Positions 1-64,000 of a stretch of DNA of 64,000 nt are shown here, one piece after another. Each line of letters opens with the position of its first letter. Positions within the stretch are counted from its first letter, which is position 1. A program made the translations under genes and the position numbers. Location: contig NZ_CP032482.1 of NCBI RefSeq assembly GCF_003600645.1, forward strand, positions 3,720,001 through 3,784,000, read 5' to 3'. This DNA is from Yersinia rochesterensis (GTDB lineage: Bacteria; Pseudomonadota; Gammaproteobacteria; Enterobacterales; Enterobacteriaceae). Below the pieces are notes generated by a model that ran no database searches, was not told the origin of the DNA, and saw nothing but the letters and a program-made list of their open reading frames with translations.

Positions 1-166
1 TCTGGATAGCGGGCTGATTGTTATTCCTAAATCAGTGACACCGGCGCGCATCAGGGAAAACTTTGAAGTATTTGATTTTAAACTACACAAAGATGAACTG
101 ACGGCAATTTCGAAGTTAGATAGCGGTAAACGACTGGGGCCAGACCCAGATGCTCCCAGGGCCTGA
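1..166 (+). CDS. dkgA: 2,5-diketo-D-gluconate reductase A, C-terminal end (partial)
   Basis: An open frame enters from the left edge (first full codon at base 2) and stops at TGA 164-166, giving 54 codons. The fragment contains LIVIPKSVTPARI, the nucleotide-binding segment of aldo-keto reductases, and ends GKRLGPDPDAP, typical of the DkgA tail. DkgA is a cytoplasmic NADPH-dependent aldo-keto reductase acting on 2,5-diketo-D-gluconate and methylglyoxal. E. coli dkgA also lies close upstream of ygiQ. The two genes here converge with only 19 bp between them and no obvious terminator hairpin. Most of the gene lies outside the window. Confidence 0.85.
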   Translation, partial: LDSGLIVIPKSVTPARIRENFEVFDFKLHKDELTAISKLDSGKRLGPDPDAPRA

Positions 167-185
167 CCGCTGATTTATCAGCTTA

Positions 186-2471
186 TTAATGATGCTTAGC
201 TTTCCCTCTGGCGACACCAGCGGGTTTATTCACCGGCGCTCTGTTTGCGCCGGTTTTGCTACCTGCGGTCTTGGGCGAGGAATTGCCCGTAGTGGCCTGC
301 ACGGTTTTACCCAAAGGGGCTTTACCTGTTGAGGCTGCATTCGTGCGGTTACCCGGTTGACGCTGACGAGTGATAGCAGTGTGCTTGGTCAGCGCCGGTG
401 TATGATGACGAAACGCCCGGCGTGCTTCACGTTGTTCTTCCAGAGTCGGTGCCGGAACCAAACATTCACGGCGGCTACCGATCAAGTTTTGCAGCCCCAT
501 TTCCTCTAATGCCGTGCGAATCATCGGCCAGTTAGCGGGATCATGATAACGCAACAATGCTTTATGCAACCGCCGCTGACGATCTCCTTTCGGAACAACA
601 ACATCCTCACTCTTGTAATCCACTTTGCTCAGCGGGTTCTTGCCGGTGTAATACATGGTGGTGGAGTTAGCCAGCGGTGATGGATAGAAGTTTTGCACCT
701 GATCCAAACGGAAACGGTTTTTCTTCAGCCAAAGAGCCAAATTCACCATATCTTTATCTTCTGTCCCCGGATGGGCGGAGATAAAATACGGAATCAAATA
801 TTGCTCTTTACCGGCCTGCTTGGAATAGGTATCAAACAGCTCTTTAAAGCGCTGATAGCTGCCCATTCCCGGTTTCATCATTTTTGAAAGTGGCCCTTCT
901 TCAGTATGTTCCGGGGCTATTTTCAAGTAGCCGCCCACATGATGGCTGGCTAATTCTTTGATATAACGTGGATCTTCTACTGCCAGATCATAACGAACAC
1001 CAGACGCAATCAGGATCTTTTTAATCCCTTTCAAATCACGCGCTCGCCGATAGAGCGAAATGGTCGGCTCATGGTTAGTGTCCATGTGCTGGCAGATTTC
1101 AGGGTAAACGCAGGATGCACGGCGGCAAGTTTGCTCGGCTCGTGGCGACTGGCAGCGCAGCATGTACATGTTTGCCGTTGGGCCACCCAGATCAGAGATG
1201 ATGCCGGTAAAACCAGGAACTTTATCGCGAATTTCTTCTATCTCACGAATGATAGAATCTTCAGAGCGGCTCTGAATAATGCGCCCTTCATGCTCGGTAA
1301 TCGAACAGAACGAACAGCCACCATAGCAACCGCGCATGATATTGATCGAGAAACGAATCATATCGTAAGCTGGAATAGGTGATTTCCCATAAGACGGGTG
1401 CGGCACACGCTGATAAGGCAGGGCAAAAACGCTGTCCATTTCTTCCGTACTGAGCGGGATAGCCGGTGGATTAATCCAAATATAGCGGTCGCCGTGTTTT
1501 TGCATCAAAGCCCGTGCACAACCGGGGTTGGTTTCATGATGTAAAATCCGCGAAGTGTGGGCATACAATACTTTGTCTGCTTTCACTTTGTCATAGGATG
1601 GCAGCAAGACATAGGTCTTCTCCCATGGTTTGGGTTTGGCGGCCCGTACGGTTATAGGTTTGGCTTCCGGCTCGGGAACACTGTCTGTCGCGCACGGCAA
1701 ATCTTCACCATAAGGATTCGGAATAGCTTCAATACGGCCCGGTTTATCCAACCGAGTAGAATCCACGCCACTCCAACCCGGTAATGGGGTTTTGCGCATC
1801 ACAACGGTGTTACGCACATCCTGAATATCAGCAATTTTCTCACCCGCAGCCAGACGGTGTGCCACTTCAACCAGTGGCCGCTCGCCATTGCCGTACACCA
1901 GCATATCGGCTTTGGCATCGACAATGACTGAGCGGCGCACAGTATCAGACCAATAATCATAATGGGCAATACGGCGTAAGCTGGCTTCAATTCCGCCAAG
2001 CAATACCGGCACATGGCTATATGCCTCTTTGCAGCGCTGGCTATACACCAAAGTGGCGCGGTCTGGCCGCTTACCGCTTTGATTATCCGGCGTATAAGCA
2101 TCGTCATGGCGCAATTTGCGATCAGCGGTATAGCGGTTAATCATCGAGTCCATATTGCCCGCGGTGACGCCGAAGAACAGGTTCGGCTCACCCAAGCGCA
2201 TAAAATCATTTTTATTTGTCCAATCTGGCTGAGCAATGATCCCCACACGGAAGCCCTGAGCCTCCAGCATGCGGCCAATGATAGCCATGCCAAAACTGGG
2301 GTGGTCAACATACGCATCACCGGTGATGACAATAATATCGCAGCTATCCCAGCCCAATATGTCCATTTCTTCGCGAGACATCGGTAAAAATGGCGCAGTG
2401 CCATAGCATTCAGCCCAATAAGGCTGATAAGAAAACAGGTCACGCTCTGGCTGAATCAGGCTGGCACTCAT
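186..2471 (-). CDS. ygiQ: Radical SAM protein YgiQ (UPF0313)
   Basis: 761 residues. A CxxxCxxC iron-sulfur motif ([11 protein letters not shown]) sits near residues 382-392, the signature of radical S-adenosylmethionine enzymes. Before it is the N-terminal domain typical of the UPF0313 family. After residue 650 the protein ends in a low-complexity tail rich in basic residues, Pro, Thr and Gly, probably disordered. The substrate of YgiQ is not known to me; the family is predicted to carry out radical chemistry in the cytoplasm. Length and order (dkgA, ygiQ, ftsP) agree with the E. coli backbone. The start ATG at 2471 gives the expected N-terminus. Confidence 0.93.
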
Positions 2472-2624
2472 GGCAATACTCTTTGAATTGGGGGAAATTG
2501 GGGTGGTTCGGGTTAAGAAATCATCACCGGGCGGCGATTATACGCATTTATCCATGGAAAGAGGAGGGATAAATCTGTTGATAACATGATTCGCGCCATC
2601 AATTAGAACAGGATCACTGGACGA

Positions 2625-2688
2625 TTATTCATCGAGACAATTATTCGTCGAAGCAATAATCTATCGAAACAATAATCTATCGAAACAA
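2625..2688. repeat. 16-bp minisatellite, four tandem units
   Basis: Four consecutive 16-bp units at 2625-2640, 2641-2656, 2657-2672 and 2673-2688. The last two are identical (taatctatcgaaacaa); the first two differ at a few positions each. The array lies between the 5' end of ygiQ and the 3' end of ftsP, both transcribed leftward. The number of units may vary between strains. Confidence 0.85.
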
Positions 2689-2702
2689 TGACCCCATTAA
2701 TC

Positions 2703-4130
2703 TTAACCGAGTGTCGGCGCGGCCTGTGTTACCAATTGTCCTGCTGACCCACGATCCGCCATCTCAAGGCTCTGGCTGTAGAACAAGAACGGGAAATGCT
2801 CGGAAGATACTTGATTGAAATACACCAGTAACTCTACATCGCCATCAACCCAAACTGTATCCTTCCAACCCCTATCTTCGGCCATCGCTGGCGCACCATT
2901 TACACTTTTCACCAGGAACGAAACACCCTGAATATGGAATGCTTGCGGCATGTCCGCATGAATTGTCCAACGTTCCCAAGTACCTTGCTGTGCCTGAGCA
3001 TCAGCCCGATTCATATCCCAGATAACGCCATTGATTCCCGGCAAATCATCTCCCAAACGGAAGTCGCGAGAACGCACCGCATTGCCATCCAAAATCTGAT
3101 CAGAGAGCAAACGTATTGGCAGATTATCAGTGACTAATGGCAACAAACCGGTCGGTTTTAATGTCAGCACCAAGCTGGAAATCAGAATACTTGATGGTTC
3201 AAATAGCCCGCGCAACCTGTCCATAATCCCGGCAGACTCACCCGCCGTAATCGACACTTCGCTCCCCTGCGACATATCGATAACCACCTCACGTCGTTCA
3301 CCCGGCGCTAACGAGAGTTGCTGTACCATCACCGGCGCAGGCAGGAACCCCTGGTCACTGGCAACCACATGCAATGGGCGGCCGTCACTCAGTTGCAATA
3401 TATAGCGGCGGGCATTGGACGCATTCAATAAACGTAAACGCACCCAACCACGAGAAACTTCAACAAATGGGCTTTGTGCGCCGTTAACCAACAACGTATC
3501 CCCCATAAAGCCCCCATTTGCTGGCGGGTCATATTGCGGAACGCCAAAGTTATCCAGCCGTTTATCCTGAATAATAATCGGGAAATCATCAACACCATAA
3601 TGGCTTGGTAGTGGCATCGCTTTGCTGACTTCATCTTCCACCAGCCACATACCGGCTAACCCATTGTAAACATGGGGAGCCATGCGGTTGGGCGTATTGG
3701 CGTGATACCAGCAAGTTGCCGCAGGTTGCCGTACAGGCAATACCGGTGACCAATCAACACCGGGGGTAATCATACGTGCAGCGCCGCCCATCAATGTGCC
3801 CGGAACTTGCAACCCACTGATAGTCATAGACACCGGCTCAGCCAAACGGTTGCTGTAAATGAGCTTAACATCATCACCGCTGTAAACCCGAACAGTCGGC
3901 CCTAGATACATACCGTTGATACCCCACACAGCGGCTTTCTGCTTGCCACTGAATGCCCAATGCGCCCGCTGTAAAGTCAAAAACAGCGGTTGCCCACGGC
4001 GAGATTCAAGTAAAGGTGGGACAGGCAACGAGGGTTGCTGGGTACTATTAGCCTGTGCCCTCAATGGCAACGAACCCGCGCCTAGCGCTAAGCCCGTAGC
4101 CTGAATGAACTGGCGACGACTGAGTGACAT
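2703..4130 (-). CDS. ftsP: Cell division protein FtsP (SufI), multicopper oxidase-like
   Basis: 475 residues from the chosen ATG at 4130. That start follows a GGAGA ribosome-binding site and places a twin-arginine signal (SRRQFIQATGLALGAG) right at the N-terminus; an in-frame start at 4214 would add 28 residues before the signal and is less likely. The mature protein has the three cupredoxin-like domains of the multicopper oxidase fold. FtsP is a periplasmic Tat substrate that stabilises the divisome under stress, and it is known to lack the copper sites of true oxidases. It lies between ygiQ and plsC as in E. coli. Confidence 0.93.
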   Translation of the reverse strand: MSLSRRQFIQATGLALGAGSLPLRAQANSTQQPSLPVPPLLESRRGQPLFLTLQRAHWAFSGKQKAAVWGINGMYLGPTVRVYSGDDVKLIYSNRLAEPVSMTISGLQVPGTLMGGAARMITPGVDWSPVLPVRQPAATCWYHANTPNRMAPHVYNGLAGMWLVEDEVSKAMPLPSHYGVDDFPIIIQDKRLDNFGVPQYDPPANGGFMGDTLLVNGAQSPFVEVSRGWVRLRLLNASNARRYILQLSDGRPLHVVASDQGFLPAPVMVQQLSLAPGERREVVIDMSQGSEVSITAGESAGIMDRLRGLFEPSSILISSLVLTLKPTGLLPLVTDNLPIRLLSDQILDGNAVRSRDFRLGDDLPGINGVIWDMNRADAQAQQGTWERWTIHADMPQAFHIQGVSFLVKSVNGAPAMAEDRGWKDTVWVDGDVELLVYFNQVSSEHFPFLFYSQSLEMADRGSAGQLVTQAAPTLG

Positions 4131-4242
4131 ATCTTCTCCGGGAAAACCACCATCAAACCTACTGCAAAATTTTGCCTGACTGCGAATAACGCTGAAGGAC
4201 GGCAAAACGCTCACGACCAGAGTCGTTTAAATAAAACCCGTC

Positions 4243-4358
4243 ATACTTCAAGCTGCACGTGCGTTAGCTGCACTCAATCACCCGAATCACTTACTTATGT
4301 AAGCTCATCGGGATTCATTTGTTTGCCGCCTTCCTGCAACTCGAATTATTTAGGGTAT
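4243..4358. repeat. ERIC element (ftsP-plsC)
   Basis: About 116 bp. The core ccgaatcacttacttatgta/agctcatcgggatt is the inverted ERIC consensus (AAGTAAGTGA...GGGTGA). The ends (atacttcaag ... gggtat) are imperfect inverted repeats, so a transcript would fold into one long hairpin. It lies between the start of ftsP and the stop of plsC. Confidence 0.85.
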
Positions 4359-4370
4359 TCTTTATATAGA

Positions 4371-5102
4371 TTATTTTTCAGTTGCTGCCTGCTGGGCAAT
4401 TTCTGCATCAAGCTGCTCAATTTTAGCCAACATCAGATTGCGACAATGCTCCGCTAACTCACGAACGCGATCTTTACCGTAACCGGTGGTATCAACTGGC
4501 GGCATAATTTCTACAATAACTTTGCCATTTGACCAACGGTTTAACTTGATATTGTTAGTGCTGGACACACAAATTGGCACGATTGGCACACCCGCGGCAA
4601 TAGCCGCATGGAAGGCACCTGTCTTGAACGGCAGTAAACCACGCCCACGGCTACGAGTTCCTTCTGGGAACATCCAGATGGAAACATTCTTTTGTTTAAC
4701 TTGTTCAACTACTTGGGCGATAGTGCCATGCGCTTTGGCGCGGTTATCACGATCAATAAGCAGATTACCTGTTAACCAATATAATGGGCCAAATAAAGGA
4801 ACCCACAACAAGCTCTTTTTGCCCACAGTGACGGTGCCGGATTGAACGACATTCGACATCGTGACCATATCGTAATTATTTTGATGGTTAGCGATATAAA
4901 TACAGGTACCGTAGTTAGCCGCTTCCTTAGGAATACGCTGCTCAACCGTAATCCCAAATAATACTGACATCCGGCCAAAAAGATGAGCAAACGTCGCGAG
5001 ATTACGTGGATTTCGGGGGCGAAATAGGCAATAAATCGAACCAAACACACACACTAGAAAACAATATAAAACTGCCAATACCGTGCGCAAAATTAATAGC
5101 AT
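4371..5102 (-). CDS. plsC: 1-acyl-sn-glycerol-3-phosphate acyltransferase
   Basis: 243 residues, full length for PlsC. The catalytic HX4D motif is NHQNNYD (His73, Asp78), and the substrate-binding block FPEGTRSRG follows near residue 145. The first 25 residues form a hydrophobic membrane anchor. PlsC adds the second acyl chain to lysophosphatidic acid to make phosphatidic acid at the inner membrane. It lies downstream of parC on the same strand, as in E. coli, with 182 bp between them. That gap holds a GC palindrome and a 17-bp imperfect tandem duplication at 5118-5151. Confidence 0.96.
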   Translation of the reverse strand: MLLILRTVLAVLYCFLVCVFGSIYCLFRPRNPRNLATFAHLFGRMSVLFGITVEQRIPKEAANYGTCIYIANHQNNYDMVTMSNVVQSGTVTVGKKSLLWVPLFGPLYWLTGNLLIDRDNRAKAHGTIAQVVEQVKQKNVSIWMFPEGTRSRGRGLLPFKTGAFHAAIAAGVPIVPICVSSTNNIKLNRWSNGKVIVEIMPPVDTTGYGKDRVRELAEHCRNLMLAKIEQLDAEIAQQAATEK

Positions 5103-5240
5103 AACAACCTCTTAAATACTTATTTTTATTAAACACTTACTTCTATTAAACACACACTCTTAAATTCGCAATCGGCGCTAGTATAGCGGTTTCCAGACAA
5201 AACACCGCGCTGATTCCTTACCCTAATTATGTTACGCGAC

Positions 5241-5263
5241 AGCGCGCGCAAATTGCGCGCGCT
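5241..5263. repeat. Perfect GC-alternating palindrome between parC and plsC
   Basis: AGCGCGCGC (5241-5249), a 5-nt loop aaatt, then GCGCGCGCT (5255-5263). The stem is perfect and made of alternating GC dinucleotides. It lies 22 bp past the parC stop codon. On the parC transcript it is not followed by a U-run, so it is not a canonical intrinsic terminator. It could be an mRNA-stabilising hairpin. Confidence 0.7.
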
Positions 5264-5284
5264 CCCTGTTACATTTACTGGTTA

Positions 5285-7558
5285 CTACTCTTCATTATCT
5301 GCTGGTATTACACGCTCTGGCGCATCAACATCAACGCGATCAATACGTTGTAGCCCACGAGGCAGTGGTGAACCTTTCCGACCACGTTCGGCTCGGAATT
5401 TCTGTAAATCTTCTGGCCGTAAGGTTAACTTACGTTTGCCAAAGTGCAGGGTAATTGATGTTTGAGGAGGTAAGACAAACAACCATACCAGGCGATCTTT
5501 ACCTGCTGCCGCATCCGCCGCTGGGATAGAGACTATTTTATTGCCCTTACCTTTTGATAATTCAGGTAAATCTGCCACTGGGAACATCAACATGCGGCCA
5601 GCGGCAGTAATGGATAACAGCATGTCATCCGGCCCATAGATTTCCAATGGCGGCAGTGCTTTGGCATTTTCCGGCAGAGTAATCATGGTCTTGCCAGCGC
5701 GATTTTTGGCGACCAAATCATTGAAAGTACAGACAAAACCATAGCCCGCATCTGATGCCATTAACAATTTCTGGTCATCCGGTGCCATCAATACCTGTTC
5801 AATAGTTGCTCCCGGTGGCGGAGTCAGCTTACCGGTCAGCGGTTCCCCTTGCCCACGCGCAGAGGGCAATGTCAGCGGATCTAACGCGTAGCTACGGCCG
5901 GTTGAGTCAATAAACACCACGGGTTGGTTGCTCTTGCCACGTGCCGCAGCACGGAAGCTATCACCTGCTTTATAACTTAGCCCGCTCGGGTCAATATCGT
6001 GGCCTTTAGCACTGCGCACCCATCCCATCTCAGACAACACGATAGTCACCGGCTCAGAAGGCACAATATCATGCTCACTCATGGCTTTGGCTTCGCCACG
6101 TTCAGTCAGCGGCGAACGGCGATCATCGCCATAAGCGGCTGCATCGGCCTGAATTTCTTTTTTAATCAGGGTATTAAGCTTACGTTCTGATGCGAGTAAT
6201 GCCTGTAATTGATCGCGTTCTTTAGCCAACTCATCCTGCTCACCACGGATCTTCACTTCTTCAAGTTTGGCTAAATGACGGAGCTTCAGCTCAAGGATAG
6301 CTTCAGCCTGAGTCTCAGAGATCGCGAAATGCTGCATCAACAGCGGTTTGGGTTCATCTTCAGTGCGGATGATATGAATAACTTCATCGATATTCAGGAA
6401 GGCAATCAATAAACCTTCTAAAATATGCAGCCGCTTCAATACCTTTTCCAGACGATAATTCAGCCGGTTACGCACGGTTTGGCGGCGGAATACCAACCAC
6501 TCGGTCAGGATCTCCACCAGCCCTTTCACTGTTGGGCGATGATCCAAACCGATCATATTCATGTTGATGCGATAACTTCTTTCCAGATCCGTAGTAGCGA
6601 ACAGATGGTTCATCACTTGGTCCAGATCAACACGGTTGGTACGCGGAACAATAACCAGCCGAGTAGGATTTTCATGGTCAGATTCATCGCGCAAATCTTC
6701 AACCATCGGCAGTTTCTTAGCACGCATCTGGCTGGCAATCTGTTCCAGCACTTTGGCACCCGAAACCTGATGCGGTAGGGCGGTAATCACCGCGCTGCCA
6801 TCTTCTTTCTTCCATAAGGCCCGCATCCGTACCGAACCACGGCCATTCTGGTAAATTTTACGAATTTCATCACGCGGAGTGATGATTTCTGCTTCCGTCG
6901 GGAAATCAGGCCCTTGCACAAACTCCAGCAACTCTTCCAGCGAAGACGTTGGCTTATCAATCAGTGCCAGCACCGCCTGCGCAATTTCGCGCACATTATG
7001 GGGGGGAATATCTGTTGCCATGCCCACCGCAATGCCGGTGGTACCATTGAGTAAAATGTTCGGCAGGCGCGCAGGTAGCATTTTCGGCTCCTGCATGGTG
7101 CCGTCAAAATTCGGCACCCAATCAACGGTTCCCTGCCCCAATTCACCCAGCAACACTTCCGCATATTTGGATAAGCGAGATTCAGTGTAACGCATTGCTG
7201 CAAAGGATTTAGGGTCGTCCGGCGCACCCCAGTTCCCTTGCCCATCAACCAATGGATAGCGGTAAGAAAATGGCTGTGCCATCAACACCATAGCTTCATA
7301 ACACGCGCTGTCGCCATGCGGGTGATATTTACCCAGCACGTCACCCACGGTACGAGCAGATTTTTTGAATTTTGCGCTATTGTTCAGCCCCAGTTCGGAC
7401 ATTGCATAGACAATGCGCCGCTGTACCGGCTTCAAACCATCGCCGATAAACGGCAACGCCCGATCCATGATGACGTACATGGAATAGTTCAGATAGGCGT
7501 TTTCAGTAAAGGTGTGCAGCGGTAAGCGTTCTGCACCGTCATGAGTCAAATCACTCAT
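5285..7558 (-). CDS. parC: DNA topoisomerase IV subunit A
   Basis: 757 residues. The breakage-reunion domain has the catalytic tyrosine in [11 protein letters not shown] (Tyr124), preceded by the quinolone-resistance region [12 protein letters not shown], where the Ser and Glu that usually mutate (E. coli Ser80 and Glu84) are the susceptible residues. The C-terminal third is the beta-pinwheel DNA-wrapping domain. ParC and ParE form a heterotetramer that decatenates replicated chromosomes. The gene is not adjacent to parE; mdaB, ygiN and a LysR gene lie between, as enterobacterial order predicts. Compared with E. coli the N-terminus has about four extra residues. Confidence 0.98.
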
Positions 7559-7916
7559 TACTCAATTATCCTCAGACTCTGGAGGCGATCACTGTCAGTC
7601 AGCAGATCGGCACCGCAAGTTCATTGTCAATTTCTGCCCGCGATAGTACCTCATCTGCGGGGTGACTGTCACAACCCACAGATAATCTCAATCTTTCAGT
7701 CCTGCAACATTGGCCGTACCTACTATCAAGCGGCGGGTTCACGGCCAGCTCGATGTGTGTTGGCAGCAGTAGCGGAGCCAATCACGAGGTTTTGTTGCTT
7801 CTTAAGCAATAGTGTTATGCATCATTGTGTATTTCTCTCTGGTAGCAAAACCATTAGCATACTCAGTATTCTGGGCTGGGCAGTATCTGGCCCACCGCTT
7901 TAATAGGATTATGCTA
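7559..7916. other. Intergenic region between parC and mdaB (358 bp)
   Basis: The divergent promoters of parC (leftward) and mdaB (rightward) must lie here. Short open frames exist on both strands but lack ribosome-binding sites and family resemblance. In E. coli this gap holds qseBC and other genes; none is present here. I see no repeat or RNA gene. Confidence 0.5.
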
Positions 7917-8510
7917 ATGAGTAACATACTAATTATTAACGCAATGAAAGAATTTGCGCACTCCAAAGGGGCGCTCAATCTGACTCTCACTAATGTAGCT
8001 GCCGATTTTCTACCAGAAAATGGCCATCAGGTTAAAATCACCACTGTTGACCAAGGCTATGATATTGAAAGTGAAATTGAAAATTATCTCTGGGCTGACA
8101 CCGTCATTTATCAAATGCCAGGTTGGTGGATGGGCGAACCCTGGATTTTGAAAAAATACATTGATGAAGTCTTTACCTATGGCCATGGCCGCCTGTACCA
8201 AAGTGATGGTCGCACGCGCTCCGATGCCACTAAGGGCTATGGTTCTGGTGGTTTGATTCAGGGTAAAACCTATATGCTTTCAGTGACCTGGAACGCACCA
8301 CTTGAAGCCTTTACCGATCCAAATCAGTTCTTTGAAGGGGTCGGAGTTGATGGCGTTTACCTGCATTTCCATAAAGCAAACCAGTTCCTTGGCATGAAGC
8401 CATTGCCGACATTTATATGTAACGATGTGATTAAACAACCCGATATTGAAGGTGACATTAGCCGTTACCGTCAGCATTTGGCCGAAAACTTTAAGCATCA
8501 AGCCGTTTGA
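7917..8510 (+). CDS. mdaB: NADPH:quinone oxidoreductase MdaB
   Basis: 197 residues from ATG 7917, preceded by AGGA about 8 nt upstream. The open frame extends further 5' but the homologous N-terminus is MSNILIINAMKEFAHSKG, matching E. coli MdaB. Flavodoxin-like fold; the WADTVIYQMPGWWMGEPW stretch and the YGSGGL(I/V)QGK block are family signatures. MdaB is a cytosolic FAD enzyme that reduces quinones by two electrons using NADPH, which protects against redox cycling. ygiN follows 24 bp downstream. YgiN can reoxidise the quinol, so the two are thought to form a quinone redox cycle. Confidence 0.95.
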   Translation: MSNILIINAMKEFAHSKGALNLTLTNVAADFLPENGHQVKITTVDQGYDIESEIENYLWADTVIYQMPGWWMGEPWILKKYIDEVFTYGHGRLYQSDGRTRSDATKGYGSGGLIQGKTYMLSVTWNAPLEAFTDPNQFFEGVGVDGVYLHFHKANQFLGMKPLPTFICNDVIKQPDIEGDISRYRQHLAENFKHQAV

Positions 8511-8534
8511 TATCACATATAAATTGGGGTTGCT

Positions 8535-8840
8535 ATGATTACTGTTTTTGCAGAAATAAAGGTTAAACCGGGGCGTCGCCAAGCAGTGCTGGGCGCAATC
8601 GAGCAGCTAATACCGGCGGTGCTGGCAGAAGAAGGTTGTGGTGGCTATGTGCCAATGATTGACGTGCCGACTCAGCTTGATTGGCAAAAGAACTCGCCAG
8701 ACTCTATTTTCATGCTGGAAAAATGGCAAAGTGTTCATCATCTGGAGTTACATTTGCAGATGGAACATATGCATCAGCATCGTGAAGTGATTAAAGATGA
8801 TGTACTGGATGTCAGCATCCACATTTTGGATAACGCTTAA
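8535..8840 (+). CDS. ygiN: Putative quinol monooxygenase YgiN
   Basis: 101 residues, an ABM-fold (antibiotic biosynthesis monooxygenase) dimeric protein without cofactor. The N-terminus ITVFAEIKVKPGRRQAVL and the LEKWQSVHHLELHLQMEHM stretch match the YgiN family. It lies directly behind mdaB and is probably co-transcribed. In E. coli YgiN acts on menadiol, the product of MdaB. An ERIC element starts right after the stop codon. Confidence 0.93.
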   Translation: MITVFAEIKVKPGRRQAVLGAIEQLIPAVLAEEGCGGYVPMIDVPTQLDWQKNSPDSIFMLEKWQSVHHLELHLQMEHMHQHREVIKDDVLDVSIHILDNA

Positions 8841-8847
8841 TCAACTT

Positions 8848-8955
<108 letters not shown>

Positions 8956-8972
<17 letters not shown>

Positions 8973-9879
8973 CTTTTAGCCAATGGCTGCCCTGCAACTG
9001 AATCTGCTCACTGACATAATCCAGAAAACAGGTAATGCGCGCGGCAAGCTGAGTATTACGATAATAAACCGCGTTAATCGGCTGCCAGGTTTCCAGAGTT
9101 TGCTCAGCCATCACTTCAACTAAGCGCCCCGCCAATTGATCCTCTCGAGTCATAAAATCAGAGAGTTCGACGATCCCTTCGCCCTGTAAAGCCAATAAAC
9201 GCAGTGTTTCACCACTGGATGCAACCAGATTAGGAATGATCGACGCCCGCCCGCCCGGCAAATGAGGCAGCGACCACTGATTAAGAAACTCTGGCTGAGT
9301 AAAACCAAGCAAACTGTGATTTGCCAAGTCGTCAATCGTATGGGGAGTGCCGTGGCGTTGCAGATAATCTGGGCTAGCGAGGATGCGCACTCGGCTGGCA
9401 CCCAACAGGCGCGCATGGATAGTTGAGTCGCGCAGCGCGCCAATGCGGATCGCGATATCAGTGCGTTGTTGCAGCAAATCGATATTCAGGTCGTCAGTAT
9501 TCAGCTCAAGAATGATTTGCGGATATAGCGCTCGAAAACCGGTGATCATCGGCACAATCACATGCTGCATAAAAGGCGCTGCCGCATTCACCCGCAGTCG
9601 CCCAGCCGGTTTCAGTCGCCGTAAAGCAATTTGCTCTTCAGCATCATCGACCGCACCGAGGATCTGCCGCGCATGATTGAGGAACAATTCGCCCTCTTCC
9701 GTCAGCTCCAACCGCCGAGTGGTACGGCGCAGTAAAGTGGTCGCCAGTTTCTGTTCCAGCCGGCTCAATGCCCGACTGATACCGGATGTGGTCTGGCTGC
9801 GTTGCTCCGCAGCCGCCGTGATTGAGCCGCAGTCGACGACTGAGATAAACGCCTGCAACTCTTCTAACGTCACTTTCAT
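8956..9879 (-). CDS. LysR-family transcriptional regulator
   Basis: 307 residues. The N-terminal winged helix-turn-helix (LEELQAFISVVDCGSITAAA, then SRLEQKLATTLLRRTTRRLELTEEG) is typical of LysR proteins. The rest is a two-lobed periplasmic-binding-protein-like effector domain resembling the YafC/DmlR subgroup. The effector is unknown. The gene converges on mdaB-ygiN and lies 20 bp downstream of parE on the same strand. LysR regulators usually control divergent neighbours, which is not the case here, so the target cannot be read from context. Its last codons lie within an ERIC element. Confidence 0.92.
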
Positions 9880-9899
9880 CGATCAAATCCCGTCATCGA

Positions 9900-11813
<1,914 letters not shown>

Positions 11814-11925
11814 CTAATGGTTGGAAGGCTAGCGGTGACATGCCCGGCAGGCCATCACGACCTGCGGTTCAATACCCACTGCAGTAATAAAACCTACGGT
11901 ATCGGGTGATGCTTAAACCGCCATA

Positions 11926-12507
11926 TTAAGCGGTCGCTAGCCCTAAAAAAGTTACAATCGGGGAGAAATAATGATCAAAGCCGACAAAGGCATGATTCCC
12001 ACCTGATTCTACTGTTTGCCGACAAGGGGTGTAATAAGCAACCGCTTGACGGTAATCGAGGATTTCATCCCCGGTTTGTTGCAATAACCAGAGTAAATCC
12101 GGTGATCCCAACTTTTCAATCTGCATGGCTTTCAGATCATAAATATGTCGAGACTCTAACACATATTGTTGCCCAGTGTAGGGGTTCTCATTTTCCCCCA
12201 GATAATCGCTGAGCAGCTCAAATGGCCGCACTGCTGGGTTAACCACCACGGCGGGAATACTGAAACGCTGGGAAAGCCAGGTAGCAAAATAACCGCCGAG
12301 GGAAGAACCTACAATGCCGATGGATTGCCCGGCTTTATCCATTACGATGCTTTCCAGCATTTCTGCGGCCTCCGCCGGATAAGGCGGTAATTGCGGTATC
12401 AGCATCTCAATATGAGGATGGTGTTGCTGCAACCAACTTTTGAATGTGGTTGCTTTGGCTGAGCTGGGTGAGCTATTAAAGCCGTGAATATATAGAAGCG
12501 TACTCAT
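11926..12507 (-). CDS. yqiA: Esterase YqiA
   Basis: 193 residues. It has the alpha/beta hydrolase nucleophile elbow [12 protein letters not shown] and the N-terminal [17 protein letters not shown] oxyanion-hole segment (HGFNSS), which define the UPF0227 family. The C-terminal GGNHAF carries the catalytic His. E. coli YqiA hydrolyses palmitoyl-CoA and p-nitrophenyl esters; its physiological substrate is unclear. The ATG follows the cpdA stop codon immediately, so it is probably translated with cpdA as part of nudF-yqiB-cpdA-yqiA. Confidence 0.94.
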
Positions 12508-13335
12508 TCAATAACCATCCGAGTCCATGTCCGGGCAGAACTCATCACTGGCTAACCGACGAACCTCAGTTTCAAGTTTTCCATCAGGCAGCAAGTCGAG
12601 GTAGCGCCATCCCGGTGCCACAGTATCCAGTGTAAAATTAGTACAGTGCGGTTTGAACTGCACACAGGTAGAAGGGCTGGCCAGCAGGCGCTTACCATAC
12701 CAATCGAGATCCAGATCCTGATGAATATGGCCGCACAACAAGGTGGTCACACGCGGATAGCGAGTCAGCACAGCCGCCAGCATATGCGCGTTGCGTAGGC
12801 TATGTTGATCAAGCCAAGTGCAACCCGAGGGTATCGGGTGATGGTGCAATAATATCAATGTGTAGCGTTCTGGATACGCGATCAGACAGCGTTCCATCCA
12901 CTCCAATTGATAGTCACTTAGTTCACCGTAAGGGACACCAAAAACTTGGCTGTCTAATAACAGTATTTGCCAATTATCACCGACCAGAACCTGCTTTGAC
13001 GGTGCGATATCGGCATTCGCTAGAGCATCCACCATCGCGGGCTGGAAATCATGATTGCCGGGCAGCCAGACACAAGGTGCTGGCAAACGGGAGATACCCT
13101 CAGCAAAATTCTGATATGCAGCAACGGAATGATCCTGAGCCAAATCACCGGTCGCAACAATAAGATCAAAGGGGTGTTGCTCAGCAATAATCGCATCTAA
13201 CACAGCGCGATAACTGCGAGAAGTATTTACACCCAGCAAGGTCTCATGTTCCCCCGCAAAGAGGTGGGTATCTGTTATTTGTAAAATTCTAACCCTGGCC
13301 CCACTCGCCATAGGCAGTTTAAACAGGCTTTCCAA
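12508..13335 (-). CDS. cpdA: 3',5'-cyclic AMP phosphodiesterase CpdA
   Basis: 275 residues from a TTG start at 13335. A more distal TTG at 13365 is also in frame, but the inner one sits 6 nt behind AGGA and gives LESLFKLPMASGARVRILQI, which aligns with the first residue of E. coli CpdA. The metallophosphoesterase signature is complete: DTHLF, GDLAQD, GNHD, LHHHP and GHIH supply the dinuclear metal ligands. CpdA degrades cAMP in the cytoplasm and thereby tunes CRP signalling. It lies between yqiB and yqiA, all leftward. A TTG start implies modest translation. Confidence 0.95.
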   Translation of the reverse strand: MESLFKLPMASGARVRILQITDTHLFAGEHETLLGVNTSRSYRAVLDAIIAEQHPFDLIVATGDLAQDHSVAAYQNFAEGISRLPAPCVWLPGNHDFQPAMVDALANADIAPSKQVLVGDNWQILLLDSQVFGVPYGELSDYQLEWMERCLIAYPERYTLILLHHHPIPSGCTWLDQHSLRNAHMLAAVLTRYPRVTTLLCGHIHQDLDLDWYGKRLLASPSTCVQFKPHCTNFTLDTVAPGWRYLDLLPDGKLETEVRRLASDEFCPDMDSDGY

Positions 13336-13414
13336 ATGGTGTCCTTGTTTTTGCACCTTTCCCAACCAGATTCATCACGTCTCTGTATCTCAGTTGGTCA
13401 GGCTATAAGTCTGT

Positions 13415-13840
13415 CTAACAAACTGGAACTGCCACCGCTCCATGCGCCAAACAATAGCGCAACCAGTCAGCAAGAAACTGGTTAATTTGATGCTTTTCGT
13501 CCCGCTGATGCAACTTTTTATTCGGATAATCATAACTTGCTTTGAAGCGGGAGATCTGCTGACTGGCACACACTTCCGCGACCTGCGCATCATGATAAAG
13601 CCGTACGACCATAGATGGCAGGCTCCAATGACTGCTAGCTGGCTCAGTTTGCACAATCTCGACAACAGAAGTGTAGCGGGTTGATTCAATAATTGTCAGT
13701 TGATAACTGGCGCTATTGACCTGATAAGCCACGCTTTCACCCACTTCATCGACACGCGGTATCAAACGACGCAATTGCGCGAAGTTAGTTTCGCATATCC
13801 GCATCATTTCAGGAAAATCAGGTGTGTAGCGCTTACCCAT
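13415..13840 (-). CDS. yqiB: DUF1249 protein YqiB
   Basis: 141 residues, near-identical in layout to E. coli Yqi[18 protein letters not shown] at the N-terminus and [22 protein letters not shown] near the end. The function is unknown; the family is small, cytoplasmic and restricted to gammaproteobacteria. The gene lies between nudF (15 bp upstream) and cpdA (79 bp downstream). A link to nucleotide metabolism is suggested only by position. Confidence 0.93.
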
Positions 13841-13855
13841 TATTTTCTCTCTTTC

Positions 13856-14488
13856 TTATGACTGCCACTCTGCTCTTAGCGATTGATGGTGCAACGCCAA
13901 CCATTGTAGTGCAATGACTGAGGCTGCATTATCAATAACACCCTCTTCAACCCAACGATAAGCTTGTTCACGGCTGACAACATGCACCCGGATATCTTCA
14001 TTTTCATCGGCCAGCCCATGAACCCCACTCGCGGTCGTCGCATCGACTTCCCCAACCATGATAGATAAGCGCTCACTGGTACCTCCGGGACTGGCTAAAT
14101 AACTGAGCACCGGTTTGCAGCGGCCAACATGAATTCCCGCTTCTTCTTCAGCTTCGCGACGTACCACTTCCTCGACGGTTTCGCCCTCTTCAATCATCCC
14201 TGCCACCATTTCTAATAACCAAGGCGACCGGCTGCTGTCAATGGCGGCAATCCGTATTTGTTCAACCAGCACCACTTCATCGCGCACGGGGTCGTAAGGT
14301 AATAGCACGGCAGCATGGCCGCGCTCAAAAATTTCGCGTTTAACTTCTCCACTCATTTCGCCATTAAACAAACGATGACGAAACCGGTACACATCCAGTA
14401 AAAAAAAACCCCTGTACCGTGTTTCACGTGCAATAATTTCCACATCCTTCGTGCCGAAGGTCACCGGTGAGGGTTGTTTTGATGTCAT
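13856..14488 (-). CDS. nudF: ADP-ribose pyrophosphatase NudF
   Basis: 210 residues. The Nudix box is complete near residues 97-119 (GMIEEGETVEEV...REAEEEAGI, pattern GX5EX7REUXEEXGU). NudF hydrolyses ADP-ribose to AMP and ribose-5-phosphate and also acts on ADP-sugars, limiting glycogen precursors. It is the first gene of the leftward nudF-yqiB-cpdA-yqiA run and is transcribed away from tolC. The start ATG at 14488 follows a weak purine-rich AAGGAAAT. Confidence 0.96.
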   Translation of the reverse strand: MTSKQPSPVTFGTKDVEIIARETRYRGFFLLDVYRFRHRLFNGEMSGEVKREIFERGHAAVLLPYDPVRDEVVLVEQIRIAAIDSSRSPWLLEMVAGMIEEGETVEEVVRREAEEEAGIHVGRCKPVLSYLASPGGTSERLSIMVGEVDATTASGVHGLADENEDIRVHVVSREQAYRWVEEGVIDNAASVIALQWLALHHQSLRAEWQS

Positions 14489-14805
14489 AGCTTATTTCCT
14501 TACTTGAGTATCTAGCCTGAATAGTGACTTTTAATGACAGCATGAATGAATGCCAGTCAGGCTAATAGAGGTTGGCAATTTTATAAAGACGGTTTTATAA
14601 AGATTATTTGACAAAAATAGTGTGATACAAGTTAGTTGTCTGAATAGTCATTTAGCTTTGTGATAGATTTAAGTAAATTTAGGCGAGATGGCACAATCAG
14701 CCACCTTATCCCATTGGCAGACTCTGATAGAATCGGCAACAATTCGTCTATCGACAACTACCATAGTAATATTGCCGCACAACTGCTGCACAACAAGGAC
14801 TGCAA
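14489..14805. promoter_or_regulatory. Divergent nudF / tolC promoter region
   Basis: 317 bp between divergent genes. Two direct copies of ttttataaaga start 14 bp apart (14579-14589 and 14593-14603). A TTGACA hexamer follows at 14608-14613, facing tolC, but no good -10 lies at the right distance. In other enterobacteria tolC has MarA/SoxS/Rob and PhoP sites; I cannot assign these by eye. Confidence 0.5.
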
Positions 14806-16278
14806 ATGAAGAAACTGCTCCCCCTTCTTATCGGGCTGAGTCTGGCTGGTTTCAGTAGCATGAGCCAGGCAGAGAACTTGCTGCAAGTTTATAAGCAAGC
14901 CAGGGATAGTAACCCGGATTTACGCAAATCTGCGGCTGACCGCGATGCTGCATACGAAAAAATTAATGAAGCTCGCAGCCCGCTGTTACCACAGCTTGGT
15001 TTAGGTGCCGGTTACACCCATACTAATGGTTTCCGCGATGCCTCTGACAGCCCGGATAGCAATGCAACATCAGGCTCTCTACAACTGACTCAGACCATTT
15101 TCGACATGTCTAAATGGCGCGCTCTGACTTTACAAGAGAAAGCCGCCGGTATTCAGGACGTGACGTTCCAGACCAATGAACAAGCTTTGATCTTGAACAC
15201 GGCAACTGCCTATTTTAATGTTCTCAGAGCCATTGATAGCCTGTCTTATACTGAAGCGCAGAAACAATCTGTGTATCGCCAGTTAGACCAAACGACTCAG
15301 CGTTTTAATGTCGGTTTAGTGGCTATTACTGATGTGCAAAACGCCCGTGCTAGCTACGATACCGTGTTAGCAGCGGAAGTGACGGCTCGTAATAACCTGG
15401 ATAACGCGCTGGAAAATCTGCGTCAAATTACCGGTGTTTATTACCCTGAACTGGCGTCGCTGAATGTATCTCGCTTGAAGACAGAACGCCCACAAGCGGT
15501 AAATAATCTGTTGAAAGAAGCTGAAAAACGTAACCTTTCTTTGCTTTCTGCTCGTTTGAGCCAAGATTTGGCTCGTGAGCAGATTAAGTCGGCAGAAACA
15601 GGCTACATGCCAACTATCGATTTAACGGCATCAACTTCAGTCACCAATACTCGCTACAGCGGCGGCACTCCAAGCACCCAGCAAGCAAACATGGATGCTG
15701 GTCAGAACAAAATTGGCGTGCAACTGAGCTTACCGCTGTACAGCGGTGGGGCGACTAATTCCTCAGTGAAACAGGCGCAATACAATTTCGTCGGGGCGAG
15801 TGAGCAGTTGGAAAGCGCACACCGTAGTGTGGTGCAAACTGTACGCTCCTCATTTAATAATATTTCAGCCTCCATCAGCAGCATTAAGGCTTATGAGCAA
15901 GTGGTTATTTCTAACCAAAGCTCATTAGATGCAATGGAAGCAGGTTATCAAGTAGGAACGCGTACCATTCTGGATGTGTTGACTGCGACGACTAACTTGT
16001 ATCAATCCAAACAGCAATTGGCCGACGCGCGTTATAACTACCTGATAAACCAATTAAATATCCAGTCAGCACTGGGTACATTGAACATGAACGATCTGAT
16101 GGCCCTGAATGGTGTACTGGATAAACCCGTCCCAACATCAGCCACCAGCTTGGCACCGGATGATGCTAACCAGAATGCTTATGCCGATGGCACCAGCACT
16201 CGAGCTACACCGCGTGCGACAACTGTTAGCCAGCCGGCCAGCGCCGCTGCTGGTAACAGCAACCCATTCCGTAACTGA
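14806..16278 (+). CDS. tolC: Outer membrane channel TolC
   Basis: 490 residues with a Sec signal peptide (MKKLLPLLIGLSLAGFSSMS, cleavage after QA at about 22). The two internally homologous halves typical of outer-membrane efflux proteins are visible. Each carries the long helical segments that build the periplasmic tunnel (LLQVYKQARDSNPDLRKSAAD and the later REQIKSAETGYMPTIDL). TolC trimers form the exit duct for AcrAB-type efflux and type I secretion. The C-terminus is Ala/Thr/Ser-rich and variable, as in other species. ygiB and ygiC follow on the same strand; an intrinsic terminator separates them. Confidence 0.97.
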   Translation: MKKLLPLLIGLSLAGFSSMSQAENLLQVYKQARDSNPDLRKSAADRDAAYEKINEARSPLLPQLGLGAGYTHTNGFRDASDSPDSNATSGSLQLTQTIFDMSKWRALTLQEKAAGIQDVTFQTNEQALILNTATAYFNVLRAIDSLSYTEAQKQSVYRQLDQTTQRFNVGLVAITDVQNARASYDTVLAAEVTARNNLDNALENLRQITGVYYPELASLNVSRLKTERPQAVNNLLKEAEKRNLSLLSARLSQDLAREQIKSAETGYMPTIDLTASTSVTNTRYSGGTPSTQQANMDAGQNKIGVQLSLPLYSGGATNSSVKQAQYNFVGASEQLESAHRSVVQTVRSSFNNISASISSIKAYEQVVISNQSSLDAMEAGYQVGTRTILDVLTATTNLYQSKQQLADARYNYLINQLNIQSALGTLNMNDLMALNGVLDKPVPTSATSLAPDDANQNAYADGTSTRATPRATTVSQPASAAAGNSNPFRN

Positions 16279-16297
16279 TTTTTACGAATGTGAACTC

Positions 16298-16333
16298 ACC
16301 GGGTACGGCATCAAGCTGTGCCCGGTTTTTTAT
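16298..16333 (+). terminator. Intrinsic terminator after tolC
   Basis: Hairpin ACCGGG (16298-16303) ... CCCGGT (16321-16326) with further partial pairing inside, followed by TTTTTTAT. It lies 20 bp past the tolC stop codon, so most transcripts should end before ygiB. Confidence 0.8.
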
Positions 16334-16518
16334 TTCCCTCCTTGACTCCCCAGCATCTTTCGTCAATGAAAAAAGCGAAGCGACTCGCAGCATTTCGTAT
16401 AGCTTTGTAAAGTCTGCACCTCATCGTCCCTCAAGCTTTAATTTCATACACATTTCCCCTATTCTTAGGACACTTACTGGGAAAGGGCATTGAACGCCCG
16501 GAAATGAGACAAATAATG

Positions 16519-17208
16519 ATGAAACGGACTCAAAACATCAATCAAGAGACTTTCCGTAAATCCTGGCGCAGCTACCGCCTCGCGCCAGTAGCTTTAGCTG
16601 TCAGTGCTGTATTTATGCTGGCTGGCTGCGAAAAAACCGATGAAACCGTCTCTTTGTATCAAAATGCTGATGATTGCTCTGCAGCAAATCCGTCCAAGAG
16701 CGCGGAATGTACCACGGCTTACAACACTGCGTTGCAGGAAGCGGCTAAAACTGCACCGAAATACTCAACCCGTGAAGATTGCGTGGCTGAATTTGGTGAA
16801 TCACAGTGTACCCAAGCACCAGCACAAGCCGGTATGGTACCAACGTCTTCATCATCTACTGAAACAACAGCAGCAGCGCCGCAGCAAAGCGGCAGCATGT
16901 GGATGCCACTGATGGCCGGTTATATGATGGGCCGCATGATGGGCGGTGGTGCAAGTCAGCCATTGTTTACCTCTAAAGCACCAAATAGCCCGGCGAGTGG
17001 CAAGTTTGTTGACGCAACGGGTAAAAACTTTGGTTCAGCCACCACGGGCCGCACCATGACAGTGCCAAGAACTGCAATGGCACCGAAACCTGCGGTGACC
17101 AATACCATCACTCGTGGCGGTTTTGGTGAGTCAGTAGCTAAACAATCTTCTATGCAACGTAGTGCCGCGACATCATCCAAAACCAGCACGCGCAGCATGG
17201 GTGGCTAA
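16519..17208 (+). CDS. ygiB: Lipoprotein YgiB (DUF1190)
   Basis: 229 residues from the ATG at 16519 (MKRTQNIN, as in E. coli); ATGs at 16504 and 16516 are also in frame. A lipobox LAGC places the acylated Cys near residue 37, after the hydrophobic [13 protein letters not shown]. The conserved core includes [18 protein letters not shown] and a Gly/Met-rich [16 protein letters not shown] stretch, and the tail ends SMGG. YgiB is an envelope protein of uncertain role, linked to outer-membrane homeostasis together with YgiC and TolC. ygiC begins 10 bp downstream, so the two form an operon. Confidence 0.93.
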
Positions 17209-17218
17209 GGTCTGATTA

Positions 17219-18379
17219 ATGAAACGTTTAGCGATTAGCGAACGCCCGGACTGGCGCGAAAAAGCCACCGAATTTGGTTTCCGTTTCCACACCATGTATG
17301 GCGAGCCGTACTGGTGTGAAGATGCTTATTACGAATTCACACTGGCACAAATTGAAGAGTTGGAAGACACCACCGCAGAGTTGCATCAGATGTGTCTGCA
17401 AGTGGTTGAAAAAGTAGTCAATAGCGATCAAATGATGGCAAAATTCCGCATTCCGAAACATTGCTGGGATTTTGTTCGTAGCTCTTGGAAGTCTAATCAA
17501 CCTTCTCTCTATTCGCGTCTTGATCTGGCCTATGACGGTGTAAATCCGGCTAAGCTGCTGGAAAATAACGCAGATACACCAACCTCACTATATGAAGCCG
17601 CTTTTTTCCAATGGCTATGGTTGGAAGACCAGATCAATGCAGGCAATTTGAGTCAGGATTCTGACCAGTTCAACAGCATGCAAGAGAAGCTGATTGAGCG
17701 TTTTGTTGATTTGCGCGACAACCATGGTTTTAGTTTGCTGCATCTGGCTTGCTGCCAAGACAGTGAAGAAGATCGTGGTACTGTGCAATATCTGCAAGAT
17801 TGCGCACTGGAAGCTGGCCTGCCAACTGAATTCATGTTTATGGAAGAAATTGGCTTAGGCGAAAAAGGGCAATTTACCGACTTGGATAATCAAGTTATCA
17901 GTAATTTGTTCAAGCTCTATCCGTGGGAATTTATGTTCCGCGAAATGTTCTCCACTAAATTGGAAGATGCTGGCGTACGCTGGCTGGAACCGGCCTGGAA
18001 GAGCATTATTTCCAATAAAGCCCTGCTGCCGTTACTGTGGGAAATGTTCCCAAATCACCCTAATCTGTTGCCTGCTTACTTTGCTGAAGATGATCATCCA
18101 GTTATGGATCATTATGTCACCAAGCCGCTATTCTCGCGGGAAGGTGCCAATATTCAGATAGTGGAAAACGGTAAAGAAGTGGCGCGAGTTGATGGGCCAT
18201 ATGGTGAAGAGGGTATGATTGTTCAGCAATTCCACCCATTACCTAAGTTCGGTGACAGCTATACCCTAATTGGTAGTTGGCTGGTGAATGATCAGCCTTG
18301 TGGTATTGGTTTGCGCGAAGATCGTGAATTGATCACCCAAGATCTGTCACGTTTTTACCCGCACATCATTTTGGGCTAA
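17219..18379 (+). CDS. ygiC: Glutathionylspermidine synthase-like ATP-grasp protein YgiC
   Basis: 386 residues, full length. It shows the preATP-grasp and ATP-grasp segments of the GSP_synth family: [49 protein letters not shown] and the C-terminal [15 protein letters not shown]. coli YgiC makes no detectable glutathionylspermidine, so the ligated substrate is unknown. It is cytoplasmic and in an operon with the lipoprotein gene ygiB 10 bp upstream. Confidence 0.94.
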
Positions 18380-18506
18380 GACTACACAACATACCGTGAG
18401 CCAAGGGTTTACCGCACCTATGGGCGCTCCGACGGCTCACGCACTGGTATTTGAAACTAAAAGTGGCCCCAACGGCACGTTCCCCCTGGTTCAATTTTAT
18501 CAGTAA

Positions 18507-18702
18507 ATACCCAAAGTCATTGGCGTTACAGCCAGGCAGCAAGTGAATGACAACTTGGTTGTAAACCATGTTGAACAGCGCTTGCGCTGGCCCATAGGGT
18601 GAGCTTCATAGAGGCTCATAATCCCGATGAGCTGACTCAGGTCAGTGATTCGGGTGAAAGAACGCAGCTAACAACGCTGTAGCCGTCAAGGGCGAAGGGT
18701 AT
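18507..18702. repeat. Long ERIC element with an internal insertion (ygiC-ygiD)
   Basis: The outer parts (atacccaaagtcattggcgt at the left, gtcaagggcgaagggtat at the right) and the core (aatcccgatgagctgactca then ggtcagtgattcgggtgaaa) are ERIC. Between the left arm and the core about 74 bp (18550-18620) are added that other copies in this window lack. The right end touches the ygiD stop codon. Confidence 0.8.
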
Positions 18703-19484
18703 TAGCCTAGCTTAACCGACAGCATACTCAGCGACCCCATCTCAATCCCATCGGTTGGAATCGAAATCGGCTCTTTACCATCCCAACCCCCCAATACATA
18801 CAGTAATGGCAGATAATGCTCGGGCGACGGGTTGGACAATTCAGCCCCTTCATGCTGCATAAAATTGATCAATGGGTGATTATCACCTTGATAATTCAGG
18901 TTATCCCTCACAAATTGGTTGAAAGACTCCGCCCATGGGTAAGGGTTGCTTTCGCCCTGCCATCTCACCATACGCAAGTTATGCACCACATTACCACTGG
19001 CGACAATCATGACCCTCTGCTCACGCAGCACCGCCAACTTACGCCCTAATTCATAGTGATACGCCGCCGGTTGGGTGCCATCAATACTCAATTGCACCAC
19101 AGGAATATCCGCGTCAGGGTACATTTTGATCAACACCCCCCAACTGCCGTGGTCTAGCCCCCATTCACTGGTATCCGCTCGCACGGCGATAGGCGCCAAC
19201 AATTGCTGAATCTGGGCTGCCAGCTCTGGAGAGCCTGGGGCCGGATATTCAGTATCAAACAACGCCTGCGGGAAGCCACCAAAATCATGGATAGTCCGAG
19301 GTTTTTCCATAGCGGTTACCGCTGTACCACGGGTATACCAGTGAGCAGAAATGGCCAAAATCGCCTTAGGGCGAGGTAACGTCTCACCCAACGCACGCCA
19401 TGCCTGAGTGTGGCTGTTTTCTTCCAACACGTTCATCGGGCTACCGTGGCCGAGAAACAGTGCAGGCATACGAGAGGTGTTCAT
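18702..19484 (-). CDS. ygiD: 4,5-DOPA extradiol dioxygenase YgiD
   Basis: 260 residues, LigB family of type II extradiol dioxygenases. Conserved His residues that bind the catalytic metal are in GHGSPMN, ISAHWYTRG and SGNVVHNLR. E. coli YgiD cleaves L-DOPA at the 4,5 position; the physiological substrate in enterobacteria is unclear. The gene is convergent with ygiC, with an ERIC element filling the gap. In E. coli zupT follows; here the next gene is ribB. Confidence 0.93.
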   Translation of the reverse strand: MNTSRMPALFLGHGSPMNVLEENSHTQAWRALGETLPRPKAILAISAHWYTRGTAVTAMEKPRTIHDFGGFPQALFDTEYPAPGSPELAAQIQQLLAPIAVRADTSEWGLDHGSWGVLIKMYPDADIPVVQLSIDGTQPAAYHYELGRKLAVLREQRVMIVASGNVVHNLRMVRWQGESNPYPWAESFNQFVRDNLNYQGDNHPLINFMQHEGAELSNPSPEHYLPLLYVLGGWDGKEPISIPTDGIEMGSLSMLSVKLG

Positions 19485-19744
19485 AGATAATCCTTACTGT
19501 TAAGAAAAAGTGTGGCGCTTAAATCATAAGAAGTACATTACGCGCTTTTTTTTCATTACACAGCCGGATAACGATGATGAAGATATTCAATAAATTTGAA
19601 GAGGAAAGTAGCGAGAAAATACCAAAGATCGGGGGGGTGAAAGTCAAAAATAACCGGGCGGCGATCTATTCGATAGAATGATAGCAACCCGGTGGGTAAA
19701 CCAAATTATCCAGAGACAATATCAGCAGATATTGCCATCAGAAA

Positions 19745-20398
19745 TCAGCTGGCTTTTTTTTCTTGAGACTGGAGGTACTCAGCCAAATCATCAATAGTCA
19801 CGACTGGCATATCATGTAATTTAGCGAACTCAATCACTTCTGGTGCATGTGCCATGCTACCGTCGTCATTGGTCAGTTCACACAATACGCCCGCAGGTTT
19901 GTAGCCTGCCAGTGTCGCCAGATCGATAGAAGCTTCAGTATGACCACGGCGGGATAATACGCCGCCTGGCTGTCCGCGCAGCGGGAATACATGACCAGGG
20001 CGATTAAGGTCAGCAGGTTTCGCGTTATCAGCAATTGCCGCGCGGATAGTGGTCAGACGGTCAGCAGCAGAAACGCCAGTCGTCACGCCTTTAGCCGCTT
20101 CAATGGTCACGGTAAATGCCGTTTGGAACTGGCTGGAGTTGTTGCTCACCATCATCGGTAAATCAAGCTGTTGACGCCGTTCGTCAGTGATACACAGGCA
20201 CACAATGCCACTGCCGTGGCGGATAGTCAGTGCCATTTGCTCAACAGTCATTGTTTCAGCAGCAAAAACCATATCGCCTTCGTTTTCACGACTTTCGTCA
20301 TCCAACACCATAACACCACGGCCATTACGCAGCGCATCAATAGCACGTTCCACACGCTCAACAGCCGTGCCAAAATCTGATAGAAGGGTCTGATTCAT
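19745..20398 (-). CDS. ribB: 3,4-dihydroxy-2-butanone 4-phosphate synthase
   Basis: 217 residues from ATG 20398 ([11 protein letters not shown], as in E. coli); an upstream in-frame ATG at 20413 is less likely. Active-site stretches [33 protein letters not shown] and RPGHVFPLR match RibB. The enzyme converts ribulose-5-phosphate to the four-carbon precursor of riboflavin, releasing formate. The gene is monocistronic, preceded by an FMN riboswitch in a 437-bp leader region. The 260 bp between ribB and ygiD hold no recognisable feature. Confidence 0.97.
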
Positions 20399-20528
20399 GG
20401 TAAAAAACCTCATTAAAATTATGGATTACCAGAATCAGGGCGGTCTTGAGGAGTAAAGGGCCATTCTTCATCTAACAATAGAAATAGCCGAAATAACGCA
20501 AGCGGGCTATAAGCCCGGCAGATACCGT

Positions 20529-20712
20529 TACTCTCTCCCATCCGGACTATAACCGTCGGCCCCGGAATTACACCGGGTCTGCTGACCTCTACCCTGCTCT
20601 CTTTGATAAGAGAAACAACGTGAGCGCTCGCGGGCTTTTGCACCACGACACGAAATGCCGCAACACAATTTACCGCCGGTGGGGACTTGCACCCCGCCCT
20701 GAGAATAAGCCC
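20529..20712 (-). promoter_or_regulatory. sroG: FMN riboswitch (RFN element) upstream of ribB
   Basis: On the minus strand the conserved RFN blocks occur in order: CTCAGGGCGGGGTGCAAGTC, CCCACCGGCGGT, GCCCGCGAGCGC, CCCGGTGTAATTCCGGGGCC, GACGGT and AGTCCGGATGGGAGAG. FMN binding folds this aptamer and lowers ribB expression, as known for E. coli ribB. In E. coli the shortened leader accumulates as the small RNA sroG. About 130 nt separate the aptamer from the ribB ATG. Confidence 0.95.
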
Positions 20713-20835
20713 TGTGACTATAACGCTATTGATTCGTCGGAGCAATTACCAAAATGGTGATGTGCGGAGGTTTATACATTCGGCAGCAAGTATTACACTA
20801 GTAAGAGTAACTTCACATCTAATTAGGGAAATACC

Positions 20836-21135
20836 ATGATTGACCCGAAAAAAATTGAACAAATCGCCCGCCAGGTGCATGAGTCTATGCCAAAAGGTAT
20901 TCGCGAATTCGGGGACGACGTCGAAAAAAAAATTCGGCTAGTGCTGCAATCGCAGTTAACCCGCCTGGATTTGGTTAATCGTGAAGAGTTCGACGTCCAA
21001 ACTCAAGTATTGCTACGCACCAGAGAAAAACTGGCGTTGTTGGAACAACGCATGGGCGAACTGGAAGCCAAATTCAACAGTGCTCCGGCCGCCGTTGATA
21101 CAACAGCCGCGATTGATGATAAGACGGGCGAGTAA
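20836..21135 (+). CDS. ubiK: Ubiquinone biosynthesis accessory factor UbiK
   Basis: 99 residues. [20 protein letters not shown] followed by [13 protein letters not shown] and the heptad-rich [20 protein letters not shown] gives the YqiC/UbiK family (BMFP). It is a trimeric coiled-coil protein that assists late steps of aerobic ubiquinone synthesis, partnering UbiJ on lipids. It is transcribed divergently from ribB and ends at an intrinsic terminator shared with the convergent yjeH-like gene. Confidence 0.93.
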
Positions 21136-21162
21136 GGTATAAATTAGTCGCCAGTTATCATT

Positions 21163-21187
21163 AGGGCGCCGTATGGCGCCCTTTTTA
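21163..21187. terminator. Intrinsic terminator after ubiK
   Basis: Perfect 8-bp stem AGGGCGCC (21163-21170), loop GTAT, GGCGCCCT (21175-21182), then TTTTA. It overlaps the last codon of the convergent transporter gene and could serve the plus strand strongly and the minus strand weakly. Confidence 0.88.
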
Positions 21188-22435
21188 TAGCGGTATGACT
21201 GACTCTCGCCGTCTGGACATCAGCATCCACAACAGTGCAAACATCAGTAAGGCGTATAAGCTTTTCCAACCAATCATCACCAGCAATACACAACACAGAA
21301 TACTGCCAATCACCGACATCACCCGCGAGCGCCCACTTAATAAGCGAATACCCGCCAGCATGCACAATAAATAAATCAGCACAAAAATGCCGTTGGCGTA
21401 AACAATCAGTAAATCCAATGGCAGAGACAGCCAGTAAGTCAGCAGAGTAAAGAGCAGGCAACTGCCGACCACCGCAGTCAGTGCATTGACCGGTGTTTGC
21501 CCAGCAGACAGCTGCGCCAGCTTACTTTGTGGGCGCACCTGCGCTTGTGACCACACCATGCGGGCAAAACTTTGAGTATAGATATTCACACTGGCAAAAC
21601 AGGCCAAATAACCAATAATGCAGGCAATCCACAGCGCATGTTCACCAAACAATTGCACCACAATTCCCGGCAATGAAGCCGCGGCCGCTTGCTGCTCACC
21701 ATAAGCATGGAAATGCAGTACCACCACAGTGCATCCCCAGTAGACCGCCCCGGCGACCAACAATCCGACCATCAGCGCGCGCGGAAAATCACGTTTTGGA
21801 TGACGGAATTCTGTCGCCAGGTGCGCGAAAGCTTCCAGCCCGACAAAGCACCAGAACATCACGGCCAGCGCGCTAAACATATTTGAGGGGGAAATATCTT
21901 GCGGTGCGGGCCAAGGTATCTGTGATAGCTGAATATCGCCCTGCCACCAAATAGCCACCACTAGCGCGATAACCAGCAAGGCAATCAATGTCTGCACATT
22001 AGCACTAGAACCCGCGCTGCGAGTCCCCAGCAGCCAAATAACCAGTAAGGTCGCCAATTGCACCATCAATAACCCGGTATCACTCCAGCCAAAAGTGGCT
22101 TGCCAGAAACCTGCAGCTATTTGTAACGCAGCAGGTAAACCGACTGGAATGACGGACAAAAAGAGCCAACCGGTGACTTTCCCGAGCTTCGGCCCGAATG
22201 CCATGGTAACGAAATGGGCTGCGCCACCAGCACTGGGAAAATGACGGCCTAAAGCAGCAAAGGCGATAGCAATCGGGAAAACCAGCACTATCAATAGCGG
22301 CCAGGCCCATAAACTATCCGCCCCCGCCAGCATTGCCGCCAGTGCTGGCACGGCAAAGACACCGGTTCCCAGCAATGAGGTGGACAACAACCCGACTCCC
22401 TGTGCCAGACTCAACTCCTGTTTTAGTCCACTCAC
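21185..22435 (-). CDS. yjeH: L-methionine/branched-chain amino acid exporter YjeH
   Basis: 416 residues of the APC superfamily, with about 10-12 hydrophobic segments. The N-terminus MSGLKQELSLAQGVGLLSTS followed by LLGTGVFAVPALAA is nearly the E. coli YjeH sequence, including the APC glycine-rich helix TM1. YjeH exports methionine and branched-chain amino acids across the inner membrane. In E. coli K-12 yjeH lies elsewhere, so its position between ubiK and hldE is a lineage difference. It converges on ubiK and has 66 bp before its start that border hldE. Confidence 0.88.
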   Translation of the reverse strand: MSGLKQELSLAQGVGLLSTSLLGTGVFAVPALAAMLAGADSLWAWPLLIVLVFPIAIAFAALGRHFPSAGGAAHFVTMAFGPKLGKVTGWLFLSVIPVGLPAALQIAAGFWQATFGWSDTGLLMVQLATLLVIWLLGTRSAGSSANVQTLIALLVIALVVAIWWQGDIQLSQIPWPAPQDISPSNMFSALAVMFWCFVGLEAFAHLATEFRHPKRDFPRALMVGLLVAGAVYWGCTVVVLHFHAYGEQQAAAASLPGIVVQLFGEHALWIACIIGYLACFASVNIYTQSFARMVWSQAQVRPQSKLAQLSAGQTPVNALTAVVGSCLLFTLLTYWLSLPLDLLIVYANGIFVLIYLLCMLAGIRLLSGRSRVMSVIGSILCCVLLVMIGWKSLYALLMFALLWMLMSRRRESVIPL

Positions 22436-22513
22436 ACGCTTCGCCTTTTCTATATTTATAACTGACCCATATCCAAATTAATTTGGGCATAACACGACTA
22501 AACTAGAGCAGAC

Positions 22514-23944
22514 TCAACCTCGGCCATTCTTGATGGACTGAATAATATTAGTGGTCGAAACACCATCTTCAAAATTCAGCACTTTCACTTCCCCACCAGC
22601 GGCCCACACTTCTGCGCTACCGGCAATTTCATCCGGTTTATAATCGCCACCTTTCACCAGTAAATCCGGCAAAATATCAGCAACTAAGCGCTGCGGGGTA
22701 TCTTCTTCAAATGGCACCACCCAATCCACGGCTTCCAGTGCGCCCAAGACAATCATGCGCTGATCCAATGGATTTACGGGGCGTTTTTCACCTTTCAATC
22801 GTTTGGTGGAAGCATCGCTGTTCACCGCCACAATCAGGCGGTCACCCAGCTTGCGAGCATTGGCTAAGTAAGAAACATGACCGGCATGGAGAATGTCAAA
22901 GATGCCGTTGGTCATCACGACTTTTTCGCCGCGCTGGCGGGCTTGCGCCACCGCTTTTTTCAGTTGTTGCTCATCCATCACGCCGAAACCTGTTTCAGCA
23001 CGGCCACGGATAGCATTTTCCAGCTCAATTGGAGAAACTGTCGACGTCCCCAATTTACCGACCACCACGCCAGCAGCGGCATTCGCCAGGAAGCAAGATT
23101 CTTCAAGTGTATTTCCCGCCGCCAATGCAGCAGCCAACACCCCAATAACCGTGTCACCGGCACCGGTCACATCAAATACTTCTTGTGCTTGAGTCGGTAA
23201 ATGTAATGGCGGTTTGCCCGGCTGTAGCAAGGTCATCCCTTGCTCTGAGCGGGTGACCAGCAAAGCTGAAAGCTCAAAATCGGCTACCAGCTTCATACCA
23301 CGGCTCACCAATTCTTCTTCATTTTTGCAATGACCGACCACCGCTTCAAACTCGGACAAATTAGGTGTCAGCAGGGTTGCGCCGCGATAACGTTCAAAAT
23401 CGCTGCCTTTAGGATCGATAAGCACCGGAACTTTGGCTTTTCGCGCCAGTTGGATCATCGCCTGCACACTGTTCAGTGCGCCTTTGGCATAGTCGGACAG
23501 CACCAGAGCACCAATCTGTGGTAGCGCTTGTTGAATGCGCTCAAAGATAGGTTGAGGGTCAACACCATCAAAACCTTCTTCGAAATCCAGGCGAATGAGC
23601 TGCTGATTACGGGAAAGTACCCGTAGCTTGGTGATAGTCGGGTGAGTGGGCACCGAAACAAAATCACAACGCACCTGCACTTCATTGAGCTTGCTGGTCA
23701 GTGCGCGCGCGGCATCATCAATCCCAGTCAATCCCACTAATCGGGAGATAGCGCCAAGGGAAGCGATGTTCATTGCGACGTTCGCGGCACCACCAGGGCG
23801 TTCTTCGATGGTATCAACTTTGACCACCGGCACCGGTGCTTCGGGTGAAATCCGGCTGGTTGGGCCATACCAATAACGGTCTAACATGACATCACCAACG
23901 ACTAAAACACCGGCGCGGCGAAAATCAGGCAGCGTGACTTTCAT
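22514..23944 (-). CDS. hldE: Bifunctional heptose-7-phosphate kinase / heptose-1-phosphate adenylyltransferase
   Basis: 476 residues. The N-terminal PfkB-type kinase (about 1-318) contains [14 protein letters not shown] and the anion-hole motif [12 protein letters not shown]. The C-terminal nucleotidyltransferase (about 344-476) has the HxGH motif in [16 protein letters not shown]. HldE phosphorylates heptose-7-phosphate and later adenylates the 1-phosphate to give ADP-heptose for the LPS inner core. It lies downstream of glnE on the same strand, as in E. coli, here with an ERIC element in the 270-bp gap. Confidence 0.97.
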
Positions 23945-24017
23945 ACGTTAGCCCCCCAAAGTGAGCTGTTATTAACCCCGAAAACACACATCTCTTCGCT
24001 CCCATTTTGTGTTTGTT

Positions 24018-24133
24018 ATACTCTAAATAATTCGAGTTGCAGGAAGGCGGCAAGCGAGTAAATCCCGATGAGTCGACGCTAGTCAATGACTCGGGTGATT
24101 GAGCGCGGCCAACACACATGCAGCTTGAAGTAT
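24018..24133. repeat. ERIC element (glnE-hldE)
   Basis: About 116 bp: atactctaaataattcgagt at the left, core aatcccgatgagtcgacgct then gactcgggtgattgagcg, and gcagcttgaagtat at the right. The element lies within the probable glnE-hldE transcript, where such hairpins can act as mRNA processing sites. Confidence 0.85.
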
Positions 24134-24214
24134 GACGAATATATATGGTGCCGGATAATATCACAGACACCTTGCATACTATTAATAACTGGAATCTACG
24201 CTAATAACTGGAAT

Positions 24215-27067
24215 CTATGCGCCGGTCGGCGCTGCAACCAACCATTTATGCCAACTGGCGGCTACCTGTGCTCTTTCTGCGGCAAAACAATCAGCAGAGA
24301 CCTTGCTAGATTGCTCCTGCAAGGCCAGATGATGAATCTCATCACGCATGGTGACATAAGCGCGAGTCAATGCCGCCGCTTCTGCCTCCGGCATAATGTC
24401 GTAATTGGCCATTAACTCGAAAATTCGCACATTATCAGACCAGCGGGTCAAACGCGGCTCACTGGCGGCATAGCGCAACACTAAATATTGCGCGATAAAC
24501 TCAATATCAGTGATCCCGCCCTCATCGGCTTTGATATCAAAGATATCGCGCTGTTTACTGCCCAAATGATTGCGCATCTTCTCGCGCATTTCGCGGACCT
24601 CTTGCTGTAATTGCGGGTCTTCGCGATGACGGCAAAGGATATGTTGGCGAATGGCATCAAACTCTTGATGCAACTCAGGGTCACCATAGACAATGCGGGC
24701 GCGCACCAGCGCTTGATGCTCCCACGTCCAAGCTTCATTTTGTTGGTAATCAGCAAAAGCCTCGACGGTGCTCACCAACATACCCGCTTCCCCGGATGGC
24801 CTTAGCCGCGCATCAACTTCATACAGAATCCCTGACGAGGTGCGAGTGCTGAACAAATGCATTACGCGCTGGGCTAAACGCAAATAGAATTGGCGGCCAT
24901 CAATGCTCCGCTCGCCGTCTGTCATCACATCCAGCGGGCAATCGAGCAGGAATACCAGATCCAAATCTGAGCTGTAACCCAACTCCCAGCCCCCCAATTT
25001 GCCATAACCAATCACCGCGAAACCACGGCCCTCGCGCTGCTGCAAATGGCTGGGCTGACCATAACGCGCCACCATCTGCCCCCAGGCTTGCTGGATAACC
25101 GCATCAATAATGGCCTCCGCCAGGTAGGTTAAGTGATCGCTCACTTTCATTACCGGCAGCGCCTCGGTGATATCTCCGGCGGCAATACGCAATTGTTGAG
25201 CCTGTTTAAACTGGCGCAATGCTTCCAGTTGTTGCTCTTCATCATCGGGTGGCACCCGCAACAAATATTGACGTAATTCATCACGATAAGCGCTGGGTTC
25301 CAACGGCTGATAGAGAGATTGAGGATCGAGCAGTTCATCCAATAACAGGGGGTAGCGGGCTAACTGGCTGGCGACCATCGGAGAGGCAGAACATAAGCGA
25401 ATAACATGTTTTAGTGCCGCGTGGTATTCGACCAGCAATTCCAGATAGGTGGTGCGGGTCACGATACTCAGCAGCAATTGAATCAGGCGGCTGAGGGCAA
25501 CATTAGCATCGGGCCGTGGGCAAACCTCAGCAAACAGACGCGGCATCAGTTGGTCCAGTACCTCACGACCACGCGGGCCAATAGTGCGTTTATCAACATC
25601 ATGGCGAAAATGATGAATAGTGGTCAACAACTGGCGGCGCGCTGCTTCGTCTAAATGCGGAGTCAGAGGGGCTAAATCACTCTCTTCCAATGCATCCTGC
25701 CACAAGCTTTTATACAAACCATGGCAAGGATCTTCGCCAATATCGGGGGTATCGTCGCCAATTAGGTCATCAAAGACTAAGCGCACAGCTTGCATATTAT
25801 GCTCTAACGCGGCACTCAGAGCAGCCCAATCTGCATAGCCCATACCGCAAGCTAATCGGGCCTGATTTAGCGCGTCACTGGGTAATGTTTGTGTTTGCTC
25901 ATCGCCAATAGCTTGCAACAGATTCTCTAAACGGCGCAAAAACAGATAGCTACCACTGAGCGCGGCCACCTGTTGTTCCGGCAATAATCCTAGCTCTGCC
26001 ACAGCCTGTAAGGTCGGCAGCAAAGCGCGCTGTTGCAGACGCGGTTCGCGGCCCCCTCGAATCAACTGAAATACCTGGGTGATAAACTCGATTTCACGAA
26101 TTCCACCCGCCCCCAGTTTGATATTGTCTTTCAGACCGCGCCGGCGCACTTCACGGGCAATCATCCCTTTCATGTTACGCAATGACTGAATCACACTGAA
26201 ATCAATATAACGGCGGAAAACAAAGGGCCGTAGGGTTTGGCGCAGTTCCTTGCTGTAATGGTCTTCCGCACCGCCCATCAGGCGAGCTTTCACCATAGCG
26301 TAGCGCTCCCAATCGCGCCCTTGTTCTTGGTAATAATCTTCCAGTGCGGCAAAACTCAGCACCAGTGGGCCGCTATCGCCAAATGGGCGCAAACGCATGT
26401 CCACACGATAGACAAAACCGTCGATAGTTTGCTGGTCTAACGCCTTAATCAGCCGTTGGCCCAAGCGGGTAAAAAACTGAGCATTATCCAACTGACGCCG
26501 CCCGCCCTGAGTCTGACCATTTTCCGGGTAAGCAAAAATCAAGTCGATATCCGACGAGAAATTCAGTTCACCGCCGCCTAATTTCCCCATGCCCAAAATC
26601 AGCAAGGGCTGCGGCACATTATCCGCATTACAGGGCGTGCCAAACTCACGACAACAAGCCTGATATAGCCAATCGCGCGCAGCAACAATCATGCTTTCAG
26701 CCAACCAACTGAGCTGTTGCAAAGTCTCTGTCGTGGTGCTGGTCTCTCGCGCCTGAGACCAGGCAATGCGCACCATAATCCGACGACGAAATAGCCGCAG
26801 CGCCGCTAATAGCGCGGCTTCGTCTTGCACCTCGGCCAGTGCTTGACTAAGCCATTGTGGATAAAATTGCCACTCCTGCGGTTGTGGCGGCTGCTGATGC
26901 AGCTCATCCAGCCAATCAGGATGAATCAGTAACATGTCACTGACAAAATCACTCAACGCCAATACTGCAATATCTTCTTCACGCAAGCTCGGCGGAGCCG
27001 GTAACTCATTAAAGCGCTGCTGTATATTCTGCGCCTGAATCTGTAATTCCGAAGGGAGTGGCAACAT
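24215..27067 (-). CDS. glnE: Bifunctional glutamine synthetase adenylyltransferase / deadenylase
   Basis: 950 residues with two nucleotidyltransferase domains, each with the GxG...DxD pattern: [20 protein letters not shown] in the N-terminal deadenylase half and [20 protein letters not shown] in the C-terminal adenylylase half. A helical regulatory linker lies between. GlnE adds AMP to glutamine synthetase or removes it, controlled by PII (GlnB) and glutamine. It lies between ygiF and hldE as in E. coli. ygiF ends 26 bp upstream on the same strand, which suggests an operon. Confidence 0.97.
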
Positions 27068-27092
27068 AAAGCATTCCTCAAGCGGCTATCTA

Positions 27093-28418
27093 TTAACTAG
27101 CTGCACCATTCAGCCAAAACGCTGGCTGAGCTAAAGCTTCCTTACGAGCGGTATCACGCCAGTGGCCCTGCCGTTCCATAATCGCCAGTTGTAGACCAAA
27201 CCAGCCATCAATGTATGGATGCCATTCATTTTGTGGATAGAAACCAGAGAGTAATTGGAACGCCATAATCTGCCGGTTTAAACGCGGGAGTTGTGCCAAA
27301 TAGCCATCATCATCCAGATGATGACCAAAGGCCTCTTTCAGATCAGCGGCACTGCGGCTGAGCATGATGTCGCAGAAGCGTTTAAATGAGCCATTAAATT
27401 TAGCCAGCGCTTTGTCATCCATAAATGGCCGCCAGCCAGCAGTCACCAGCCACGATGTGAGCGCTAACTTACATTTCAGATAATCGGCGCTATAGCAGAT
27501 GACCTCGGCATTGGCATTTTTCGGCTCTAACTGGGGTTCTAGCGCTAACAATAAAGCGCGTAATTCGGTGCTGGCTTTACGTGGCACCAATCCGCCGAAA
27601 ATAGCCAAGGTTTGGCGAACCATACCTAAAGCTTCAATAATCATAGCCTTAGCTGCTGGTTCACCGCGCAACCATAGCTCTTCGTGGTATTGCCAGTGAT
27701 CCAACGCCATTTCTAGCCCCGCAATCATTCCCTGTTCGACGGTAGATTTCGGCGCGGGCTGCAAGACCAACAATGGGCGCAATTCACGCGGGGGATTACC
27801 TTGTGCCAAATGATAACCGCGAGCCGCTTTACTCAAATTCCCCTGACGCAAACCGCCGATTTGTGCCAGCTCAGCCGCCAGTGCCAGTAAATCTGCCTGA
27901 TTACCTTTTTTAAGCTCCAACTCAATCTCGCTCAGTGGCTCTGACAGCTCATTGCTGCCATCCGCAGCTTTAGATGAGATTGTACCTTGGTCAAGGGCAA
28001 GCTCTATCTCGCTCTCACCGTAAGTGATTACCCACTTCTCACGAGTAAAATCGGTACGGAATAACGGCTGCAATTCGTCTTGTAGCGCATCAACCACCCA
28101 ACCTTCCGGCCAAATATCGGCAGGGAAACGCGCTAAATCTAACTTCTCGCTATCAAGATCAACGTTATATTCAGGCCGTTGATGTAAACCGCCGACGACT
28201 TTACCGCCAGTTTTAACCGTCATTTCATAGCGGCCGTCATAACCACGAATTCGTAAACCAATATCATGTTGGCGTAGACGGTTATCCGCCGTTTCAAAAT
28301 AGATATTCGTCAGAGTTTGCGGCGCAAAATGCTGGCTTTGCCAAGAGGTGATTCGCTCCGGTAAAGCGGCAATGGCCGCAGGAGTAGCAATAAATTTTAA
28401 TTCTATTTCAACGGTCAT
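27093..28418 (-). CDS. ygiF: Inorganic triphosphatase YgiF
   Basis: 441 residues from ATG 28418 (MTVEIELKF), where the CYTH-family signature ExExK occurs at once, as in E. coli. An alternative ATG at 28457, behind a good GAGG site, would add 13 residues. The N-terminal CYTH triphosphate-tunnel domain (about 1-200) is followed by a CHAD domain rich in His and Arg (LRALLLALE, LTSWLVTAGWRPF, SFKRFCDIML). E. coli YgiF hydrolyses inorganic triphosphate with Mg2+. It is co-directional with glnE, 26 bp downstream. Confidence 0.93.
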   Translation of the reverse strand: MTVEIELKFIATPAAIAALPERITSWQSQHFAPQTLTNIYFETADNRLRQHDIGLRIRGYDGRYEMTVKTGGKVVGGLHQRPEYNVDLDSEKLDLARFPADIWPEGWVVDALQDELQPLFRTDFTREKWVITYGESEIELALDQGTISSKAADGSNELSEPLSEIELELKKGNQADLLALAAELAQIGGLRQGNLSKAARGYHLAQGNPPRELRPLLVLQPAPKSTVEQGMIAGLEMALDHWQYHEELWLRGEPAAKAMIIEALGMVRQTLAIFGGLVPRKASTELRALLLALEPQLEPKNANAEVICYSADYLKCKLALTSWLVTAGWRPFMDDKALAKFNGSFKRFCDIMLSRSAADLKEAFGHHLDDDGYLAQLPRLNRQIMAFQLLSGFYPQNEWHPYIDGWFGLQLAIMERQGHWRDTARKEALAQPAFWLNGAAS

Positions 28419-28743
28419 AATTTCATTCACACCGGTATGTTGCGAGATTACGGGCATTATGCCTCTTTCGCCGTGATTTGCCTGTTTTACACTAATTTCT
28501 CTGCTTTAAAACAAAAAACACGCACGCGGCAGCCCTGAGTCAAACTCTATTTTAACCTGTTTTCACAAGTCTATCCTAAGGCTTCATAAGACAAATTTTC
28601 AGTGCGGTTAAAAATAAACAAAAAAATGGCCCAAGCCGCACTGCCTATGAGAGTAAGATAGTTCTCATTCCGGTTTATGCGTTGCGTCGGCAAACTGAAC
28701 ACACTACTATCGTCCCATAAATTCACTCATAAATGACTCTCTA

Positions 28744-29364
28744 ATGCAGAAATTACGCCTAATTTGCCTCGCAGTGCTCAGTCTCAGTATTTCCCTGGGC
28801 GCTTACGCTGAAGAAAAACGCTACATCTCTGATGAGCTGGATACCTACGTTCATAGCGGCCCCGGTAACCAATACCGTATTGTTGGCACGCTAAAAGGTG
28901 GGGATGAAGTTACCTTGATAAGCGTTAATGACAGCACAAATTACGGCCAAATCCGCGACAGCAAAGGTAAAACCACCTGGATCCCACTGGATCAATTGAG
29001 CGAAACCCCCAGCTTGCGCGTCCGGGTTCCTGACCTTGAACAACAGGTCAAAACACTGACAGATAAACTGGCTAATATTGATAATAGCTGGAATCAGCGC
29101 ACCGCAGAAATGCAACAAAAAGTGGCTGCCAGCGACAGTGTGATTTCCGAATTACAAAAAGAAAATGAGTCACTGAAAAACCAGTTAATCGTTGCTCAGA
29201 AGAAAGTCAGCGCCGTGAATCTGCAATTGGATGACAAGCAGCGCACTATTATTCTGCAATGGTTTATGTACGGTGGCGGTGTAGCCGGTATCGGCCTGCT
29301 GATTGGTTTAGTGCTGCCACATCTGATACCCAGCCGTAAAAAGAATAATCGCTGGATGAACTGA
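28744..29364 (+). CDS. ygiM: SH3 domain protein YgiM (TIGR04211)
   Basis: 206 residues. Signal peptide MQKLRLICLAVLSLSISLGAYA, then a bacterial SH3 domain (YISDELDTYVHSGPGNQYRI and onward, to about residue 95). A coiled coil follows (LEQQVKTLTDKLANID...LQKENESLKNQLI), then a C-terminal membrane segment (FMYGGGVAGIGLLIGLVLPHL) with a basic end. It is therefore a periplasmic SH3-coil protein anchored in the inner membrane, probably binding cell-wall peptides. It lies upstream of cca, as in E. coli. The promoter is in the 325 bp before it, where I see no other feature. Confidence 0.92.
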   Translation: MQKLRLICLAVLSLSISLGAYAEEKRYISDELDTYVHSGPGNQYRIVGTLKGGDEVTLISVNDSTNYGQIRDSKGKTTWIPLDQLSETPSLRVRVPDLEQQVKTLTDKLANIDNSWNQRTAEMQQKVAASDSVISELQKENESLKNQLIVAQKKVSAVNLQLDDKQRTIILQWFMYGGGVAGIGLLIGLVLPHLIPSRKKNNRWMN

Positions 29365-29502
29365 TAGCGCTTACCGGCGTCCAGAATGAACAATTAGGCT
29401 ATCTGCCAGGGTAGCCTGTTTAATTAGTTTCCATCTCCCAACTATACTGAACTGACGACTGGTCATTTTAGCGACCAGATATAAAATCGTCTTTTACACC
29501 TG

Positions 29503-29527
29503 CGCTACAACGTCAAGAACAAAGGGT
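29503..29527. repeat. Detached copy of an ERIC end
   Basis: The 25-bp string beginning cgctacaacgtcaagaacaa and ending agggt occurs here and again at 29625-29649, at the right end of the following ERIC. The copies are identical and 122 bp apart, so an ERIC seems to have been duplicated in tandem and then reduced. Confidence 0.8.
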
Positions 29528-29650
29528 AACCCACAGTCATTGGCATTGTAGCTAGGCGGCAAACGAATGAATCCCGATGAGCTTACACAAGTAAGTAATT
29601 CGGGTGAAAGAGAGCGGCCAACAACGCTACAACGTCAAGAACAAAGGGTT
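29525..29650. repeat. ERIC element immediately upstream of cca
   Basis: About 126 bp: gggtaacccacagtcattgg at the left, core aatcccgatgagcttacaca then agtaagtaattcgggtgaaa, and caagaacaaagggtt at the right end. The right end contains AAAGGG, placed 5 nt before the cca ATG at 29654, so the element supplies the ribosome-binding site of cca. Confidence 0.88.
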
Positions 29651-29653
29651 AAT

Positions 29654-30892
29654 ATGAAGATTTATCTGGTCGGCGGTGCCGTACGCGACAGCCTATTAAA
29701 TCTACCGGTCACCGAGCAGGATTGGGTGGTGGTGGGCGCTACGCCAGAACAGCTGCTGGCGCGGGGCTACCAGCAGGTGGGTAAAGATTTCCCGGTATTT
29801 CTTCACCCCGACAGCCATGAAGAATATGCATTGGCCCGCACCGAACGTAAATCAGGTCAGGGCTATACCGGCTTCACTTGCTACGCCGCCCCCGATGTCA
29901 CACTGGAAGAAGATTTACTGCGCCGCGATTTGACCATCAACGCCATTGCCCGCAGCCATGAGGGGGAGCTATTTGATCCCTACAATGGCCGGCAAGACTT
30001 AGAGAACCGCGTGTTACGCCATGTCTCTGATGCATTTGGTGAAGATCCGCTGCGTGTTTTGCGTGTTGCCCGTTTCGCCGCCCGTTTTGCTCACTTGGGC
30101 TTTACGGTAGCCCCAGAGACTCAATCATTGATGGCCTCAATGGCCAAAAGTGGCGAACTTTCGGCTCTAACACCCGAACGAGTGTGGAAAGAGACTGAAA
30201 AAGCACTGAAAACCCAAAGCCCGCAGATCTATTTTCAGGTATTACGCGATTGCGGTGCACTGGCTGTACTGTTCCCCGAAATTGAGCGCCTATTTGGCGT
30301 GCCTGCACCAGAAAAATGGCATCCGGAAATTGATACCGGCATCCACACTCTGATGACGCTAGCTATTGCCGCTCAGCTCAGCCCTGAAGTTGACGTGCGC
30401 TTTGCTGCGCTTTGTCATGATTTAGGTAAAGGGCTGACACCGAAAGAATTTTGGCCCCATCATCATGGACATGGCCCTGCAGGAGTCAAATTAGTCGAGC
30501 AGCTATGCCAGCGTTTACGGGTGCCGAATCCAGTGCGTGATTTAGCCAAACTAGTGGCGGAATACCACGATCTTATTCATACGGCGAATAAGCTCCGCCC
30601 TGAAACTCTGCTTAAACTGTTTGATGCTATTGATGTTTGGCGCAAACCAGAGCGCCTTGAGCAGATGATAATGACCAGCGAGGCAGATGCCCGGGGTCGC
30701 ACCGGATTTGAAGAAAACCCTTATCCACAGGGCGATTACTTACGCGCGGCATACCATATTGCTAATGGAGTGTCGGTGCAGGAAATAGTCGCCAGTGGGC
30801 TACAAGGTTTGGCTATTCGAGATGAACTGAAACGCCGCCGTCAACAAGCCTTAGCCCAATGGAAACAAACTCAAGAAGTGATTTCACCCTAA
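29654..30892 (+). CDS. cca: CCA-adding enzyme with HD domain
   Basis: 412 residues from ATG 29654 ([19 protein letters not shown]). The frame is open upstream through the ERIC, but those 29 codons do not resemble Cca. Class II nucleotidyltransferase motifs: [17 protein letters not shown] and [10 protein letters not shown]. The C-terminal HD phosphohydrolase domain has [20 protein letters not shown]. Cca rebuilds or repairs the tRNA 3' CCA end; the HD domain gives 2'-nucleotidase and phosphatase activities. A strong intrinsic terminator follows. Confidence 0.96.
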
Positions 30893-30918
30893 ATCATTAC
30901 CTAGATATAAATAAAAAA

Positions 30919-30942
30919 GCCCTGAAAATTCAGGGCGTTTTT
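30919..30942. terminator. Intrinsic terminator between cca and uppP
   Basis: GCCCTGA (30919-30925), loop aaat, TCAGGGC (30930-30936), then GTTTTTAT. The other side has AAAAAA before the stem, so the hairpin can end transcripts from both the plus-strand cca and the convergent uppP. Confidence 0.9.
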
Positions 30943-30964
30943 ATATTCCGTGACCACAATGCCG

Positions 30965-31783
30965 TTACATAAAGACCCAGTACACCGCTCCCGCGACAAT
31001 AAAGCGATAAATCGCAAAAGGCACGAAAGAGATACGCTTAATCAGTGACAGGAAGGTTTTGATAGCAATCAGTGCGACGATAAATGCAGTAATAAACCCG
31101 ACAGCAAACATCGGTAAATCGCCCCAGCTCAGGAAATGTAGACTTTTATACAAATCTAAAGCGCTGGCCCCGAGCATCATTGGGACGGCCAAAATAAAGG
31201 AAAATTCAGAGGCCGCATAGCGGTTCACACCGACCAACATCCCGCCTGAAATGGTTGCACCGGATCGCGAGAAACCTGGCCATAATGCCAAACACTGGAA
31301 GCAACCAATAGCAAAGGCTTGGCGATAGGTAATATCATCCAGCCCAATGGCCTTCGGATTTTTAGGTTTAAACCACTCTGCCGCCAGTAAGAGCAAACCA
31401 CCAGCAACCAAGGCGTACATGACACTTTGCGGATTAAATAACGATTTAATGACGTCGTGGAAAGCCAACCCCAAACCGACCGCAGGGATCATCGCCAGTA
31501 AAATATGGCCCAAGGTCAGGTGCCCGCTGGTTTTACCCTCATGAGGCACTTTGCCAAAATGGATACCAATAAGCCCGAATAAGCGCCGCCAGAACACCAC
31601 CACCACAGCCAGAATCGACCCTAACTGAATAATGACTTCAAAGGTTTTTGCTTTGTCGCCGGTAAAGCCCAATAGCTCGCCGACAATAATCATATGCCCA
31701 GTAGATGAAACCGGCAGGAACTCAGTCAGTCCTTCAACCACGCCCAAAACAAAAGCTACAAACAGCGAATATATATCCGTCAT
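30965..31783 (-). CDS. uppP: Undecaprenyl-diphosphatase
   Basis: 272 residues (also called BacA). Both catalytic regions are present: [15 protein letters not shown] near residue 19 and [15 protein letters not shown] near residue 170, with seven or eight membrane segments. UppP dephosphorylates undecaprenyl diphosphate at the periplasmic face, recycling the lipid carrier for peptidoglycan and O-antigen, and gives bacitracin resistance when abundant. It converges on cca and is followed upstream by folB, with about 180 bp between. Confidence 0.97.
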
Positions 31784-31963
31784 CTATGATACCCAATGCC
31801 CTGTAATAGAAATCCACAAAAAAACGGCAATGTGAAAAATTATATTGGCCGTTAACAAAATCATGCCGTTCAATTTCAGCATGTAAAAAATATCACGTTA
31901 ATCAATAATTCAGGCCACATTATCTATACAGCGTTGCATTTTTATGTCGTGGTGTAATAAAAA

Positions 31964-32323
31964 TCAGTGAGACCGCTGACCGCGCTCAATCACTACACCG
32001 ACATTGCGCGCCTGAGCGACCGCCCCCGGTTTACTCACCTTAACCCGCACCCAAGGTGACTTAAACTGCTGTAACAATAACTCGGCAATCTCTTCAGCGA
32101 CCCGCTCGACCAGCGCAAAACGCTGAGATTCTACGTGTTTGATAACGGCGTCACTAATATCTGCGTAGCTCAGACAATCATTTACATCATCGCTAGCAGC
32201 GGCTTTACGATTATCCCAGCCCATTTCGATATCGAACACCAGCTTCTGCTGAATGGTCTGCTCCCAGTCATAAACACCGATGGTGGTTATGACACTGAGT
32301 TCCTCAATAAATACGATGTCCAT
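31964..32323 (-). CDS. folB: Dihydroneopterin aldolase
   Basis: 119 residues from ATG 32323 ([20 protein letters not shown]); a GTG one codon upstream is also possible. The family motifs [22 protein letters not shown] and [11 protein letters not shown] are complete, including the active-site Glu in the first block. FolB splits dihydroneopterin to 6-hydroxymethyl-dihydropterin in folate synthesis. It is divergent from plsY with a gap of about 107 bp, as in E. coli. Confidence 0.95.
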
Positions 32324-32430
32324 CACGTCATTCTCTGTTTTTGTGCCTGCCGGATACCACTTCCAGCCGAATATGCGTATTATCCACTGATGTTGCGATT
32401 AAAACGACCATTATTCAACAGGGCGGTGTT

Positions 32431-33081
32431 ATGAGTGCTATCGCGCTTGGCATGATTATCTTCGCGTATTTGTGTGGCTCTATTTCCAGCGCTGTTCTGG
32501 TGTGCCGGGTTGCCAAATTACCCGATCCGCGTAAGCATGGCTCCGGCAATCCCGGTGCCACTAACGTGCTGCGCATTGGTGGCCGCACTGCCGCCGCCAC
32601 AGTATTGATTTTCGATGTGCTGAAAGGCATGTTGCCAGTTTGGATAGCTTATCTACTGCACGTTTCGCCACTGTATTTGGGTCTTACCGCTATTGCAGCC
32701 TGTCTTGGCCACATTTATCCGGTATTTTTCCATTTTAAAGGTGGCAAAGGCGTCGCCACTGCATTTGGCGCTATCGCCCCCATTGGCTGGGATCTGACTG
32801 GCTTGATGACCGGCACTTGGCTGCTGACGGTTTTACTGAGCGGCTATTCATCTTTAGGTGCGATTATCAGCGCCCTGATTGCTCCTTTTTACGTCTGGTG
32901 GTTCAAGCCGCAATTCACCTTTCCGGTCGCCATGCTTTCTTGCCTGATTCTGATGCGCCACCACGATAATATTCAGCGTTTATGGCGCGGCAAAGAAAGT
33001 AAAATCTGGGATAAGCTCAGAAAGAAAAAGCAAAAAACGCCCGCCGAAGAAGCCGCAGAATTAGAAGAGAAAGAAGATTAG
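32431..33081 (+). CDS. plsY: Glycerol-3-phosphate acyltransferase PlsY
   Basis: 216 residues from ATG 32431 ([20 protein letters not shown]). The frame extends 30 codons further upstream without resemblance. Conserved loops are [12 protein letters not shown] and [12 protein letters not shown], which bind acyl phosphate and glycerol-3-phosphate. Five transmembrane segments; the tail is highly charged ([19 protein letters not shown]). PlsY makes lysophosphatidic acid from acyl phosphate, the step before PlsC in this window. Confidence 0.95.
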
Positions 33082-33257
33082 TTTTCCTCAAAATCGAGAA
33101 TGGCTGCGGCAACACTCAGCCGTTCGACACCCCTATCAGAATGACTGAGCATGAGCGAGGTAAGGCGCAAAGGAATGAAAAAATGCAATGGACTCTTGTC
33201 CATGAGTATTTTGAATGACTGCGGCAACGCAGCCGCAGCCCCGCTCAGACTTTCTGA
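33082..33257. other. plsY-tsaD intergenic repeats
   Basis: 176 bp between convergent genes. The strings ggctgcggcaacactcagcc and gactgcggcaacgcagccgc are imperfect direct repeats about 115 bp apart. The second folds as GCGGC aacgca GCCGC. At the right end tcagactttc occurs twice, 3 bp apart. The structure could serve as a shared terminator but has no T-run. Confidence 0.45.
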
Positions 33258-34271
33258 TCAGACTTTCGGCAACTCAGCCAACGGCCAGCGCGGTCTGACC
33301 GACACACTCAACTCACTATTCACACCACTTTTCAGCCTGATCAACCCAGCATAGGCGATCATCGCGCCATTATCGGTGCAAAACTCTGGCCGGGCGTAAA
33401 ACACTTCACCGCCACGCTTTTGCATCATTTCGGCCAATTTAGTGCGCAAAGTACGGTTAGCACTCACTCCGCCGGCAATCACTAAGCGTTTAAAACCAGT
33501 TTGATCCAGAGCGCGTTTTGATTTGATAGCCAGAGTGTCAACCACTGCATCTTCAAAAGCACGCGCAATATCGGCACGAGTCTGATCATCATCACCATTG
33601 GAACGAATGGTGTTCGCAGCAAAAGTTTTTAAGCCGGAAAAACTAAAATCCAGCCCAGGGCGGTCAGTCATTGGCCGCGGGAAAGTAAAGCGCCCCGCCG
33701 TGCCAAGCTGTGCCATACGCGACAACATTGGCCCACCGGGATAATCCAGACCTAGTAATTTAGCTGTTTTATCAAATGCTTCACCTGCTGCATCATCAAC
33801 AGATTCGCCCAATAACAGATATTCACCAATGCCGGTCACACTGATTAATTGCGTGTGACCGCCGGAGACGAGTAACGCGACAAACGGAAATTCCGGTGCA
33901 TTATCTTCAAGCATCGGTGCCAATAAATGGCCTTCCATATGATGAACAGGCACAGCGGGAACACCCCAGGCAAAAGCTAATGCCCGGCCGATAGTCGCGC
34001 CGACCAACAATGCACCGACCAACCCTGGGCCTGCGGTATACGCCACGCCATCAATGTCTTTGGCGCTCAAATTGGCTTCTTTCAATGCAGCCTGAATCAA
34101 TGGCACTGTTTTGCGCACATGATCACGGGAAGCCAGCTCAGGAACGACGCCGCCATAATCAGCATGCAATTTAACCTGACTGTACAATTGGTTAGCTAAC
34201 AGACCGGTTTCTTCGTCATACACTGCAATTCCGGTTTCATCGCAGGATGTTTCTATACCCAAAACTCGCAT
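33258..34271 (-). CDS. tsaD: tRNA N6-adenosine threonylcarbamoyltransferase TsaD
   Basis: 337 residues from ATG 34271 ([20 protein letters not shown]), behind GGGAAATGTA; upstream ATGs exist but extend beyond the family start. Metal-binding His residues are in HHMEGHLLA, and the nucleotide-binding motifs are [21 protein letters not shown] and [11 protein letters not shown]. TsaD, with TsaB and TsaE, transfers threonylcarbamoyl to A37 of ANN-decoding tRNAs. It is divergent from rpsU, as in E. coli. Confidence 0.97.
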
Positions 34272-34428
34272 TACATTTCCCATCATTCACGTGCGGCCGA
34301 TAGTTTAGCATAACCCTGTCGCCCGTCATGATTTCTGATCCTAAATTGAACGGAAAAACGGCATTTTGGCGCATTGATATCCTGAATGTTGTTGATAGTT
34401 GTCACATTTGAAAATAATGTTGATAAAT

Positions 34429-34457
34429 TCGATAAATTGCCCTGTTTAGTATATAAT
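34429..34457 (+). promoter_or_regulatory. Candidate promoter of the rpsU-dnaG-rpoD operon
   Basis: A consensus -10 TATAAT lies at 34452-34457, with TCGATA (34429-34434) 17 bp upstream as a -35. It leaves a leader of about 180 nt before rpsU. The region between tsaD and rpsU (373 bp) also contains several TTGATA-like hexamers, so more than one promoter is possible, as in E. coli. Confidence 0.6.
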
Positions 34458-34632
34458 CAGCGGCCGTCGCACCCTTGGCACCAACTTTCTTGTAAAGAAC
34501 GGGGGCGACATCACAGGGGCGTGCCTGTTTCAATTTGCTGTGGTGCTTTACAAAGCAGCATCCATTGAAGTAAAATTCCGCACCATTTTGAGAAGGCTGG
34601 CGATTGGCCAGCAGCAAACCGATTTCTATTGA

Positions 34633-34860
<228 letters not shown>

Positions 34861-34866
34861 TTCTTC

Positions 34867-34890
34867 GGGGGTAACCCCATCGCGTAGTTT
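34867..34890 (+). terminator. Attenuating terminator between rpsU and dnaG
   Basis: GGGG (34867-34870), loop gtaa, CCCC (34875-34878), and a TTTTTT tract at 34888-34893. In E. coli the equivalent terminator T1 lowers dnaG relative to rpsU. The stem is short, consistent with partial read-through. Confidence 0.6.
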
Positions 34891-34996
34891 TTTATGTTCT
34901 AAGAACGCGCAGATCGAGTAGTTGCATACGAAGGCCGTGCCTTCCGAAAGGAATGCGCGGCTTGTTCTCGTTTATGGACTGACCGAATAGGGGCTT

Positions 34997-36745
34997 ATGG
35001 CCGGACGAATTCCACGTGTATTTATCAATGACTTGCTGGCTCGCACCGACATCGTCGATCTTATCGATGCTCGGGTAAAGCTGAAGAAGCAAGGCAAAAA
35101 TTATCATGCGTGCTGTCCGTTCCATCATGAGAAAACACCCTCATTCACCGTTAACGGCGAAAAGCAGTTTTATCACTGTTTCGGCTGTGGTGCGCATGGT
35201 AATGCTGTTGATTTCTTGATGAATTACGACAGACTGGAGTTTGTCGAAAGTATCGAAGAATTAGCCACTATGCATGGGCTGGAAGTGCCTTACGAGGCAG
35301 GAACCGGCACCACCCAAATTGAACGTCATCAACGACAAAGTCTTTATCAATTGATGGAAAGCCTAAACGCCTTCTATCAGCAGTCACTCAAGGGCCAGAC
35401 CGCCAATCAGGCACGCGAATACCTTAAACGTCGCGGTTTGAGTGAAGAAATTATCCAACATTTCGCTATCGGTTTTGCTCCCCCGGGTTGGGACAATGCT
35501 TTAAAACGCTTTGGACGCGATGGTGAAAGCCGTACCGCGCTGAACGATGCCGGAATGCTGGTGACTAATGATACAGGGCGGACTTACGATCGTTTTCGTG
35601 AGCGCGTCATGTTCCCTATTCGCGATAAACGCGGGCGGGTAATCGCCTTTGGTGGGCGAGTTCTGGGTGATGGAGTGCCGAAATACCTCAACTCCCCGGA
35701 AACAGAAATTTTTCATAAGGGCCGCCAGTTATACGGCTTGTATGAAGCGCAGGTGAACCATCCTAACCCAACACGGTTGCTCGTGGTTGAGGGTTATATG
35801 GATGTGGTAGCTCTGGCGCAATTTGGTATTGATTATGCCGTTGCCTCACTGGGCACAGCGACTACCGCGGAGCATATTCAATTATTATTCCGCGCTACAG
35901 ATAACGTAATTTGCTGTTATGACGGCGATCGTGCGGGTAGAGATGCGGCCTGGCGTGCATTAGAAACGGCGCTGCCCTATCTAAATGATGGGCGTCAGCT
36001 ACGCTTTATGTTTTTGCCTGATGGTGAGGACCCAGATACTTTGGTGCGAAAAGAAGGAAAAGATGCATTCGAACAACGGATGGAGGAGGCCCAGCCACTC
36101 TCAACTTTCTTGTTCGAAACATTGATGCCACAAGTGGATTTGAGCAGCCCAGACGGGCGAGCCAAATTAAGCACTCTGGCGCTTCCTTTAATCAGCCAGG
36201 TACCCGGTGAAACCTTACGACTTTACCTCCGCCAGCAACTCGGCAATAAGCTGGGCCTGCTTGATGACAGCCAATTAGACAAGCTGATGCCGAAACTGGC
36301 TGAAAATATAAATAGCTATCAGCCGCCCCAGCTAAAACGCACAACCATGCGTATACTTATAGGGCTACTGGTTCAAAATCCGCAACTCGCAACACTCATC
36401 CCGTCATTACAGGGCGTAGAGCAAGCTAAGTTAGCGGGTTTGCCGTTATTTATAGAATTGGTTGAAACCTGTTTGGCTCAACCAGGGCTGACAACCGGGC
36501 AGTTATTAGAACTGTATCGTGATAATAAATTCAGCCAACAGCTTGAAACTCTCGCAACATGGAACCACATGATTGTTGAGGATATGGTTGAACAGACTTT
36601 TGTCGACACGCTAACCAGCCTGTATGACTCCATATTGGAGCAACGTCAGGAAACACTCATAGCGCGTGATCGTACACATGGATTAAACGCCGAAGAACGT
36701 AAAGAACTTTGGTCTTTGAATCTGGCGTTAGCCAGAAAAAAATGA
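34997..36745 (+). CDS. dnaG: DNA primase
   Basis: 582 residues. The N-terminal zinc-binding domain has [14 protein letters not shown] and [10 protein letters not shown] (residues about 40-64). The TOPRIM core has [11 protein letters not shown] and [12 protein letters not shown]. The C-terminal domain that contacts DnaB helicase is present ([17 protein letters not shown]). DnaG makes RNA primers for chromosomal replication. It lies in the classic operon between rpsU and rpoD and ends AGTG-free at TGA 36743-36745. Confidence 0.98.
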
Positions 36746-36773
36746 ATCACCTAACGGCTTAATTGCCGATAAA

Positions 36774-36793
36774 TGTGGGGGAAAATCCCCACA
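36774..36793 (+). other. Hairpin between dnaG and rpoD
   Basis: TGTGGGG (36774-36780) pairs with CCCCACA (36787-36793) around a GAAAAT loop. There is no T-run, so it is not a terminator. The equivalent E. coli spacer carries the RNase E site that destabilises dnaG mRNA relative to rpoD; this may be its counterpart. Confidence 0.5.
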
Positions 36794-36902
36794 ATATGCC
36801 GTCATAGCGGGCCACGGCGACAAAAAAAAGCCCCAAATGCTATTGTTGGCGGTTTCGCCGACCGACACCAACCCAAATACTCTGAAGTGTGGATACCGTC
36901 TT

Positions 36903-38741
36903 ATGGAGCAAAACCCGCAGTCACAGCTGAAGCTACTTGTCACCCGTGGTAAGGAGCAAGGCTATCTGACCTATGCTGAGGTCAATGACCATCTGCCGGA
37001 AGATATCGTCGATTCCGATCAGATCGAAGACATCATCCAGATGATTAATGACATGGGCATACAGGTGCTGGAAGAAGCCCCTGATGCCGATGATTTAATG
37101 CTGGCCGAGAACACCACTGATACCGACGATGACGCGGCTGAAGCTGCTGCACAGGTGTTGTCCAGTGTTGAATCCGAAATCGGGCGTACTACTGACCCGG
37201 TGCGTATGTACATGCGCGAAATGGGTACCGTTGAACTATTGACGCGTGAAGGCGAGATTGATATCGCCAAACGTATCGAAGACGGTATCAATCAGGTTCA
37301 GTGCTCGGTTGCTGAATACCCTGAAGCTATTACTTACCTGTTGGAACAATATGATCGTGTTGAAGCGGGCGAAGCCCGTCTATCTGACCTGATCACCGGC
37401 TTTGTTGATCCAAACGCCGAAGAAGATATTGCGCCTACGGCAACTCACGTTGGTTCTGAATTATCCACCGAAGAGATGGATGACGACGACGACGAAGATG
37501 AAGACGAAGACGAAGAAGAAGACGACAACAGCATCGACCCAGAGCTGGCGCGCCAGAAATTCAGCGATTTGCGTGAGCAGTATGAAAACGCACGCATGGA
37601 GATCAAGAAAAATGGTCGTAGCCACGCCAAGGCTGCTGCTGAAATTCTGAAGCTTTCTGAAGTGTTCAAACAGTTCCGCCTGGTGCCGAAGCAATTTGAC
37701 TATCTGGTCAATAACATGCGTGCCATGATGGACCGCGTTCGTACTCAAGAACGTATCATCATGAAGCTGTGTGTTGAACAGTGCAAAATGCCGAAGAAAA
37801 ACTTCGTTACCCTGTTTGCCAGCAATGAAACCAGCGATACTTGGTTTGCGGCAGCAGTGGCTATGGGCAAACCATGGTCTGAAAAACTGAAAGATGTTTC
37901 GGACGATGTGCAACGTAGCTTGCAGAAACTACGTCAGATCGAAGAAGAAACCGGCCTGACTATTGAGCAAGTGAAAGACATCAACCGCCGTATGTCTATC
38001 GGTGAAGCGAAAGCACGTCGCGCCAAGAAAGAAATGGTCGAGGCTAACCTGCGTCTGGTTATCTCTATTGCGAAAAAATACACCAACCGTGGATTACAAT
38101 TCCTTGATTTAATTCAGGAAGGTAATATCGGCTTGATGAAAGCAGTAGATAAATTCGAATACCGTCGGGGTTATAAATTCTCAACCTATGCAACTTGGTG
38201 GATTCGTCAGGCGATCACCCGCTCTATCGCGGACCAGGCTCGTACCATCCGTATTCCGGTGCATATGATTGAGACCATTAACAAACTCAACCGTATTTCG
38301 CGCCAGATGCTGCAAGAGATGGGCCGTGAGCCAACACCGGAAGAGCTGGCTGAACGCATGCTAATGCCGGAAGACAAGATCCGTAAAGTGTTGAAGATTG
38401 CGAAAGAGCCAATCTCAATGGAAACCCCAATCGGTGATGATGAAGATTCACATCTGGGCGATTTCATTGAAGATACCACTCTGGAGCTGCCGCTGGACTC
38501 TGCAACCTCTGAGAGCCTGCGCTCTGCCACTCACGACGTGTTAGCGGGCCTGACCGCGCGTGAAGCGAAAGTTCTGCGTATGCGTTTCGGTATCGATATG
38601 AACACTGACCACACTCTGGAAGAAGTGGGCAAACAGTTCGACGTCACCCGTGAACGTATCCGTCAGATCGAAGCTAAGGCGCTGCGTAAACTGCGTCACC
38701 CAAGCCGCTCTGAAGTGCTGCGCAGCTTCCTGGACGATTAA
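36903..38741 (+). CDS. rpoD: RNA polymerase sigma-70 factor RpoD
   Basis: 612 residues from ATG 36903 ([20 protein letters not shown]). Regions: 1.1 at the N-terminus; the non-conserved insert with a long Asp/Glu tract encoded at 37477-37527; region 2 with [20 protein letters not shown] and [10 protein letters not shown] (-10 recognition); region 3; and region 4 with the -35 helix [17 protein letters not shown]. RpoD is the housekeeping sigma factor. It ends the macromolecular synthesis operon at a strong terminator. Confidence 0.99.
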
Positions 38742-38766
38742 TCGTCAGTTGCAGTGACAAGCACAC

Positions 38767-38797
38767 AAAAACCCCGGCATGCCGGGGTTTTTCTTTT
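38767..38797 (+). terminator. Intrinsic terminator after rpoD
   Basis: AAAAACCCCGGC/ATGCCGGGGTTTTT: an 8-9 bp GC-rich stem (accccggc/gccggggt) with a 2-nt centre, then TTTTTCTTTTT. It lies about 30 bp past the rpoD stop codon. Confidence 0.92.
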
Positions 38798-38946
38798 TGG
38801 CTTAAACTCTGATTCCGATACTAATATTGGCTTACTATTTTCCACTATATGCTTAAAAACGCTTAAAATTGCGCAGAAAATACCCATCTGATTTATCAGC
38901 TCTAGACCGCAGGATAAAAACTACCGTATAATCAGCGTCCAAGTTT

Positions 38947-39023
38947 GGCCCCTTAGCTCAGTTGGTTAGAGCACGCGACTCATAATCGCTTGGTCACTGG
39001 TTCAAGTCCAGTAGGGGCCACCA
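38947..39023 (+). tRNA. ileX: tRNA-Ile2 (anticodon CAU)
   Basis: 77 nt including an encoded 3' CCA. The acceptor GGCCCCT pairs with AGGGGCC, the D arm is AGCTCAGTTGGTTAGAGC, the anticodon loop CTCATAA carries CAT at 38981-38983 and the T arm is CTGGTTCAAGTCCAG with one mismatched pair position. The sequence matches E. coli ileX, which also lies downstream of rpoD. The C of the anticodon is converted to lysidine by TilS so that the tRNA reads AUA. Automated tools may label it Met. Its 3' half is the integration site of the satellite; the present 3' end is the copy brought by the element. Confidence 0.95.
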
Positions 39024-39040
39024 AACAAAACAAGGAGTTA
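38978..39040 (+). repeat. Left attachment site (tRNA end)
   Basis: The block from actcataatc (38978) to ccaccaaa (39025) is repeated without change at 54363-54410 (48 bp). After one C/T mismatch a further 14 bp (aaaacaaggagtta) also match. It covers the anticodon loop to the end of the tRNA. Confidence 0.95.
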
Positions 39041-39067
39041 CGTTAATAGCGTAACTCCTTTGTTATT
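39032..39067 (+). terminator. Element-borne terminator of the tRNA transcript
   Basis: AAGGAGTTACG (39032-39042) pairs with CGTAACTCCTT (39050-39060), an 11-bp perfect stem, followed by TGTTATTT. It lies inside the satellite, just past the restored tRNA end. It replaces the chromosomal terminator now at 54417-54452. Confidence 0.85.
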
Positions 39068-39100
39068 TCTGGGATACTTATGGGATACCTCAGAGCGGTA
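39068..39100 (+). repeat. 33-bp direct repeat, left copy (arm-type site candidate)
   Basis: The 33-bp sequence starting tctgggatacttatgggata and ending gcggta is identical at 54234-54266. Within it GGGATAC occurs twice 11 bp apart, about one helical turn. Position near both ends suggests integrase arm-type binding sites. Confidence 0.8.
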
Positions 39101-39168
39101 ACATCTGATATCAAAAATTTTTAAACTGGGTTCGAAAAGCGAGATATCTTGTTCATATTTCCTAAAGT

Positions 39169-39615
39169 TTAAAAACCACCGTGACGCTCAGAATAATTAA
39201 CGAAGTCTTTGATGTGGGCTTCTAGTTTTTTGACATACACCTCATCATTCCAATTGTTTTCGGTGTAATGAAATCCATCAGTGGACTCATAGCTTCCACC
39301 TTTATCACCAGTAAAATACTTTAGAAAACAGAACGTCCCATCGAAATTCTTACCTTCTCCAAAGAAAAGGTCATCGTATCCACCATTTCCATACTTGAGC
39401 TTAAAGGTAATGTATCTGTCCGAAGACTCAACTTTTACATTTATATTTCTTTCAACCAGTTCTTTTTCATGCTCTTTGACTATTGGAATAAGTCGAAGAA
39501 TTATTTCTTTCAGGTATTCCCTTCTCTGGGCAACTAGTTCTTTTCGAGACTCTTCGGCTGAATTTGATTTAAAGATACTTTGATCTATTTTGTTGTAAAA
39601 ATCGTCACTACTCAT
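39169..39615 (-). CDS. Hypothetical protein (148 aa), satellite cargo
   Basis: 148 residues from ATG 39615 (MSSDDFYNKIDQ), preceded by AAGGGG at 7 nt; an ATG at 39633 would add six residues. I do not recognise the family. The protein is soluble and charged: a helical N-terminal half (SRKELVAQRREYLKEIILRL) and a beta-rich centre with Gly/Asp/Phe (YGNGGYDDLFFGEG). Base composition is clearly AT-richer than the packaging genes. It is the last gene before the tRNA attachment site, a position where satellites often keep accessory genes such as anti-phage functions. Any such function here is a guess from location. Confidence 0.65.
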   Translation of the reverse strand: MSSDDFYNKIDQSIFKSNSAEESRKELVAQRREYLKEIILRLIPIVKEHEKELVERNINVKVESSDRYITFKLKYGNGGYDDLFFGEGKNFDGTFCFLKYFTGDKGGSYESTDGFHYTENNWNDEVYVKKLEAHIKDFVNYSERHGGF

Positions 39616-39710
39616 GTCAATCCCCTTGAACATTAAGGCAAACTATCGCTGCTTATACAATATACCCATTTCACTATTACAACGATAGCTCACTAATAGT
39701 TGATACCTCC

Positions 39711-40328
39711 TTACATCTGATCTTCGGCATGAATACCCGCGGATATTAGTGCTCCACCTATTCGGCGCTTGCCATATCCAAGAGGTACCGGATTACCTTG
39801 AGCGATTGAGTTGACCGGGCCGCCGAATGCATAAGATGGTTTATTTTCCGGCGATTCTCGCATTGCTAGCCCACCTTGCTGGGGCGAGAGCATTTGAACT
39901 ACACCACCCAGCGCCATAGAAGCGCCGGCCATCATCATGCCATTGGCAACACCCGCCGACATTAAAGCCGCTGTTGGGTTCCACAATGTTGCTGCAATAA
40001 GAATCGCTCCCAAGATAGTTTGAAACAGTCCGGCCTTTTTACTACCAATAATGATCGGAGCAATTCTTATTTCTTCATTGCCAATATTAAATTCAAGCTC
40101 ATCTTGAGAAATATTACGTTTGCCTTTAAAAACAGCGAACGTAAGCCCTTTATCTTTTGCTTCATTAAGAAAACGCTCAAAGCCCGGCAATAATACACAA
40201 CAGGCTTTAATAGCTTCTTGCGTCGTACTTGCCGCAAAACGGAAAACACCGTCTTTATTTTCGGTGAATTGTTTCAGTGGGCCATAAAGCCGGATTGTTT
40301 TTACCTGTTCGTTATTTAATGAGTTCAT
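39711..40328 (-). CDS. Lambda gpI-like tail-tip assembly protein
   Basis: 205 residues. It starts with a ubiquitin-like beta region (VKTIRLYGPLKQF...TQEAIKACCVLLPGFERFL). A Gly/Ala-rich hydrophobic segment follows (FQTILGAILIAATL to MMMAGASMALGGVVQMLSP). The end, QGNPVPLGYGKRRIGGALIS, parallels lambda gpI, where the same order (AQGN.LPVLYGEMRVGS..VS) occurs. Lambda gpI acts at initiation of the tail tip with gpJ, gpL and gpK. Here it stands alone: no other tail gene is in the element. It begins 14 nt after terL with its own GGAG site, so it is expressed with the packaging genes. Confidence 0.88.
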   Translation of the reverse strand: MNSLNNEQVKTIRLYGPLKQFTENKDGVFRFAASTTQEAIKACCVLLPGFERFLNEAKDKGLTFAVFKGKRNISQDELEFNIGNEEIRIAPIIIGSKKAGLFQTILGAILIAATLWNPTAALMSAGVANGMMMAGASMALGGVVQMLSPQQGGLAMRESPENKPSYAFGGPVNSIAQGNPVPLGYGKRRIGGALISAGIHAEDQM

Positions 40329-40342
40329 ACTGTTTTCTCCTG

Positions 40343-42004
40343 TTAAATTCCGTCAAAGGCTTTAAGCCGCTGTTGCTGTTCTTCGCTCAAGGTGTACGCA
40401 AAGTCTTCATGTTCAATCTGGTAAGTGCCAAAGCTCATCAGGAAGGCGATCGCCGGGTCTATCTTATTGGCGGCCTTCTTCTTGTTCGGCTTGATATTGG
40501 CGTTGGCGTCGGTTTCCATCACAACGTTGCTCATCGCCCAAGCCAAGACCGGATCGCCGTTGTGCTGAATTACCTTGCGATTAACGAACACCTCGGCAGA
40601 CTTGGCTACCGGGCTAAATTTCATGTAGGTTTGCGGGAACGGCTCGACATCCAGACCGGCACCTTGTAGCTGTGTTCTAAGATGGGTGGCGTTCCACGTA
40701 TCGAATCCCACCAGCTTGATACCGAATCGCTGACTGTCTGCCAGTACATCATCACGGATGCGGTCATAATCGATACAGTCGCCCGGTGTGGTGCGTATCC
40801 AGCCACTTTTAACCCATTGCCTATATATGGCCCGGTTCTTATTGGCGGCATTATTCAACTGGGCTTCGGGGATATAGTGGCGGGTAAGCAGCAATACACG
40901 GTTCTCAACCGGGAACGAGTAGCACACACTGGTAATATCACTGGTTGATGACAGGTCTAACCCGGCGTAACACTCCAGACCGGCTAAATCATCCTCACTA
41001 TAATCGGCTTTACAGGCATCCCATGCTCCGGCTCCCATCCACGGTGTTTCACCCTGACACCAGATATTAAAGCGCTTAGTCAGCATCTCGACCCATTGAG
41101 AGGGAATGCCCCGCGCCTTATTGATGGTGTCAGTCAGTGCCGTAACATCAACAGAAACACCCAGATTAGGGTTAGCCTTAATCCATTGTTCGGGCTGCTC
41201 AACTTCGCTCTCGTCGTCCAGTTCGTAGATTAGGGCAAATAAAGATTCATTTTGTTCTTCACCGGCCAATATCTGGCAGCAATAGTCATAATGTTGCTTA
41301 CAGGCTGAAACCACGTTGCTACCCGCAGTGGTGATAGCAAAGAGTATCCCCTCTGGCCGGGCACCCATTCCCAACTCAAGCGCCGAATAAACGGCGTTAT
41401 CCGGGTGAAGATGGTACTCATCCACCACCGCCAGACTGGGGTTAGTCCCTTCAATGGTCGAGGCTTTGGAGGCCAGTGGCTTTAATAGGCTGTTGGTTTT
41501 GGCATAAATCAGTTTGTGCTGTTGAATAGTGAGGCGCTTTCTCAAGGGCTTTGAGATAAGGCTCATCTGACGGGCATCATCAAACACGATACGCGCCTGA
41601 TCACGACTCACGGCGGCGGTATAGATATCTTGCTGGCCCGGTTCCATCACCAGAAACCAGTTAGCCAGAATAGCGGCCACGGTTGATTTGGCATTCTTAC
41701 GGGGTACCTGAATGTAAGCACTACGGTACTTCCTGCGGCCTGTAGCTGCCACCTTGAACCCCAACAAACAGGCAAAGGCAAATTGTTGCCAAGGCTCCAG
41801 CACGATAGGCTGACCCCGTAGCGGGCCTTTTACGTGGGGGCAGAGGTGAGAGAAGGCAATAAAGCGCTCTACGGTGGCACCATCGAACGTATAAAGCAGG
41901 TTATTCAAGTCATTAAAGTACCGCTCAACGGCCTGTTTTAGCCGCGCACAGGCTGGTATCTTGCCGTTTTTAACGTCTAGTGCGTACTGATTATAGGCTG
42001 TCAA
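40343..42004 (-). CDS. Large terminase subunit (HK97 type)
   Basis: 553 residues from TTG 42004, behind GAGGAGG at 9 nt and overlapping the terS end by 14 bp. Another TTG at 42058 is in frame but overlaps terS by 68 bp. The N-terminus then reads (L)TAYNQYALDV, the usual start of this family. Walker A is PRKNAKST (about 101-108) and Walker B is LAVVDEYH (Asp195, Glu196). The C-terminal nuclease half contains YAGLDLSSTSD, with an early catalytic Asp. The enzyme pumps DNA into preformed heads and cuts the concatemer. In a cf-PICI it packages the satellite's own genome. Confidence 0.94.
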   Translation of the reverse strand: MTAYNQYALDVKNGKIPACARLKQAVERYFNDLNNLLYTFDGATVERFIAFSHLCPHVKGPLRGQPIVLEPWQQFAFACLLGFKVAATGRRKYRSAYIQVPRKNAKSTVAAILANWFLVMEPGQQDIYTAAVSRDQARIVFDDARQMSLISKPLRKRLTIQQHKLIYAKTNSLLKPLASKASTIEGTNPSLAVVDEYHLHPDNAVYSALELGMGARPEGILFAITTAGSNVVSACKQHYDYCCQILAGEEQNESLFALIYELDDESEVEQPEQWIKANPNLGVSVDVTALTDTINKARGIPSQWVEMLTKRFNIWCQGETPWMGAGAWDACKADYSEDDLAGLECYAGLDLSSTSDITSVCYSFPVENRVLLLTRHYIPEAQLNNAANKNRAIYRQWVKSGWIRTTPGDCIDYDRIRDDVLADSQRFGIKLVGFDTWNATHLRTQLQGAGLDVEPFPQTYMKFSPVAKSAEVFVNRKVIQHNGDPVLAWAMSNVVMETDANANIKPNKKKAANKIDPAIAFLMSFGTYQIEHEDFAYTLSEEQQQRLKAFDGI

Positions 42005-42344
42005 GGGCGTCTGCCTCCTCAACTTCCACCGGATTACGGCGGCGAGATACCGGATCAAAGCCCAGCAACGACGACATTTTTATCATCACTTTTTCGGCGT
42101 CAGACTTGGCGCTAAGTGAAGGGTTGCGGCTTTCGCTACCCTGACTATTCACAATGCTGAACCCGCGCTTTGCCAGATCTGCCACGGCTTTGCGGTACAT
42201 CGAATAATTGACACAGTACAATTCTAGGTTGCGCCAATCGGCATCGATCAGATCGCCACGTTCCATTAATTGTTTTGCTCTCGCCTTCCATTCCCCGGTA
42301 GCTATTTCATCGAGGTAGGCCAGTGGTTTAGGTGCTCTTGCCAT
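41991..42344 (-). CDS. Small terminase subunit (P27 family)
   Basis: 117 residues. ATGEWKARAKQLMERGDLID then WRNLELYCVNYSMYRKAVADL is typical of P27-type TerS proteins: a DNA-binding N-terminus with helices for oligomerisation. It recognises the packaging start site and hands DNA to TerL. The upstream 127 bp between it and the small 50-aa gene are non-coding and may include cos. Confidence 0.9.
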   Translation of the reverse strand: MARAPKPLAYLDEIATGEWKARAKQLMERGDLIDADWRNLELYCVNYSMYRKAVADLAKRGFSIVNSQGSESRNPSLSAKSDAEKVMIKMSSLLGFDPVSRRRNPVEVEEADALDSL

Positions 42345-42471
42345 AACTGCTTATTTCCCATGAGTTTTATTTTCAAAAAAAATACCGCACGTAAAAATTT
42401 GAGGGGGCGGGTGGTTCCAGCGGAGAGGGGTTTTGTCCTCAAACCTCCCCCACCCCTTGCCCTGCGCCTCG
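42345..42471 (-). other. Candidate cos packaging site
   Basis: The only sizeable gap in the packaging operon. On the minus strand it has strand-asymmetric G/C runs (GGGGTGGGGGAGG, then ACCACCCGCCCCC) followed by an A/T-rich tract (TCAAATTTTTACGTGCGG). HNH-containing cos phages of the HK97 type usually carry cos beside terS and HNH. The nick site cannot be set from sequence alone. Confidence 0.4.
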
Positions 42472-42624
42472 TCACCGGTTTCGAAATGAATCCATGATGT
42501 CCCGGTCACGCTGTGATGTGCGCCGCGTCATGGCTTGCTCTGGCGTTTTATTATGTGTCCGCTTGAACCTTTCACGGCTATTAATCAGTGACTTAACCAA
42601 TTGATTTTGCTCTTGCTCCGTCAT
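42472..42624 (-). CDS. Small hypothetical protein (50 aa) in the packaging operon
   Basis: 50 codons from ATG 42624 with AGGAG 8 nt upstream. It is highly charged: MTEQEQNQLVKSLINSRERF at the start and SQRDRDIMDSFRNR at the end, with no hydrophobic segment. I do not recognise it. It lies between HNH and the candidate cos site; small proteins at this place in HK97-like phages are sometimes packaging helpers, which is inference only. Confidence 0.65.
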   Translation of the reverse strand: MTEQEQNQLVKSLINSRERFKRTHNKTPEQAMTRRTSQRDRDIMDSFRNR

Positions 42625-42630
42625 GATTTG

Positions 42631-43074
42631 TTACTCCTTACCCGCCTCGTATATCCAGTCCCAACGGTGGGAGGCTTCTTCCTCTTGGGGCTTGAACTTA
42701 CCGGCTTTACGCTGCTGTTTGGTTAGCGGGTCTTGGGTGGTGGTCTTACGGCTATGGCAGCTGGCGCACAACCCCTGATGATTGCTGGCGGGCCAGAACA
42801 ACACATCACTCTCGCCATCAATCGGGATGATGTGATCAACTATCTTGGCCGGGATATAGAGGCCTTTCTTCTCACAATCAACGCATAAGGGATTGGCTTT
42901 CAGGTACATCAGACGGTATTTACCCCAACGGTTGGAATAGCCGCGTGAGGTGCGGGTTCCCCGGTTGGCTGTGACCTGTGCACTGGCTTCACGTTTATGC
43001 TCGGCACAGCGGCCAGCCTTCACACGTGCGCGGCATCCGGGATAACTACAACGTTTCAATGGATGGACTGGCAT
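42631..43074 (-). CDS. HNH endonuclease
   Basis: 147 residues from ATG 43074 (MPVHPLKRCSYPGCRARVKA), which overlaps the connector stop codon as TAATG. An N-terminal zinc knuckle-like CSYPGC and CAEH precede the HNH fold: VDHIIPIDGES supplies the catalytic His, and ASNHQGLCASCHSRK supplies Asn, His and zinc Cys residues. In HK97-type phages HNH proteins act with terminase in cos cleavage and head morphogenesis. cf-PICIs carry this gene next to terS. Confidence 0.93.
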   Translation of the reverse strand: MPVHPLKRCSYPGCRARVKAGRCAEHKREASAQVTANRGTRTSRGYSNRWGKYRLMYLKANPLCVDCEKKGLYIPAKIVDHIIPIDGESDVLFWPASNHQGLCASCHSRKTTTQDPLTKQQRKAGKFKPQEEEASHRWDWIYEAGKE

Positions 43075-43376
43075 TAGTAAATCCCCGGTTCGCGATATAC
43101 CGTCCACAAGTGAGATATGGTCAATGGGACTTCTTTAATCGTAAGGTCAGCAACCATTGATCTACCTTCATAAAGTTGTGTCACATACATCAAACAACCA
43201 ACTTTCATTGCTGACGTAAATTCCAATCCATCATCAAAACGTTTACCAATGTGACGCTGGCAAACCTCCAGCGCAGCATCGATATAAATTTGGATCAGAC
43301 TGTCTTCCTCAGTGAATTCAGGTTCAATCCGACACTGAAGTTTCACATCTTCCAACGTAATTAATGAATTACTCAT
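43074..43376 (-). CDS. Head-tail connector protein (HK97 gp6-like)
   Basis: 100 residues. ITLEDVKLQCRIEPEFTEED followed by SLIQIYIDAALEVCQRHIGK is the all-helical gp6 (Phage_connect_1) pattern. It forms the ring below the portal that closes filled heads and offers the docking surface for a tail. It overlaps the portal stop by 4 bp (ATGA-type coupling). No further stopper or tail-completion gene is visible, so other joining proteins would have to come from the helper. Confidence 0.88.
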   Translation of the reverse strand: MSNSLITLEDVKLQCRIEPEFTEEDSLIQIYIDAALEVCQRHIGKRFDDGLEFTSAMKVGCLMYVTQLYEGRSMVADLTIKEVPLTISHLWTVYREPGIY

Positions 43377-44575
43377 ATAACTTCCTTATCGTCAGCTGCT
43401 TTCACCTGTACAGTCTGTTTCCATGCCTGACTGAATTCCTCACCACCGGCATACGCTGGCATCCCCTCACGTTCACGCGCTTCATTCGGAGACATCACAC
43501 CGGATTTAATGGCGGTTTCGTAACTGCGAAAACGTTCTTGAGGATTGGCCCGTAGCAAGTCGGCAGTGTCAAACTCCACCTGATAGCGAACCTGAACCGG
43601 GTGACTGGCCACCAGAAGAGAAGCTTTAACCTGTTGCTCAAAATTAGTTAGCCAGGGGCGTAAGGTTTGAGACAGAAAAGCACGGCTGGCCTCGCTGAAA
43701 TTGCTGTAGGTGCTGTTGGAATACTCTTGCAGGAATATTGGGCTGATATTGAATATCCGGGCGATGTCTTCAATGGTGAAGCGGCGAGAAGCCAACCACT
43801 CAGCATCCTGATTGCTCATGCCTAACTGCTCATACTTCATGCCACCTTCGATAATCGGCGTTTTACCGGCATTGCGTGCGCCTTTGTAGCGCTCCAGTGC
43901 TTCCAGTGCCTTAGCGCCTTTTGGCCCGTCCAACCAGTCACCGGTTGTCAACACGCCGGAAGCCATCAGGCCGTTATTCATCACCGACGAGCCATGACGT
44001 TGTTGAGCAAGTCCCAGCCCAACCGTTTCACGACAGACAGTGATCGGAGAACGCCCAAGGAAACCATCTTCAGTAGCATGTCGCAGATGCAAGATTTCTT
44101 CCTGAAGGTACGTTTTTACCGTGCCGTCCGGGTGCGTAATGGTGTAGGCGAATCGGTGATTGCTCAGACGCTTGGGTACCACGGCGCGAGGTGGGTAAGA
44201 ATGCAGTGATTGCGGCTTGCCATCCTTGCCCCATTCGATAACGGCATAAGCGTTACCATTGAGCAGACAATGACGCATCATCGTGCGTTTGAATTGGTAA
44301 GGGGTCTGGCAGTCATTCGGGTATTCATTCAGCAGGTAATCAACTGGATGCTCCGATAACCATTCTCTTTTCTCATTCTGAACCCGGTACAGGTAACACG
44401 GCATCGAGGCCACGGCTTCACTGATAACGGTCACAGCATTCATAACAGCCGGCAGAGATTCGGCAGTAGCAGCAGACACATGTTCACCAGCCCCCGTATT
44501 GGGAATACCAGCCAGTGCCATAAACTCATCAATGGTCATTGAGCGGTTTTCGGTCTTGCGTTTGAACGGCCACAT
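43373..44575 (-). CDS. Portal protein (HK97 family)
   Basis: 400 residues. SLPAVMNAVTVISEAVASMP near residue 42, LNEYPNDCQTPYQFKRTMMR and the GNAYAVIEWGKDGKP block are typical of HK97 portal proteins. The C-terminus is helical, ending in the crown region. The dodecameric portal nucleates head assembly and is the DNA entry channel. It is tightly coupled to the protease (2 nt upstream) and connector (4-bp overlap). Confidence 0.95.
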   Translation of the reverse strand: MWPFKRKTENRSMTIDEFMALAGIPNTGAGEHVSAATAESLPAVMNAVTVISEAVASMPCYLYRVQNEKREWLSEHPVDYLLNEYPNDCQTPYQFKRTMMRHCLLNGNAYAVIEWGKDGKPQSLHSYPPRAVVPKRLSNHRFAYTITHPDGTVKTYLQEEILHLRHATEDGFLGRSPITVCRETVGLGLAQQRHGSSVMNNGLMASGVLTTGDWLDGPKGAKALEALERYKGARNAGKTPIIEGGMKYEQLGMSNQDAEWLASRRFTIEDIARIFNISPIFLQEYSNSTYSNFSEASRAFLSQTLRPWLTNFEQQVKASLLVASHPVQVRYQVEFDTADLLRANPQERFRSYETAIKSGVMSPNEAREREGMPAYAGGEEFSQAWKQTVQVKAADDKEVI

Positions 44576-44576
44576 A

Positions 44577-45134
44577 TCACAACCCCGCCAGATAAGCCCA
44601 ATGGGAACGCAGAGACAGATCCACCAGCTCCGGGTGTTGGGCTAACAGTGAACGCTTGGCTATCTGAACATCCGTTTCACGGTAGGCCGGTAAGCTGGTC
44701 ACGGTAATTTCCCGTAGTTCAGCCGCCAACACCGTACGGACATAAGGCTGTTTGGTACTGTCCCACTGGTCTTTTAATGCACGGAAACCAAAGCTCATGC
44801 CTGATATATCGCCACGCTCAACCATGGTCAGCACATCACGGCCTAACTGGGTATCGGGTGGGGTCAATTCAAAACGCAGACCGGTAGCATCCTCACTCAA
44901 TACGAGGGTGTTTGACTGGGTGCGACCTAACAGCGCGGTATAGTCATGCTCAAACAAAGCGCGAACATCGGTACCAGCTGCAAGGCTGGCTTTAAAGGCA
45001 TTTGGGGCAAACTGCTCGACAAACTCATCCCACAGCACCTCTGAGCGGCTATTCCATTTCACGGCATAACCCACTAACTTTTTATCGCTGGTGGATAAGC
45101 TGGCGGTGCGGATCTCAAAATCGGTATCTTTCAT
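44577..45134 (-). CDS. Prohead maturation protease (HK97 gp4 type)
   Basis: 185 residues. LVGYAVKWNSRSEVLWDEFV and FAPNAFKASLAAG give the herpesvirus-protease-like fold. The likely catalytic His is in FEHDYTALLGRT and the Ser in ERGDISGMSFGF. It cleaves the delta domain from the major capsid protein during head maturation. It lies between portal and major capsid, the standard HK97 order, with 42 bp to the capsid gene. Confidence 0.94.
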   Translation of the reverse strand: MKDTDFEIRTASLSTSDKKLVGYAVKWNSRSEVLWDEFVEQFAPNAFKASLAAGTDVRALFEHDYTALLGRTQSNTLVLSEDATGLRFELTPPDTQLGRDVLTMVERGDISGMSFGFRALKDQWDSTKQPYVRTVLAAELREITVTSLPAYRETDVQIAKRSLLAQHPELVDLSLRSHWAYLAGL

Positions 45135-45176
45135 TGGTAAACTCCCTGATAAGAAAGGGGCCGTAGCCCCTGTTGC

Positions 45177-46349
45177 TTACTCTGCGATTTCGAGAACTTT
45201 GATCGCGTTGGAGTCCACCAGCCCACCACCCAGATACTTATCAGTGTGAACCTTGTAGAAGCCCGGTTCGGTGATATTGTCAGGACGGGTGCGGGTGCCT
45301 GTTTCATGATCGACGATGAAATAGCCGCGCTTGAAGTCACCTATAGCAATTACTGGTTTACCCGGTTCAGCATCGGGCATGTTTTCCAGATAGCGCACTG
45401 GATGGCCCAGCAACATATCCGGATCGCCAGCTTGCAGACGGTCACGCCAGATATAATCACCATTACCGTTTTTAATCTTTTGCAGCATGGCAGCACTATT
45501 GGAGTTCATCACCCAAACAGCATTTTTGCGGTAGCGGCGGCGGAGTTTAAAGACCAGATCAATCAATTCGTCAGCGGTAGGGTCATTACCGGCAGTAACC
45601 ATTTTTTCCAGCGTTCCGAATGGGCGAGTACGGTCACCGGTTGCAGCACGAGGGTAAGACAGGAAGCCTTTAGCCTTTTTGGTACCATCACCGTTAACTA
45701 AGTCGGTTTCTTCGGTCTCAATAAAGGTGTCGCTGATTTCTTCGGTCAACCAGCCCATGATATCCACATCACTAAAATCAAGGATTTCCTGCGTGGTTTT
45801 CGGGTAAGCATAGATTGGGTTCAGCTTGATACTGACCTCTTCCAGCTTAGGTGTCGCGGTTTCGGTACGGGCTTCACCTTCTACGCCTCGACCTACCGCC
45901 GCGCCACCCACGGACACAAGTTTTTTATACTCGTTGGATTTGGTGGTTTTGACGGTGCAAATTTGGCGCATTTCTGACTCATCAGCCAACATGCGCATAA
46001 TTTCACTGTCCAGCTCAGGGATAACCGAATAGCCGCCGCTCTCATTCACGGTAGTGGATAACATGCGGGTTTCGCCGGTCATGATGTAATGGCGTAACTC
46101 GTCATTGGTCACTTTTTTACCATCGTCTACAGGCTTGGCTTTACCGGCCTGTGTGCGCTCTTCATCAGCAAGGGATTCATAACGGGTGATTTCTGTAAAT
46201 AGGGCTTCTGCCTGAGCACGGATTTCATCAAACTGAGTGGCTTCTTCGGGGGTAAGGCTGCGTTTTTCATCTTCGGTCTTGGTCAGCAGTGAGCGCATTT
46301 GTGTGGCTAACTCGGCTTTCTTCTGGCGTAACTCTAACAATTTTTTCAT
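45177..46349 (-). CDS. Major capsid protein (HK97 fold)
   Basis: 390 residues. The first 100 or so form the coiled-coil delta (scaffold) domain (LLELRQKKAELATQMRSLL...). After it, TRMLSTTVNESGGYSVIPEL marks the usual protease cut region. E-loop, P-domain (LVNGDGTKKAKGFLSYP) and A-domain (AVWVMNSNSAAMLQKIKNGN, ...MLLGHPVRYLENMP) follow. It forms the icosahedral shell. It is the first gene of the leftward head-packaging operon; a minus-strand terminator lies upstream, so the operon needs its own promoter. Confidence 0.96.
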   Translation of the reverse strand: MKKLLELRQKKAELATQMRSLLTKTEDEKRSLTPEEATQFDEIRAQAEALFTEITRYESLADEERTQAGKAKPVDDGKKVTNDELRHYIMTGETRMLSTTVNESGGYSVIPELDSEIMRMLADESEMRQICTVKTTKSNEYKKLVSVGGAAVGRGVEGEARTETATPKLEEVSIKLNPIYAYPKTTQEILDFSDVDIMGWLTEEISDTFIETEETDLVNGDGTKKAKGFLSYPRAATGDRTRPFGTLEKMVTAGNDPTADELIDLVFKLRRRYRKNAVWVMNSNSAAMLQKIKNGNGDYIWRDRLQAGDPDMLLGHPVRYLENMPDAEPGKPVIAIGDFKRGYFIVDHETGTRTRPDNITEPGFYKVHTDKYLGGGLVDSNAIKVLEIAE

Positions 46350-46450
46350 AGTGGCTTCCGTAAGTGTGAATACAGACGGGAAACCAACTTAAAAGGTAAA
46401 GCCGTTTAACAGAATTCCAGTGCGGAAAGGTGGGCGCTAAACGGCTAAAG

Positions 46451-46473
46451 TGACGGCTCCCGTCGGAGTGTCA
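46451..46473. promoter_or_regulatory. Dyad upstream of the head operon
   Basis: Imperfect inverted repeat TGACggCTCC cgtc GGAGtGTCA in the 245-bp gap before the capsid gene. It could bind an activator or repressor of the late operon. No clear -10/-35 pair could be chosen. Confidence 0.4.
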
Positions 46474-46501
46474 CCCTTCAAGATATACATGAAAATAATA
46501 A

Positions 46502-46526
46502 AGAAAACCCCTCAACTATCGAGGGG
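46502..46526 (-). terminator. Terminator separating early and head operons
   Basis: On the minus strand CCCCTC, loop GATAGTT, GAGGGG (46526-46508) is followed by TTTTCTTT. It would stop leftward transcripts from the replication region before the major capsid gene. Confidence 0.75.
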
Positions 46527-46630
46527 TAAGCATAGGTAAGCATGAGGACAAAACATTTACAATTCTATTCTTACCTTACGAATATCAAGGTATTATGAGA
46601 CTGTTTCAGTTGAGGCTCATGAGAGGAAAT

Positions 46631-47110
46631 ATGACAGTATTTATCACAGTATTTTCTGGTGTTTTGGTATACGTGATTGGACAAATTATTATGAAGTTAA
46701 TAATAGATCCGATTAACGACTTAAAAAAAGCCATATCGAAAATAGTTTATGATTTGGTTTTTTATGCCAATGTTTTGGGAAACCCAAAAGGGCCAGACAA
46801 CGAGAACATGGTCTCTACATGTAAAATAATGAGACAGCATTCATCTATATTGCATGCCGCAACTCACTTAGTACCAGCTTATAAATATATATACAAACCT
46901 TTCGGAATTCCCAGTCCAGAAGAAATAAAAAAAGCGACTAACAAATTGATATATCTTTCAAATGGGTATGATGGCCCATTAACCAATCAAGGAATACTAA
47001 ACATATATACAATGCAAGAGGTGCAGTTGTGTTTGGGTGTACCCATTCCAGAGGGAGAGCGATTAAATCCTGACGATAAGATAATGTTCATTAGGGGGAA
47101 AAACCAATAA
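46631..47110 (+). CDS. Hypothetical membrane-anchored protein, satellite cargo
   Basis: 159 residues from ATG 46631, with GAGAGGAAAT in front; the frame is open from 46595. One N-terminal transmembrane helix (MTVFITVFSGVLVYVIGQII) precedes a cytoplasmic domain beginning DPINDLKKAISKIVYDLVFY and containing LIYLSNG. It resembles a widespread uncharacterised single-span family with the pattern FVxGQ...DPI..LK; function unknown. It is the only longer plus-strand gene between the two leftward operons, is AT-rich and stands alone, all signs of cargo. A role in superinfection or phage defence is possible but not shown by sequence. Confidence 0.72.
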   Translation: MTVFITVFSGVLVYVIGQIIMKLIIDPINDLKKAISKIVYDLVFYANVLGNPKGPDNENMVSTCKIMRQHSSILHAATHLVPAYKYIYKPFGIPSPEEIKKATNKLIYLSNGYDGPLTNQGILNIYTMQEVQLCLGVPIPEGERLNPDDKIMFIRGKNQ

Positions 47111-47152
47111 AGATTACTGCCCTGTTAAGGCATACAGGGCTTATTAATATTT

Positions 47153-47413
47153 TTATTGTTCGCTCATCCACTCAGGTGGTTTTGGCATCCGATCCCGATA
47201 TTCCTGCAAATGCTCGATAAGTGCGTCCAACTGCTCACGATTCGTCGCTAGTATTTCCTCTGAAAACGTACTACGAACAAAATCATGAGAGTCAATCCAT
47301 AAAAATGCACCATCTTTCAACAATTGCCGATAATCAGTAGTATGCGTCGTACATATATCAGCGATGCCATAATAATCATGATGTTCTTTGATGTCTTGTA
47401 AAGTCACAGGCAT
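47153..47413 (-). CDS. Small hypothetical protein (86 aa)
   Basis: 86 residues from ATG 47413 with a strong AAGGAGG 5 nt upstream. It is acidic and soluble: VTLQDIKEHHDYYGIADICT, a central LLKDGAFLWIDSHDFVRS, and a helical LDALIEHLQEYRDRMPKPPE. I do not recognise it. It converges on the 159-aa membrane protein gene and lies next to the candidate replication origin. Confidence 0.65.
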   Translation of the reverse strand: MPVTLQDIKEHHDYYGIADICTTHTTDYRQLLKDGAFLWIDSHDFVRSTFSEEILATNREQLDALIEHLQEYRDRMPKPPEWMSEQ

Positions 47414-47446
47414 ATAGCCTCCTTAAAAAATAAATTATGCTTTTAA

Positions 47447-47665
47447 GTCTCCACCTCTCCACCCAAGACAATTTCACTATATAAATCATAACATTAATAG
47501 GTGGTGACTACTGTTTTAGGTCTCCGTAAGTCACCACTCTAAACCTCCACTTTTTTAGATATGGGTGGAGAGGTGGAGACTAGGTGGAGACTCTATTTAA
47601 AGGTCTCCACCCATTAACTCTATGTTTTATAATATCTATTTCACTGAGTGGAGACGGGTGGAGAC
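47447..47665. repeat. Iteron cluster, candidate replication origin
   Basis: Copies of GGTGGAGAC or close variants: forward at 47564-47571 (8 of 9), 47572-47580, 47583-47591, 47647-47655 (AGTGGAGAC) and 47657-47665; reverse at 47447-47455, 47456-47463 and 47603-47611. A variant pair GGTGGTGAC/GTCACCAC is at 47500-47508 and 47530-47537. An AT-rich tract (47613-47645) separates two sets. The cluster starts 15 bp past the 3' end of the helicase/primase gene, where SaPI-type origins also lie. Confidence 0.75.
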
Positions 47666-47679
47666 TTATTCAATAACTT

Positions 47680-49407
47680 TTACTCTGTACCTCCTGTTGC
47701 AGCCGGTAGCCACTCATCGGCATCATCAGCCAGCCGGATGTTAGAGCGCATATTTCCTTTGGTGCTTTTCTTCCTGATGTACTCTTTTCCATACTCAGCC
47801 ATTGAACCCGGCATATCAGTAGCGAACCGGTTAAGTGAGATCGGCTTACTCAACCCATTACTCTGCATATAAGCAAGATAGGCGTGGTACAGGTACTTCC
47901 GTGGGCTGAACGGTATAATGCTAGCATTGCCGATAAACAAGCCGTCACACTGCACCGATGCCATTAGGTAGCCGCAGAAGTCCACCAGCGAGTCACCTTC
48001 ACGCTTAATAGCCAACGCCTCTTCTGATTTCTGCTGTTCGAACAAAAGCCGTTTAGCTTCTCCCTGATCTGCAAAGCGTGTCAGTAAGTGGCGAATGATA
48101 ACCGGCAGCTCTGCCTCTATCTTTTCTGACAACATCGGATCACGCTCATTCTCTGGCACAACCTGCGAGAAGTTGAAAATAACCCGACGCCGGGATATAC
48201 CTCCGCTTCGGTCGCTAAATGACATGGCGTTATTGTTCACGGCCAAAATAACAGCCGGGATCCGTGTCGAGTAAGGCGCTTTGTGTTTCGGGTCTATCGC
48301 GACCTTATCCCCACCGGTGATAGCTTTAATCCCTGCCCCGTCACCGGCATAGCGCGACATATCAGGCATGATGATCAGAGAATACCCCACTATCAGCGCC
48401 CTTTCCCTTGGCTCTTCGAGTGCCTTCATACTGGCTGATACGGTGTTGGCTTTCCCTGCCAGCATGGTGCAGATCTCCGCCAGTACACTTTTACCACTAC
48501 CACCCGCGCCGGTTATCTCAAGAAATAGCTGCCAGTCATACCGGTTCGCCATCACCATATACAACGCAGCCAGCACTCGATCGGCTTTCCGGGCATTACC
48601 GGCCGTTGACCAGTTAAGCCACTTCCAGAACGCGGGAGAGTGGGTGGCCAGTGATTCCCCTTCCTCTGCCTGGATAAACTCCACATCACTGGCGATCAAT
48701 AACCAGTCCTCTTGCCGGTGTTCTCTGAATACCCCCTCTCGGGTATCAAATACACCATTGCTAAAGCCAATCAGATTACGTGCAGTGGTACCCATTATTG
48801 GCAGGCTCAATTTCATGGTATCAACGGCGTTCTTCATAGCCGGCATGGAGTAAGGAACCCTTGATTCCATAAAGATAGCCGCCATTTCCCGCGACAGCGC
48901 CTTATCTGAAACAGGTTGCCAGATTATGCCGTTGTAATGATGTACAGCATCCGAATCACCATGTACGGCTAAATCACCGTCATAACGGGCCAAAAGTACC
49001 TCACCGCGCTGGCTTGGCCCCATTTGGTTAAGTGCCGGGATTACAGCCGGTTCATCAGCGGGAACAACATTAAACAGGGAGTTAATGCGGTCGGCATTGG
49101 CTAATACAGCCACCAGATCAGGACGGCTGATAAACTCAAGTACCACCGCTTCTCGTTTCTCCCGTGCGTATTCCGGTGATTTGGCTGAATGGAAGCCATT
49201 GTCAGCTAACCACTCCGGCGTAACTGTCCCAATAGCGAAAGAACCCAGTCTTATCGCCAGACAATTGAGAGGCGTCCCCGTTGTGGTTTGCAATATGGCT
49301 TTTGCTATCACAGCTTTCTCAATCGGGCGACCATTAACCCAACGATAGACGCAGGAAAACAGTTCATTGGGCCATTGGTTAACACTAACCTTCTGTGGCT
49401 TACTCAT
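47680..49407 (-). CDS. SF3 helicase / primase C-terminal domain replication protein
   Basis: 575 residues. The SF3 helicase core has Walker A GAGGSGKS (residues 300-307), Walker B SLIIMPDMSR (about 343-352) and motif C AVILAVNNNA. This is the phage P4 alpha / D5 family. The first 290 residues include the D5 N-terminal region (LIGFSNGVFDTREGVF). I see no CHC2 zinc finger and no clear TOPRIM signature, so primase activity is uncertain. It is shorter than P4 alpha. It is the likely satellite replication initiator and unwinds DNA at the iterons directly downstream. Confidence 0.92.
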   Translation of the reverse strand: MSKPQKVSVNQWPNELFSCVYRWVNGRPIEKAVIAKAILQTTTGTPLNCLAIRLGSFAIGTVTPEWLADNGFHSAKSPEYAREKREAVVLEFISRPDLVAVLANADRINSLFNVVPADEPAVIPALNQMGPSQRGEVLLARYDGDLAVHGDSDAVHHYNGIIWQPVSDKALSREMAAIFMESRVPYSMPAMKNAVDTMKLSLPIMGTTARNLIGFSNGVFDTREGVFREHRQEDWLLIASDVEFIQAEEGESLATHSPAFWKWLNWSTAGNARKADRVLAALYMVMANRYDWQLFLEITGAGGSGKSVLAEICTMLAGKANTVSASMKALEEPRERALIVGYSLIIMPDMSRYAGDGAGIKAITGGDKVAIDPKHKAPYSTRIPAVILAVNNNAMSFSDRSGGISRRRVIFNFSQVVPENERDPMLSEKIEAELPVIIRHLLTRFADQGEAKRLLFEQQKSEEALAIKREGDSLVDFCGYLMASVQCDGLFIGNASIIPFSPRKYLYHAYLAYMQSNGLSKPISLNRFATDMPGSMAEYGKEYIRKKSTKGNMRSNIRLADDADEWLPAATGGTE

Positions 49408-49742
49408 AGCTGTGGCCTCGCTGACATGGTGAATTTGCCGATCAGCGGGTGATACCAGTATTTGCTACCGTATTTACGCTTAGCCCCCTTGATAACGATC
49501 AGCGCCGCTTCACGGAATTTAGCCTCATGCACTGCGTGACCATTGCCATGACGAACTATCATCACACCACAATTTCTCGCCAGTTCTTCCGCTTTACAGG
49601 TGGATAGCCCCATTTCAGCCGCCAGAGTGGTAAGGGGTGCCATACCTTCCGGTACTGAGCCTTTGCGTTGCATGGCAGCTAAAGCCAGCTCAAGGGCTGC
49701 AACACGCTTTTCCAGCTCGTTAAATTTCAATGTGCTAATCAT
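49404..49742 (-). CDS. Hypothetical protein (112 aa) upstream of primase
   Basis: 112 residues. A short coiled coil (FNELEKRVAALELALAAMQR) is followed by a helix-turn-helix-like segment (PLTTLAAEMGLSTCKAEELA) and a basic tail (KGAKRKYGSKYWYHP). It overlaps the primase start by 4 bp (ATGA), so the two are translationally coupled. A DNA-binding partner of the replication protein is a reasonable guess. I do not know the family. Confidence 0.72.
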   Translation of the reverse strand: MISTLKFNELEKRVAALELALAAMQRKGSVPEGMAPLTTLAAEMGLSTCKAEELARNCGVMIVRHGNGHAVHEAKFREAALIVIKGAKRKYGSKYWYHPLIGKFTMSARPQL

Positions 49743-50041
49743 TTTTTGGCCCCCTTGCGCTTCTCTTGCTCGAACGCAATAGAACTACCATTTTGCTCCA
49801 GTGCTTGGGCCATACGGGGAAGGTGTCTGAGTGCCGAACCTATTAAATGCAGGTCGCGGATAGCTTCTTCCCCTGAATATCCTTCGCTTTCTGAAACTTC
49901 CAGCAGCAGATTGCCGATAACCTGTATCGCAGAATTAATAGCCATGCTGGCACCACAGTAGATATTATTGTGCTCATCTAACTTCTCGTCAGATACCTTG
50001 CTAAAATCATGATTTACCAGAACATGATAAATATCATTCAT
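49739..50041 (-). CDS. Hypothetical protein (100 aa), satellite early operon
   Basis: 100 residues from ATG 50041, with GGAGGGG 7 nt upstream; the frame is open to 50056. Helical and acidic in the middle (SEGYSGEEAIRDLHLIGSAL), basic at the end (FEQEKRKGAKK). It overlaps the next gene by 4 bp and the previous one by 8 bp, forming a compact early operon. Function unknown. Confidence 0.7.
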   Translation of the reverse strand: MNDIYHVLVNHDFSKVSDEKLDEHNNIYCGASMAINSAIQVIGNLLLEVSESEGYSGEEAIRDLHLIGSALRHLPRMAQALEQNGSSIAFEQEKRKGAKK

Positions 50042-50354
50042 GGTCAGCCCCTCCAATCTTGTACTTTTTCGCAGCTACAAGGCGGCGCTGACGCTCATGA
50101 TCGATGTATTCGCAACCCACTGATTCCGCTTCACGTCCAACATTCTCAATGGTTTCCTGCGCCCTGTAGGAGATGAGATTTAGCGCGTCGGCCATCATAT
50201 GCATGCGTTGATAACATTTTGGGGATTCCATCCAGTGCAGCAACAGATCAGTAATGGCTACGATTTCCGACAATGCTTGCTGTGACAGGCAATCCATATC
50301 TTTGATAGCACCGCTCAGTCTGTTTATCTGCTCATTGGGCTTTAGTTCATGCAT
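50034..50354 (-). CDS. Hypothetical protein (106 aa), satellite early operon
   Basis: 106 residues, ATG at 50354 with GAGGAG upstream. All-helical appearance: LSGAIKDMDCLSQQALSEIV, TDLLLHWMESPKCYQRMHMM and SYRAQETIENVGREAESVGC. I do not recognise it. It overlaps both neighbours (8 bp each), which shows it belongs to the leftward operon that ends in the primase. Confidence 0.7.
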   Translation of the reverse strand: MHELKPNEQINRLSGAIKDMDCLSQQALSEIVAITDLLLHWMESPKCYQRMHMMADALNLISYRAQETIENVGREAESVGCEYIDHERQRRLVAAKKYKIGGADHE

Positions 50355-50550
50355 GGCTGATCTCCTCGCCTGAAAGGTTGATCAGGTACTCGGTCACTGA
50401 GTCGGCATACTCCGAAGACATTTCAAGCAGTAATTCAACTTCATGGCCCGGAAGCCCTACCCAAGAATGACGAAGTGCACGAATGACCGCGCTTGCTCTT
50501 TGTGCCTGCTGGAGGGTTACCATAGCCACCGCCATTTCTGATTTACGCAT
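50347..50550 (-). CDS. Small hypothetical protein (67 aa), satellite early operon
   Basis: 67 residues, ATG 50550 behind GAGGT. Helical: AMVTLQQAQRASAVIRALRH, then LELLLEMSS-like acidic helix and YLINLSGEEI. It overlaps the Icd-like gene by 8 bp and the 106-aa gene by 8 bp. Function unknown; such small proteins between Icd-like and primase genes are common in P4-like and PICI elements. Confidence 0.68.
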   Translation of the reverse strand: MRKSEMAVAMVTLQQAQRASAVIRALRHSWVGLPGHEVELLLEMSSEYADSVTEYLINLSGEEISHA

Positions 50551-50737
50551 GGCTTACCTCACTAACTGGCAGGCGAGCAGCAAGGGAAAGGATGAAGTGA
50601 GCAGACAAAACCTGACGGGCTTCTTTCTCAGTAAAAGCCTCGACCGATAAGCGACAGGGTACAGCACTGCGATCTGAACGATGCAGAGCCAGAAAACGAT
50701 ACTGATATTTAGGGCGAGTTTGGGTATGATTTAACAT
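50543..50737 (-). CDS. Icd-like host cell division inhibitor family protein
   Basis: 64 residues from ATG 50737, with GAGGT 5 nt upstream. The pattern YRFLALHRSDRSAVPCRLSV followed by TEKEARQVLSAHFILSLAAR and LPVSEVSHA is that of the short Icd-like proteins found upstream of primase genes in P4-type satellites. The P4 relative interferes with host division when overexpressed; activity here is untested. The reading frame continues open upstream for about 284 codons, so a longer product is possible. Confidence 0.8.
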   Translation of the reverse strand: MLNHTQTRPKYQYRFLALHRSDRSAVPCRLSVEAFTEKEARQVLSAHFILSLAARLPVSEVSHA

Positions 50738-50772
50738 AGCTACCTCGATACTTATTCTATCGTTGGTGGTAA

Positions 50773-50807
50773 GAGGCCCGGTTAGTGCTCCAACACTTCT
50801 GGGCCTC
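50773..50807. promoter_or_regulatory. Hairpin in the leader of the Icd-like/primase operon
   Basis: GAGGCCC (50773-50779) pairs with GGGCCTC (50801-50807), enclosing an inner stem AGTG/CACT around ctccaa. It lies 36 bp upstream of the Icd-like ATG. P4 controls its replication operon by RNA pairing and premature termination in this leader; this hairpin may have a similar role. Confidence 0.5.
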
Positions 50808-50930
50808 GTCATTTCAAGGTGTATTTCACCTATGTTTTTAACGCTACACATAAGTGAAATACACTTCAAGCCTTTTTTTATTATTATTTCTGCGTATACT
50901 GACATACACCTAATATACGGAGATCCAGTA

Positions 50931-51116
50931 ATGGCAACAGGTGCAAAGAACGCAAAATCACAAATGACAACTGTTCGAATTCCACATGATGTAATGGAAG
51001 ATATCGAGCAGCTAAAGGTCGAAGGAGAAAGCACTGCTGGGTTTCTCGTGACTGCCGCCAAAGGCGAGATCAAACGCCGCCAGCGTAAAAAGGCCAAAGA
51101 AGCACCAGAGGGTTGA
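50931..51116 (+). CDS. YlcI/YnfO-like small protein
   Basis: 61 residues from ATG 50931, with GGAGA at 7 nt. MATGAKNAKSQMTTVRIPHD, then MEDIEQLKVEGESTAGFLVT and AAKGEIKRRQRKKAKEA match the YlcI/YnfO family seen in lambdoid prophages and satellites. The pattern (short strand, then helices, basic end) suggests a ribbon-helix-helix-like DNA-binding protein. It is transcribed against the leftward operon and is antisense to the long open frame described here. Confidence 0.82.
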   Translation: MATGAKNAKSQMTTVRIPHDVMEDIEQLKVEGESTAGFLVTAAKGEIKRRQRKKAKEAPEG

Positions 51117-51597
51117 GCTATAACCCTATGATTTTGTTTCAAGGGTGGAATTTCCCCCTCGGCTAAGCTGGATTTCCTGCTTAGGGTGTCAGCCATTGGC
51201 GTAGACTTCCTGCATTGCAGTATTTCGCATAAATCAATAGGTTGGGGTATATCCAGATCTGGACATACCCACCAGGTAGCGAATGATTTTGATTGTGAGA
51301 AAGCCAATGAAATCAGTGGGCGCAATATTGCGCTGGGTATTACTAGAACGGTGTGAGCAGATATGCGCGCATCTCTGATTAACTGCGCCAATGGCGCGGT
51401 TAACTTATGACCGATGCACTTTTTGTCGCATCGCTTCGCTTGCCCTTTCTGCATGGTAATACCGAGTTGCATATTAGCAACTCGCCCAAGGTTATTGACC
51501 TGATCGATCAGTGTGGTAATCTGGCTTGGCTTATTTTTTCTGTAGTTACATTGGCGGCCTTGCAGTGCCGCTTTTGTTTTATATGACATATCCCGCC

Positions 51598-51804
51598 TCA
51601 CACAGTTTGAGTCTGACGAACTGATGCAAGATAGGCGTCAAGGTCTGACTTATGATAAATGACCTTCTTTTTTCCTACCTTGTAGAACGGGATCGATACG
51701 CAGCCGGTACTAGCCCAGTTAGCTAAAGTTTGGGGGCTAACACCAAGCTCTGCAGCAGCTTCTTTGCGAGTAAGTTTTTTGTCTATTGTTTGAATTAATT
51801 GCAT
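51598..51804 (-). CDS. alpA: AlpA-family transcriptional regulator
   Basis: 68 residues from ATG 51804; a GTG three codons upstream is in frame. The MerR-like helix-turn-helix (KKLTRKEAAAELGVSPQTLA then NWASTGCVSIPFYKVGKKKV and YHKSDLDAYLAS) is the HTH_17/AlpA type. In Gram-negative PICIs AlpA activates the satellite operon after helper induction, and in P4-like elements it promotes excision. An 8-bp inverted repeat lies directly upstream of the start. Confidence 0.9.
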   Translation of the reverse strand: MQLIQTIDKKLTRKEAAAELGVSPQTLANWASTGCVSIPFYKVGKKKVIYHKSDLDAYLASVRQTQTV

Positions 51805-51807
51805 AAG

Positions 51808-51841
51808 TATCACCGTGTAATGTTAGTTAGTTTCGGTGATA
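51808..51841. promoter_or_regulatory. Inverted repeat upstream of alpA, candidate operator
   Basis: TATCACCG (51808-51815) and CGGTGATA (51834-51841), a perfect 8-bp inverted repeat with 18 bp between, next to the alpA start. A second palindrome TTGACgaGTCAA lies at 51917-51928 in the same 172-bp gap. Both may be regulator sites. Confidence 0.55.
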
Positions 51842-51976
51842 ATATTATTTATTGCGGGATTATTAGGTAAGTCAGCGCAACTGGTTAAGTGGGGCTTTAA
51901 CGAGTTTTATATTTAATTGACGAGTCAATCGAGTATGAAGCGCGTTCGCTGGTATGCTAACGCGTCTCTGGACATC

Positions 51977-52783
51977 TTACTCTTTGATAACTAACTTAAA
52001 CTTTCTATTTTTCGGCGTAATATTTGGATTCAACCCGGATTCAGAAAGCCAGCTTTTTATTGCACCAGAAGCGGGATTATCGTTCCGTTTCTCTCGAAAA
52101 TAATGGAAAAGTTCATCAGCCATCCCCCCTTGACTAGCGTTTGGATATTTATCCCAAGTATCTTTTGCTATTTTTATCGCTGTATTTTTGTGAGGGCTTA
52201 TGTTTCCCTTTCCTGCCTTTCTTCTATCTTCACTGATTATTTCTTTCTTTTTTATAGCATTTATTGGATTTGTTAAAAGTAAATTAATTGTCATTTTATC
52301 AATAATTACATTTAATTCAGATGAGATATAGTCACAACCTGCTGACTCAAGAATTAACTTGGCCTTCATTATTGCGTTTAATTCTTCATTTAATAGAGCA
52401 CTAATATATTGATTGGCTAATTTCTTCTTGTTCATACTTTCGTCTAATGCTCGTAATTCAGAAATTGAATTAACTTGATTAATACTCTTTCCCTTTGAGA
52501 ACTCACTGTTTTCTTTTATTTTTTTCGCTGCATCAGAAAGAGAATTCATCAATAAAGGTATAATAACCTCTTCTTTCCCTCCAAATAAATTATCTACTGC
52601 TTCGTTCGAAATAATATTTGAAATTGGAATAACATAGACATAACCATATTTTTTTATGGTCGAGTTAATCCCATTAACATCCTGAACATCCATATAATCC
52701 ATAAATTTATTAGCATCTTCCTCATTCATTTGAGAAAGCAAATCATCAATATTCTCATGTAATTCTGGTTTTTGATTGTTCAT
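51977..52783 (-). CDS. Hypothetical protein (268 aa) coupled to integrase
   Basis: 268 residues. ATG 52783 overlaps the integrase stop (ATGA) and has AAGGA 7 nt upstream. It is AT-rich (Lys/Asn/Ile-rich protein), unlike the integrase. The N-terminal half is helical and acidic (ENIDDLLSQMNEEDANKFMD). The C-terminal 80 residues are basic with a pattern KNTAIKIAKDTWDKYPNASQ and SGAIKSWLSESGLNP that looks like a helix-turn-helix domain of phage accessory proteins. Function unknown; coupling with int hints at excision or regulation. Confidence 0.75.
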   Translation of the reverse strand: MNNQKPELHENIDDLLSQMNEEDANKFMDYMDVQDVNGINSTIKKYGYVYVIPISNIISNEAVDNLFGGKEEVIIPLLMNSLSDAAKKIKENSEFSKGKSINQVNSISELRALDESMNKKKLANQYISALLNEELNAIMKAKLILESAGCDYISSELNVIIDKMTINLLLTNPINAIKKKEIISEDRRKAGKGNISPHKNTAIKIAKDTWDKYPNASQGGMADELFHYFREKRNDNPASGAIKSWLSESGLNPNITPKNRKFKLVIKE

Positions 52784-54201
52784 GATAGATTCCTTTTTTC
52801 TTTTACCAATGAGAAAAGTAATTTACGTTTTTCGTCATCGCTCATATTGGAAAGAACTGCTAGTAAATTAGCATTAATGCCATCAGATTTTTCTACCAGC
52901 CCTGCATGCTCCAATATCGCTCGCTCAACTTTTCTGGCTGGCTCCTGCAATTCATCAGCCCCAAAATGTAAGTAGCCTTGGGTTACATCAGCGCTTCGTA
53001 ATGTGCGATGGTTCATCAACCGCTTAAGAATATATGACCCAACACCCACCAGCTCCGCTACAGTGCCAAACGTACGCCGCGCATCATGCCACTTGAAAGG
53101 TATTGGCAATAATCCGTCAGGATTAGGAGAAGGGATTGTAGCTTCCGTTATTCTGGCTATTATCCGGCGTGGTTCAGTGATAATTCCTTTCTGGCCGGGA
53201 AATACATAATGTTGTTCGCCTAATTTGAGCTTGAGCCGCCTACGGAAAAGGTTTAGCAACGTGTCAGTAATTGGTAGCTCAAGCGGATCGCCATTTTTGG
53301 TAGTATCTATCCAGAAGAAGCGCCCACCAACATTTACCCGATCCCATGTCAGATTAAATACTTCTGATTTTCTTAGGCCCGTAAAAAGCGCCATTTCAAT
53401 AGCATCGCAGACCGACAAAGCCACATCATCCCTCTCGTCTGCTGATATATTTCTTACTTGGTCAACAGCACTCAGCCAACGGCCAAGATCATAAGTTCTG
53501 ATTCGCTCTGTTTTTCTTACTGTTCCATGCCACTGGCGTTTAGTGCTGAGAACCATCGTCGGCGGGTCTGGTAAGAGGGTTTTACCTTCCTTATCACGAT
53601 AGTGGTCATGGGAGAAGCGATAAACAGCCCTTAGCGCCCTAGCCCATAGATCCGCTTGTGCCCGACTCCCTGACCCCACACCGGCTCGGAGAAGCGACTT
53701 ATCTTTACCGAACCAAACGGAACCTTGAGTAACTGCTTTATGCCTAGCCTCAACTCGCTCACGGCTAATATTAGCCATGGGCTGCTTCATCCAATCACCA
53801 GAGAAGTTGCCAAGAATAGAACGGTATTGTTTTGCCGTGACAGGTTTCAGGCGGTGGCCGCGATTATCGATGTAGGTTTGTATAGCATCTTCCAGTGTGA
53901 CCTTGCTCATTGCATGAACACGACGGACATCATTGGGATTTTTGCCATTGGTGGCCACTTCACCAAGCAGCTCTAGGGCCTTAGCTCTGGCGTTCTCGAT
54001 ACTGAGATCAGGAAAACGGCCAAGAGTTGCCCGGATAAACTTTCCATTCCGTTTACGGGAGATGCAGAAACTCTTCACGCCAGAAGCGCCAACGCGCAGG
54101 ATAAGACCATTAACGGCGGTATCCCTGTACTCCAGTCTTCCACCAGCAGGATCTGGAGGCAGGGCCGCTATGCTGGCTTTGGTAAACTTAAAATGATTCA
54201 C
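52780..54201 (-). CDS. int: Tyrosine-type site-specific integrase
   Basis: 473 residues. An N-terminal arm-binding DUF4102-like domain (KASIAALPPDPAGGRLEYRD) is followed by a core-binding SAM-like domain and the catalytic domain. Catalytic residues: Arg277 (TGLRKSE), His372 and Arg375 (WHDARRTF), His398 (LMNHRT) and Tyr410 (TQGYLHF). All are present, so the enzyme looks active. It catalyses recombination between attP and the tRNA-Ile2 end. The gene is 161 bp from the right attachment site and reads into the element. Confidence 0.96.
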   Translation of the reverse strand: MNHFKFTKASIAALPPDPAGGRLEYRDTAVNGLILRVGASGVKSFCISRKRNGKFIRATLGRFPDLSIENARAKALELLGEVATNGKNPNDVRRVHAMSKVTLEDAIQTYIDNRGHRLKPVTAKQYRSILGNFSGDWMKQPMANISRERVEARHKAVTQGSVWFGKDKSLLRAGVGSGSRAQADLWARALRAVYRFSHDHYRDKEGKTLLPDPPTMVLSTKRQWHGTVRKTERIRTYDLGRWLSAVDQVRNISADERDDVALSVCDAIEMALFTGLRKSEVFNLTWDRVNVGGRFFWIDTTKNGDPLELPITDTLLNLFRRRLKLKLGEQHYVFPGQKGIITEPRRIIARITEATIPSPNPDGLLPIPFKWHDARRTFGTVAELVGVGSYILKRLMNHRTLRSADVTQGYLHFGADELQEPARKVERAILEHAGLVEKSDGINANLLAVLSNMSDDEKRKLLFSLVKEKRNLS

Positions 54202-54233
54202 AATACGGTATCCCCAAATAATCGCTTGGTCGC

Positions 54234-54266
54234 TCTGGGATACTTATGGGATACCTCAGAGCGGTA
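54234..54266 (+). repeat. 33-bp direct repeat, right copy (arm-type site candidate)
   Basis: Identical to 39068-39100. It lies between the integrase start and the right attachment site. Immediately before it, ataatcgcttggtc (54219-54232) copies 14 bp of the tRNA anticodon region, a partial att-like remnant. Confidence 0.8.
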
Positions 54267-54362
54267 TTAACCAGTATTTATGGGTATTTATACAGTGTCA
54301 AGGATGTTGTTAAACAATTGAAATATAACGAAAGGTAATTATCGGTAACTCATTAATTTGAC

Positions 54363-54425
54363 ACTCATAATCGCTTGGTCACTGGTTCAAGTCCAGTAGG
54401 GGCCACCAAATAAAACAAGGAGTTA
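54363..54425 (+). repeat. Right attachment site (duplicated tRNA 3' end)
   Basis: 48 bp (54363-54410) identical to 38978-39025, then one mismatch and 14 further matches. It lacks the 5' half of the tRNA, so it is a non-functional remnant marking the right boundary of the element. The 350 bp between int and namZ hold only this, the arm repeat and the terminator. Confidence 0.95.
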
Positions 54426-54455
54426 GATGAGAAATCGTCTGACTCCTTTTTATTT
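54417..54455 (+). terminator. Original chromosomal terminator of tRNA-Ile2
   Basis: AAGGAGT (54417-54423) pairs with ACTCCTT (54442-54448), extended inward by U-G and AGA/TCT pairs, followed by TTTTAT. It was probably the native terminator of ileX before the satellite separated it from the tRNA. Confidence 0.75.
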
Positions 54456-54551
54456 GGTTTGAATGAGCGATTACACTACCCAAGATAATAGCCACAAAAA
54501 AGAGGCGCAGCTTTCACTGGCACCTCAAACGTCAAAGAAGAATAATATTAT

Positions 54552-55883
54552 TTAAGGATAGATTTTATATTTCTCGCGTAACTTCAGATAATTATCTAGA
54601 TCGGGCTGCCAGTTAGATTCCAGATAATTCACGGTCTCATCGACAGTCAATTTCTTCTCACCAGCTTCTTCCATTAACTTAACCAGATGACGTGTGCCCG
54701 TTAATTTTGCTAGCCAAAGAGGGCGGATTAAAAAATAATCATTCTGATAATCCAGATAATTGGCCTCCATCTGTGGAGAAATAACCATCGAATAACCGGC
54801 CTCTTTAAATTTGAACCACCATTCAACAAAGTAACGTATTGTCGGCTTAAAGTCGGCTATATTGGCAACAGCAAATTGTTCGCCACACACTTCCTTACCC
54901 GCTTGCGGCCACCCTGTTTTCTGCTGGTTGATGTCGACGTGATAACAGGTGTTAATATAAAATCGCTTGGATGGGAAACCTAATTGTTCAAAGGGGTGGT
55001 CGGAACCTCGCCCCATATTGACACTGGTTGCTTCAAATAATCCCAAAGAAGGATAAAGCTGAATAGCCAGATCGCTGCGTAAATTGGGTGAGGGCCTTAC
55101 TGGTAATGAATATGGTGAATTATGCGTATAATTTCCCATAGTGATGACAGTCAAATCCTCAGGTGGAAACTGATAAGCTTTGATACCGAATGCCTGCCAA
55201 CTAGAATCCTTGAAATTCGTTAGCCAGCCCTCATTGATTATCATACTGGCAAACTCCCCAGACGTCAGTCCGTGCACCATAGGGATAGGATGCATACCAA
55301 TACCAGAAATATTCTCTTCTTCGAGAATAGGTCCATAGACATAATTTCCGAGCGGGTTAGGCCGGTCAAATACCATAAATTGTTTATGATACTTTTGCAG
55401 ACTTTCCAACATATGATGCATAGAAATGGTATAGGTAAAATAACGAACACCTACATCCTGTAAATCATAAATAACAATATCAACATCAGATAACTGCGCT
55501 TCAGTGGGATGTGCCCGCACACGCCCGTCTTTATCCCTCCCATATAGAGAAATAATGGGAAGACCGCTCTGTTTATCAATGTGATTATCATCCCCTAACC
55601 CGGCATCTGCATTCCCACGAATACCGTGTTCAACGGAGAATAGCTTTTTTACGGTAAAATGGAATTTATCTTGCTCAGATAACAATTTGTCGATGGTATG
55701 ACGCCCTTCCTTGTTAATCGAGCTTTGGTTGACCATTAAACCCACTCGCTTATTTTTTAGCAGTGGCCCATAAACATTTTCCTGATCAACGCCTAAAATA
55801 ATTTCTTGGGTAGCGCTGGCATAACCAGCGCTGATAATAAGCAATGAACATAGACATAGTAATACCTGCAGGAAATACCTCAT
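54552..55883 (-). CDS. namZ: Exo-beta-N-acetylmuramidase NamZ (GH171, DUF1343)
   Basis: 443 residues with a Sec signal peptide (MRYFLQVLLCLCSLLIISAG, cleavage near residue 24). DUF1343 signatures: KRVGLMVNQSSINKEGRHTI, KKLFSVEHGIRGNADAG with a conserved Glu-His-Gly, DVDIVIYDLQDVGVRYFTY and FDRPNPLGN. The family founder in Bacillus subtilis (YbbC/NamZ) removes terminal MurNAc from the non-reducing end of peptidoglycan fragments. Here the enzyme would be periplasmic or secreted. It is last in the leftward nagZ-porin-namZ operon, 52 bp after the porin gene, opposite murQP, which consume its product. Confidence 0.88.
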   Translation of the reverse strand: MRYFLQVLLCLCSLLIISAGYASATQEIILGVDQENVYGPLLKNKRVGLMVNQSSINKEGRHTIDKLLSEQDKFHFTVKKLFSVEHGIRGNADAGLGDDNHIDKQSGLPIISLYGRDKDGRVRAHPTEAQLSDVDIVIYDLQDVGVRYFTYTISMHHMLESLQKYHKQFMVFDRPNPLGNYVYGPILEEENISGIGMHPIPMVHGLTSGEFASMIINEGWLTNFKDSSWQAFGIKAYQFPPEDLTVITMGNYTHNSPYSLPVRPSPNLRSDLAIQLYPSLGLFEATSVNMGRGSDHPFEQLGFPSKRFYINTCYHVDINQQKTGWPQAGKEVCGEQFAVANIADFKPTIRYFVEWWFKFKEAGYSMVISPQMEANYLDYQNDYFLIRPLWLAKLTGTRHLVKLMEEAGEKKLTVDETVNYLESNWQPDLDNYLKLREKYKIYP

Positions 55884-55935
55884 CCTTTGTCTCTCACAAT
55901 GAGTAAATTGATGTTCTGATATATCTTATCAATTA

Positions 55936-57021
55936 TCAGAAATTATGTCTTAGCTCCACGGCCCAAAACCAAAAGTTGTTACTGGTTTTGTTGCTATTCA
56001 TCCAGGTTTGCTCTGGGCGATAATAGGTATCGGCAAATATGGATGTTTGCTTTGTCACTGGATAAAGCACCTGTAAACCATAGCGGCTACGATTCTTTTC
56101 TTTATACATAGTTTCATGATTATTCGAATCACGGAAACTCTGTGTACCTTTAACCAGAGCCAGACGCGTATAAGGCATAAACAGAAGACCATTATCAAAC
56201 TTATGACGATAAATGCCCCATAAGAAATGCTCTTTGTTATAAAGCGTATTGACCAATTGCTCATCAATATACAAATAGTTTAACCAAAGTGAGTTATTCT
56301 GATTAAAGGTGATATTTGTGCCAACAAAATGCTCATTTATTTGGCTCCAATCTCGTTTGTATACCCCATAATTCCCTTTAGCACGAGCATAGTCCAATTT
56401 ACGGTCAATCAGGCGGAATGAGAAACTAGCATTAAAACTTAGATTCTCAGAATATTTATAATAAGCCTGTGGACGGATCCAAATTTCATGCCGCTCTTCG
56501 CCTTTACGGACATCCCCTTTATATTCAAGATCAGCTAATGCCGGATTATTTATTGAAGGATAATGCCAATTGTCATTACGATAACCTAATCGCAATTTTG
56601 TATTACCGCTCTTACCATCATAGATGAAAGGAAAAGTTCTGGTTACGCCTGCCTGCCAACGTGTACGATCATACTCAGGATTATTATCTAGATATGTTTT
56701 CAAAAACTGCACATCATATAGCCACAATGAGTCATTTTGATAAATATAGGCTCCAATATAAGGTGAGGTTGCCATACTACCTTTAATAAATTTCCAACTT
56801 TCATCACTGTCTATTTCTTGCTCTGCGCCTATATAAGTTTCGAAGTTCCAGGCTTTTTGTTTTAACTTATCCTGCGCCTCTTTTTTTTCCAGCTCTATTT
56901 GTTGGATTCGTTTATTTAATTTATGAATCTCTTGGTCATAGTCAGTTTCAAATTCATCGGCCAATACAGGTATACACAGTGTTAGGGCGCTGAAAACCAC
57001 AAATCCTTTTAAGATATTCAT
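55936..57021 (-). CDS. OmpG-like monomeric porin with N-terminal coiled coil
   Basis: 361 residues. Signal peptide (MNILKGFVVFSALTLCIPVLA), then a short coiled coil (YDQEIHKLNKRIQQIELEKK, about residues 28-55), then alternating amphipathic beta strands with aromatic girdles. It ends VELRHNF with the terminal Phe needed for BAM insertion. Strand patterns (WRYQ/RPQAYYKYSENLSFN, LLFMPYTRLALVKGTQSF) resemble OmpG-type porins. It lies between nagZ and namZ, so it likely passes amino-sugar or muropeptide fragments through the outer membrane. The substrate is inferred from context only. Confidence 0.8.
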   Translation of the reverse strand: MNILKGFVVFSALTLCIPVLADEFETDYDQEIHKLNKRIQQIELEKKEAQDKLKQKAWNFETYIGAEQEIDSDESWKFIKGSMATSPYIGAYIYQNDSLWLYDVQFLKTYLDNNPEYDRTRWQAGVTRTFPFIYDGKSGNTKLRLGYRNDNWHYPSINNPALADLEYKGDVRKGEERHEIWIRPQAYYKYSENLSFNASFSFRLIDRKLDYARAKGNYGVYKRDWSQINEHFVGTNITFNQNNSLWLNYLYIDEQLVNTLYNKEHFLWGIYRHKFDNGLLFMPYTRLALVKGTQSFRDSNNHETMYKEKNRSRYGLQVLYPVTKQTSIFADTYYRPEQTWMNSNKTSNNFWFWAVELRHNF

Positions 57022-57039
57022 TTTTACCTTCCGCTATTT

Positions 57040-58911
57040 TTATAACGTGGTTAGTCCATAACCACGTGGATAGAGTATCTGGCTATTATCAGGTGTTTTG
57101 ATATCCACTGGTAATTTTCCATGTGGTTCGGCCAACACATCTAATTTCCCTTTTGGTCCCTGAAACAATGTTCTTAGTCCACTGCGAATATTAGTTTCCA
57201 AACTGTTTCGTACATTATTGGTAACATCGAATCCAGTGATACCATAAATAGAAATATTGGCCTTCACTCCGGACAAATAGGAAATATCGTAAGGATTACG
57301 GCTGGATATCACGACCAACGGAATATTAGCTTTACTTGCTTCATCTATAATCCGCTGAGCATTAATAGGATTAAGCTTAAGATTGTAAGTCGCAAGAATA
57401 ATAAAGTTTTGATCTTTAATTTTCTTTGCTATTGCTTCAACAGCTACATCGTTTTTATCTAACTTAATGACTTCATTGTTAACGGAAAATTCAACCTGAA
57501 ATTCCTTAGCAATATCATCAAGATGCTTAGTAATGAGTTCATTGCGTGGTTTCTCATCAGAGAATACCATTATCTTATTTTGTGGCTTAATCTGATAAGG
57601 CAGAACATTATCATTCTTAATCAGTGTAATGGCCTGCTCAGAAATAAAATTCTCAATGTCCTTATGAGTTTTGGATGCGACGACCTTTTCTGCTATAGCA
57701 ACATCATGAGGTTCCGAAGAAATATGCTTACTCAATTTGGTGTAAATTACCCGCTGTGCTGCATTCTCAATACGTTGTTTAAGCTCAGGATCTTTTTCAG
57801 CCTCGGTTTTTAAATAATCATAAAGTGCATTGAGTTTTTCAATACTGGCGCTGCTCTTAATTTCCATTGGCATTAAGATAATATCATTGCCAGCCATAAT
57901 GGCCTGCTTGATAGACCAATGACTGTCAAAGTTACTGGTAATCGCGCCCATATCCATAGCATCTGTTAGGATCAAGCCATCAAACTTGAGCTGATTGCGT
58001 AATATATCAGTTAGAATTGGCTTTGATAATGTCGCTGGAGTGCCTACTTTTTCCCCCTTGATATTCGTCAGCATTGAATTATCCAGGGCTGGAACGACGA
58101 CATGGGCAGTCATAATTGCATCAGTAACTGGCATGACGTCAACAAAGGGTTTCAGCTCGACTTGCTGCCATGCAGCTTTATCAATATTGACAGTCGGCAA
58201 GGAAAAATGCGTATCCGAAGTGACATTGCCATGGCCAGGGAAATGTTTTAGTGAGGTGAGTACATTGTATTTGTGGATGCCACTGATATAACTACGAGCT
58301 AATTCCCCCACCAGCACCGGATCATCTGAATAAGAACGTACGCCGATAACAGGGTTATTTTGGTTATTATTGACATCAACTACTGGACCAAAATTAAAGT
58401 TAAAACCCAAGCTGGACAATTCATAACCATGGATACTTCCAGCCTGCTGAGCAAACTTAGATGATCCCGTCGCGCCTAATGCCATATTACCCGGCATTTC
58501 AGTACCAACTCGTAGACGGGTGACATAACCCCCTTCTTGGTCGGTGCTAATAAACAGAGGGAGATTACTGCGTGCTTTCTGAAGATTATTAATTAATTTG
58601 ACGGTTTGTGGCGTATCAATCAGATTCTCACGAAAAAGAATAATAGAACCTAAATGATAATCGTGAATCATCTTACTGACAGTGTCATTAATTTCAATAA
58701 ATGCCGTTTTATTACTGTTATCAGTATGACTCCATGAGCGAATATCAACCATCAATATTTGCCCCAGTTTTTCTTCAAAACTCATTTTAGACGTCATTTT
58801 CTCAGCAGAGATTTTTGGCGACAACCACATTTCTTTAAGTTGCGCGTCTGGAATAACATCTGCATAAGTACAGGTGCTAAATAAGAGAATCGCGGATATT
58901 ATTTTTTTCAT
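57040..58911 (-). CDS. nagZ: Exported beta-N-acetylglucosaminidase, NagZ-like (GH3)
   Basis: 623 residues from ATG 58911, behind GGAGGAG (a start at 58923 would lie before this site). Signal peptide MKKIISAILLFSTCTYA. GH3 domain: FISTDQEGGYVTRLR binds substrate, KHFPGHGNVTSDTH has the His/Asp acid-base dyad typical of NagZ enzymes, and LTDAMDMGAI has the nucleophile Asp. A second C-terminal domain (about 390-623) makes it longer than cytosolic E. coli NagZ and like secreted two-domain Bacillus NagZ. It removes GlcNAc from non-reducing ends, exposing MurNAc for NamZ. Confidence 0.9.
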   Translation of the reverse strand: MKKIISAILLFSTCTYADVIPDAQLKEMWLSPKISAEKMTSKMSFEEKLGQILMVDIRSWSHTDNSNKTAFIEINDTVSKMIHDYHLGSIILFRENLIDTPQTVKLINNLQKARSNLPLFISTDQEGGYVTRLRVGTEMPGNMALGATGSSKFAQQAGSIHGYELSSLGFNFNFGPVVDVNNNQNNPVIGVRSYSDDPVLVGELARSYISGIHKYNVLTSLKHFPGHGNVTSDTHFSLPTVNIDKAAWQQVELKPFVDVMPVTDAIMTAHVVVPALDNSMLTNIKGEKVGTPATLSKPILTDILRNQLKFDGLILTDAMDMGAITSNFDSHWSIKQAIMAGNDIILMPMEIKSSASIEKLNALYDYLKTEAEKDPELKQRIENAAQRVIYTKLSKHISSEPHDVAIAEKVVASKTHKDIENFISEQAITLIKNDNVLPYQIKPQNKIMVFSDEKPRNELITKHLDDIAKEFQVEFSVNNEVIKLDKNDVAVEAIAKKIKDQNFIILATYNLKLNPINAQRIIDEASKANIPLVVISSRNPYDISYLSGVKANISIYGITGFDVTNNVRNSLETNIRSGLRTLFQGPKGKLDVLAEPHGKLPVDIKTPDNSQILYPRGYGLTTL

Positions 58912-58968
58912 TAACTCCTCCATTAGTTATGTTTGCCGGGCGATTTTACTTTTTAGCACACATAATAA

Positions 58969-58984
58969 AGTGACAATTATCACA
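58969..58984. promoter_or_regulatory. CRP-like site upstream of nagZ
   Basis: AGTGA-caatta-TCACA, close to the TGTGA-N6-TCACA consensus, 57 bp upstream of the nagZ ATG. The 339 bp between nagZ and murR otherwise hold no recognisable feature; the nagZ promoter must be here. Confidence 0.6.
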
Positions 58985-59250
58985 GTTGATTGATTCGCCT
59001 TTCTTGCCTTAAAAGGAATAATAGCATTTCTTTTCCTGCAGTTCATTTCAGAAATGCCGCTATATAAGGCGATAAAGTCAGGAATAATTTTCCACCATCA
59101 GGAATATTTATTCTAAAATCATTTAATCGTCATTGAGATATGCAGGTAATTTCTGACGAGATGGAGACAACAAATCTAATACCGGCAATGAGATAATTAA
59201 TTCATATCATCTTCATTGCCTTAATTTTTATAAAGCGACAAATCAAAGCA

Positions 59251-60111
59251 TCAGTCATCCAGATTATTTATTGTCATGCTCGCATTCAGAATCAAGGGTT
59301 TTGCCATTTCTTTTCGTTCCTGCATCAACGCCAGGAATATCAGATCGGTTAAGGTATTTTGGGCCGTTCTGGAAGAAATTGAAGAGCTACGCCACTCATT
59401 TTCATCCGAAATACTTTCAAGGACATAATCTGCAATTTTAGCCAATGGAGAAACTTTACTGCCAGTAATTGCAATGACAGTTGCCCCTTGTGCTTTGGCG
59501 ACTGTTGCTGCGATTTTCATGTCTTTTCTTCTGCCAGTAAAAGAAAGAACAATCTGCACATCTTTAGGTGTGAGAGTGAGTGCCGCAGCAATCTGTACAT
59601 GGAGGTCGGCTTCAACCAGGGTCATTATGCCTATTTTCTGTAATTTATAGCTCAGATCTTTTGCTGTAAGCCCTGAGCCCCAAATACCTACTATCTGTAC
59701 TCGCTGAGCTGCATTAATGAGCGAGACCACTTGCTGAAAAACGGAGAAATTAATTTTCCGTGTTGTCTCCATAATCGCTGCCGTCTTCTCGTGCGCCAGC
59801 TTTTGTGCCATCACCATCAGTGAGTCTTCTGAAGAAATAGAGTTGTGCAGCGCTTTATGTGGGTAGGATTTAAATAAATTATTCTTGCTTAATTCTTCAC
59901 TGATGGCGATTTTTAGTGCTGGAAAGCCTTTCATGCCAATCTTCTGGCTAAATTTCACAATGGCTGATTGGCTGACTCCTGCATTTTCTGCGAACTGGGA
60001 GGAGGATATACTCAGTATGGATTCTGGATTATGAAGAATATATTTCGCTATTTTTTGCTGATTTTCAGCCAATTCAGGTAGTAGCCAAGTTATTTCATTC
60101 AAAATAGACAT
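59251..60111 (-). CDS. murR: RpiR/MurR-family transcriptional regulator
   Basis: 286 residues from ATG 60111 (a TTG one codon earlier is in frame). N-terminal RpiR helix-turn-helix: LTEN-like LLPELAENQQKIAKYILHNP, SSSQFAENAGVSQSAIVKFS, QKIGMKGFPALK. C-terminal SIS sugar-phosphate domain: VQIVGIWGSGLTAKDLSYKL and VLSFTGRRKDMKIAATVAKA. MurR of E. coli represses murQP and responds to MurNAc-6-phosphate. Divergent from murQ and between it and the nagZ operon, this regulator can control both. Confidence 0.88.
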   Translation of the reverse strand: MSILNEITWLLPELAENQQKIAKYILHNPESILSISSSQFAENAGVSQSAIVKFSQKIGMKGFPALKIAISEELSKNNLFKSYPHKALHNSISSEDSLMVMAQKLAHEKTAAIMETTRKINFSVFQQVVSLINAAQRVQIVGIWGSGLTAKDLSYKLQKIGIMTLVEADLHVQIAAALTLTPKDVQIVLSFTGRRKDMKIAATVAKAQGATVIAITGSKVSPLAKIADYVLESISDENEWRSSSISSRTAQNTLTDLIFLALMQERKEMAKPLILNASMTINNLDD

Positions 60112-60265
60112 CAAAGGTTCCCGTTAAAGACAATAGATTATTCCAGCGCAAGCACCTTTTATGACTCAGGTGTAACTGCATAAAAGTAATGAAGATAATT
60201 TATTTATTTGTTCTACTTTATCTGTACTTATTCCTCATAGCCCCAGTAATTAGAATAGATTTTAC

Positions 60266-60281
60266 CGTGATAATCATCACA
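60266..60281. promoter_or_regulatory. CRP-like site in the murR-murQ gap
   Basis: CGTGA-taatca-TCACA, one mismatch from TGTGA-N6-TCACA, 57 bp before the murQ ATG. E. coli murQP is also CRP-dependent. The flanks are AT-rich, suitable for a promoter. Confidence 0.7.
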
Positions 60282-60338
60282 TTTAATAAATAAATAATTC
60301 CTTAACATCGCTGATAATTTAAATAAAAGGAAGTCCCC

Positions 60339-61247
60339 ATGAAGATTAATCTAAGCTCAATGGTTACGGAAAGCCGAAACCCCGCCAGTTCTCAAATTGA
60401 TACGCTATCAACACTGGAGATACTCAAGGTTATCAATCATGAGGATAAAAAAGTGCCCTTCGCCGTGGAGGAAAAACTGCCCGAAATCGCCCAAGCTGTC
60501 TCTCTTATCGCAGAGGCTTTCGTGCATGGCGGCAGATTAATTTATTGTGGGGCGGGGACCTCAGGACGATTGGGAATTTTGGATGCTAGTGAGTGCCCAC
60601 CAACTTACGGGACACCGCGAGAAATGGTCGTTGGCCTGATTGCTGGCGGAAACACTGCCATTCTCCAAGCGGTTGAAAATGCAGAAGATAGCCGTGAAAT
60701 GGGTGAGCAAGACCTGCGTAATCTCAATTTTAATGCCCGCGATGTATTAGTGGGAATTGCAGCCAGTGGCCGCACACCTTATGTTCTGGGGGCCATGGCC
60801 TATGCACGGCGTGTTGGGGCTAGCGTGGTGGCTATTTCCTGCAATCAGAATAGTGAAATGGGGAACGCGGCAGATATCGCCATTGAGCCTTTGGTCGGCC
60901 CGGAAGTTGTCACCGGATCATCACGGATGAAAGCTGGAACTGCACAAAAGTTAATTCTGAATATGCTGACCACTGGCGCGATGATCCGTAGCGGAAAAGT
61001 TTATAGCAATCTGATGGTGGATGTTGAAGCGACAAATGCCAAACTGGTGCAGCGCCAAGTCGATATTGTTGTTCAAGCAACAGAATGTTCCCCCGAAGAT
61101 GCGCAACAGGCGCTCAATGAATGTAACCGCCATTGTAAAACAGCCATTATGATGATTCTGAGTGGTATGTCTGCGGAGGAAGCAGCCGATATCCTCAACA
61201 AAAATAAGGGATTTATTCGCAAAGCGCTACAGGAGATTAAAGCATAA
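60339..61247 (+). CDS. murQ: N-acetylmuramic acid 6-phosphate etherase
   Basis: 302 residues, SIS-domain lyase. [20 protein letters not shown] carries the phosphate-binding loop and a catalytic Glu; [15 protein letters not shown] and [20 protein letters not shown] complete the site. MurQ removes lactate from MurNAc-6-P to give GlcNAc-6-P in the cytoplasm. ATG follows AAGGAAG. murP starts 2 nt after its stop codon, so the pair is an operon. Confidence 0.97.
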
Positions 61248-61249
61248 CC

Positions 61250-62701
61250 ATGGCGAAAATAACGGGCACCACGATAGATCAAATTTTACTCTTCATTGGT
61301 GGGCGTCAAAATATCATCGTCTGCGGAAACTGCATGACGAGGCTCCGTCTCACTTTAAAAGACCGTCAACTGATTCAACATGAAAGCTTAAAAAAAATCC
61401 CCGGCGTCATGGGAGTGGTGAATGGCGATGACCAATTACAGATCATTCTTGGGCCGGGCAAAGCTCAAACAGCCAGCGAAATGATGAACAAGATACTGAG
61501 TTCTGAATCGCATCAACCAGTTGAAAATAGTAATAATATTGATTTACAGGTGCTAGCTGGCCAGACAAAGCAGCAAATGAAAGCGAAACAACAAAGCGCG
61601 GTTCATAATTTTCTGACCAAATTCGCCACCATCTTTACCCCGCTCATTCCTGGGTTTATTGCTGCGGGATTATTGCTGGGGATAGCGACCTTGCTCCAGC
61701 AAACACTGGCATTGGATGGCGTCATTCAATCTCCGTGGTTGGCAGCACTGATTGCCTACATGAAAGTATTCAGCATCGGTTTATTTACCTTCCTGAGCAT
61801 TCTGATTGGCTTTAATACGCAAAAAGCCTTTGGCGGGACGGGGGTCAACGGCGCAATTATTGCTTCACTCTTTATTTTACGTTATGTGCCAGAGGGTACT
61901 GTCGGCTACTACGGCGGCATGGACAACTTCTTTGGCCTGGCGATTGATCCACGCGGCAACATCATCGGTGTCCTGCTGGCCTGTATGTTGGGTGCATGGA
62001 TTGAGCGGCAAGTGCGCCGTTTCATCCCTGATAATCTGGATATGATACTGACATCATCAATAACCTTGCTGATTACCGGTGCCATTACTTTTGTTGTCAT
62101 TATGCCGCTGGGTGGCGAGCTGTTTAAGGGCATGTCCTGGCTGTTTATGCATTTGAATGGTAACCCGTTCGGCACCGCGATTCTGGCGGGGTTATTCCTG
62201 ATTGCAGTCGTGTTTGGTATTCACCAAGGGTTTGTTCCAGTTTATTTCGCCTTAATGGATGCGCAAGGATTCAACTCATTATTCCCGATTTTGGCCATGG
62301 CCGGTGCGGGCCAGGTGGGCGCGGCGCTGGCACTTTATGCCCGATCGCCAAAAGGTTCGGTGCTGCGTACACAAATTAAAGGGGCCATTTTCCCGGGGCT
62401 ATTGGGAATTGGAGAACCTCTTATTTATGGCGTGACATTACCGCGCCTGAAGCCCTTTATTACTGCTTGTGTAGGCGGCGCGGTCGGCGGTTTCTTTATT
62501 GGTTTGGTTGCCTGGTTGGGGTTGCCAGTTGGTTTGAATACTGTATTTGGCCCATCGGGATTAGTGTCTATTCCGCTGATGACTTCAGCTCAAGGGATTT
62601 TCGCCGGGATGCTGGTTTATGTGGCCGGTCTACTGATCTCATATACTGCTGGCTTTATTCTGACGTGGTTTTTCGGGCATAAAGATATTGATTTAAGCTA
62701 A
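61250..62701 (+). CDS. murP: PTS N-acetylmuramic acid transporter EIIBC
   Basis: 483 residues. The N-terminal EIIB domain has the phosphorylated Cys in [15 protein letters not shown] linker of about 50 residues precedes the EIIC membrane domain with about 10 segments ([20 protein letters not shown] ... [20 protein letters not shown]). It takes up MurNAc and phosphorylates it to MurNAc-6-P using a separate EIIA(Glc). It completes the route from NamZ product to MurQ substrate. Confidence 0.95.
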
Positions 62702-62717
62702 TTGCGATGATTGACTT

Positions 62718-62738
62718 GGCCCTGCACACCGCAGGGCC
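62718..62738. terminator. Hairpin after murP
   Basis: GGCCCTGC / GCAGGGCC around a 5-nt loop, just past the murP stop. There is no T-run, so termination would be weak or Rho-assisted. Confidence 0.55.
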
Positions 62739-62743
62739 TCTAT

Positions 62744-62775
62744 CCGTTACAAAAGTGGGCCGTTACAAAAGCGGG
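62744..62775. repeat. Tandem 16-bp duplication at the glsA 3' end
   Basis: ccgttacaaaagtggg (62744-62759) and ccgttacaaaagcggg (62760-62775), one difference. The second copy covers the glsA stop codon (62763-62765) and last codons. Confidence 0.8.
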
Positions 62776-63707
62776 CCTTTATATAAGTTATATCCCAACT
62801 GCTGAGCCACTGACGCCACCATTTTTTGGCCGCGTACGCTATTACCTACGGGGTCAAGGGGCGGCGAAAATGCAGCAATCCCCATGACGCCCGGCACGAC
62901 CGCCAAAATTCCGCCGCCGACACCACTTTTACCCGGTAACCCCACGGTATAAGCCCAATCACCGGAGCTACCATACATCCCTTCCATGGTCATTTCAGCC
63001 AAAATATATGGCATATTTGAGGCCGTCAGCACCTGTTTTTGAGTCACAGGATTTCTGCCGCCTGCCGCGAAAGTGGCCCCCATGGTTGCCAGTTCAATGG
63101 TACTGAACAATGTTGAACACTGGCGGGTATAGACGTCACAGGCTTCCATCGGGTCGCAATACATGGCCTGGGCCGAATAAAGTAGCCAGGCAATGGCCCG
63201 ATTGTGAAAATTGGTGGTTTGTTCTGAATGGTTAACTTCATCCGAAAGTGCAATCGGCGCACCCGCCAGTTGCTGCTGAATATCCAAAATACGCGCCCAG
63301 CGCTCTTCCCGACTGCTGGCCTTAATTGCACTCACTGTGGACATCGCCCCCGCATTTACCAGCGGTGACAATGGTTTGCCATTATGCAGTTCCAACGCAA
63401 TCACCGAGTTAAAAGGCAAACCGGTAGGATCTGCGCCTATCTTGTCCTGCACTGCTTGTGGGCCAATATCTTCTAATGCCAAAGCAAGAGAACACACTTT
63501 CGAAATCGACTCTAAAGCAAAACGAAAATCAGCATCGCCTTGTGAAATAATATCGCCACCAACAGTGACAATAGCTAGCCCGGCCAGCTGACTGGGAACA
63601 CTGGCCAGATAGGGAATATAGCTGGCATTCTCCCCACCAGCGAGCATGGAATATTGCGAATGGACATCGTTAATAACTTGATTCAGGCGAGCTAGGTTAA
63701 TAGTCAT
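62763..63707 (-). CDS. glsA: Glutaminase
   Basis: 314 residues, beta-lactamase-like glutaminase family. The nucleophile motif is SISK (Ser67, Lys70); PFNSVIALELHNGKPLSPLV, NAGAM and CDVYTRQCS follow, and GLPGKSGVGGGILAVVPG is the C-terminal block. It hydrolyses glutamine to glutamate and ammonia. In E. coli the acid-resistance glutaminase is paired with an amino-acid antiporter; here the gene follows a permease gene 70 bp upstream, same strand, suggesting the same pairing. Numeric gene naming (glsA or glsB) cannot be settled by eye. Confidence 0.94.
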   Translation of the reverse strand: MTINLARLNQVINDVHSQYSMLAGGENASYIPYLASVPSQLAGLAIVTVGGDIISQGDADFRFALESISKVCSLALALEDIGPQAVQDKIGADPTGLPFNSVIALELHNGKPLSPLVNAGAMSTVSAIKASSREERWARILDIQQQLAGAPIALSDEVNHSEQTTNFHNRAIAWLLYSAQAMYCDPMEACDVYTRQCSTLFSTIELATMGATFAAGGRNPVTQKQVLTASNMPYILAEMTMEGMYGSSGDWAYTVGLPGKSGVGGGILAVVPGVMGIAAFSPPLDPVGNSVRGQKMVASVAQQLGYNLYKGPLL

Positions 63708-63777
63708 AACACTGACTCCAACACTTTATATTATTGAGCAGGGGGCCACTGCCCCCTGCATACAGAGAGGAAGAACA

Positions 63778-64000
63778 TTAACTTCTCGGCGTGTCCGCCA
63801 CTGGAGTTTTAATTGCCGCTGCCGTGACATCATTAGTATGTATCGCCGAAGCACTCGGGATCCCCGGGTGACCATTTTCTGCTTGCCAGGTAAATGGCGC
63901 AAAATCACTATTTGCATCACGCCAATGAGGCTTGCGGACGATATAAATCAAGAATGGCAAGGCGACAAAGAACAGTGTAGAGGCAATCAGGATGCCAACA
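63778..64000 (-). CDS. Amino-acid permease/antiporter, C-terminal end (partial)
   Basis: An open frame enters from the right edge and stops at 63778-63780. The 73 visible residues begin with a hydrophobic helix (GILIASTLFFVALPFLIYIV), followed by RKPHWRDANS and a polar tail of about 45 residues. This is the shape of the end of an APC-family transporter such as a GadC-like glutamate antiporter. Proximity to glsA supports this, but most of the gene is outside the window, so the assignment is tentative. Confidence 0.6.
   Translation of the reverse strand, partial: VGILIASTLFFVALPFLIYIVRKPHWRDANSDFAPFTWQAENGHPGIPSASAIHTNDVTAAAIKTPVADTPRS

What the first reader, a model, noticed from the sequence alone, without database searches (positions are those of the whole stretch)
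38978..54425. A tail-less satellite with its own complete head and packaging genes (cf-PICI type) in Yersinia tRNA-Ile2
Within precise 48-bp tRNA duplications the sequence shows int, AlpA, SF3 helicase/primase and an HK97-type set (capsid, protease, portal, connector, HNH, TerS, TerL). Lysis, repressor and tail modules are absent. Known cf-PICIs have this combination and steal only tails. All head genes look full length with active-site residues intact, and junctions are tightly coupled, which argues against simple prophage decay.
Basis: partly seen in the sequence, partly recalled or inferred. Interest (0 to 1): 0.9.

Follow-up and report, generated by a model that had tools for sequence, protein, structure and literature searches.

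The report
Head-making phage satellite with tail gene
This looks like a small DNA parasite of bacterial viruses that builds its own virus head and would borrow tails, and it carries one gene for the virus tail tip that such parasites seem to have picked up several times, which hints at how they may handle the tails they take.

Summary
The island at 38978-54425 is real, its genes look intact, and it fits the cf-PICI kind: integrase, AlpA-like regulator, primase, and HK97-type capsid/protease/portal/adaptor/HNH/TerS/TerL between tRNA duplications. Four of 25 genus genomes show the empty site. None of 56 related loci shows lambda-type J, K, L, M, V or Z genes in the stretch held, which argues against a broken prophage.

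Corrections: 39711-40328 (-), directly after TerL, is a full-length lambda gpI-type tail-tip protein (TAP), so the element is not free of tail genes; and it lacks the head-closure gene that 48 of 56 relatives have.

TAP is the new point. It occurs in 9 of 25 Enterobacterales relatives with TerL over 500 aa and in this genome's second island. Its tree rejects one satellite clade (AU p=0.002). It is under strong purifying selection (dN/dS about 0.01). At the same tRNA in another species it is kept beside a different head module. A Klebsiella relative has a tape measure gene in that slot.

Best reading: a late tail-tip subunit that the satellite supplies to its helper's tails. Interference with tail assembly is the main rival. 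No experiment was done.

The parts
38947..39023 (+). tRNA with CAT anticodon; integration target (Ile2 assignment is inferred and recalled, not from a call)
   Evidence: ARAGORN, Rfam
38978..39040 (+). att repeat, left copy (exact for 48 nt, 63 nt at 98%)
39068..39100 (.). 33-nt identical repeat, left copy; probable integrase arm site (inference)
39169..39633 (-). ORF of 154 aa, no known family; one near-identical database entry (perhaps this protein itself) and a Serratia satellite homologue (L019)
39711..40328 (-). TAP: full-length lambda gpI-type tail-tip assembly/plug protein, 14 nt after the TerL stop, with an AGGAG ribosome site
40343..42058 (-). terminase large subunit
   Evidence: phrog_9; conserved columns kept 295 of 296
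41991..42344 (-). terminase small subunit
   Evidence: phrog_83
42390..42456 (.). conserved block between HNH and TerS; candidate cos/packaging region (the two ends of the vB_KppS-Ant record lie in this intergenic stretch)
42631..43107 (-). HNH endonuclease
   Evidence: phrog_144
43074..43376 (-). head-tail adaptor Ad1
   Evidence: phrog_40
43373..44575 (-). portal protein
   Evidence: phrog_12
44577..45134 (-). prohead protease
   Evidence: phrog_80
45177..46349 (-). HK97-type major capsid protein
   Evidence: phrog_10
46595..47110 (+). ORF of 171 aa, unknown (phrog_7512)
47153..47413 (-). small ORF of 86 aa (phrog_1957, unknown), found in many relatives
47680..49407 (-). D5-type primase/SF3 helicase
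   Evidence: Pfam PF08706, PF19263, PF03288; phrog_864
49404..50550 (-). four small ORFs (112, 105, 106, 67 aa), each found in some relatives
51598..51813 (-). AlpA-type regulator (HTH_17; phrog_66 excisionase and transcriptional regulator)
51977..52783 (-). ORF of 268 aa, homologues in Serratia and Kosakonia elements (L019, L066, L033)
52780..54201 (-). tyrosine integrase
   Evidence: Pfam PF13356, PF00589; phrog_1
54234..54266 (.). 33-nt identical repeat, right copy
54363..54425 (+). att repeat, right copy

Best explanation
A cf-PICI-type phage satellite integrated in a tRNA next to rpoD. Inferred life cycle: after a helper phage is induced, the element excises (int, AlpA-type protein), replicates (primase), builds and fills its own HK97-type heads, and needs tails from a lambda-like siphophage. 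New part: it makes its own copy of the tail-tip protein gpI (TAP) after TerL, apparently at the end of its head operon. The most likely role is positive and in trans: the satellite TAP enters the helper's tail-tip assembly, binding the central fibre J and the tape measure and relying on helper K, so that tails suit or suffice for the satellite's particles. Shown: gene content, boundaries, empty sites, position after TerL, full length, strong purifying selection, a polyphyletic satellite distribution, retention beside different head modules. Inferred: dependence on a helper, acquisition from phages, entry of TAP into tails, benefit to the satellite.
For: Island and head genes intact. TAP is a full-length gpI homologue. 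It keeps all 35 residues that are at least 95% constant in 51 phage TAPs; 27 satellite rows together keep 922 of 945 against 1764 of 1785 for those phages, 15 of the 23 misses being one truncated copy (three phage rows left out, and the columns were chosen on the phages). Between the two islands of this genome TAP has dN 0.006, dS 0.61. It is 87% identical from start to stop codon, dN 0.009, dS 0.86, with a satellite of another species at the same tRNA that has the same backbone (primase region 94%) but a different head module. TAP tree: 10 label changes, at least 7 forced, 0 of 200 bootstrap trees with one origin, one clade rejected p=0.002. A Serratia satellite has two TAPs, 57% alike, nearest to different phage clades. 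A lambda-like prophage with a TAP 85% identical sits in the same genome. In lambda, gpI plugs the tail tip and contacts gpJ and gpH (PMC10721106, passages).
Against: No expression, induction or particle data. 15 of 25 Enterobacterales relatives with TerL over 500 aa have neither TAP nor tape measure, including the close Y. aleksiciae element, so the kind does not need TAP. Genomes whose satellite has TAP do not more often hold another TAP (2 of 8; a ninth was not held) than those whose satellite lacks it (9 of 16, from 18 of the 22 Enterobacterales loci without TAP), which does not support local helper matching. The hydrophobic segment differs between satellite and phage TAPs, but also between phages. 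A conserved J interface would also serve an inhibitor. In Pasteurellales other single tail or neck genes occur (U-like terminator 10 of 20, neck/gp10-like 12 of 20), so gpI is not the only gene that such elements hold.
Confidence: 0.5

Rival explanations
1. TAP is an interference factor: a near-match gpI that competes for the central fibre J and lowers tail assembly of the helper or of competing phages, in the manner of Tai or Tab.
For: Tai proteins of PICIs and prophages act on the central tail fibre and block tails (PMC11364771, passages and Discussion section). gpI contacts J in lambda. Genomes with satellite TAP hold another TAP less often, 2 of 8 against 9 of 16, small numbers. 12 of 54 satellite TAP loci also carry a lipoprotein 38-41% identical to one that a phage (L133) encodes upstream of gene I, a possible exclusion protein (role is a guess).
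Against: The satellite itself needs tails. TAP sits after the head and packaging genes, not in an early or lysogenic position. Satellite TAPs keep phage-invariant residues about as well as phages do, as expected for working subunits. No PADLOC match (that library is of 2023, the Tai paper of 2024).
Confidence: 0.27
2. TAP is a hitchhiking phage gene caught by recombination with no role for the satellite.
For: TAP is absent from many relatives.
Confidence: 0.06
3. The island is a decayed prophage whose tail module was lost except for TAP.
For: HK97-type genes are shared with phages.
Confidence: 0.04
4. TAP serves the satellite's own head or neck, for example in place of the missing head-closure protein.
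For: The window island has TAP and no head-closure gene.
Against: The second island has both, and so do 8 of the 9 Enterobacterales survey loci with TAP. TAP is also found in satellites with an unrelated capsid fusion and no portal in the stretch held.
Confidence: 0.04

Closest known systems
[quoted passage not shown] coli, Klebsiella and others
   Same: Integrase, regulator, primase, capsid, protease, portal, connector, HNH, TerS, TerL; no tail or lysis module annotated. 522 of 5426 E. coli genomes match the portal-capsid DNA; the two E. coli islands whose annotation I read, L072 and L073, have the same gene order.
   Different: Carries TAP after TerL, where those two have a small ORF of 63 or 94 aa; lacks the head-closure gene that L072 has (L073 lacks it too). 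A few E. coli genomes do have TAP beside TerL.
Klebsiella element vB_KppS-Ant (LR881103, 'induced prophage', 16.5 kb) and the K. pneumoniae ATCC 13883 island (L032)
   Same: Same head module and order; a tail gene in the slot directly after TerL.
   Different: The slot holds a 765-aa tape measure protein (phrog_2854), not TAP.
Pseudomonas satellite AH14b (PMC4936722, passages seen)
   Same: A satellite with a tail assembly protein I 71-74% identical to the two of its helper AH14a, next to a lipoprotein gene.
   Different: Said to use the helper's capsids and has a P4-like primase; a different satellite kind, in which TAP was noted as a single case.
Lambda gpI / phrog_32 tail assembly proteins
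   Same: Full-length homologue, including the plug region.
   Different: Encoded by an island in which no K or J was found.
Tai and Tab tail-assembly inhibitors (PMC11364771)
   Same: Carried by satellites or prophages and aimed at tail assembly.
   Different: No sequence comparison made; TAP is a homologue of a tail component.

Membership tests
cf-PICI | Own capsid, protease, portal and head-tail connector genes (list in PMC10690885, passage) | tested here: met
   head-closure gene missing, as in 8 of 56 relatives
cf-PICI | Own TerS, TerL and HNH | tested here: met
cf-PICI | AlpA homologue and Pri-Rep (signature genes listed in PMC10448857, passage) | tested here: met
   AlpA by HTH_17 and phrog_66, no AlpA-named Pfam model matched
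cf-PICI | No tail genes of its own; tails come from the helper | tested here: inconclusive
   No J/K/L/M/H/V/U/Z homologue in the island, but one tail gene, TAP
cf-PICI | Integrase and discrete integration with att repeats and empty sites | tested here: met
cf-PICI | Induction by a helper and transfer in own capsids with helper tails | not testable with these tools
   no experiment
Classical PICI (packages into helper capsids) | No own capsid and portal genes | tested here: not met
Decayed prophage | Inactivated or missing genes relative to a full phage with the same head genes | tested here: not met
Lambda gpI family (for TAP) | Profile similarity over the full length | tested here: met
   phrog_32 residues 7-205; PDB 8iyk profile match
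Lambda gpI family (for TAP) | Match to Pfam PF06805 above its cut-off | tested here: not met
   window TAP shows no PF06805 hit; a satellite relative scores 18.1 against 23.8
Lambda gpI family (for TAP) | Gene between K and J | tested here: not met
   lies after TerL
Tai / Tab inhibitors | Blocks tail assembly of infecting phages | not tested
   no Tai or Tab sequence was compared

The most novel reading that the evidence does not exclude
Satellites that make their own heads do not simply take tails as they come: they carry a captured tail-interior gene (gpI plug, occasionally the tape measure) as an exchangeable late cassette that retunes the helper's tails for the satellite, for example which tails it can use or how DNA is ejected. 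The cassette is passed between satellites with unrelated head types.
Probability: 0.35. Interest if true: 0.8.

Novelty: new variant of a known kind. Interest (0 to 1): 0.6.

Why it matters
cf-PICIs are described as needing only helper tails (PMC10690885, passage), and the interaction with diverse phage tails is reported to set their host range (PMC13345588, passages). A tail-tip gene that occurs in several satellite lineages kept apart by the tree, is almost frozen in protein sequence and is found beside different head modules suggests that the satellite has its own say in tail making. That makes a question testable with a single deletion: what decides which tails a satellite head can use.

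Tried and rejected
Hydrophobic-segment swap: satellite and phage TAPs often differ most in residues 96-145, which at first looked satellite-specific; many phage-phage pairs differ there as much, so rejected. Local helper matching by co-resident TAP phages: not supported (2 of 8 against 9 of 16), though at least five IMG identifiers (four isolate-type, one metagenome-type) among those I compared hold both a satellite and a phage TAP. ORF154 as a defence or lipoprotein gene: no Pfam, PHROG or PADLOC match and one near-identical database entry; left open. TAP as head-closure substitute: disfavoured. The tail assembly chaperone reading of the 116-aa gene after TAP in some satellites rests on a Pfam score below its cut-off and a weak PHROG match in one of two proteins scanned. 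Promoter and terminator scan: about as many sites as shuffles give. A structure prediction of TAP was not obtained. Searches of the held library for a report of TAP in cf-PICIs turned up only the AH14b satellite for TAP; the two main cf-PICI papers (Alqurainy 2023, He 2025, seen only as references in held papers) are not held, so they may mention it.
Full report
OBSERVATION. The island lies between direct repeats 38978-39040 and 54363-54425 (63 nt, 98%, exact for 48) that overlap the 3' end of a CAT-anticodon tRNA. Identical 33-nt repeats sit just inside both ends. A search of 25 genus genomes with the left flank, followed by a flank comparison of the loci returned, shows the two flanks contiguous over one repeat copy in four genomes (G007, G010, G011, G024), which fixes the ends. 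The named genes are there. Over TerL, TerS, portal, protease, capsid, Ad1 and HNH, 804 of 808 columns conserved in relatives are kept (only relatives within a preset length range were aligned, 36 to 51 per gene). Of 20 island proteins scanned with PHROGs, none matched a lysis family.

The gene at 39711-40328 (-) starts 14 nt after the TerL stop with an AGGAG site. It encodes a 205-aa lambda gpI-type protein (phrog_32, E=1.6e-69; PDB chains of lambda gpI at E=1.6e-69 with a profile of 15 TAPs that includes lambda's own). Pfam's own gpI model does not reach its cut-off. Stop-to-stop frames of the whole island searched one by one with lambda and prophage tail proteins gave no other tail gene and no head-closure gene.

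RELATIVES. A portal-based scan of one genome per species gave 56 loci, held up to 10 kb either side. With TerL over 500 aa, TAP was found in 9 of 25 Enterobacterales, 0 of 5 Orbales and 1 of 18 Pasteurellales (there it lies before the protease gene, not after TerL); a tape measure in 1, 0 and 1; neither in 15, 5 and 16. The other 8 loci had a broken or missing TerL and neither gene. Pasteurellales also carry a tail-terminator-like (U) gene (10 of 20) and a neck/gp10-like gene (12 of 20). A head-closure homologue is found in 48 of 56. TAP starts 13 to 15 nt after TerL in 7 of 10 elements that have it after TerL, the second island of this genome included; the exceptions are L015 (621 nt, and a shorter TAP of 172 aa), L019 and L025 (overlapping by the first possible start). 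The Klebsiella island L032 and the induced-prophage record vB_KppS-Ant have a 765-aa tape measure in that slot. In E. coli, 522 of 5426 genomes match the portal-capsid DNA. A search with the DNA of one satellite TAP matched 47 genomes; of the 40 listed, three name a terminase large subunit beside TAP. This finds only DNA-similar TAPs.

SAME GENOME. A second island (from C1 3920671 on; its far end was not determined) has TAP 99%, portal 98% and capsid 98% identical in protein, but a different primase and right part, and a head-closure gene. A lambda-like prophage (C1 about 3063806-3106624) has matches to lambda Z, U, V, M, L, K and J, a tape measure by size and place, a TerS-like gene, a protease-capsid fusion, and TAP 85% identical to the island's. 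Further frames suggest lysis, repressor and integrase genes by place and first residues, but were not scanned against families. It is the natural candidate helper, but nothing shows that it is one. A frame that occurs twice there, probably an insertion sequence, lies just upstream of its TAP.

DIFFERENT HEADS, SAME TAP. In another species (G004, L375) a satellite at the same rpoD/tRNA site shares the backbone (primase region 94%), and TAP matches at 87% from start to stop codon. Its head genes are a 643-aa protease-capsid fusion and a small gene in the place of TerS; the portal search found nothing in that genome and no TerL match was seen in the 19 kb fetched. In the other direction, the Y. 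aleksiciae element (L011) shares the head module at 93% but the match stops at 40308, inside the start of TAP, and it has no TAP. Six further IMG/VR contigs combine a primase of this kind with TAP and no portal or TerL of this family in the stretch held; five of them have a frame of 639 to 663 aa that looks like the fusion (L107, L108, L131, L134, L188; L131 scanned: phrog_133, Phage_capsid_4), L130 does not.

ORIGIN OF TAP. 200 TAP frames of 150-260 aa were labelled by their neighbours: 146 phage (J downstream or K/L upstream), 45 after TerL of this family, 6 with primase only, 3 unknown. One contig appears twice (L084, L340). The Yersinia satellite TAPs are 88-90% identical to a phage TAP and 60-61% to the nearest satellite TAP outside their own group; Hafnia 81 and 71%; Xenorhabdus japonica 87 and 73%. 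Against this, Kosakonia and Enterobacter satellites form a large satellite group (92% to each other, 76-77% to phages). A quick tree of 80 thinned rows needs 10 label changes, at least 8 forced. A careful tree of 60 rows, after leaving out 8 rows (seven phage, one satellite, mostly long-branched) and thinning 12 phage rows, needs 10, at least 7 forced, and none of 200 bootstrap trees has one origin. One clade of all satellites is rejected, p=0.002; that the satellites are one group was asked after the first tree had been seen. Counts of changes cannot tell gain from loss; acquisition from phages is inferred from gpI being part of the phage tail module.

SELECTION. Window against second island: dN 0.0064, dS 0.61; window against G004: 0.0086, 0.86. 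TerL, portal and capsid between the two islands give ratios of 0.03 to 0.08, the protease 0.10.

MECHANISM. In lambda, a gpI trimer (residues 135-223) plugs the tail-tip lumen, augments sheets of gpJ and supports the gpH coiled coil (PMC10721106, passages). Tape measure and plug, the two genes found in the slot after TerL in Enterobacterales, are both proteins of the tail lumen; the Pasteurellales genes are not. No K or J was found in the island, so its TAP would have to act with a helper's. Retained invariant residues and the place after the packaging genes favour a working subunit over a poison, but do not prove it. Two TAPs from different clades in one Serratia satellite fit matching to more than one helper. 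Co-residence of TAP phages does not support matching.

KNOWN AND NEW. Gene-content definitions of cf-PICI were taken from passages in PMC10690885 and PMC10448857. A TAP in a satellite is known from AH14b (passages), and putative satellites with a tape measure and a baseplate gene are mentioned in PMC10448857. A recurring TAP gene in cf-PICIs was not found in print in the searches listed under Tried and rejected, with the limit that the two defining cf-PICI papers are not held.

Noticed in passing
L375:11173-13104; L107, L108, L131, L134, L145, L188: A second satellite head type: a protease/capsid fusion of about 640 aa (L131: phrog_133, Phage_capsid_4), a small TerS-like gene and TAP, without TerL or portal in the stretch held; by recall it resembles Gifsy-type phages.
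   Followed up: partly
L031, L113-L116, L118-L123, L131: 12 of 54 satellite TAP loci also carry a lipoprotein 38-41% identical to one upstream of gene I in a phage (L133); the Pseudomonas satellite AH14b pairs TAP with a lipoprotein too.
   Followed up: partly
window:38978-39040 and genus genomes: The tRNA site is a hotspot: several genus genomes carry further repeat copies about 5 to 48 kb from the first, i.e. other or tandem islands. Only the one in G004 was read.
   Followed up: partly
window:39169-39633: ORF154 is nearly an orphan: one near-identical database entry and a homologue after the double TAP of a Serratia satellite.
   Followed up: partly
L137, L139-L144, L146-L148, L152: Some phages carry two adjacent TAP genes, and AH14a has a second TAP; the reason is unknown.
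   Followed up: no
L063:6129-8840; L047:8647-9441: Pasteurellaceae relatives have a 903-aa tape measure between HNH and TerS, and a gpI-like gene between capsid and protease.
   Followed up: no
L069:847-2070 (G000 C1 3070846-3072069): A frame present twice in the prophage region, probably an insertion sequence, lies just upstream of TAP in the resident lambda-like prophage.
   Followed up: no
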